Origin: a virus
IMG/VR virus record: IMGVR_UViG_3300044568_002292
Location: 1-24,237 of that record
DNA: 24,237 bases
Reading direction: 5' to 3' (one strand)
Positions 1-24,237 of this stretch are shown one piece after another; position 1 is the stretch's first letter; every line of letters starts with the position of its first letter. Position numbers and translations under genes: made by a program. The notes beneath the pieces were generated by a model. That model did not search any database. It was not told the origin of the DNA and worked only from the letters and a program-made list of their open reading frames with translations.

Positions 1-1
1 T

Positions 2-94
2 GCTATTTATGAGGACGAAGATTTAGCAATAAAAGCAGGTGATGAAGAGTATGTTCATAAGAACTACGAATTCTTTGGTTTAAAATATAATTAA
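2..94 (+). CDS. C-terminal end of an unknown protein (partial)
   Basis: An open frame enters from the left edge and ends at TAA 92-94, giving about 30 residues ending in FFGLKYN. The piece is acidic and then aromatic (EDEDLAIKAGDEEYVHKNYEFFGLKYN in outline). The next gene starts one base after the stop, so the two probably share a transcript. Nothing in the visible part identifies a family; its start and most of its length are outside the window. Confidence 0.6.
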   Translation, partial: AIYEDEDLAIKAGDEEYVHKNYEFFGLKYN

Positions 95-95
95 G

Positions 96-425
96 ATGGT
101 TACAGTATCGGATAAAGCACTTGAACACGTTGTTGAATTAATGATGCAACAGGGAATGACACCAGACACCCATTTTCTTCGTGTTGGCGTTAAAGGAGGT
201 GGTTGTAGTGGATTATCATATGCGATGGATTTTGATGACACAATCACAGACATGGATGAAGTCGTTGATTTAAACGCGTTGAAGGTGATTATAGATAAAA
301 AATCGGTTTTATATCTCTACGGTACTGAATTAGATTATTCCGATGGATTAAACGGAAAAGGTTTTAATTGGATTAACCCACAGGCAAGTCGAACTTGTGG
401 ATGTGGAGAAAGTTTCGCTCTTTAA
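96..425 (+). CDS. IscA/HesB-family A-type iron-sulfur carrier
   Basis: This 109-residue protein has the size and all three ligand cysteines of A-type Fe-S carriers: C37 in GGGCSGLSY, and C101 and C103 in the terminal CGCGESF. In cells these proteins bind a [2Fe-2S] or [4Fe-4S] cluster and hand it to apo-enzymes. HesB/IscA-like genes are known as host-derived genes in several large phages, including cyanophages and pelagiphages. Here it sits alone, without IscS, IscU or Suf partners, so it would have to draw clusters from the host or feed a phage Fe-S enzyme. It starts right after the preceding stop and is followed by a T-rich gap. The family call is strong; the client protein is unknown. Confidence 0.92.
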   Translation: MVTVSDKALEHVVELMMQQGMTPDTHFLRVGVKGGGCSGLSYAMDFDDTITDMDEVVDLNALKVIIDKKSVLYLYGTELDYSDGLNGKGFNWINPQASRTCGCGESFAL

Positions 426-439
426 TTTTTTTTAACAAT

Positions 440-450
440 AAAACATATCA
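440..450 (+). promoter_or_regulatory. A-rich leader element AAAACATATCA
   Basis: The 11-mer AAAACATATCA stands 2 bases before the ATG at 453. The identical 11-mer is found at 1967-1977, directly before the ATG at 1978. Neither site has a Shine-Dalgarno sequence. A-rich start regions are usual in Bacteroidota, so this may be a start-site enhancer or chance in an AT-rich genome. Confidence 0.3.
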
Positions 451-452
451 CT

Positions 453-641
453 ATGCTGGATCTTACACCAGATGACATCGAAATCAACCCTAAAGAAAGT
501 AATGACACTAAAAAACCCAAACCTCAAGACGTAACATTTTGGGAAAGTTTAGATTATCTAAAAAAGTGTAGAGATATGTTATCTATACACGAGGAGAATT
601 ACATTAACAACATGGCTTACAAATATAAACACTTAAGATAA
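453..641 (+). CDS. small hypothetical protein, 62 aa
   Basis: A short charged protein with an acidic, proline- and lysine-rich first half (PDDIEINPKESNDTKKPKP) and a helical second half containing WESLDYLKKC and MLSIHEENYINNM. No signal peptide or membrane segment is visible. Its stop overlaps the start of the methyltransferase by one base (TAATG at 639-643), so the two are probably translationally coupled. I do not recognise a family. Confidence 0.7.
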   Translation: MLDLTPDDIEINPKESNDTKKPKPQDVTFWESLDYLKKCRDMLSIHEENYINNMAYKYKHLR

Positions 642-1273
642 TGAAGGTATTAGAATTATTTGCTGGTAGTAGATCAATAGGTAAAGCTGCCGAAGAAATT
701 GGTATGGAAGTATTTTCATGTGATCTAATTGATTTTGGTGGTATAAACTATGTCGCAGATATCAGAGAGTTTGATTACTCTAAAATACCATTTGTGCCAG
801 ATGTTATCTGGGCGTCACCACCTTGTACTGGATTTAGTGTTGCAGCTATTGGTCGTAATTGGAATCACGATAAGACACCCAAGACGGACACCGCTAGATT
901 AGGTATTGAATTGGTAAAAAAAACCATTGAGATTATAAATCATTATAACCCCAAACATTTCTTTATTGAAAACCCAAGAGGTATGTTAAGAAAGATGCCG
1001 ATTATGGAGCAATTCAAAAGACATACTGTCACTTATTGTCAGTATGGTGATGACAGAATGAAACCAACAGACATCTGGACTAATAGCGATATATGGGCAC
1101 CAAAACCAGCGTGTAAAAATGGTGACCCTTGTCACGTTGCAGCACCTAGGGGATCTGTCACAGGAACCCAGGGTTTAAAGGGTGCATATGAAAGAAGTAA
1201 AATTCCTCACGAACTTTGTTCAGAAGTTTTAAAAAGTTGTCTCGTATATGAAAATCAAACATCCGTTAGTTAA
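641..1273 (+). CDS. C5-cytosine DNA methyltransferase, short phage type
   Basis: This 210-residue protein carries the ordered motifs of C5-cytosine methyltransferases: the AdoMet-binding LELFAGSRSIG (residues 4-14), the catalytic SPPCTGFS with Cys62, ENPRG (110-114) and YCQYG (132-136). The remaining C-terminal part is short, so any target-recognition region is minimal, as in many compact phage enzymes. It would methylate cytosines in phage or host DNA, plausibly as protection from restriction; the target sequence cannot be read. It overlaps the next gene by 26 bases. It is one of three C5 methyltransferase genes in the window, and the three differ in length and motif detail. Confidence 0.88.
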   Translation: MKVLELFAGSRSIGKAAEEIGMEVFSCDLIDFGGINYVADIREFDYSKIPFVPDVIWASPPCTGFSVAAIGRNWNHDKTPKTDTARLGIELVKKTIEIINHYNPKHFFIENPRGMLRKMPIMEQFKRHTVTYCQYGDDRMKPTDIWTNSDIWAPKPACKNGDPCHVAAPRGSVTGTQGLKGAYERSKIPHELCSEVLKSCLVYENQTSVS

Positions 1274-1931
1274 AGGTAGGGTTGTTGAAATAAAACCAAG
1301 AATATATTGTGTTGAAGTAGATGACAATTATGATAGAGCAATGTTGTTCTGTCGTTATCAAGAGTTCTACGAATCACCATATAAAGAATTCAGAGGTAAA
1401 CCATTCACGTGGATGGAGTATATGCGTTTTTATAAAAATGCGTGGAAGAAAAATGTGTTTACATATCCACATGATTGGGTAGGTTACAACATACCCAGTA
1501 ATATTGTTGAAAAAGCTAACAACGTTTTTTACAAAGAAACTGAATACGATGGAATAATGAACGACATTTATTTTCATTGTACTATAGATTCACAGAATAA
1601 AAACGATGGAACTATGTGTGATTGGTATTTGATTGGTGCAAGTAGTAAGGATGTAAGAACCCTAGACCACGAAATTGCTCATGGTTTATACTTCACAAAT
1701 AAAGAATATAAGAAGTCGGTTGATAAACTTATTAAAACAATTAAATCCAAAAATTACGATTCATTAAGAAAGAAATTAATGAAAATGGGTTATGCTGATG
1801 ATAAGAAAATCATCGATGATGAAATTCAAGCATTCATGTCCACTGGATTGTATAATACACTAGATAAAAAATGCTTTCAACAGTACGAAAAGGTGTTTAT
1901 GAAGAATTTTAAATTATTTAATAAATCTTAA
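1248..1931 (+). CDS. putative HExxH zinc metallopeptidase
   Basis: The 227-residue protein contains HEIAHGLYF at residues 141-149, a zincin HExxH motif, and a downstream acidic helix DDEIQAF (190-196), whose E192 is placed to be a gluzincin-type third zinc ligand. No signal peptide is seen, so it probably acts in the cytoplasm or virion. The N-terminal half (KIKHPLVKGRVVEI, then FRGKPFTWMEYM) is unfamiliar. The family level is uncertain: HExxH is short, but the local hydrophobic pattern and the second acidic helix support a real active site. It overlaps the upstream methyltransferase gene by 26 bases. The substrate is unknown. Confidence 0.6.
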   Translation: MKIKHPLVKGRVVEIKPRIYCVEVDDNYDRAMLFCRYQEFYESPYKEFRGKPFTWMEYMRFYKNAWKKNVFTYPHDWVGYNIPSNIVEKANNVFYKETEYDGIMNDIYFHCTIDSQNKNDGTMCDWYLIGASSKDVRTLDHEIAHGLYFTNKEYKKSVDKLIKTIKSKNYDSLRKKLMKMGYADDKKIIDDEIQAFMSTGLYNTLDKKCFQQYEKVFMKNFKLFNKS

Positions 1932-1977
1932 AAAAATACTATTTTCTTGATATATATGTATTAGAAAAAACATATCA

Positions 1978-2391
1978 ATGCAAGAAGAGTTCGTTCCTTA
2001 TCATCAGCACCTGTTACTTAAATGCTGGATAACAAACCCACCAAAAGAGGTTGAGGTTCTTAATAAATGGTTTATCGATTTAGTACACAAAGTCGGTATG
2101 GTTGTTGTCGGTGGACCAACTAGTGTTTATGTGGATTATCCTGGAAATGAAGGTTTGACTGGAACAGTTACATTAGCAACATCACATTCATCTATTCACA
2201 TATGGGACCACTATGAATTACCAATGGCTCAGTTCGACATTTACAGTTGCAAGTGTTTCACGTTAGAAGATGTTTTAAACCAATTTAAACCATGGGGTAT
2301 TGTTAAAGCTGAATGGGTTATGATTGATAGAAACACAAAGCCAACAATAACCCACGAAGGTGTTTGGGTGTGCGGGCCATCCGATTTATAG
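1978..2391 (+). CDS. S-adenosylmethionine decarboxylase (SpeD)-like protein
   Basis: The 137-residue protein matches the short prokaryotic SpeD fold. It has GNEGLTGTVTLATSH followed by SSIHIWDHYE and FDIYSCKCF, corresponding to the family pattern ESHxSIHTWPE...DxFTCG. The candidate self-cleavage serine is S69; H74 is exactly five residues on, as in Thermotoga SpeD, and C91 fits the proton-donor cysteine with a two-residue insertion. The residue before S69 is Thr instead of the more usual Glu. Classical SpeD makes decarboxylated AdoMet for spermidine synthesis. Related SpeD-like proteins have been shown to decarboxylate ornithine or arginine instead, so the substrate should not be assumed. No spermidine synthase gene is nearby. 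Confidence 0.75.
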   Translation: MQEEFVPYHQHLLLKCWITNPPKEVEVLNKWFIDLVHKVGMVVVGGPTSVYVDYPGNEGLTGTVTLATSHSSIHIWDHYELPMAQFDIYSCKCFTLEDVLNQFKPWGIVKAEWVMIDRNTKPTITHEGVWVCGPSDL

Positions 2392-2415
2392 ATTTATATT
2401 GTCTGGTATTTTACG

Positions 2416-2423
2416 TATCTTTG
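2416..2423 (+). promoter_or_regulatory. Bacteroidota-type -7 box TATCTTTG
   Basis: TATCTTTG is a perfect TAnnTTTG match. A start of transcription about four bases after the box would give a leader of about 17 bases before the ATG at 2444. The only upstream TTG (2399-2401) is too close to be a proper -33 element. The box rules against the upstream in-frame ATG at 2360 as the main start of the HAD gene. Confidence 0.4.
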
Positions 2424-2443
2424 ACATATTAACAAATAAAAAT

Positions 2444-3028
2444 ATGAAAGTTATATTTCTGGATCACGATGGTGTGATTTGTTTATCGACCGAATGGGGT
2501 GGTAGACACAAGAAACAAAAAAAGGTTGGTAGGAAACTAACCCAATCGGTGGAGTCGTTACCTGTCGATGCACGCTTTGATAACTTTAATAAAAAAGCTA
2601 TTGATGTATTAAATGAAATATTGGAAGAAACTAGCGCTGAAATTGTTATCTCATCTGATTGGAAAAGATGGGCCACTGTTGAGGAGATGGGTGAATATTA
2701 TGAGTCACAGGGAATCAAAAAGAAACCTATAGCGTTCACTAAGAATTTAGCTGAATGCGATGTTCCTCAAAACTTCATATGGTCCCGTCAATGGGACCTA
2801 GAACAGTCAAGATCCTTAGAGATTAACCAGTACCTACAAGACCATAAAGAAATCACACATTGGGTTGCTGTGGATGACCTGAATATGGGTATCCCACAAA
2901 CACACGATACTTGGGGAGATATGGTTATGGACTGGGGATTAACTAACTTCGTGTTAACACCAAAAAGTATTGAAGGAATTAAACAAACAGGAATTAAAGA
3001 TAAAATTTTAAACTTTTTAAACAATTAA
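2444..3028 (+). CDS. HAD-family phosphatase, RNA-repair (Swiss-army-knife) type
   Basis: Starting at 2444 the 194-residue protein begins directly with the HAD motif I, FLDHDGV, with D7 and D9 as nucleophile and acid/base. SSDWKRW (70-76) fits motif II and VDDLNMG (143-149) fits the acidic motif IV. The pattern of a short HAD domain with SSDW and DDLNM resembles the phage and bacterial HAD family predicted to act in RNA-end repair, which removes phosphates from damaged RNA ends. An in-frame ATG at 2360 would add 28 residues overlapping the SpeD-like gene, but those residues do not belong to the fold and a -7 box lies inside that stretch. The exact substrate is inferred from the family. Confidence 0.75.
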   Translation: MKVIFLDHDGVICLSTEWGGRHKKQKKVGRKLTQSVESLPVDARFDNFNKKAIDVLNEILEETSAEIVISSDWKRWATVEEMGEYYESQGIKKKPIAFTKNLAECDVPQNFIWSRQWDLEQSRSLEINQYLQDHKEITHWVAVDDLNMGIPQTHDTWGDMVMDWGLTNFVLTPKSIEGIKQTGIKDKILNFLNN

Positions 3029-3033
3029 ATTAT

Positions 3034-3198
3034 ATGGAATATATTCTACCATTTGCTATTATGTTTATCATCGTCGGGTTCATCTCTTGGAGATGGGTTG
3101 TCGGTATTGACTATATGAAAGAAAACCATCCCGATTATAAGGGAGAAGATTTTTTAAATTGGGGTGATGACGATAATGACAAGAATCAAATCATGTAA
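3034..3198 (+). CDS. small membrane protein, 54 aa
   Basis: A 54-residue frame starts five bases after the HAD gene stop. Residues 3-23 form one hydrophobic helix (YILPFAIMFIIVGFISW). A basic stop-transfer residue follows, then an acidic tail containing ENHPDYKGEDFLNWGDDDND. Short proteins with one membrane span and a DYKGEDFLN-like tail are common in Bacteroidota phages. Its end overlaps the convergent SGNH gene by eight bases. The function is unknown. Confidence 0.65.
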   Translation: MEYILPFAIMFIIVGFISWRWVVGIDYMKENHPDYKGEDFLNWGDDDNDKNQIM

Positions 3199-3880
3199 TT
3201 AAATCAATTTCTTTTTCTAGATATTCTTTTAGAACACTATTACCATATGGCGATAAGTGTTGATCGTTTATATCGGAGCCATCACAAATCCTTAATTTCT
3301 TTTCTTCAGCAATTCTACCAAATAAAAATTGTCTAGGTTCAAATTCGATAAAATTAAGTTCTTTTAATTTATCATATAGAATATTATCTTTTCTTTTTAT
3401 CAGTGTTTCCTCAACACATAATGAATCCCAAAGATAGTTTATATATTTATATCCTTTCTTCTCAATATAAGCGTTAAAAATTTCAACATCCTTCATAAAT
3501 TTTTTAAGATACACTTCTTCATCATATATGTTCATTATGTAATATTGATAAAACCCTCCCAATGTTTTATCTGTAAATTCCAATCCAAATTCACAGTATT
3601 CATTAGGTGGTGAATGGAAGTTACCATCAAATCTCAATTTATTTTCACCAATTGGTAAATATAAACGTGAAATATAAGAATATTGGATAACCAATACTGT
3701 ATCTTTTACTTCTGTATGGAATGGTTTATCCGAATCACATATAAAATCATAAACATCTTCCATAATTTTATATGGTCCAGCACCACTATGTCCGGCTAAA
3801 TGGTTTTTTGTTTTTGTAAATGAACTAAAGAAACCACTCCTAGCTGTGTGGGAATCTCCAAAAAAAACTAGATTTTTCAT
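3191..3880 (-). CDS. SGNH/GDSL-type hydrolase
   Basis: With the start at 3880 the 229-residue protein opens with NLVFFGDSHTARSG, the block I GDS motif with S10 as nucleophile. Near its C-terminus it has NDQHLSPYGN, in which H208 fits the block V catalytic histidine. SGNH enzymes hydrolyse esters, often acyl groups on polysaccharides or lipids. A longer frame opens at 4018, but it would run 104 bases into the divergent murein hydrolase gene and place 46 unrelated residues before the GDS motif. It is one of only two minus-strand genes here, transcribed from the divergent region 3881-3914. No signal peptide is visible. It could act on host surface glycans, or on acylated metabolites; I cannot tell which. 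Confidence 0.75.
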   Translation of the reverse strand: MKNLVFFGDSHTARSGFFSSFTKTKNHLAGHSGAGPYKIMEDVYDFICDSDKPFHTEVKDTVLVIQYSYISRLYLPIGENKLRFDGNFHSPPNEYCEFGLEFTDKTLGGFYQYYIMNIYDEEVYLKKFMKDVEIFNAYIEKKGYKYINYLWDSLCVEETLIKRKDNILYDKLKELNFIEFEPRQFLFGRIAEEKKLRICDGSDINDQHLSPYGNSVLKEYLEKEIDLIT

Positions 3881-3890
3881 ATAACATATA

Positions 3891-3898
3891 TATCTTTG
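3891..3898 (+). promoter_or_regulatory. Bacteroidota-type -7 box TATCTTTG
   Basis: The same TATCTTTG octamer as at 2416 lies 16 bases before the ATG at 3915. Initiation about four bases downstream would give a 13-base leader. No clear -33 TTTG is present. The site is followed at once by the ATATTTAT box, so the gene may have two promoter signals. Confidence 0.35.
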
Positions 3899-3901
3899 GT
3901 C

Positions 3902-3909
3902 ATATTTAT
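3902..3909 (+). promoter_or_regulatory. ATATTTAT start-proximal box (candidate phage late promoter)
   Basis: CATATTTAT ends five bases before the ATG at 3915. The same box stands 4-6 bases before four other starts in this window. Read on the minus strand, 3903-3910 is TATAAATA, identical to the T4 late promoter. It lies 22 bases from the SGNH start at 3880, so the element might serve both directions. Confidence 0.5.
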
Positions 3910-3914
3910 ATACT

Positions 3915-5405
3915 ATGAGAGTAATAATATCAGAAAACCAATTAAAAAAGGTCCTTAAATCATCTTTAAACGAGAATGATGGTAAGGAAATTTTGGATAA
4001 AATACTATCTTGGACCAAAGATAAGATAAATCAAGTAGAAAAACTATTTGATGACCCTAAAAAAGCGGATAAATTAGATGTTGATGTTGATAGTTATTAC
4101 AACAAATTGGAAGCAATTAGTGGACCAATCGACCAGCAACAACGCGGTGGTTTTAAGTTTCAAGAAAGTGTTGAAGCGGTTCAAATAGGTTTAATTTTAT
4201 TAGATTATAAATTACCTAGATTTGGTGTGGATGGTTTATTTGGACCAGAAACAGCAGAAGCGGTAAATAAATTCAAAGAAGATAATAATATAGCGGACAT
4301 TTCATTGAACGAAGGGTTCATTAACGCTGGGTCAACAAACTATTCAAACTTAAAATTCTCATCAAAATCTAGTGGCGACAATCTTAGTCAAGCATTATTA
4401 GATGATATTCAAACTGCAGCATCAAGTGTTAATGTGGTTGCAAAGGTAACAACAGCAAATACTGGTCACAGTTATTTAACAACAACCGGAAATGTGAGTA
4501 GACACACCAAAAACATTGCGGTAGATATTGGTTATTTAAATGGTAAAGTTTGTAGTGCTAAGGGACCAGAATATGATTGTGGTTCATTTAAAACCGACGG
4601 TGACAAATTAAAAGACGCTTTGGTTTCTATGGGCTACGTTTGGAACAAAGAAAAAGGTAATCAAAAAGCCGTATTGTGGCAGACATATATTGGTGGTAAT
4701 CACTATAACCATTTACACGTTTCTAACAACGGCGAAGCTAGCGATGGACCTGTAGATGTTGCATCTGCTGCTGTTGGAGGTGCCGCTGTTGCAATAATTA
4801 CTGTTGATATGGTTAAGACCATGATTAGTAAATTACAAGCCGGGAATTTGGTTACAAGAGAAACATTAAAAACACATGTTGACCCTGCAAAAGTAACTGG
4901 TGGCAATGAAGTTTTCACCGACTTAGATTTAACAACACCAGAAGGTTATAGTGCTTATAGAAAAATATGCGATAACTATATTGCAACAAGAAACCCATCA
5001 GGACCAATCACTGGAACAATGATGGCTGACGGTGCAAAAATGGCTATGGAGAAATATAGAAAGTATGTTCCACCAGAATTAGCGTTAGCTCAAATTACTG
5101 TTGAAGGTGGGTTAGCTACCGATTATACTAACAAACCACATAGAACCAAGAATCCGTTTAACGTTGGTCAAAACAAAACAATCAGTAATCCACAACCAAC
5201 TTACCAAGCAGGTATTGATATCTACTATTCATTAATTGCTAGAAGATACATGACGAATGGTAAAACTGCTAGTAATTTGATTATGGACTTTAAAAACGAT
5301 GAAGGATCTGCATATGCGGACGCCGGCTACGAAAGAGCACTTACAAGTTTAATCGCTAGCATAAGAAAGAAAAATGAATCAATTTACAAAGAATTAGCCG
5401 TATAA
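3915..5405 (+). CDS. tagged multidomain murein hydrolase (PG-binding, M15-like peptidase, glucosaminidase-like)
   Basis: The 496-residue protein starts with the shared tag (RVIISENQLKKVL), ending at L18-N-E20. A PG_binding_1-like segment (about 85-122) contains GVDGLFGPETAEAVNKF. Residues 185-270 look like a VanY/M15 D-Ala-D-Ala-type peptidase: SRHTKNIAVDIGY gives H197 and D204, and NHLHVS gives H266 and H268, the usual zinc set. The C-terminal part (about 384-490) resembles glucosaminidase/lysozyme-like domains, with LAQITVEGGLATDY (E397 candidate catalytic acid) and KNPFNVG. It would bind peptidoglycan and cut both stem peptide and glycan. There is no secretion signal or holin beside it. 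With the tag, it is more likely virion-carried than a classical endolysin. The next gene starts on its stop (TAATG). Confidence 0.8.
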   Translation: MRVIISENQLKKVLKSSLNENDGKEILDKILSWTKDKINQVEKLFDDPKKADKLDVDVDSYYNKLEAISGPIDQQQRGGFKFQESVEAVQIGLILLDYKLPRFGVDGLFGPETAEAVNKFKEDNNIADISLNEGFINAGSTNYSNLKFSSKSSGDNLSQALLDDIQTAASSVNVVAKVTTANTGHSYLTTTGNVSRHTKNIAVDIGYLNGKVCSAKGPEYDCGSFKTDGDKLKDALVSMGYVWNKEKGNQKAVLWQTYIGGNHYNHLHVSNNGEASDGPVDVASAAVGGAAVAIITVDMVKTMISKLQAGNLVTRETLKTHVDPAKVTGGNEVFTDLDLTTPEGYSAYRKICDNYIATRNPSGPITGTMMADGAKMAMEKYRKYVPPELALAQITVEGGLATDYTNKPHRTKNPFNVGQNKTISNPQPTYQAGIDIYYSLIARRYMTNGKTASNLIMDFKNDEGSAYADAGYERALTSLIASIRKKNESIYKELAV

Positions 5406-6961
5406 TGAGATTAATACTATCAGAACAACAATATCAAAGGTTAATCCTTGAAGCCGACAAAAGAAGTGTCATAATGAGTTCACTTGGTTTTAACCAGGCA
5501 TGGGCAGATGCATTTCACCGTATAAGTGACAAGGTATCTGTTTGGATTGCTGACGCATATCTAAAAGAAATGTTACAACAAGTTCCAAAACTATCTGAGA
5601 TGGATGATGCTGAACATAGAACAATGGTTATTGGAAGGATAAACGAACATTCACCACAAAACGAGAGATTTTGGTCAGAGATGATGCCAAATTTCAGATA
5701 TATAATGGACTGGTTAAGAGGTACTAATGGCACTGTTAATTTAAGAAACTACAACTACCGTAATGCTTTAGAAGGTGCAACTGATTGGCACAATAGTTTA
5801 AGCGTGGAAGTTCAAATTAATTTCAACGAAACCAATGAAATATTTATTGACTATAGAGATAGTAGAGGTATTGGTTTTTATTGGGCTAACTTAGGAACTA
5901 GAGAATGTTCAGATGAAAAAGCTAGAATGGCTCATTGTGGTAGAGCTTCTCACGGTGTTTTATTATCATTGAGAGAGATTACGTCAAATGGTAATGGTGA
6001 ATCACATGTGACCATAGATTATGATCAAGGTATTTTATATGATTTTCATGGGAGAGCTAATAGTAAACCATCATCAAGATACCATAGATACATTGTTGAT
6101 TTCTTAAAGAACACAATATATCCAGTTAACAAATTAAGTTCTAGTGGTGTTCATAGATACCAAGATAACTTCCATTTAGCAGATTTAACTGACGAACAAA
6201 GAAGAGATGTTTATGCTAGTAACCCATCATTGAAATATGATATTGAAAATGAAAACACTTGGCCGGAGATTATTGCAGCCATTCGTTCTGGTGAATTAAA
6301 TATAAACAACTACACATTCCTTATCGCGTTAGCTTTAATGCGTTTATCTGAATATGACCCAGAATTTATTGCAAAATATGATGTAGAAATGCAAACATTA
6401 TTTAATGCATTTGATACTAGTGAAAACGTGTTACCAACTGAGGAGGCAAAGAAAATATTTATGAAGATATATGGTGAGCGTCTTATTAATTATATGAACA
6501 CCGATGAAGGTTTTGAAGAATTAATACCTACCACTAGTAAGTTTAAAGGTATTCTTAGAAGAATTAGTATGGAGTTCATTAACGTTTACCAACAGTTCTG
6601 CCCATTAATTGATAAAGGTTTTAGAAAGTGGGAAAGCGAGTTAGCTGATTTATTATCCACACCTAGATTAAGAAAGAAAATATTAAGATGTACCAATGTT
6701 GTTGATTTTTTAAATCAATACTCTGACTTCTCAACATTTGATAGTGAAGGTAATGCTTTAGTTAGAATTGACGATGAAAGTGGTGAATGGGGAATGGTTA
6801 ACAGCCAAAACGAATTCATTGTTGAACCAGATTACATTGCATTAAACTATAGTCCAATGGATAGAGATAAATTAATATTAATTGGTAAAAAACGTGACGG
6901 GTCTTTCTGGAAGATTAACTTAAGAACAAATGAAATAAAGCAATTAGCTGCTCGTTCTTAA
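5405..6961 (+). CDS. tagged 518-aa phage protein with possible PcfJ-like block and C-terminal WG-like segment
   Basis: It begins with the shared tag (RLILSEQQYQRLILEA), in which I14-L-E16 precedes A17, a good L/I-x-E cleavage site. The centre (about 175-235) reads MAHCGRASHGVLLSLRE, HVTIDYDQGI and FHGRANSKPSSRYHRYIVDFL. This order of a Cys, an S-L-R, a T-I-D and a G-x-x-N-x-x-P resembles PcfJ-like proteins, but that is a weak call. Near the C-terminus, GEWGMVNSQNEFIVEPDYIAL looks like one WG-type repeat. The gene overlaps the murein hydrolase stop by one base, so the two tagged proteins are co-expressed. It meets the minus-strand tagged gene tail to tail with a 4-base overlap. The function is unknown. 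Confidence 0.75.
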   Translation: MRLILSEQQYQRLILEADKRSVIMSSLGFNQAWADAFHRISDKVSVWIADAYLKEMLQQVPKLSEMDDAEHRTMVIGRINEHSPQNERFWSEMMPNFRYIMDWLRGTNGTVNLRNYNYRNALEGATDWHNSLSVEVQINFNETNEIFIDYRDSRGIGFYWANLGTRECSDEKARMAHCGRASHGVLLSLREITSNGNGESHVTIDYDQGILYDFHGRANSKPSSRYHRYIVDFLKNTIYPVNKLSSSGVHRYQDNFHLADLTDEQRRDVYASNPSLKYDIENENTWPEIIAAIRSGELNINNYTFLIALALMRLSEYDPEFIAKYDVEMQTLFNAFDTSENVLPTEEAKKIFMKIYGERLINYMNTDEGFEELIPTTSKFKGILRRISMEFINVYQQFCPLIDKGFRKWESELADLLSTPRLRKKILRCTNVVDFLNQYSDFSTFDSEGNALVRIDDESGEWGMVNSQNEFIVEPDYIALNYSPMDRDKLILIGKKRDGSFWKINLRTNEIKQLAARS

Positions 6962-7401
6962 TAACTTAATCGTCCCTTAACTGGGGCTGAAACGTGCCCA
7001 TCAGAAAGTACTAACATACCATCTTGATATGGTAATGTTTCGTTAGTGCCGGCAATAAACCAATCACCTTTTTTCTGGAAGATGTAAACATTACGACAAC
7101 CTAAAAATTGATTTAATCTGTCTTTAGTTGTCCTTGTTTCCCAACCACCAGTGCTAACAGTTAAAACACCAGTTGGGTCCATCTTAACAATATATGTTCT
7201 GTGGTATTTTATACCGATTGTAAACTCATCAATTTGTTCAACAAAAGTATTGTGTCCAATTTTCTTGGACGATTTTCCGCCTAGATATTCAACTAAATCG
7301 TTGAAATCGGTATAATGACATGCTAATTTAGCTTCATTTAAATGAATTTTACCCACCAAATTCATTACTTGCTCTTCTGTTAAAATGATTTTTTTGCCCA
7401 T
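6958..7401 (-). CDS. tagged conserved phage protein (SGGW/TTKDR family), 147 aa
   Basis: The start at 7401 gives MGKKIILTEEQVMNLV, the shared tag with two extra residues, ending at L21-N-E23 followed by Ala. After it comes a domain common in tailed phages: LGGKSSKKIGHNTFVEQ, YHRTYIVKMDPTGVLTVS, GGWETRTTKDRLNQFL and a final DGMLVLSDG. I recognise this pattern from many phage hypothetical proteins, but no function is established. It is the only tagged gene on the minus strand, and it still has the ATATTTAT box six bases before its ATG. That makes the tag-box association independent of gene order. Confidence 0.78.
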   Translation of the reverse strand: MGKKIILTEEQVMNLVGKIHLNEAKLACHYTDFNDLVEYLGGKSSKKIGHNTFVEQIDEFTIGIKYHRTYIVKMDPTGVLTVSTGGWETRTTKDRLNQFLGCRNVYIFQKKGDWFIAGTNETLPYQDGMLVLSDGHVSAPVKGRLSY

Positions 7402-7407
7402 AATAAT

Positions 7408-7415
7408 ATAAATAT
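7408..7415 (-). promoter_or_regulatory. ATATTTAT start-proximal box (minus strand)
   Basis: On the minus strand the sequence reads GATATTTAT, then six bases, then the ATG at 7401. It is the same box, at nearly the same distance, as at 3902, 12355, 21064 and 23343. Confidence 0.5.
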
Positions 7416-7424
7416 CACAACATT

Positions 7425-7456
7425 TTTGTTTTTTAAAGTATTTTCCTATATATTAG
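7425..7456 (+). promoter_or_regulatory. candidate -33/-7 promoter with near-leaderless start
   Basis: TTTG at 7425-7428 is followed after 20 bases by TATATTAG (7449-7456), one mismatch from TAnnTTTG. The ATG at 7461 comes only four bases after the box, so the transcript would be leaderless or nearly so. The same TATATTAG lies three bases before the ATG at 21390. Confidence 0.45.
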
Positions 7457-7460
7457 TCAA

Positions 7461-7952
7461 ATGATAGAAAAAATAGACAAAATATATGTTTATTTGGATG
7501 ATATTCGAACACCTACATCCAATAATTGGATTGTTGTAAGAAATTACAAGGAATTTGTTGATATCATTAATGAACATGGATTGGATAACATTGAAGTTAT
7601 CTCATTGGATCATGATCTTGGTGAGACGGCTATGATTGAATATTACAACAATGTAAAAAAGAATTATGTTTTAGAGTATAGTAATATTGAGGAGAAAACC
7701 GGATATGATGCTTGCAAATACCTTGTGAGTAAAAGTATGGAAACGGGAATACCACTTCCTCAAATATATGTTCACTCCGCAAATCCAATCGGTAGCGCTA
7801 ATATGATGGGGTATATTAACAATTACTTTAAGAATTGCAGAACCCCTCAAACATGTATACAAGCAAGTACGCCACACACAGTTGATGAATCCTTATACTT
7901 ATCCCCTGAAGCTAGAAAAGCAAAATGGGATAGAACCAAAACAGAAGAATAA
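7461..7952 (+). CDS. cREC-type (cyclic-phosphate-processing receiver-like) protein
   Basis: The 163-residue protein has a receiver-like pattern with LDDIRTPT (12-19), ISLDHDLG (47-54), GYDACKYL (81-88) and HSANPIGSANM (105-115). These are the landmarks of the cREC family, receiver-like domains predicted by comparative genomics to process cyclic phosphate ends during RNA repair; they are frequent in phages. There is no phospho-acceptor partner kinase nearby, so a signalling role is unlikely. Together with the HAD protein at 2444 it gives two predicted RNA-repair proteins in the window, though they are not adjacent. It ends on the start of the methyltransferase gene (TAATG). Confidence 0.75.
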   Translation: MIEKIDKIYVYLDDIRTPTSNNWIVVRNYKEFVDIINEHGLDNIEVISLDHDLGETAMIEYYNNVKKNYVLEYSNIEEKTGYDACKYLVSKSMETGIPLPQIYVHSANPIGSANMMGYINNYFKNCRTPQTCIQASTPHTVDESLYLSPEARKAKWDRTKTEE

Positions 7953-8980
7953 TGACACATGGATCGTTTTTTAGTGGTATAGGTGGCTTTGATTTAGCCG
8001 CTGAATGGGTTGGGTGGGAAAATAAATTTCATTGCGAAATTGAGCCCTTCTGTCAAAAAGTTTTAAATCATTATTGGCCGGATGCGGAATTATTTGAAAA
8101 CATAAAAACAGCAAATTTTGAAAAATATAGAAATAAAGTCCGAGTTATTAGTGGAGGATTCCCATGTCAACCATATTCAATCGCGGGTAAGCGACTTGGT
8201 AAGGAAGACGATCGTCACCTCTGGCCTTTCATGCTTGAAGGTATTAGACAAATCAACCCAGATTACGTCGTGGGCGAAAATGTTTTTGGCCTCACTAGTT
8301 GGAATGAAGGATTGGTCCTCGAAGAGGTGTGTCTTGACCTGGAAAACGAAGGTTACCAAGTACAACCGATTATTGTTCCAGCTGCAGGTGTCGGTGCTCC
8401 GCACAAAAGAGATAGAATCTGGATCGTGGCTTCTAAAAACACCAACAAAAATGGATGGGGAAGTTTCAAGCGGAAAATCCAATCCAGTTTCGGGGAACAG
8501 TGGGACCTTAGCACAGGAGATTATGAGTGGTTATCAACCGACGATGAAGAAGTTGGGGCTACTACCGACGCCAACAACACAGGAGATAGAACATCCGAAC
8601 GCAATATTATCACCAACGGGTCGCAGAGTAGCGCGCAATGGGGAAACTCACAGCTTGAATCTGGCGGACATGGCGATAAGAGGAATGTTACCGACAGTAA
8701 TGGCGAGAGATTTCAGGGGAGCGAGATCATTGGAAGCGTTGGAGAAATCGGGCAGAGGGAAAAACAATTCCCTCCCAGATTATTACGCACAAACTGGGAA
8801 GAGTTCCCAACTCAATCCCCGATTTGTACTGGAGATGATGGGCTTCCCAGCGAATTGGACGGAATTGCCGTTTCAAAATGGAAAAAACAAACAATAATGG
8901 CATCTGGTAATGCTATTGTTCCTAACATCGCATACAATATATTTCAAGTAATTCAACAAATGGATAAATTAACAGTATGA
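7952..8980 (+). CDS. C5-cytosine DNA methyltransferase, full length
   Basis: The 342-residue protein has FFSGIGGFDLA (6-16), the catalytic GGFPCQPYS with C72, GENVFGL (108-114), and motif VIII as GVGAPHKRDRIWIVA (146-160). The end has ASGNAIVPNIAYNIFQVI, the usual motif X helix. Between about 160 and 290 the sequence is polar and low in hydrophobics (DANNTGDRTSER, GGHGDKRNVTDSNGE). That is typical of this phage subfamily, and it coincides with a second long open frame at 8118-8897. WEEFPTQSPICTGDDGLPSEL near the end is also characteristic of the subfamily. It would methylate cytosine at an unknown target. Confidence 0.92.
   Translation: MTHGSFFSGIGGFDLAAEWVGWENKFHCEIEPFCQKVLNHYWPDAELFENIKTANFEKYRNKVRVISGGFPCQPYSIAGKRLGKEDDRHLWPFMLEGIRQINPDYVVGENVFGLTSWNEGLVLEEVCLDLENEGYQVQPIIVPAAGVGAPHKRDRIWIVASKNTNKNGWGSFKRKIQSSFGEQWDLSTGDYEWLSTDDEEVGATTDANNTGDRTSERNIITNGSQSSAQWGNSQLESGGHGDKRNVTDSNGERFQGSEIIGSVGEIGQREKQFPPRLLRTNWEEFPTQSPICTGDDGLPSELDGIAVSKWKKQTIMASGNAIVPNIAYNIFQVIQQMDKLTV
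8118..8897 (+). CDS. overlapping second frame inside the methyltransferase gene, LPTP/LNPRF-type protein
   Basis: A 259-residue frame lies entirely inside the methyltransferase gene, shifted +1. Its second two-thirds do not look like a random shadow. VLTWKTKVTKYNRLLFQL, LLKTPTKMDGE, LLPTPTTQEIEHP, LPTVMARDFRGARS and LNPRFVLEMMGFPANWTELPF match a recurrent family of phage and metagenomic proteins, often annotated as methyltransferase-related. The first 60 residues overlap catalytic codons of the main frame and may not be translated; internal starts are possible. It may be a true overlapping gene, the product of frameshifting from the main frame, or a conserved artefact of how the main frame is constrained. 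I favour real dual coding, without proof of translation. Confidence 0.45.
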   Translation: MKNIEIKSELLVEDSHVNHIQSRVSDLVRKTIVTSGLSCLKVLDKSTQITSWAKMFLASLVGMKDWSSKRCVLTWKTKVTKYNRLLFQLQVSVLRTKEIESGSWLLKTPTKMDGEVSSGKSNPVSGNSGTLAQEIMSGYQPTMKKLGLLPTPTTQEIEHPNAILSPTGRRVARNGETHSLNLADMAIRGMLPTVMARDFRGARSLEALEKSGRGKNNSLPDYYAQTGKSSQLNPRFVLEMMGFPANWTELPFQNGKNKQ

Positions 8981-9171
8981 AAAAAATCATTGGCTTGTTT
9001 CTCATAACACTATTCTTTTCTTCTTGTAATCCCCGTTTGTATATTATTGGTAGTGGTATGAGATATCACAATCTTTCACAAAACAAATATCAACCCAGTA
9101 AACATAGAAAGAAAGTAAATGTTGGCTCAAGTCGATATTCACCAGTATGGTTTATACTAAGAAAATTTTAA
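8977..9171 (+). CDS. small lipoprotein, 64 aa
   Basis: The N-terminus KKIIGLFLITLFFSSC is a lipoprotein signal peptide with the lipobox ending at C17. The mature part is short, basic and tyrosine-rich (NPRLYIIGSGMRYHNLSQ, SKHRKKVNVGSSRYSPVW). It would be anchored to a host membrane facing the periplasm. Small phage lipoproteins may act in superinfection exclusion or as outer spanins. No partner inner-membrane spanin is next to it, so neither role is supported. Its start overlaps the methyltransferase stop by four bases (ATGA). Confidence 0.72.
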   Translation: MKKIIGLFLITLFFSSCNPRLYIIGSGMRYHNLSQNKYQPSKHRKKVNVGSSRYSPVWFILRKF

Positions 9172-9182
9172 AATAAAAAAAT

Positions 9183-9854
9183 ATGATTTACGTATCAATA
9201 GACATCGAGACATCAGGTCTTGACCACGAGAAACACAAAGTACTATCTATCGGTGCAATCATCGAAGATACTGAAAAGAAATTACCATTCGATGAGTGTC
9301 CCAAGTTCAACGCCATTGTTCTTCAAAATGATATTGTTGGTTCACCTAGAGCGTTGGATATGAACGCTGAAATCATTCACTATATGAGTGAGTATATGGA
9401 AGCAAACAAACACACTGAACTGCAAGCTGAATACAGAAGATTATCTGGGTATGAATTTTATAAGGAAGATGAAGTGGTTGCGGAATTTTATCGTTTCCTT
9501 TTTGGAAATGGATTTGGGTATGAATTAGGACCTGGTGATTTTGTTAACACCATTTATGGTGTTGATTATCCTGCGATAGGTGGTAAAACAAAACCAATTA
9601 CATTAAATGTTGCGGGTAAGAACTTTGGAACCTTTGATAAATTATTCTTACAAGAACTTCCTTGGTGGCAGAAGTTAATTCGTACTCGTCAAAGAGTATT
9701 AGACCCAGCAATTTTAATGGTTGATTGGAAGAATGATACGTCATTACCAAACTTAATGACTTGTAAAGAACGTGCTGATATTCAAGGCATTGTGACACAT
9801 AATGCATTGGAAGATGCTTGGGATGTTATTGAGGTTCTAAGAAAATTTTATTAA
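9183..9854 (+). CDS. DEDDh-family 3'-5' exonuclease
   Basis: The 223-residue protein begins YVSIDIETSGLD, exonuclease motif I with D7 and E9. Motif II lies near NVAGKNFGTFDKLFL (asparagine-phenylalanine-aspartate, NFGTFD). Motif III is HNALEDAWDVIEVL, with the DEDDh histidine at H206 and the last aspartate at D211. This family covers DnaQ-like proofreaders, RNase T and oligoribonuclease. The insert between motifs I and II (about 50-130) is longer than in oligoribonuclease. It lies free of a polymerase domain, so it may trim DNA or RNA ends or degrade host nucleic acid. Confidence 0.85.
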   Translation: MIYVSIDIETSGLDHEKHKVLSIGAIIEDTEKKLPFDECPKFNAIVLQNDIVGSPRALDMNAEIIHYMSEYMEANKHTELQAEYRRLSGYEFYKEDEVVAEFYRFLFGNGFGYELGPGDFVNTIYGVDYPAIGGKTKPITLNVAGKNFGTFDKLFLQELPWWQKLIRTRQRVLDPAILMVDWKNDTSLPNLMTCKERADIQGIVTHNALEDAWDVIEVLRKFY

Positions 9855-9867
9855 TAATAATATTTTT

Positions 9868-9897
9868 TTTGTTTTTAATAAAAAAATAATAATTTTA
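9868..9897 (+). promoter_or_regulatory. weak -33/-7-like promoter in an AT-only gap
   Basis: TTTG (9868-9871), 18 bases, then TAATTTTA (9890-9897), one mismatch from TAnnTTTG. It lies in a 63-base gap that is almost pure A/T, so part of the similarity could be chance. A run of eight T's at 9863-9870 could also end transcription of the exonuclease gene. Confidence 0.3.
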
Positions 9898-9917
9898 CAC
9901 CATAAACAAATTTAATT

Positions 9918-10589
9918 ATGCAACAAGTAACATTAAACAAAAACAGTTGGCACTACAAGTATTATTCTACAGTCGTAGGTGATTACGCACCAAAATCTTT
10001 ATGTCCATATTTCTGGACTATGGTTATTTTAATCATATTATCTCCACTTTTTCTTATTGTAATAGGGTCAATAAAATTTATGGATAAACTCATTAATTTT
10101 TTTGATAAAATAACAATCATTAAAAGTAAAAAAGAAGTAAGAGAGGTTAAAATAAAAACCGAACAAGAGTGGGATGTGTGGTTTGATGAACAAGAAAAAA
10201 TAGCATTAGCAAAGAGAAAAAGATGGGATAATATATCACATAAATTTTCGTTAGTATTTGGATGGGTTATAGTTCCATTAATATTTGCCTGTGCGATTTG
10301 GCAGGGTTACAATTTAATTGTAAAGCACGGTATAGTACCAATTATAGTTGTTCTTTTAATTATATTAGTATTTGTTGGCGTTATATGGGGGTTCATCTGG
10401 GTTGCAAATACATATGCGAACAAAACTGGTAAACATTTAATGACATTTTTTAAGTTTATAAATCCACTCAGATTTAAATTCGTACAAATCATTGGTGAAA
10501 TGATTAAAGCGTGGTATACTAAAGCGTGCCCATTAATTACTTGGGAAGGTAAAAGTCAGGACGAATTAAATTTTATTGGCAATGACTAA
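9918..10589 (+). CDS. phage integral membrane protein, 223 aa
   Basis: The N-terminus NSWHYKYYSTVVGDYAPKSLCPYFW is a pattern seen in many phage membrane proteins. Three hydrophobic spans follow: about 34-55 (MVILIILSPLFLIVIGSI), 110-132 (LVFGWVIVPLIFACAIWQGY) and 136-162 (IVPIIVVLLIILVFVGVIWGF). A charged helical stretch rich in Lys and Glu separates spans one and two. It would sit in the host inner membrane. The function is unknown; it is not an obvious holin because it is too long and has large loops. It overlaps the next gene by eight bases. Confidence 0.75.
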   Translation: MQQVTLNKNSWHYKYYSTVVGDYAPKSLCPYFWTMVILIILSPLFLIVIGSIKFMDKLINFFDKITIIKSKKEVREVKIKTEQEWDVWFDEQEKIALAKRKRWDNISHKFSLVFGWVIVPLIFACAIWQGYNLIVKHGIVPIIVVLLIILVFVGVIWGFIWVANTYANKTGKHLMTFFKFINPLRFKFVQIIGEMIKAWYTKACPLITWEGKSQDELNFIGND

Positions 10590-10788
10590 ATTTTTTGAAT
10601 ACAAAGAAGTTAAGCACGTTGATTATATCAAGATTGACGAGATGAATTTATTGGGTCGAGAAGGATGGGAACTTATTTTATGTGATGCTGGTTCGTATAT
10701 CTTTAAAAGAGAAATCACAGACACACTAAAAAATGATCCATGGGGTGATATTGGTATAGAAAAAAATAAACCATTTCAATATGAATAA
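10582..10788 (+). CDS. DUF4177-like small protein
   Basis: A 68-residue protein with YKEVKHVDYIKIDEMNLLGREGWELILCDAGSYIFKRE. The pattern N-x-L-G-x-E-G-W-E-L followed by a final F-K-R strand is typical of DUF4177-like proteins, whose function is not known. I take the ATG at 10582; a TTG six bases upstream is less likely. It overlaps the preceding and following genes by eight bases each, which suggests coupled translation. Confidence 0.68.
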   Translation: MTKFFEYKEVKHVDYIKIDEMNLLGREGWELILCDAGSYIFKREITDTLKNDPWGDIGIEKNKPFQYE

Positions 10789-11017
10789 GCGAAACTACGA
10801 TGGTGTTGATTGTGCCTGTGGATTTTTTACAATGTCCGCAATTATTTTAACAATCATAAAAATGAATTTCTATGATGAGTTATCTTGGTGGACTGTTACA
10901 CTACCAATCTGGGGACCAACTGTTTTAGTTAGTTCAGTTGTTCTTTATTTTTATTGTTTAACAAAACTAAGTGATTTAGCTAAAAGGGAATATAAGATAA
11001 AAAACAATGGGAATTAA
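10781..11017 (+). CDS. small two-span membrane protein
   Basis: The 78-residue protein has hydrophobic segments at about 13-27 (CGFFTMSAIILTIIK) and 36-61 (WWTVTLPIWGPTVLVSSVVLYFY), then a basic tail. The arrangement IIKMNFYDELSWWTVTLPIW resembles the small bacterial and phage proteins grouped with the Fragile-X-F transmembrane family. The role is unknown. It overlaps its neighbours by 8 and 11 bases. Confidence 0.65.
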   Translation: MNKRNYDGVDCACGFFTMSAIILTIIKMNFYDELSWWTVTLPIWGPTVLVSSVVLYFYCLTKLSDLAKREYKIKNNGN

Positions 11018-11510
11018 TTACTATCGCATACCAACACACGAGGAGATGGAAGCTCGTAAACAAACCTTAATTGGTTTTATAACTAATCTTGAACTATCTC
11101 CCGAGAATATTGAAGGTGGGTTTAAATTAATCAGTCCAAGAAAAGAATGGGAATGGTTTTCACCCTGGGATATGTTTTTAGAAGATACCAATATACATCT
11201 AGGTAAGAGAAGTGCTGGTTGGAAATTCTGTTGGAATTTTCATAAAGATAAACACTATCATGATAAAGAAAGTTTATTGGAGTTCATTCGTTCTGGTAGA
11301 GTTGTTGATGAATATGGTGAAGAACAAAATGTTGAGGAGTTCATTACGATGGCACTTGAATGGGGTCAACCAGATGGTTGGGTTGTAAATGAAATTTATC
11401 GTTTAAAAGAAAGGGCTAAAGGTCATGGTTCTTATTGGACCGATAATGAGAAATATGATGATTTAATGATTGATGGGTTAAGAGTTTCATCAGCAACAGA
11501 TTTTTGTTAA
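11007..11510 (+). CDS. conserved phage protein (HLGKRSAGW family), 167 aa
   Basis: Recognisable features are the N-terminal YYRIPTHEEMEARK, then IHLGKRSAGWKFCWNFH (about 66-82), LLEFIRSGRVVDEYGEEQ and a closing YDDLMIDGLRVSSATDF. Proteins with an 'HxGKxSxGWxF ... DEYG' core occur in many unrelated phages as hypothetical proteins. No catalytic motif is clear. The gene is followed by a T-rich stretch (11511-11523) that may weaken transcription before the phosphoesterase gene. Confidence 0.7.
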   Translation: MGINYYRIPTHEEMEARKQTLIGFITNLELSPENIEGGFKLISPRKEWEWFSPWDMFLEDTNIHLGKRSAGWKFCWNFHKDKHYHDKESLLEFIRSGRVVDEYGEEQNVEEFITMALEWGQPDGWVVNEIYRLKERAKGHGSYWTDNEKYDDLMIDGLRVSSATDFC

Positions 11511-11528
11511 AAATATTTTTTTTGATTA

Positions 11529-12185
11529 ATGATAAAGATAGATAAAGATATAAAAGTTTGGATAACATCCGACACGCATTATTCACACAAGAATATTTGT
11601 AGAGGAACAACTAACTGGAGATTACCTGATGGTTCAAAACCAGAAGAACAAACACGCCCATTTGAGACCATTGATAAAATGAATGCAGCAATCGTCAACA
11701 ACATTAATAGTGTTGTTGGTCAAGACGATGTGCTAATACATTTAGGTGATTGGTCCTTTGGTGGGTTTGAAAACATCGAGGAATTCTATCATAGATTAAT
11801 CTGTAAGAATATTCATTTAATATTGGGTAACCACGACCATCACATCGATAGAAATAGGTCCGATATAAAGAAATTATTTACTAGTGTTAGTTGGTTCGAG
11901 CAATTCGAATACCAAGGTGAAACACTTGAGTGTATGCATTATCCAATTAGTTCTTGGAACGCGCTTAGAAAGGGTAGAATACACCTTCACGGTCATTGTC
12001 ATCTACCTAACCATCTAAAGATAAGTAATGGTAGGAGAATGGACGTTGGTTTAGATGGTCATCTAGAGTTCCGACCATATGATTTGCATCGTGAGGTAAT
12101 CAATCCATTAAAGAGATTACAGATAGGATCTGAGTTAGGTGCATTAGACCACCATATCGATTTATTAGGACACGAGAAACAATGA
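11529..12185 (+). CDS. phage calcineurin-like metallophosphoesterase
   Basis: All five metallophosphoesterase motifs are present: SDTHYSHKN (14-22), HLGDWSFGG (71-79), LGNHDHH (99-105), MHYP (136-139) and HLHGHCH (152-158). The size and motif spacing fit the common phage branch of this superfamily, which cleaves phosphomono- or diesters using two metal ions. Candidate substrates include RNA 2',3'-cyclic phosphates and nucleotides. A link to the RNA-repair proteins at 2444 and 7461 is possible but speculative. The next small gene starts on its stop (ATGA). Confidence 0.85.
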   Translation: MIKIDKDIKVWITSDTHYSHKNICRGTTNWRLPDGSKPEEQTRPFETIDKMNAAIVNNINSVVGQDDVLIHLGDWSFGGFENIEEFYHRLICKNIHLILGNHDHHIDRNRSDIKKLFTSVSWFEQFEYQGETLECMHYPISSWNALRKGRIHLHGHCHLPNHLKISNGRRMDVGLDGHLEFRPYDLHREVINPLKRLQIGSELGALDHHIDLLGHEKQ

Positions 12186-12355
12186 GAGAGTTCCCCAAAC
12201 CATTAGCCAATATTATGGCTATTTTGGCTGCGTTTACATTAGGTGGATATGTTACCCAAGAGTATATGTTCAACCAACCAGTTGAGGTGTCCCGCTACGT
12301 ATTAACATTTGTATTCGGGTTTATATTTTATTTGTACGCAAACAAAGAGTCCTGA
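12182..12355 (+). CDS. small two-span membrane protein, 57 aa
   Basis: A 57-residue frame overlaps the phosphoesterase stop by four bases (ATGA). Segments ANIMAILAAFTLGGYV (about 9-24) and RYVLTFVFGFIFYLYA (about 38-53) are hydrophobic, with short polar ends. Its stop codon lies just inside the ATATTTAT region of the next gene. The function is unknown; size and topology would be compatible with a holin-like or inhibitor peptide, but nothing specific supports that. Confidence 0.65.
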   Translation: MREFPKPLANIMAILAAFTLGGYVTQEYMFNQPVEVSRYVLTFVFGFIFYLYANKES

Positions 12356-12362
12356 TATTTAT
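12355..12362 (+). promoter_or_regulatory. ATATTTAT start-proximal box
   Basis: GATATTTAT ends four bases before the ATG at 12367, matching the boxes at 3902, 7408 (minus), 21064 and 23343. Confidence 0.5.
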
Positions 12363-12366
12363 TGGT

Positions 12367-12627
12367 ATGAAATTAATTATCACAGAATCCCAACTATCAT
12401 TAATCCAAGAATCATCCTACAATGGTTTGTTCGAGGGTGATAGTATCCGTGTAGCATCATTTCATAGAAGAAAGATGCCAAAAGCGGTTGAAAAGAACGT
12501 ATTAGCATCTATTTCAAAGCAGGTCCCAGGTAACGCAACCTCATTTAAATTAAGGGCCGGTGAATACAATGATCTCGAAATTAATTTATTCGGACAATTA
12601 TTAGTATTTTTAAGGGGAGATTATTAA
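12367..12627 (+). CDS. tagged small protein, 86 aa
   Basis: The N-terminus KLIITESQLSLIQESS is a clear copy of the shared tag, with I13-Q-E15 as the L/I-x-E site before serine. The rest (FEGDSIRVASFHRRK, LRAGEYNDLEINLFGQLLVFLRGDY) is short, with several beta-strand-like stretches, and is not recognised. If the tag is cleaved, a product of about 71 residues remains, similar in size to small internal head proteins. It is the last gene before a promoter for the DnaA-like gene. Confidence 0.7.
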   Translation: MKLIITESQLSLIQESSYNGLFEGDSIRVASFHRRKMPKAVEKNVLASISKQVPGNATSFKLRAGEYNDLEINLFGQLLVFLRGDY

Positions 12628-12631
12628 TCCA

Positions 12632-12663
12632 TTTGTTTTTCTGGGCTTTTTTATGTATATTTG
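12632..12663 (+). promoter_or_regulatory. Bacteroidota housekeeping-type promoter
   Basis: TTTG at 12632-12635, a 20-base spacer, and TATATTTG at 12656-12663 match the Bacteroidota -33/-7 consensus fully. Initiation about four bases after the box gives a leader of about 15 bases before the ATG at 12682. This points to early transcription by host RNA polymerase. Confidence 0.65.
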
Positions 12664-12681
12664 AGTATCTAAACTTAAAAT

Positions 12682-13080
12682 ATGCAAAACACACAAGTGC
12701 TTATCAGTCCCTACGTATTTCCAGGTTTAAAACTTAACGGATTATCCAAAAAACAGTTTGCATTTCTTAAAAAAGCCGTCGTAACAATTACGAGGGAAGA
12801 AATTGTTAACATCGTATTAGAAGGATGTGAAGTTACATTAGAACAATTGGTTTCCAGATGTCGTGAACGCGATATTGTTGACGCAAGAAAAATAACCTGC
12901 AAAGTTTTAAAAACAAAGTTTAACTATTCATTAAAATCTATCGGTGATTTTATTGGTGGTAGAGATCACACAACTGTGATTCATTCTATCACTGAGTTTG
13001 ATTCATTGTATAGTAACAATGATGCGTTTAAAGCAAAGGCGGATAGAATTCTTGACAAGGTTGGTATTGAGATTAGATAA
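12682..13080 (+). CDS. stand-alone DnaA domain IV-like DNA-binding protein
   Basis: The 132-residue protein carries the DnaA C-terminal helix-turn-helix. SRCRERDIVDARKITCKVLK (about 58-77) and SLKSIGDFIGGRDHTTVIHSI (about 83-103) reproduce the DnaA signature, including GGRDHTTVIH, which contacts DnaA boxes. The AAA+ ATPase part of DnaA is absent, so it cannot melt DNA on its own. It may mark a phage origin, compete with host DnaA for boxes, or act as a transcription factor. Its own promoter with strong host consensus suggests early expression. One perfect DnaA box (6653-6661) occurs in the window, but only inside another gene. Confidence 0.85.
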   Translation: MQNTQVLISPYVFPGLKLNGLSKKQFAFLKKAVVTITREEIVNIVLEGCEVTLEQLVSRCRERDIVDARKITCKVLKTKFNYSLKSIGDFIGGRDHTTVIHSITEFDSLYSNNDAFKAKADRILDKVGIEIR

Positions 13081-13111
13081 AAATAAAAGTTAGTATAATG
13101 TAAAATTACGC

Positions 13112-13630
13112 ATGCAAACAAAAATGATTAAAGTACATCTTAAAGATGGTAAAATTTGTACAGATTTATTTGAAACCCCATCACAAGCAATAAAAAAATA
13201 CGGCATAACAAACATCGCGAAACTAGAAGAAGTTAATGATAAAAAACTTATCATCACTAAACCTAGAGATTCGCAAATCATTTTAGAAGTTAGCAAGCGA
13301 ACCGAAGAAGATTTAAAGTTATCTAAAGAATGTGGTTACACATTAGCATATACCAAACCATCAATGGATAAAATCTATAGCGGTATGGTGTTTGTTGAAT
13401 CATCTGATAAAAATGTGTTGGTATCAGAATTCCAACGCTTAGAGAAGTTCGATAAACTAGTACATTATCACTGGAAGAACATTGGTTACAAGCCGGCTAA
13501 AACTTGGAAGGTTGCTTTGTATCATAAGAATGCGAAGTTAATCACTAAAGAAGAAGCGGAGAAACAATATGGTAAATTAACTAACACCATCGGTGGTATT
13601 GGTTACATCAATAGAACAAAGGCAAAGTAA
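13112..13630 (+). CDS. hypothetical protein, 172 aa
   Basis: A soluble, lysine-rich protein. The first 60 residues look like a small beta domain (IKVHLKDGKICTDLFETPSQAIKKYG). The middle contains LSKECGYTLAYTKPSMDKIYSGMVFVESSD, and the end has YHKNAKLITKEEAEKQYGKL and a glycine-rich IGGIGYINRT. No catalytic motif or family is recognised. An alternative start at 13124 would remove four residues. It sits one base ahead of the third methyltransferase and probably shares its transcript. Confidence 0.65.
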   Translation: MQTKMIKVHLKDGKICTDLFETPSQAIKKYGITNIAKLEEVNDKKLIITKPRDSQIILEVSKRTEEDLKLSKECGYTLAYTKPSMDKIYSGMVFVESSDKNVLVSEFQRLEKFDKLVHYHWKNIGYKPAKTWKVALYHKNAKLITKEEAEKQYGKLTNTIGGIGYINRTKAK

Positions 13631-13631
13631 T

Positions 13632-14249
13632 ATGAAAATATTAAACCTATATGCTGGCATCGGCGGAAACAGAAAACTCTGGGGTGATGAACATCAAGTA
13701 ACTGCGGTTGAATTAAACCCTTTGATGGCAAACATTTACAAGGATTTGTTTCCGAATGATGAATTGGTTATTGGAGATGCTCACGAATATTTGCGTTTAC
13801 ATTATAAAGAATTTGATTTTATCTGGACATCTCCGCCATGTCAAAGTCACTCATCATTTCGCCATAACATATGTGTTCGCTTTAGAGGAACCGAAGCTCA
13901 TTACCCTGACATGAAATTGTACGAGGAGATTATATTCCTTAAACATCATGCACAGGGATTATGGGTTGTTGAGAATGTTAAACCATACTATGAACCGCTT
14001 ATCAAAGGTAATCTTATTCAGCGACATTTGTTCTGGAGTAATTTTGATATCCCAAATATTGAAATGAAGAAGGATGTAATTAGAAAAGCACAGATACCCG
14101 ACCTAGAGAAGCATCATGGTTATGATTTATCAATGTACAAGTTACCGAATAAACGTCAAGTGTTAAGGAACTGTGTATACCCAGAACTAGGTAAGCACGT
14201 ATTTGATTCAGCACTTGTTAAAACCGTGGAAAATGTTACCCAAGCGTAA
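13632..14249 (+). CDS. compact C5-cytosine methyltransferase-like protein
   Basis: With the ATG at 13632 the 205-residue protein begins ILNLYAGIGGNRKLW, motif I of C5 methyltransferases. The catalytic motif is TSPPCQSHS with C70, followed by WVVENVKPYY (111-120) as motif VI and RHLFWSNFDIP for the strand after it. The target-recognition region is small. This branch, with SPPCQSHS and a compact C-terminus, is common in phages. An in-frame start at 13593 would overlap the previous gene and place 13 unrelated residues before motif I. It is the third C5 methyltransferase here and differs from the other two in every motif. Confidence 0.82.
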   Translation: MKILNLYAGIGGNRKLWGDEHQVTAVELNPLMANIYKDLFPNDELVIGDAHEYLRLHYKEFDFIWTSPPCQSHSSFRHNICVRFRGTEAHYPDMKLYEEIIFLKHHAQGLWVVENVKPYYEPLIKGNLIQRHLFWSNFDIPNIEMKKDVIRKAQIPDLEKHHGYDLSMYKLPNKRQVLRNCVYPELGKHVFDSALVKTVENVTQA

Positions 14250-14454
14250 AAGATTTTTCTTTCACTATTTTAAACAACGTAATTGTATGAGTATTCACTT
14301 TGATAAAAAATGCACACAGGTAGATGACGTTATATGTTTTGTTCCGACCGAAACAAAATGGAATAAAACACAACCTCATTTAGTTTTGCGTGGGTTTGCA
14401 CATTCAGTTGAGATTATTCAAGAAGATAACCATACAGTTGCTCACATCCGTTAA
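14233..14454 (+). CDS. conserved phage protein (VPTETKWNKTQPxxVxRGFA family)
   Basis: From the ATG at 14233 the protein is 73 residues: KRKRFFFHYFKQRNCMSIHF, then VDDVICFVPTETKWNKTQPH and LVLRGFAHSVEI. The FFFHY start and the P-x-E-T-x-W-x-K-T-Q-P core are familiar from many phage hypothetical proteins, in which a short basic start precedes a 'SxHF...VD...C.VP' strand pattern. This supports 14233 over an upstream ATG at 14203 and over the internal ATG at 14287. The function is unknown. Confidence 0.65.
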   Translation: MLPKRKRFFFHYFKQRNCMSIHFDKKCTQVDDVICFVPTETKWNKTQPHLVLRGFAHSVEIIQEDNHTVAHIR

Positions 14455-14463
14455 TACTTTTAT

Positions 14464-14592
14464 ATGAAAAGCAAAACAAAAAAACAAAAACCGAAGGTAG
14501 AACCAATTAATCCAATTAATTATTCTCATAGAATAAAACTTATGGATCAGTTGCTGATGGATATCGCAATGATGAAAAAACAAAAAAGATGA
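14464..14592 (+). CDS. basic microprotein, 42 aa
   Basis: A 42-residue frame starting nine bases after the previous stop. It opens with a lysine-rich run (KSKTKKQKPK) and continues with PINPINYSHRIKLMDQLLMDIAMMKK, a likely amphipathic helix. Its TGA overlaps the next ATG (ATGA), which supports translation. The function is unknown. Confidence 0.55.
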   Translation: MKSKTKKQKPKVEPINPINYSHRIKLMDQLLMDIAMMKKQKR

Positions 14593-14873
14593 AAAAGTTA
14601 ATTATATTTTTAATGTTATTGGGAGTGGTAACATTAGAGGCAAAACCAAAGTATCGAATAGAAACTTGGTATTTGAATGGACAAAAACAATACTTAGCAC
14701 AAAGAAAAGTTTGGGCTAGTACAAATTATTTCCCATTACCCTATAAAATATGGGTATCTGGGGCTTACCCTTTTAATTATCAATCACAAGCTGAAGATGT
14801 TATTAGAAATTGGGAAGAAAACGAACAAAATAGAAAAAAAAATAAAAAATCTGAATTTATTTATATGAATTAA
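14589..14873 (+). CDS. small exported protein with signal peptide
   Basis: The N-terminus KKLIIFLMLLGVVTLEAKP is a signal peptide with a likely signal peptidase I site after LEA. The mature part of about 75 residues has an aromatic section (YRIETWYLNGQKQYLAQRKVW, NYFPLPYKIW) and a charged tail (NWEENEQNRKKNKK). It would act in the periplasm or outside the cell. No family is recognised. It is followed at once by a hairpin that may end the transcript. Confidence 0.65.
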   Translation: MKKLIIFLMLLGVVTLEAKPKYRIETWYLNGQKQYLAQRKVWASTNYFPLPYKIWVSGAYPFNYQSQAEDVIRNWEENEQNRKKNKKSEFIYMN

Positions 14874-14897
14874 AAATTCAGTACTTATACTGAATTT
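14874..14897 (+). terminator. AT-rich hairpin, candidate terminator
   Basis: AAATTCAGTA (14874-14883) and TACTGAATTT (14888-14897) form a perfect 10-bp stem with a CTTA loop. The following sequence is T-rich but has no long T run, and the stem is low in GC. It may be a weak terminator or an RNA-processing or stability hairpin between the exported protein gene and the next promoter. Confidence 0.5.
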
Positions 14898-14915
14898 ATT
14901 TCAAAATATTTTGTA

Positions 14916-14923
14916 TATTTTTG
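14916..14923 (+). promoter_or_regulatory. Bacteroidota-type -7 box TATTTTTG
   Basis: TATTTTTG fits TAnnTTTG. It lies 20 bases before the ATG at 14944, giving a leader of about 17 bases. A correctly spaced -33 TTTG is not seen. Its place directly after the hairpin at 14874-14897 supports a transcription-unit boundary. Confidence 0.42.
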
Positions 14924-14943
14924 TGATATAAAAAGTAAATATT

Positions 14944-15594
14944 ATGACTAACACACAATCACACGCGGAAAAAGAATTAGAAATTCTAGCTGATAACACA
15001 CCAGACGCTGTTATATTGGAATTTAAGGATGAACTATTGGCGTTGTGTGAAAAGTTTGGTAACAGTGGGCAAAGCGGTGGATCTGCGCCGTATGTTGCTG
15101 GAGCATTATCTTCTGCGGTAAAGAAGTTATGCTTACAACAAACCATCGCGCCATTAACTGGTGAAGATAGTGAATGGTGTGATGTTACTGAGCAAAGTAA
15201 TGGTGAAATGTTATATCAGAACAAAAGAAACTCCGCAGTATTCAAAGATGAACAAGGTGTATGGTATCTAGATGCAATTGTATGGTGTGCTGATACACCT
15301 GGTGATAGCGGAAACAATTGGGACAACTTCAGTGGTACTGTTGAAGGCATTAAAAGTAGAGGTTACATTAAAGAGTTTCCATTTGAACCTAAAACGTTTC
15401 GTATCAACGTAACAAGAGAGATGCTTCCATCTGATTGGGACCAAGAACCATTTTATCAAGATAGTGATTATTATATCACATCTGAGTTTGAGGAAACTGG
15501 TATAAGGAGATGGATTCCAGGTGACAAATATCGTTATATCATTAAAGATATGAAGCAATTGGATGAAGTATTTGAATACTATCAAAAGAAATAA
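14944..15594 (+). CDS. conserved phage protein (KFGxSGQSGGSAPY family), 216 aa
   Basis: The block LLALCEKFGNSGQSGGSAPYVA, followed by LSSAVKKLC, APLTGEDSEWCDV, YQNKRNSAVFKDEQG and KEFPFEPKTFRINV, is a well-known signature of a hypothetical protein found in many unrelated tailed phages. Its role has not been established as far as I know. The first 40 residues are helical and acidic. It has its own candidate promoter and no signal peptide, so it is a cytoplasmic, probably early protein. Confidence 0.78.
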   Translation: MTNTQSHAEKELEILADNTPDAVILEFKDELLALCEKFGNSGQSGGSAPYVAGALSSAVKKLCLQQTIAPLTGEDSEWCDVTEQSNGEMLYQNKRNSAVFKDEQGVWYLDAIVWCADTPGDSGNNWDNFSGTVEGIKSRGYIKEFPFEPKTFRINVTREMLPSDWDQEPFYQDSDYYITSEFEETGIRRWIPGDKYRYIIKDMKQLDEVFEYYQKK

Positions 15595-15596
15595 CT

Positions 15597-16019
15597 ATGG
15601 AAATTAATAATAAGATATTTTACTTTAGTATTAAGAAAGCCAAGGACTGTTTGTTTTCTAGAAGAAACGGCTATCAAGGTATATTATTGTTTGGGTATTC
15701 AATCTTTCTTAGTATCAAATATATCGAACAAAGAAAAACTGATAAGCGTTTTAATGCTGCGGTGATAGAACCATTATCAAAAAAGATACAAGAAGAAATA
15801 GACAGACAGGTAGTTGAAGAAGTAACTAACTTAGCTATTCAATATAAAAGATATGTGGAGCATTGGGGTGATCCTATTGACCCTATTAATTATAAGTTAT
15901 ATAGTATGGAAACGGACATGCCATGCTTTCATACTGAGAATAGATTATTCACTATAAAGGAGTTTGAATGCCAGCGCTTCAGTAATAAAGCATTTAGAGA
16001 GATGTGGGAATTAAAATGA
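15597..16019 (+). CDS. hypothetical protein, 140 aa
   Basis: Starts three bases after the previous stop. It has a moderately hydrophobic stretch at about 26-43 (YQGILLFGYSIFLSIKYI) that could be a membrane span. A charged helical region follows (EPLSKKIQEEIDRQVVEEV) and then a tail with PCFHTENRLFTIKEFECQRFSN. No family is recognised. Confidence 0.6.
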   Translation: MEINNKIFYFSIKKAKDCLFSRRNGYQGILLFGYSIFLSIKYIEQRKTDKRFNAAVIEPLSKKIQEEIDRQVVEEVTNLAIQYKRYVEHWGDPIDPINYKLYSMETDMPCFHTENRLFTIKEFECQRFSNKAFREMWELK

Positions 16020-16025
16020 TAACCA

Positions 16026-16223
16026 ATGAAAACAGCAGTACAGTGGTTAAAAGAACAATATATTGACCGTGGTGAAACAATACCATCAGGTGTATTCCAA
16101 GAAGCACTTGAAAAAGAAAAAGAGCAGATAATAGATGCGGCAAAGTCCTGTAATTATATTGGTGGTGCAACAAATATAGAAGCCGAAGAATACTACAACC
16201 AAACCTATAACCAAAACAAATAA
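16026..16223 (+). CDS. small phage protein (KTAVQWLxEQ family), 65 aa
   Basis: The pattern MKTAVQWLKEQYI, LEKEKEQIIDAAKSC and AEEYYNQTYN recurs in many small Bacteroidota phage proteins, with a helix, a 'K-E-K-E-Q-I' helix and a terminal 'AExYYNxTY'. The function is unknown. It begins six bases after the previous stop in a run of small genes with tight spacing. Confidence 0.7.
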   Translation: MKTAVQWLKEQYIDRGETIPSGVFQEALEKEKEQIIDAAKSCNYIGGATNIEAEEYYNQTYNQNK

Positions 16224-16226
16224 CCT

Positions 16227-16472
16227 ATGACACCTAAAGAAGAAGCGAGAAAGGTAACTCTTAAAAACTTAAAAGGGATCAGAGATAGTACTTCGCTAGA
16301 AACCAGTATAAGAATCGGCATATCAATGGCTGATTATGATAACTGGGACAATGGTGATTACAATGGTGATAGAGATTTAATTAATAGACAGGTTGATATT
16401 GTTTTATCTAATATTGAAGAATGGGTAAAAAACAATTATATTAATCCAATAAGAAAAAAAGATGAACTATGA
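16227..16472 (+). CDS. small phage protein (MTPKEEA start), 81 aa
   Basis: An acidic, mostly helical protein (TPKEEARKVTLKNLKGI, IGISMADYDNWDNGDYNGD, IVLSNIEEWVKNNYI). 'MTPKEkA' starts are common in small Bacteroidota phage proteins. There are no catalytic motifs. Its TGA overlaps the next ATG. Confidence 0.62.
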   Translation: MTPKEEARKVTLKNLKGIRDSTSLETSIRIGISMADYDNWDNGDYNGDRDLINRQVDIVLSNIEEWVKNNYINPIRKKDEL

Positions 16473-16555
16473 TAAAACAATTTTTCAAGGATTTTCTGCT
16501 TGGCTTAAAAATTGCAGAGGAAAACCGTCACAAATGTCAAATAGGTAAAATATGA
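16469..16555 (+). CDS. possible 28-aa microprotein
   Basis: A short frame (IKQFFKDFLLGLKIAEENRH in outline) overlaps the preceding stop by four bases (ATGA), and its own stop overlaps the next ATG by four bases in the same way. The chain of couplings fills the gap exactly, which is the main reason to call it. It is short enough to be chance. Confidence 0.35.
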   Translation: MIKQFFKDFLLGLKIAEENRHKCQIGKI

Positions 16556-16761
16556 TCTTCATTAAGAATAGGTTCAAGGATAGATGTCGATTAGGGATTG
16601 GCTCGAGCTTTATTTTTTCTGGGGATTATTGCACGGTGGTTAAAATGGGATATAATGGATTTAAGTACACCAATCAATCCAAACCCAATGCCGATTGCTA
16701 TATGGAGTATCAATTTTATTTAAAAACCCCGTCTGCTGCCGGCAGACAATTAAATCGATAA
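16552..16761 (+). CDS. small hypothetical protein, 69 aa
   Basis: A basic, aromatic protein (FIKNRFKDRCRLGIGSSFIF, GYNGFKYTNQSKPNADCYME) with a likely beta-rich fold. No family is recognised. Near its 3' end, GTCTGC (16731) and GCAGAC (16742-16747) form a GC-rich inverted repeat inside the coding region. There is no T run behind it, so it is not an obvious terminator. Confidence 0.5.
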   Translation: MIFIKNRFKDRCRLGIGSSFIFSGDYCTVVKMGYNGFKYTNQSKPNADCYMEYQFYLKTPSAAGRQLNR

Positions 16762-16765
16762 TAAC

Positions 16766-16873
16766 ATGAAAATTATTTCAACAATTGCATTAGTAGCGGT
16801 CGCAGGTTGTGTATTAACAGCAATCTATTGGGTTGTTAAAGAGTTACCAATACACAGAGACCTCGAAGAATAA
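16766..16873 (+). CDS. small membrane protein, 35 aa
   Basis: A 35-residue frame with one hydrophobic helix (IISTIALVAVAGCVLTAIYWVV), then an acidic tail. AVAGC at residues 11-15 resembles a lipobox, but the mature part would be only about 20 residues. It fits between the previous stop and the epimerase start with one base to spare. The function is unknown. Confidence 0.45.
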   Translation: MKIISTIALVAVAGCVLTAIYWVVKELPIHRDLEE

Positions 16874-16874
16874 T

Positions 16875-17690
16875 ATGAGAATTTTAATAACAGGGACAAA
16901 TGGTTTTATTGGTAAAAATCTATTAAACGAACTTATAAATAACCATATAATTTTAGAAATAAATGAAGATTATTTTAATTTACCTAAATGGCATGATGAA
17001 ATATTTCATTTATTAAAAGATTTTATTCCCGATGTTATATTTCACGTAGGTGCTTGTTCCAATACGTTGGAAACAGATGTTAATTACATGATGACCAGAA
17101 ACTATGAATTTACTCGTTGTTTATCTGAATGGGCAAATGATATGGATAGTAAACTTATTTATTCATCATCCGCAGCTAATTACGGAACCAATGGTGTACA
17201 TCCTTCTAACCTATATGGTTGGAGTAAGTATGTTGCGGAACAATTAGTAATTAAAAATGGTGGAATTGCTTTACGCTATTTTAATGTGTATGGTCCACTA
17301 GAACATAATAAAGGAAAGATGGCGTCAGTTGCATATCAAATGTTACAAAAACAAAAAGAAGGTTTGGATATTAAATTATTTCCACTTAAACCTAAACGAG
17401 ATTTTGTTTACATAAAAGATATTATAAATGCCAACATATTTGCTATGGAAAATTATGAAGAAAATTCTGGTGATTGGTATGAAGTTGGTAGCGGTATTTC
17501 AAGAACTTTTGAAGATGTGCTAGATAATTTAAACATACAATACACATATCATGATGAAAAAGATATTCCTAATGGATATCAGTTCCATACTGAAAGTAAA
17601 TCACATAAATGGATGTTTGGTTGGGAATCTAAATGGAATTTAGAAGACGGTCTTAAAGATTATATTTTTAACCTAAAAAATAAAAGATAA
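16875..17690 (+). CDS. NAD(P)-dependent sugar epimerase, HldD-like
   Basis: From the ATG at 16875 the 271-residue protein starts RILITGTNGFIGKN, the Rossmann GxxGxxG motif. It has YSSSAANYG (96-104) and the catalytic YGWSKYVAE with Y114 and K118. The later part, FNVYGPLEHNKGKMASVAYQ (136-154), closely follows ADP-glycero-manno-heptose 6-epimerase (HldD/RfaD), and KPKRDFVYIKDI fits the same branch. The protein is shorter than bacterial HldD, which is about 310 residues. It may modify nucleotide sugars for host surface glycans or for glycosylation of phage material. A frame opening at 16833 would overlap the preceding small gene and is rejected. Confidence 0.8.
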   Translation: MRILITGTNGFIGKNLLNELINNHIILEINEDYFNLPKWHDEIFHLLKDFIPDVIFHVGACSNTLETDVNYMMTRNYEFTRCLSEWANDMDSKLIYSSSAANYGTNGVHPSNLYGWSKYVAEQLVIKNGGIALRYFNVYGPLEHNKGKMASVAYQMLQKQKEGLDIKLFPLKPKRDFVYIKDIINANIFAMENYEENSGDWYEVGSGISRTFEDVLDNLNIQYTYHDEKDIPNGYQFHTESKSHKWMFGWESKWNLEDGLKDYIFNLKNKR

Positions 17691-17691
17691 T

Positions 17692-17895
17692 ATGAAAACG
17701 CTATTTTTAATCTATTGGTTGCTAACAACCATCGCCGGTGTTTATTTGATTATTAAAACCCCACCAGATAGAAAATATCAGGATGATGAGTTTTCATTGC
17801 TGGATGTTATGGCGTGTATTTTTCCATGTGCATGTATCGCCTGGGCTGTGGTTCCAATGGTATTATTACACAAAGTTAAATTTAAAAGACCATAA
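17692..17895 (+). CDS. small two-span membrane protein, 67 aa
   Basis: Hydrophobic segments at about 3-21 (TLFLIYWLLTTIAGVYLII) and 37-59 (LDVMACIFPCACIAWAVVPMV), separated by an acidic loop (PPDRKYQDDEF), with a basic end. It starts one base after the epimerase stop. The function is unknown. Confidence 0.62.
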   Translation: MKTLFLIYWLLTTIAGVYLIIKTPPDRKYQDDEFSLLDVMACIFPCACIAWAVVPMVLLHKVKFKRP

Positions 17896-17936
17896 TAGTT
17901 TCATAATCAATTAATTGTGCTTTATTTAAAAATATT

Positions 17937-17967
17937 TTTGTGAAATCAAGAATATTTTTTAGTTTTG
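17937..17967 (+). promoter_or_regulatory. Bacteroidota housekeeping-type promoter
   Basis: TTTG at 17937-17940, a 19-base spacer, and TAGTTTTG at 17960-17967 match the -33/-7 consensus exactly. The expected start near 17971 gives a leader of about 15 bases before the ATG at 17986. It excludes the in-frame TTG at 17965 as a start. A second TAnnTTTG (17933-17940) overlaps the -33 element. Confidence 0.68.
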
Positions 17968-17985
17968 TGTTTTAAATTAAACAAA

Positions 17986-20900
17986 ATGGATTATTTAGTT
18001 GATGGTTTAGGATTTGATACAGCAAAGGAACAATATTTTACTAACACCTATGCTTGGCAATATATTATCCCCGACGCAAAGAAATCAAAAACCTTTATTG
18101 GTAAATCGGGTATAACTAAATACGATGTTAATACTGCAATGGGTGAAGCTTCACCAACAAGAGGAAGACAATTTCATCAATTAGCGTTATGGGGTTATGA
18201 AGCTGATAGAAAATACATAAAGAAAGGAACAACACAAGAACAGGCGATTGAAATAGTGAAAAAAATGGACTATTTCTTCAAGGATGATATGGTTGAAATT
18301 GGTTGGAATTTAAGACACAATAAAGTAAGTAGAGAGATTGGAACAGAGTTTTATGAAGGTCCATCGGAAACGTGGTTAGAAACAATAAAACAAAAATGGA
18401 ATGAAGCGTTCATTAAAGCAAATCAATTAGTTATAGGTGAAGTTGATGGACAGGATTTAGGTGATATGAGTGTGATGGGTAGTCAAGGTGTGGTTACCGA
18501 ACAAATCAACGAGGTATTAAATAAACATAAGAAAGTAAGAGCAATCATTCCTTGTGGATATGGTAAAGGATTTTTAGAATTTAGAGGTGTATATAAATTT
18601 GATAAAGCAAAGAAAAATAAAATCATAGTTTATTATTGCCACAACATACCCGCAACAAAACAATTATCAGTTAAACACGCAGAATATTCTGACGGAACAA
18701 TCTATCAAGGAACAATGAATAGATATGTTGTTTGTTCTGAAAAGAAATATGTTAAAGGACAAGCGAGTTTTGGTATTGAAAACTATTCTGCTACCGATGG
18801 AAAGTTAAAAGATATTATTAAAGAAGCGTTATTGTCTAAACAAAGAACGGCGTTTTATGTAAATAATAAAAGTGCTGGTGAGTTTAATGATACATTTAGA
18901 ACTATTGCCAATCAAGTAAGATACACAAAAAAACCATTTGCGTTTATTGATGAGGAACAAGAGTTTTGTGGACACATCAGTTCAAGTAAAACTGATGCTA
19001 TTTTAAATCCTATTGCTGAATATCAAGTATCATTTACCGCAACTGAAAGACAAAGAGGAACGGATAAAAATGAAGATAGAATTTATAATGATGATGTAGA
19101 ACATTTTGGTGTGGTTGCGATTGAAATTACACCATCAGAAACGATTACCGAAGGAAGAAGTTGTCCGATACATTTTAAAACTATTGAGGTTTCTGAAAAT
19201 CATCAACTAATGAGACAGATTGGTGTGAATGGTATTATTGAAAGTGTATTTGGTGATGAGACAAGTGCTGCTGTTAGAGGTAGAATGTTAAGAGCGATAG
19301 TTTGTTTAGTAAAATCAATTAAAGAAGAAGATAAAACACATCCTTTATTAGTCACCAGTTTAATTGTTGATACAGAGAACGCAATTATTTTAATCAATAA
19401 ACTTATTGAACATGGTATTATACCTAATGACTATGTTGTTGTTAGAGGTTTGAGACAAGATGGGTTAGATGAAACAAAAAGATTTAATTTATTAGAGAAA
19501 GGTATTATGGTTGGTAGTCCTTGGTTGGTGACTGGTATTGACGCTCCTAACATTGATGCTCTTGTACCGACATATGATATGGGTAGTGAAATCACTGCAA
19601 CACAATTTATCGGTAGAGGACAAAGACCCGTTGATGATAAAGAATTATCTGTTTATATTCCTATTGATCCAAGTGAAACATTTATACCATCAATGTTGCG
19701 TGTCGCTAATAATTTTATATTGGGTGAGAACTCACATAACATCGGTAGAAATACAATATTAGAAGAAGGTGAAGTTATACTTGGTTCAATTCAAAGAAGA
19801 AGAATAACATCTGATATTGATAGAGAGGTTAATATGAATGCGGCTTATAGAAATTATTGGGATAATATCTATAATGATTTAACCACTAATGAGATTGGAA
19901 GTGCAAGTGACTATTCACATTTTTTACCTTTTGAAGAGGCAAGAGAATATGTAAGGGGATTGGGAATAAAAACCTTAATTGAATATGAAGAATATTGTGT
20001 CTCAGGAAATAAACCAAATTTTATACCTTCAAATGCTTATAGAGTATATCAAAACGATTGGTTAAGTTGGGGAGATTTTCTTGGCACTAAACCTGGTTGG
20101 AAAGGAGAATATAAACCATTTGATGTGGCTCGTAAATATGTGTGGTCCTTGAATTTAAAAAACCAAGATGAATGGCAAAGATTTTCATCGTCAGGAGAAA
20201 GACCATTTGATATTCCAGCAAACCCTAAAAGTGTTTATGGAGAGGAATATATTTCAATGTACGATTGGTTGGGTACAAAAAAAGGTTGGATTGGTTATAT
20301 GGATTATAATGAACTTGTTAAATATATTAAACCATTGAATATTAAAAGTAATAGTGAATGGAATGACTATTGGAAGAAAAATAAAAAACCTGATAACATT
20401 CCCGCTTGTCCACAAAACATATATAAAGAATGGGTTAGTTGGTATAAGTTTTTAGGTACTAAAGAAAAAGTTCCATATGTTTCATACAAAGAGGCACATA
20501 AAATTATATTAAAATTAAAACTTAAATCATTAAAAGAATGGGGAGTATGGAGTAAAACTAATAGACCTGATGGTATTCCATCTAACCCACAATTAATTTA
20601 TAAGAATGATGGTTGGGAAAGTTGGGGTGTGTTTTTAGGAACGGGTGTGATTGCTGATAAGAATAAATCTTTCTTACCATATAAAAAAGCAAGAAAGGTT
20701 ATACATTTAGTTGGGCTAAAAACTGCGGCGGAATGGAGAGAGTATTCTTCATCAAATAAAAGACCTTCTAATATTCCTGCGGCACCACAACAATATTATC
20801 AATCAACAAATGAATGGGTAAGTTGGGGTGATTGGTTAGGTAATGGTGGAATAAACAATAAAGATAAGTATTCAAAAAAAGAAATTGATTACGCAAAAAA

Positions 20901-21000
20901 ATTACTTAAAAGTGGAATAACACAAGATGAGGTGAGAGAAAAAACAGGTATGTCAAGACATATGATGTGGAAATTAAGTAGTGAATTAAAAAAGAAATAA
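17986..21000 (+). CDS. SF2 helicase fused to five phage-integrase-type repeats and an HTH
   Basis: The 1004-residue protein has SF2 helicase motifs: motif I IIPCGYGKGF (187-196), with GKG in place of GKT/S; motif II IDEEQ (321-325); motif III SFTAT (349-353); motif V about 510-525; and motif VI QFIGRGQRP (540-548). A 640-aa N-terminal part is followed by five repeats of about 60 residues at roughly 647-708, 710-770, 773-829, 833-896 and 898-952. Each has an 'A-x-x-x-L-x-L/I-K-x-x-x-E-W' half and an 'IP-x-x-P-x-x-x-Y ... W-x-S-W-x-x-x-LG' half, as in the phage-integrase repeat unit family (PF14882). The end (963-1000) has a helix-turn-helix, SGITQDEVREKTGMSRHMMW. It probably binds and remodels DNA; the repeats and HTH would give the DNA specificity. 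Confidence 0.8.
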   Translation: MDYLVDGLGFDTAKEQYFTNTYAWQYIIPDAKKSKTFIGKSGITKYDVNTAMGEASPTRGRQFHQLALWGYEADRKYIKKGTTQEQAIEIVKKMDYFFKDDMVEIGWNLRHNKVSREIGTEFYEGPSETWLETIKQKWNEAFIKANQLVIGEVDGQDLGDMSVMGSQGVVTEQINEVLNKHKKVRAIIPCGYGKGFLEFRGVYKFDKAKKNKIIVYYCHNIPATKQLSVKHAEYSDGTIYQGTMNRYVVCSEKKYVKGQASFGIENYSATDGKLKDIIKEALLSKQRTAFYVNNKSAGEFNDTFRTIANQVRYTKKPFAFIDEEQEFCGHISSSKTDAILNPIAEYQVSFTATERQRGTDKNEDRIYNDDVEHFGVVAIEITPSETITEGRSCPIHFKTIEVSENHQLMRQIGVNGIIESVFGDETSAAVRGRMLRAIVCLVKSIKEEDKTHPLLVTSLIVDTENAIILINKLIEHGIIPNDYVVVRGLRQDGLDETKRFNLLEKGIMVGSPWLVTGIDAPNIDALVPTYDMGSEITATQFIGRGQRPVDDKELSVYIPIDPSETFIPSMLRVANNFILGENSHNIGRNTILEEGEVILGSIQRRRITSDIDREVNMNAAYRNYWDNIYNDLTTNEIGSASDYSHFLPFEEAREYVRGLGIKTLIEYEEYCVSGNKPNFIPSNAYRVYQNDWLSWGDFLGTKPGWKGEYKPFDVARKYVWSLNLKNQDEWQRFSSSGERPFDIPANPKSVYGEEYISMYDWLGTKKGWIGYMDYNELVKYIKPLNIKSNSEWNDYWKKNKKPDNIPACPQNIYKEWVSWYKFLGTKEKVPYVSYKEAHKIILKLKLKSLKEWGVWSKTNRPDGIPSNPQLIYKNDGWESWGVFLGTGVIADKNKSFLPYKKARKVIHLVGLKTAAEWREYSSSNKRPSNIPAAPQQYYQSTNEWVSWGDWLGNGGINNKDKYSKKEIDYAKKLLKSGITQDEVREKTGMSRHMMWKLSSELKKK

Positions 21001-21026
21001 GGTTTTGTTTTGATGAGCAATCCTTG

Positions 21027-21052
21027 ACCCTCGGCGAAAGTCGGGGGTTTTT
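21027..21052 (+). terminator. Rho-independent terminator after the helicase gene
   Basis: CCCTCGGC (21028-21035), GAAA loop, GTCGGGGG (21040-21047), followed by TTTTT. The stem has eight pairs including two G-T pairs, and A21027/T21048 may extend it. It is the strongest classical terminator here and separates the helicase gene from the tagged gene at 21076. Confidence 0.88.
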
Positions 21053-21063
21053 ACATTGAGCGG

Positions 21064-21071
21064 ATATTTAT
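21064..21071 (+). promoter_or_regulatory. ATATTTAT start-proximal box
   Basis: GATATTTAT ends four bases before the ATG at 21076 and lies directly after the terminator. Since the terminator closes the upstream unit, a promoter is needed in this 23-base stretch, and the box is the only candidate I see. Confidence 0.58.
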
Positions 21072-21075
21072 AAAC

Positions 21076-21333
21076 ATGAAGTATATAATTTCCGAGGATC
21101 AATACAAGAAGATAGCCCAGAGCATTAGCGAGATGGGTGAGAACGATATCCATTTAAAGACGGTTATGGCTCACTACGATGCTGCGGACTTGGAAAGACA
21201 AATTGAAATGACCCATGTTATCACCGGAAAGAGGCGAGCCGACCGAAACCGGGTATACAACGCCCTCAGGGAGATGGGATATCTGGAGATTCTCGATGTC
21301 CAATATGAACTAAACATACTAGATATGGAATAA
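21076..21333 (+). CDS. tagged small protein, 85 aa
   Basis: The N-terminus KYIISEDQYKKIAQSISE is the shared tag, with I17-S-E19 as the L/I-x-E site. The remainder is helical and charged (IHLKTVMAHYDAADLERQIE, VITGKRRADRNRVYNALREM) and looks able to bind nucleic acid, with its cluster of Arg and Lys, but no family is recognised. It stands alone as a monocistronic unit between two terminators, with an ATATTTAT box in front. Base composition is more GC-rich than in the helicase gene before it. Confidence 0.72.
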   Translation: MKYIISEDQYKKIAQSISEMGENDIHLKTVMAHYDAADLERQIEMTHVITGKRRADRNRVYNALREMGYLEILDVQYELNILDME

Positions 21334-21363
21334 CCTCACAAAAATGTGGGGTTATTTTTTTTT
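21329..21363 (+). terminator. Rho-independent terminator after the tagged gene
   Basis: AATAACCTCAC (21329-21339) pairs with GTGGGGTTATT (21346-21356), 11 pairs including one G-T, around a 6-base loop. A run of T's follows to 21363. The stop codon of the tagged gene is inside the stem. Confidence 0.85.
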
Positions 21364-21378
21364 ACAACATTATTTCCT

Positions 21379-21386
21379 TATATTAG
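21379..21386 (+). promoter_or_regulatory. TATATTAG box, candidate promoter
   Basis: TATATTAG ends three bases before the ATG at 21390, the same octamer and near-leaderless arrangement as at 7449-7456. The preceding TATTTCC is shared with the TATTTTCC before the 7449 box. No -33 TTTG is seen. Since a terminator lies just upstream, a promoter is expected here. Confidence 0.42.
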
Positions 21387-21389
21387 TTT

Positions 21390-21737
21390 ATGCATTTACA
21401 AAAGATATTGCTCGGGATATTATTCGGGTTATTGGGACAGATTGGTACCTTCATGCAGTTGCAGGGGTCGTATAAGTATGGTTGGTATGAGAAGTACTAT
21501 TGGTGGGTTATCTTAGCGAGCGTTCCGCTTGGCTGGTTATATATAAAGTCGGTTAACTATTTCATTGAGGCGTTTGATGGTCAGATCTGGCCGTCCAGGT
21601 TGATTGGATTTGGCGTGGGAGTAATTGTATTCACCTTGATGTCCATATACCTGTTTAAAGAGCCCTTAAACATAAAGAATGGCATTTGCCTGGGTCTTGG
21701 ATTCACAATCGTATTAATTCAACTATTTTATAAATGA
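21390..21737 (+). CDS. phage four-span membrane protein, DMT-transporter-like
   Basis: The 115-residue protein has four hydrophobic helices (about 5-22, 38-55, 68-88 and 95-113). It contains LLGQIGTFMQLQGSYKYGW, IEAFDGQIWPSRLIGFGVGVIVF and LMSIYLFKEPLNIKNGICL. This pattern recurs in large marine phages and resembles half of a drug/metabolite transporter. Function in phage is unknown. It overlaps the next gene by four bases (ATGA). Confidence 0.75.
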   Translation: MHLQKILLGILFGLLGQIGTFMQLQGSYKYGWYEKYYWWVILASVPLGWLYIKSVNYFIEAFDGQIWPSRLIGFGVGVIVFTLMSIYLFKEPLNIKNGICLGLGFTIVLIQLFYK

Positions 21738-22039
21738 GAAGGTTTAAAAAGATAGTAAAAGAATGGAATGAAGCCACAAATGCTGAGATTATCGAAGGAA
21801 TCAGGGATAATTTCATCTTTGGCTTCCTAGGAGCCACCATTGTGGTGTTTATATCCACCAGAACCGACATAATGGTTCTCGCGGGGTATATCTCCTACTA
21901 CTACTTCATGGGTAGAATCGTCAACCGACCGAAATATGTAACTTCGCTGGGTAAATTAATAGTATTCCCAATACCTTCAGCACTAGGAGCATTCGCAGGA
22001 TATAAATTAGCATATATAATTCAAAATTTAATGACATGA
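21734..22039 (+). CDS. small membrane protein, 101 aa
   Basis: A basic, helical N-terminus (RRFKKIVKEWNEATNAEIIE) precedes two to three hydrophobic segments (about 29-43, 46-59 and 77-97, with VFPIPSALGAFAGYKLAYII). It is coupled to the transporter-like gene before it and to the HNH gene after it by ATGA overlaps. No family is recognised. Confidence 0.68.
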   Translation: MRRFKKIVKEWNEATNAEIIEGIRDNFIFGFLGATIVVFISTRTDIMVLAGYISYYYFMGRIVNRPKYVTSLGKLIVFPIPSALGAFAGYKLAYIIQNLMT

Positions 22040-22575
22040 CAAAGCACTATTTAAACTTCTCTATTAAAGATATCAAAGGAGAAGTATGGAAAGATGTAAT
22101 TGGGTACGAAGAACAATACTTAGTATCAAACAAAGGTAGAATAAAATCCAAGAGGTGTATTAGGATAATGAAGTTCGAATCCTTTGATGGTTATGTAAGG
22201 TTAAGAACCTTTAAGAAAGGAATCAAAAAGAACCTAAGGATACATAGAGCAGTGGCAATGGCGTTTATTTCAAACCCAAATAACCATGAACAAATAAATC
22301 ATATCAATGGGATAAAGGATGATAACCGTGTAGAGAATCTAGAATGGTGTCGACCTCTAGATAATAGAAAACACGCCTCTGAAGTTCTCGGCTTCAAAAA
22401 TGGAGATATAATGGTTGCACACCTCGACCGGAACGGAACTATACTAGGAGCATATAACACCTTAAATAAAGCCGCCGGACAGTCAGGCGCATCAAAGGCC
22501 ACCATTCGCCGATCCTTATATAAAAAACTTCCGACCAGATACGGACATTCTTGGAAAAAAATGGTACTTTTGTAA
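22036..22575 (+). CDS. HNH homing endonuclease with NUMOD4-type N-terminus
   Basis: The N-terminus EVWKDVIGYEEQYLVSNKGRIKS is a NUMOD4-type DNA-binding motif. The centre, LRIHRAVAMAFISNP, then INHINGIKDDNRVENLEWC, is a classic HNH_3 nuclease core with the conserved N-H-x-N-G and N-L-E-W-C. The C-terminal part (AYNTLNKAAGQSGASKATIRRSL, then TRYGHSWKKM) is a NUMOD1/IENR1-like helix-turn-helix. Such genes are mobile, and cut intron- or gene-free DNA to spread. The overlap with the preceding gene shows a clean insertion. Its last 34 bases recur behind the next gene. Confidence 0.9.
   Translation: MTKHYLNFSIKDIKGEVWKDVIGYEEQYLVSNKGRIKSKRCIRIMKFESFDGYVRLRTFKKGIKKNLRIHRAVAMAFISNPNNHEQINHINGIKDDNRVENLEWCRPLDNRKHASEVLGFKNGDIMVAHLDRNGTILGAYNTLNKAAGQSGASKATIRRSLYKKLPTRYGHSWKKMVLL
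22529..22562 (+). repeat. 34-base direct repeat, copy 1 (HNH gene end)
   Basis: Begins TTCCGACCAGATACGG and lies in the last codons of the HNH gene. Copy 2 is at 22955-22988. The two agree at 32 of 34 positions and are in the same orientation, 426 bases apart. Confidence 0.92.
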
Positions 22576-22593
22576 AAAATAATGTTTTAAATC

Positions 22594-22953
22594 ATGGTTC
22601 ATCCTAGGGAATTGATTGCTGATATATTTGGAATAGATGATTCACTCTTTGAAGTTGGTGATAGATTAGAATATGAGGAAAATGCGTGGCGTAGATATAT
22701 GTTTAACAAACCAATGGATGAAATAGGTGTTTATGTTCTTTATAAAGGCGACAAGATAGTTTATATTGGCTTTAGTAAACAACTTCATATAAGAATTCGA
22801 AGTCATTGTTATAATAAAAAAATACAATGGGATATTTTTGAAAAGTACCTAATAGGTTGTGCTCTAATGTCTAGATTCATAGAGGAAAACCTTATTATAT
22901 ACTATAAACCCACATATAATAACATTAGCAGACCTAATCATTTTATACATTAA
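22594..22953 (+). CDS. GIY-YIG-type nuclease, small
   Basis: The 119-residue protein contains IGVYVLYKGDKIVYIGFSKQLHIRIRSH (in outline, about 43-70), the GIY-YIG core strand pair G-V-Y...V-Y-I-G with a nearby R-x-R. After it comes ESFIEENLIIYYKPTYNN-like sequence: IEENLIIYYKPTYNNIS has the glutamate and the terminal P-x-x-N pattern typical of the domain. The catalytic Arg in the R-I-R-S-H helix is plausible. It has no DNA-binding extension. It lies between two copies of the HNH gene's 3' end, so it arrived with, or inside, a second HNH-type element. Confidence 0.72.
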   Translation: MVHPRELIADIFGIDDSLFEVGDRLEYEENAWRRYMFNKPMDEIGVYVLYKGDKIVYIGFSKQLHIRIRSHCYNKKIQWDIFEKYLIGCALMSRFIEENLIIYYKPTYNNISRPNHFIH

Positions 22954-23001
22954 TTTCCGACCAGATACGGACACTCTTGGAGAAAAATTATACTAACATA
23001 A
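22954..23001 (+). pseudogene. remnant of a second HNH gene 3' end
   Basis: In frame, this piece reads FPTRYGHSWRKIILT and a stop. The end of the intact HNH protein is LPTRYGHSWKKMVLL, so this is the same C-terminus from a diverged second copy. It has no start or other domain left and ends three bases before the next ATG. It directly follows the GIY-YIG stop. Confidence 0.75.
22955..22988 (+). repeat. 34-base direct repeat, copy 2
   Basis: Second copy of the 22529-22562 repeat, 32 of 34 bases identical. The two differences are a T/C in a histidine codon and an A/G in the Lys/Arg codon, so the protein reading is conserved. Confidence 0.92.
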
Positions 23002-23004
23002 TAT

Positions 23005-23340
23005 ATGGAAAAGAAACTAGGTAAAATACAATCAGTTAGATTTGGCCACGGAGGTTATCAGGATGCATGCATTGGTATATCTGTCACACTTGGTGATAGT
23101 TCTTGGAGTGTAGGTGATTTTAAAGGTACATGGGACCCTGAGATGGTTACCCGTAGCGAATATACCAAATGGACAGAAAAAGATAGAACAATAGGATTCG
23201 ACGAGACCATGAGATTCGTTTCCAAACTTCTTAAAGAAGCGAAAGTTAATAGGGTGGAAAACCTAAAAGACATTCCAGTCGAAGTCACCCTTGATGGTAT
23301 GCTCCTGAAAGAATGGAGAATACTAACCGAAGTGTTATAG
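23005..23340 (+). CDS. conserved phage protein (DACIGISVTLG / LLKEWRILTEVL family), 111 aa
   Basis: GYQDACIGISVTLGDSSWSVGDF, KWTEKDRTIGF, LLKEAKVNRVENLKDIPVEVTLDG and the closing LKEWRILTEVL form a set I recognise from many phages. The function is not established. The protein is soluble and compact, with alternating strands and a helix. It follows the HNH remnant by three bases and ends 14 bases before the LpxH-like gene, whose box lies in that gap. Confidence 0.75.
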   Translation: MEKKLGKIQSVRFGHGGYQDACIGISVTLGDSSWSVGDFKGTWDPEMVTRSEYTKWTEKDRTIGFDETMRFVSKLLKEAKVNRVENLKDIPVEVTLDGMLLKEWRILTEVL

Positions 23341-23342
23341 CC

Positions 23343-23350
23343 ATATTTAT
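23343..23350 (+). promoter_or_regulatory. ATATTTAT start-proximal box
   Basis: CATATTTAT ends four bases before the ATG at 23355. It is the one box in front of an untagged gene. Its spacing supports 23355 as the start instead of the in-frame ATG at 23313. Confidence 0.45.
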
Positions 23351-23354
23351 CAGA

Positions 23355-24047
23355 ATGAAAGTAGAAGCATTATTCATTTCCGATGTTCACCTCGGGTCCA
23401 AAGGTTCCAACGCCGAAGGCGTTCTGGCGCTATTAAAGCAGTATGAACCGCAAACTTTATTCCTTGTTGGGGATATAATCGACGGCTGGCTCTTAAAAAG
23501 AAAGTTCCGTTGGCCACAATCTCACACCAATGTCATCAGGAAAATACTGTCCTATTCCAAAAATAACACTAAGGTAATATATATCCCGGGGAATCATGAC
23601 GAATTCTTAAGGGAATATGGTGAATTCAGTTTTGGTAATCTGGAGGTGCATAATGAGTATATCTGGAACAATACATTCATTACCCACGGAGATTTATATG
23701 ATGGCGTAGTTAAACTAAAGTGGTTAGGTATACTAGGTTCCGTCGGATATGATTTCGCCATAACCATCGACCGTACACTAAAATCGCTGGGGATGAAACG
23801 CTCTCTATCTAAATTCCTAAAGAGCAAGGTTAAAGAAGCCGTTAAATTCATTACCTCCTTTGAATATGAACTAATCCGCCAAGCAAAGAAACATAATTGC
23901 GATACCGTTATATGCGGTCATATACACCATCCAGACGATAGAATGGTCGATGGAGTAAGATACCTAAATTCCGGGGATTGGATTGAAAATAACTCCTATA
24001 TCACTTATAACAATGGAAAATACCAAGTACATGAATATAAAGGATAA
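23355..24047 (+). CDS. LpxH-like metallophosphoesterase
   Basis: From the ATG at 23355 the 230-residue protein has SDVHLGSKGSNA (9-20), LVGDIIDGWLL (37-47), IPGNHDEFLR (77-86), THGDLYDGV (110-118) and CGHIHHPDD (187-195). This motif set, with the GDIIDGW and HGDLYDG forms, matches UDP-2,3-diacylglucosamine diphosphatase-like proteins (LpxH branch) of lipid A synthesis. Many relatives have unproven substrates. A glycosyltransferase gene overlaps its end, which suggests a small envelope-glycan or lipid unit. The longer frame from 23313 overlaps the previous gene and adds 14 unrelated residues. Confidence 0.82.
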   Translation: MKVEALFISDVHLGSKGSNAEGVLALLKQYEPQTLFLVGDIIDGWLLKRKFRWPQSHTNVIRKILSYSKNNTKVIYIPGNHDEFLREYGEFSFGNLEVHNEYIWNNTFITHGDLYDGVVKLKWLGILGSVGYDFAITIDRTLKSLGMKRSLSKFLKSKVKEAVKFITSFEYELIRQAKKHNCDTVICGHIHHPDDRMVDGVRYLNSGDWIENNSYITYNNGKYQVHEYKG

Positions 24048-24237
24048 ACTCACTATAGTGATTCCTTGTAAGAATGAAGAAAAATACATAGGGAGAACTA
24101 TACTATCCATAGTAGAACAATATGGTATAAATGGTACAAAAGTAATCATAGCAGACGCTAACTCTACTGATAATACTAGGAATATACTATACGAACTAAA
24201 ATATACCTATAAGGATATTATCAACATAGAAATAATA
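24031..24237 (+). CDS. GT-A (family 2-like) glycosyltransferase, N-terminal part
   Basis: The visible 69 residues begin KDKLTIVIPCKNEEKYIGRT, the nucleotide-sugar-binding start of GT2-type glycosyltransferases. IIADANSTDNTRNI fits the usual 'D-x-x-S-x-D-x-T' block that binds UDP. The protein runs off the right edge. Its start overlaps the LpxH-like gene by 17 bases, so the two are co-transcribed. A role in modifying surface glycan or lipid is likely. Confidence 0.8.
   Translation, partial: MNIKDKLTIVIPCKNEEKYIGRTILSIVEQYGINGTKVIIADANSTDNTRNILYELKYTYKDIINIEII

Follow-up and report, generated by a model that had tools for sequence, protein, structure and literature searches.

Unrelated phage proteins sharing N-terminal peptides that end in [LI]-x-E: candidate cleavable prohead-targeting propeptides

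Five window proteins and their common N-terminus

The window, a stretch of viral DNA of 24,237 nucleotides (IMG/VR record IMGVR_UViG_3300044568_002292), raises the question of why five otherwise unrelated proteins should begin with much the same short peptide. The five ORFs are present among the called ORFs with the N-termini that had been given for them, and the claim of the preliminary description, that they share an N-terminal motif and helix ending in [LI]-x-E, proved true and lies far outside what chance would give. A DNA pattern written for this motif, which misses the gene at 7401 because extra residues precede its motif, matched four times in the window, against none in 100 shuffles and none on backward reading. 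The triplet, said to end at residues 15-23, is read at residues 20, 16, 23, 15 and 19 of proteins of 496, 518, 147, 86 and 85 residues, respectively. Because the inner I/L-[ST]-E is itself an [LI]xE, there are two or more candidate cut sites in every peptide. The tags, which we call class A, and the bodies behind them are as follows, a slash marking the predicted cut.

3915..3974, plus strand: class A tag, residues 1-20, MRVIISENQLKKVLKSSLNE/N, predicted cut after LNE (ORF, DNA pattern, shuffles, homologue junction)
3975..5405, plus strand: body of the murein-hydrolase-like tagged protein (PG_binding_1, PF01471, E 7e-5, residues 84-126; PHROG endolysin, E 1e-4)
5405..5452, plus strand: class A tag, residues 1-16, MRLILSEQQYQRLILE/A, predicted cut ILE/A (ORF, DNA pattern, junction in homologues, pLDDT <50)
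5453..6961, plus strand: body of the 518-aa protein, PcfJ-like by fold comparison (Foldseek against BFVD)
7333..7401, minus strand: class A tag, residues 1-23, MGKKIILTEEQVMNLVGKIHLNE/A, predicted cut LNE/A (ORF translation)
6958..7332, minus strand: body of the SGGW protein, Kyanoviridae Gp96 / phrog_554 family (PF23790, E 1e-8; phrog_554, E 2e-13)
12367..12411, plus strand: class A tag, residues 1-15, MKLIITESQLSLIQE/S, predicted cut IQE/S (ORF, DNA pattern)
12412..12627, plus strand: body of the 86-aa protein (no family match in Pfam or PHROG at E 0.1)
21076..21132, plus strand: class A tag, residues 1-19, MKYIISEDQYKKIAQSISE/M, predicted cut ISE/M (ORF, DNA pattern)
21133..21333, plus strand: body of the 85-aa protein (weak family matches only in Pfam and PHROG, E 0.03 or worse)

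Foldseek comparison of a model of the 518-aa protein with BFVD gave two PcfJ-like proteins (E 1e-5 and 1e-4, with low TM-scores), and nothing among solved structures at E 0.001 or better. The mean pLDDT of the model is 60; it lies below 50 at residues 1-16, the tag, and at 77-91 in blocks of residues 21-130.

We consider it very probable that the shared peptides are cleavable prohead-targeting propeptides, whose cargo is cut free in the capsid and delivered with the genome. The best reading is that they act like the capsid-targeting sequences (CTS) of T4, yet are modular and unrelated to them in sequence. The N-terminal helix would bind the prohead core, so that an unrelated protein would be carried into the growing head; an S77 (gp21-type) protease would cut after the [LI]-x-E that closes the helix, setting the cargo free inside the capsid, and the freed cargo would be delivered together with the genome. 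We infer the core binding, the cutting, the location in the virion and the delivery from the patterns described below.

The class A family in relatives

The search for further proteins bearing the pattern, which the preliminary description had proposed, found none besides these five among the 105 called genes of this phage's longest contig, which has 80,602 bases. In relatives, the peptide, with the consensus MKxII[ST]ExQ[YFL]KKL, stands at the head of 145 non-redundant proteins, of which at least one, G021:104488, is false, its start being an ATG inside a DUF192 gene; DUF192 is for this reason left out of the cargo. The counts are not independent events, because the tags are related by descent and several of the contigs nearly duplicate one another. 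Across 19 large contigs the pattern gave 1-10 matches per contig, and a stricter forward pattern gave at least 120 hits, against 33 for a shorter reversed one. The tagged proteins match 24 Pfam families, so that a short N-terminal peptide is common to otherwise unrelated proteins, and in an alignment of 131 of them the consensus is confined to the first 16 residues.

An [LI]xE lies within 22 residues past the motif in 115/145 proteins, whereas shuffling gave 51 ± 5 (maximum 73 in 1000 shuffles) and the untagged genes used for comparison 650/2102. With [LIVMF]xE the count rises to 129; 16 tags are without this triplet and 30 without [LI]xE in the same 22 residues. The first hydrophobic-x-E ends 5 to 21 residues past the Q. 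Class A conservation stops just past the E, with column information of 0.6-1.3 bits in the free columns before it, 0.6 at +1 and 0.09-0.23 from +2 onward.

The class A motif could be explained by the helix alone if this were an uncleaved docking peptide that stays on the protein and anchors it to the capsid lining, the tail, RNA polymerase or a membrane, the E being part of the helix; an RNA polymerase partner would also fit the sigma factors among the tagged proteins. We regard this as improbable. The E is not replaced by D or K, [LI]xD (41, against 36 shuffled) and [LI]xK (56, against 61) staying near their shuffled values, while as a counter-signal [LI]xN is somewhat raised (57 against 43), as is [LI]xxE (74 against 49). 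Further points against docking come from the homologues and from gp23, as described next.

Leader exchange at the junction and the head genes

Homologues of two of the window bodies bear other leaders, namely those of two further classes, T4-like ones and fused domains. Class B leaders are exemplified by MNLQENIHRIKQMMGVINE or MKKxLxEELxRIHxxTYGKKxxxE, and class C, which is short, by MKYLIKKILKE; the same cargo is seen behind class A, class B, class C or T4-IPIII-like [YF]xxFIxE leaders. T4-like leaders on the same bodies include MENLKSFGEFINE/A in a 430-kb contig and MNNIKSFGDFINE/M in a 435-kb contig, and a DHH-like body carries MISKYNQFINE/E in a 635-kb and MLRKYGQFINE/E in a 642-kb record, T4 ipII and ipIII themselves beginning MKTYQEFIAE/A. 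Classes A and B occur together in 7/8 records examined in full.

The preliminary description held that its proposal would fall if homologues of the bodies did not keep the E at the cut point; the E is kept. In the 518-aa family, hydrophobic-x-E stands at the junction in all 18 rows (the window protein, one truncated duplicate and 16 further distinct homologues), while the peptide before it is replaced. The murein hydrolase family agrees: all 20 homologues with a different leader have hydrophobic-x-E at residues 23-25, a count of homologues picked by leader and made without a shuffled control. When all tagged families were pooled, a site was found near the junction in 25/40 homologues, and exactly on it in 18 (shifted controls: mean 4.6, largest 10), with 15 having no site near the junction. 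The leaders of 15 of these homologues are near-variants of class A (nine with and six without a site), and among the 25 with quite different leaders 16 have one. In fused copies the site is present in 17/27 and absent in 10/27, and tags also sit between fused domains; leaderless copies of some bodies exist as well (L143, L110). The tag is the module and the predicted cut site the constant part. Neither the swapping in of unrelated helices while hydrophobic-x-E persists, nor the presence of tags between fused domains, is what a permanent docking helix would lead one to expect.

A gp21-type S77 protease is encoded in 28 of 31 large contigs, namely 16/19 class A contigs of at least 100 kb and 12/12 others. 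Its co-occurrence with the tags was considered as proof and rejected as weak: of 16 large contigs selected by PolB, 12 have S77 and none has the class A pattern. The annotation of Flavobacterium phage immuto includes a prohead protease and gp23, and the class A pattern is absent from this phage. The capsid protein gp23 is present in 15/19 contigs of at least 100 kb, and in the class A relatives it carries L-[IL]-[NTY]-E/[AS] near residue 60 in 10/10 extracted sequences (13 tried), so that a triplet similar to that of the tags closes its N-terminal stretch, a further argument against an uncleaved docking peptide. The portal gp20 was found in 4/7 relatives, the three that lack it also being without gp23 and S77. 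The four records of the window phage, which are fragments of up to 80.6 kb, gave no match to S77, gp23 or gp20. The earlier proposal of cleavable packaging tags is therefore supported by the E kept in homologues, by the protease in 16/19 class A contigs and by the matching gp23 junction in relatives.

The closest known counterpart is the CTS of T4 (IPI, IPII, IPIII and the Alt propeptide, cut by gp21), likewise a short N-terminal peptide on differing proteins with an [LI]xE end and an S77 protease; its length is 7-19 residues (PMC9026906), compared with about 8-25 for the tags here. In contrast to it, none of the three classes A, B and C looks like MKTYQEFIAE (comparison of class A with T4 ipI, ipII and ipIII by eye showed no sequence relation to [YF]xxFIxE), packaging here is predicted from sequence, and a single contig can carry as many as ten class A matches, with classes A and B occurring together. 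The giant phages phiKZ and SPN3US resemble them in that head and ejection proteins are cut after glutamate by a gp21-related protease, as described in PMC9026906, whereas the capsid protein of the phages here is of the gp23 type. The T4-type gp23 propeptide shares an L-[IL]-x-E/[AS] junction within the same phages, but it comprises about 60 residues on the capsid protein and is no cargo tag.

Cargo, range and an upstream element

Tagged bodies with a Pfam match include lysozymes, M23 peptidases and sigma factors, and in relatives wall hydrolases and ECF-like sigma factors are among the cargo. Mutants of T4 IPIII have defects in head assembly, according to PMC9026906, and the tags could accordingly be real prohead tags on cargo that works solely in the head, in assembly or in condensing the DNA, and never reaches the host; we think this very unlikely, as lysozymes, M23 peptidases and sigma factors have no evident use there. 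The relatives suggest that a group of giant phages loads many different proteins into its heads by means of interchangeable, probably removable labels, perhaps so that they enter the bacterium together with the DNA. More tentatively, an uncultivated clade of giant phages with gp23-type capsids might possess a general modular loading code, in which any protein with an [LI]xE leader is packed, cut free and injected. If so, the injected ECF-like sigma factors would arrive ready to switch the host RNA polymerase at time zero, and the DHH-like phosphoesterase could destroy nucleotide signals of host defence. Wall hydrolases would be cargo too, as would polyproteins that are split into their domains within the prohead.

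To our knowledge, the cargo that giant phages inject alongside their DNA is mostly unknown, and finding out usually means growing the phage and analysing the proteome of its virions. If the reading is true, a tag that can be recognised, with a fixed cut site, would make it predictable from sequence alone, even for phages that have never been grown; it would flag virion-borne sigma factors and possible counter-defence enzymes, provide new short labels for loading proteins into phage heads and extend the capsid-targeting idea far beyond T4, to unrelated sequences.

The searches made turned up no cultured phage with class A tags. Two queries with 20-residue consensus sequences, short and K/I-rich and thus perhaps filtered, matched nothing in 50,697 phage records, and neither did the murein hydrolase, the GVP body or one further tagged protein in the search of cultured phages. 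The class A pattern is likewise absent from Salicola SCTP-2 and two huge-phage records. Among 84,980 bacterial and archaeal genomes there was a single hit, in a Dokdonia MAG, which we rejected as a host clue; a flippase frame runs into the phage tag there, and the sequence is probably a chimera. That the host belongs to the Bacteroidota is only a guess.

Four of the five window genes are preceded by the heptamer TATTTAT.

3903..3909, plus strand: TATTTAT promoter-like element, beginning 12 nt before the ATG of the 3915 gene
7408..7414, minus strand: TATTTAT element, beginning 13 nt before the ATG of the 7401 gene
12356..12362, plus strand: TATTTAT element, beginning 11 nt before the ATG of the 12367 gene
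21065..21071, plus strand: TATTTAT element, beginning 11 nt before the ATG of the 21076 gene

This spacing of 11-13 nt, together with the frequent clustering of tagged genes, might be taken to mean that a mobile regulatory cassette or translation signal, made up of promoter, start region and first codons, is copied as a unit, the peptide itself being inert. Such an origin seems highly improbable, because in matched DNA the residues of the class A motif are kept while the codons vary, the distance from the Q to the first hydrophobic-x-E is not constant, and TATTTAT is missing within 30 nt of 65/145 tagged genes. On the 80.6-kb contig it precedes 4/5 tagged genes and 3/100 others (Fisher p 4e-5); enrichment is absent in two relatives, G018 (0/9 tagged, against 51/296) and G013 (1/4, against 46/154). 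It does not precede gp23 (0/7), and is found before prohead protease genes in 7/7 cases, before head and tail homologues together in 20/42 and before metabolic homologues in 4/36, as a promoter-like element common to tagged genes and some head genes.

Class A tags and the residues that end them

The five open reading frames named in the preliminary description were recovered, with N-termini as described there:

3915, plus strand: murein-hydrolase-like protein
5405, plus strand: 518-aa protein
7401, minus strand: SGGW/Gp96 protein
12367, plus strand: small protein
21076, plus strand: small protein

Each begins with a tag of class A, a peptide family with the general form MKxII[ST]ExQ[YFL]KKL. 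The class A DNA pattern had four matches in the window, and none in 100 shuffles or when read backwards. Four longer contigs, between 35.8 and 80.6 kb in length, belong to the same phage, and on the 80.6-kb one, with its 105 called genes, our rule for class A picked out these five genes and no others. Among viral contigs, at least 120 stretches matched a stricter class A pattern, compared with 33 for the reversed pattern, which is shorter and hence looser. The 19 contigs of at least 100 kb among the matches listed, which were picked by the pattern itself and include near-duplicates of one another, each had 1–10 matches when a looser forward pattern was used, and no match when that pattern was reversed. 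A search of 84,980 bacterial and archaeal genomes gave a single class A match, in a Dokdonia MAG contig (L441) where a flippase frame runs into the phage tag peptide, and which is probably a chimera.

From the fetched records we collected 199 tagged N-termini, 149 of them non-redundant; removal of those deep inside longer frames or shorter than 60 residues left 145 tags, at least one of which (contig record G021:104488) is a false member. An alignment of 131 tagged proteins gave the consensus MKIIITExQYKxLxxE, with almost no conservation beyond it. The collecting pattern made no demand for an [LI]xE site, and such a site lay within 22 residues past the motif in 115 of the 145 tags, against 51 ± 5 after shuffling (maximum in 1000 shuffles, 73). 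With E replaced by D, K or Q the counts were near expectation (41 versus 36, 56 versus 61 and 18 versus 16), and with N or S somewhat above it (57 versus 43 and 40 versus 30); [LI]xxE was also in excess (74 versus 49), as expected from two adjacent hydrophobic residues. In untagged genes, residues 10–31 held [LI]xE in 650 of 2102. The distance from the Q to the end of the first hydrophobic-x-E was 5 to 21 residues, most commonly 6 or 7 and next 10 or 11. Anchored at the E, the tags carried 0.6–1.3 bits in the free upstream columns, 0.6 at +1 and 0.09–0.23 from +2 onward.

Leader swapping at a fixed junction

The strongest evidence in this analysis is the swapping of leaders, that is, of whatever N-terminal peptide precedes the protein body, at a fixed junction. 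A profile scan found 33 loci for relatives of the 518-aa protein, of which 30 were read (two identical copies and one lacking its N-terminus were omitted); with near-copies dropped, 18 rows remained, comprising the window protein, L474 (a truncated copy of L445) and hence 16 distinct further homologues. Hydrophobic-x-E stood at the junction in all 18 rows, with A (16) or V (2) as the next residue. In the window the leader belongs to class A; among the relatives it is MKLIESIRQIITE, MKTINLIEQLILE, MNTNIRNILREGLIVE, MKKRLDEQINKIKNIMGISELITE, MRKLDSKILRIQEIIGVSSMLME or others, and some relatives have a fused part of 128–261 residues in its place.

For the murein hydrolase, the scan gave at least 79 loci, 41 non-redundant among the matches listed. 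Hydrophobic-x-E fell at residues 23–25 in 20 of 20 homologues with a class B-like leader (such as MKKxLxEELxRIHxxTYGKKxxxE), a set selected by leader pattern and without a shuffled control, in which one member (L480) is closer to class A; left uncounted among the 41 were the window hydrolase, the closely related L479 and many proteins whose similarity is confined to the C-terminal domain and whose leaders are of other kinds.

When all tagged bodies were pooled, these two families included, 25 of 40 non-redundant homologues that are not strictly class A had the site no more than three residues away from the projected junction, 18 of them exactly at it; shifted junctions gave a mean of 4.6 and a maximum of 10. 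Near-variants of class A accounted for 15 of the 40 (nine with the site, six without), and 16 of the remaining 25 had it. Copies fused within longer proteins showed the site in 17 of 27, and the bodies at L143 and L110 have no leader at all. An entire class A peptide lies between two domains of a fused protein in L064:1275-2519 and L040:3165-6152, and L102:1740-3620 carries it twice in tandem at the N-terminus; it looks as if some cargo may be made as polyproteins.

Comparison with T4 capsid targeting

We propose, by analogy, that the class A tag would work like the T4 capsid-targeting sequence (CTS), directing packaging and then being cut off. The class A tag shows the architecture and a predicted cut site of a CTS, and homologues of its cargo conserve that site, although the T4 peptide has no sequence relation to class A. 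A review (PMC9026906) states that gp21 cuts after L/I-X-E, that T4 internal protein propeptides are 10–19 residues long and that the first 10 residues of IPIII suffice for packaging; its authors suggest there that the CTS allows T4-like phages to load various proteins. T4 ipII and ipIII begin MKTYQEFIAE/A (slash, junction), and ipI has TITE/A at residue 19. The T4 spacing [YF]xxFIxE recurs in leaders of the hydrolase domain on 430- and 435-kb contigs, MENLKSFGEFINE/A and MNNIKSFGDFINE/M, and of a DHH-like body in 635- and 642-kb records, MISKYNQFINE/E and MLRKYGQFINE/E. The papers searched include the T4 and SPN3US work; none of them joins capsid targeting sequence, T4-like phages and metagenomes, and class A motif strings occur in them solely in an unrelated plant paper.

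The gp21-type prohead protease (S77) was present in 16 of the 19 class A contigs of at least 100 kb; the other three also lack gp23 and gp20, and may therefore be fragments. It was found in all 12 chosen contigs bearing relatives of the 518-aa and hydrolase bodies, as a weak match in the 430- and 435-kb ones. This co-occurrence is no proof, because S77 was also present in 12 of 16 contigs selected by PolB, none of which had the class A pattern. The four records of the window phage gave no match to S77, gp23 or gp20. We tried 13 gp23 proteins of class A relatives and extracted 10, all with FLINE/A, YLINE/A, ALLNE/S, ALLTE/A or HLIYE/A near residue 60; T4 gp23 loses 65 residues, according to the same review (PMC9026906). 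Tag ends are often spelled like this gp23 junction (LINE/S, LLNE/T).

Putative cargo, upstream element and neighbouring genes

The 131 tagged proteins matched 24 Pfam families, with no named replication enzyme among them, and 66 PHROGs families. The Pfam matches comprised sigma-70 regions (four members), phage lysozyme (three), M23 peptidase, phage tail lysozyme domain and PG_binding (two each), and LysM, GDSL lipase, DHH, Gp96 and others (one each). Three tagged ECF-like sigma factors examined singly (L045:9257-9811, L099:4743-5279 and L052:3425-4030) each match region 4 with an E value no higher than 6e-16, and L130:3787-4794, a 96% match to L045, probably encodes another; untagged homologues exist. 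The tag on these proteins would mean that sigma factors are packed in the virion. By fold comparison the 518-aa body is PcfJ-like, matching two phage proteins at E 1e-5 and 1e-4 with low TM-scores, and its predicted model has pLDDT below 50 at residues 1–16 and 77–91 for blocks 21–130. The DHH-like protein (L051:9382-10959, L555, L556), a possible counter-defence enzyme whose Pfam DHH match is weak and under Pfam's cut-off, has at least five different leaders across giant phages, class A in L051 and elsewhere MKKLIKE/S, MKIKKNTQVIIE/S and MLKKNRNILTE/G among them.

TATTTAT occurs 12 times over both strands of the window, and four copies start 11–13 nt upstream of tagged ATGs; the fifth tagged gene (5405) and the one before it (3915, also tagged) overlap by a single base. 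On the 80.6-kb contig the element lies within 30 nt upstream of 4/5 tagged genes versus 3/100 others (p 4e-5), and in eight pooled records of 26/60 versus 362/2068 (p 4e-6), with no enrichment in contig records G018 (0/9 versus 51/296) and G013 (1/4 versus 46/154). Within 40 nt it precedes 7/7 prohead protease and 6/6 portal genes, 0/7 gp23 genes, 20/42 head and tail homologues together and 4/36 metabolic genes (all four helicase). We infer a late-type promoter.

A longer contig of the phage (L173:5618-6085, in G002) encodes a NifU_N/IscU-type scaffold with TATTTAT upstream of the gene. Other genes of the window are:

96-422: A-type iron–sulphur carrier (Fe-S_biosyn)
641-1273, 7952-8980 and 13593-14249: C5-cytosine methylase-like, three within 24 kb, of which one is full-length and the other two match Pfam over part of their length
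12682-13080: adjoins a tagged gene and encodes a small protein that contains the DNA-binding domain found at the C-terminus of DnaA (Bac_DnaA_C, E 5e-18)
17965-21000: large helicase-like protein with an integrase-repeat (INT_rpt) match, its C-terminal part partially matched in jumbo phages XacN1, CM1 and RAS14
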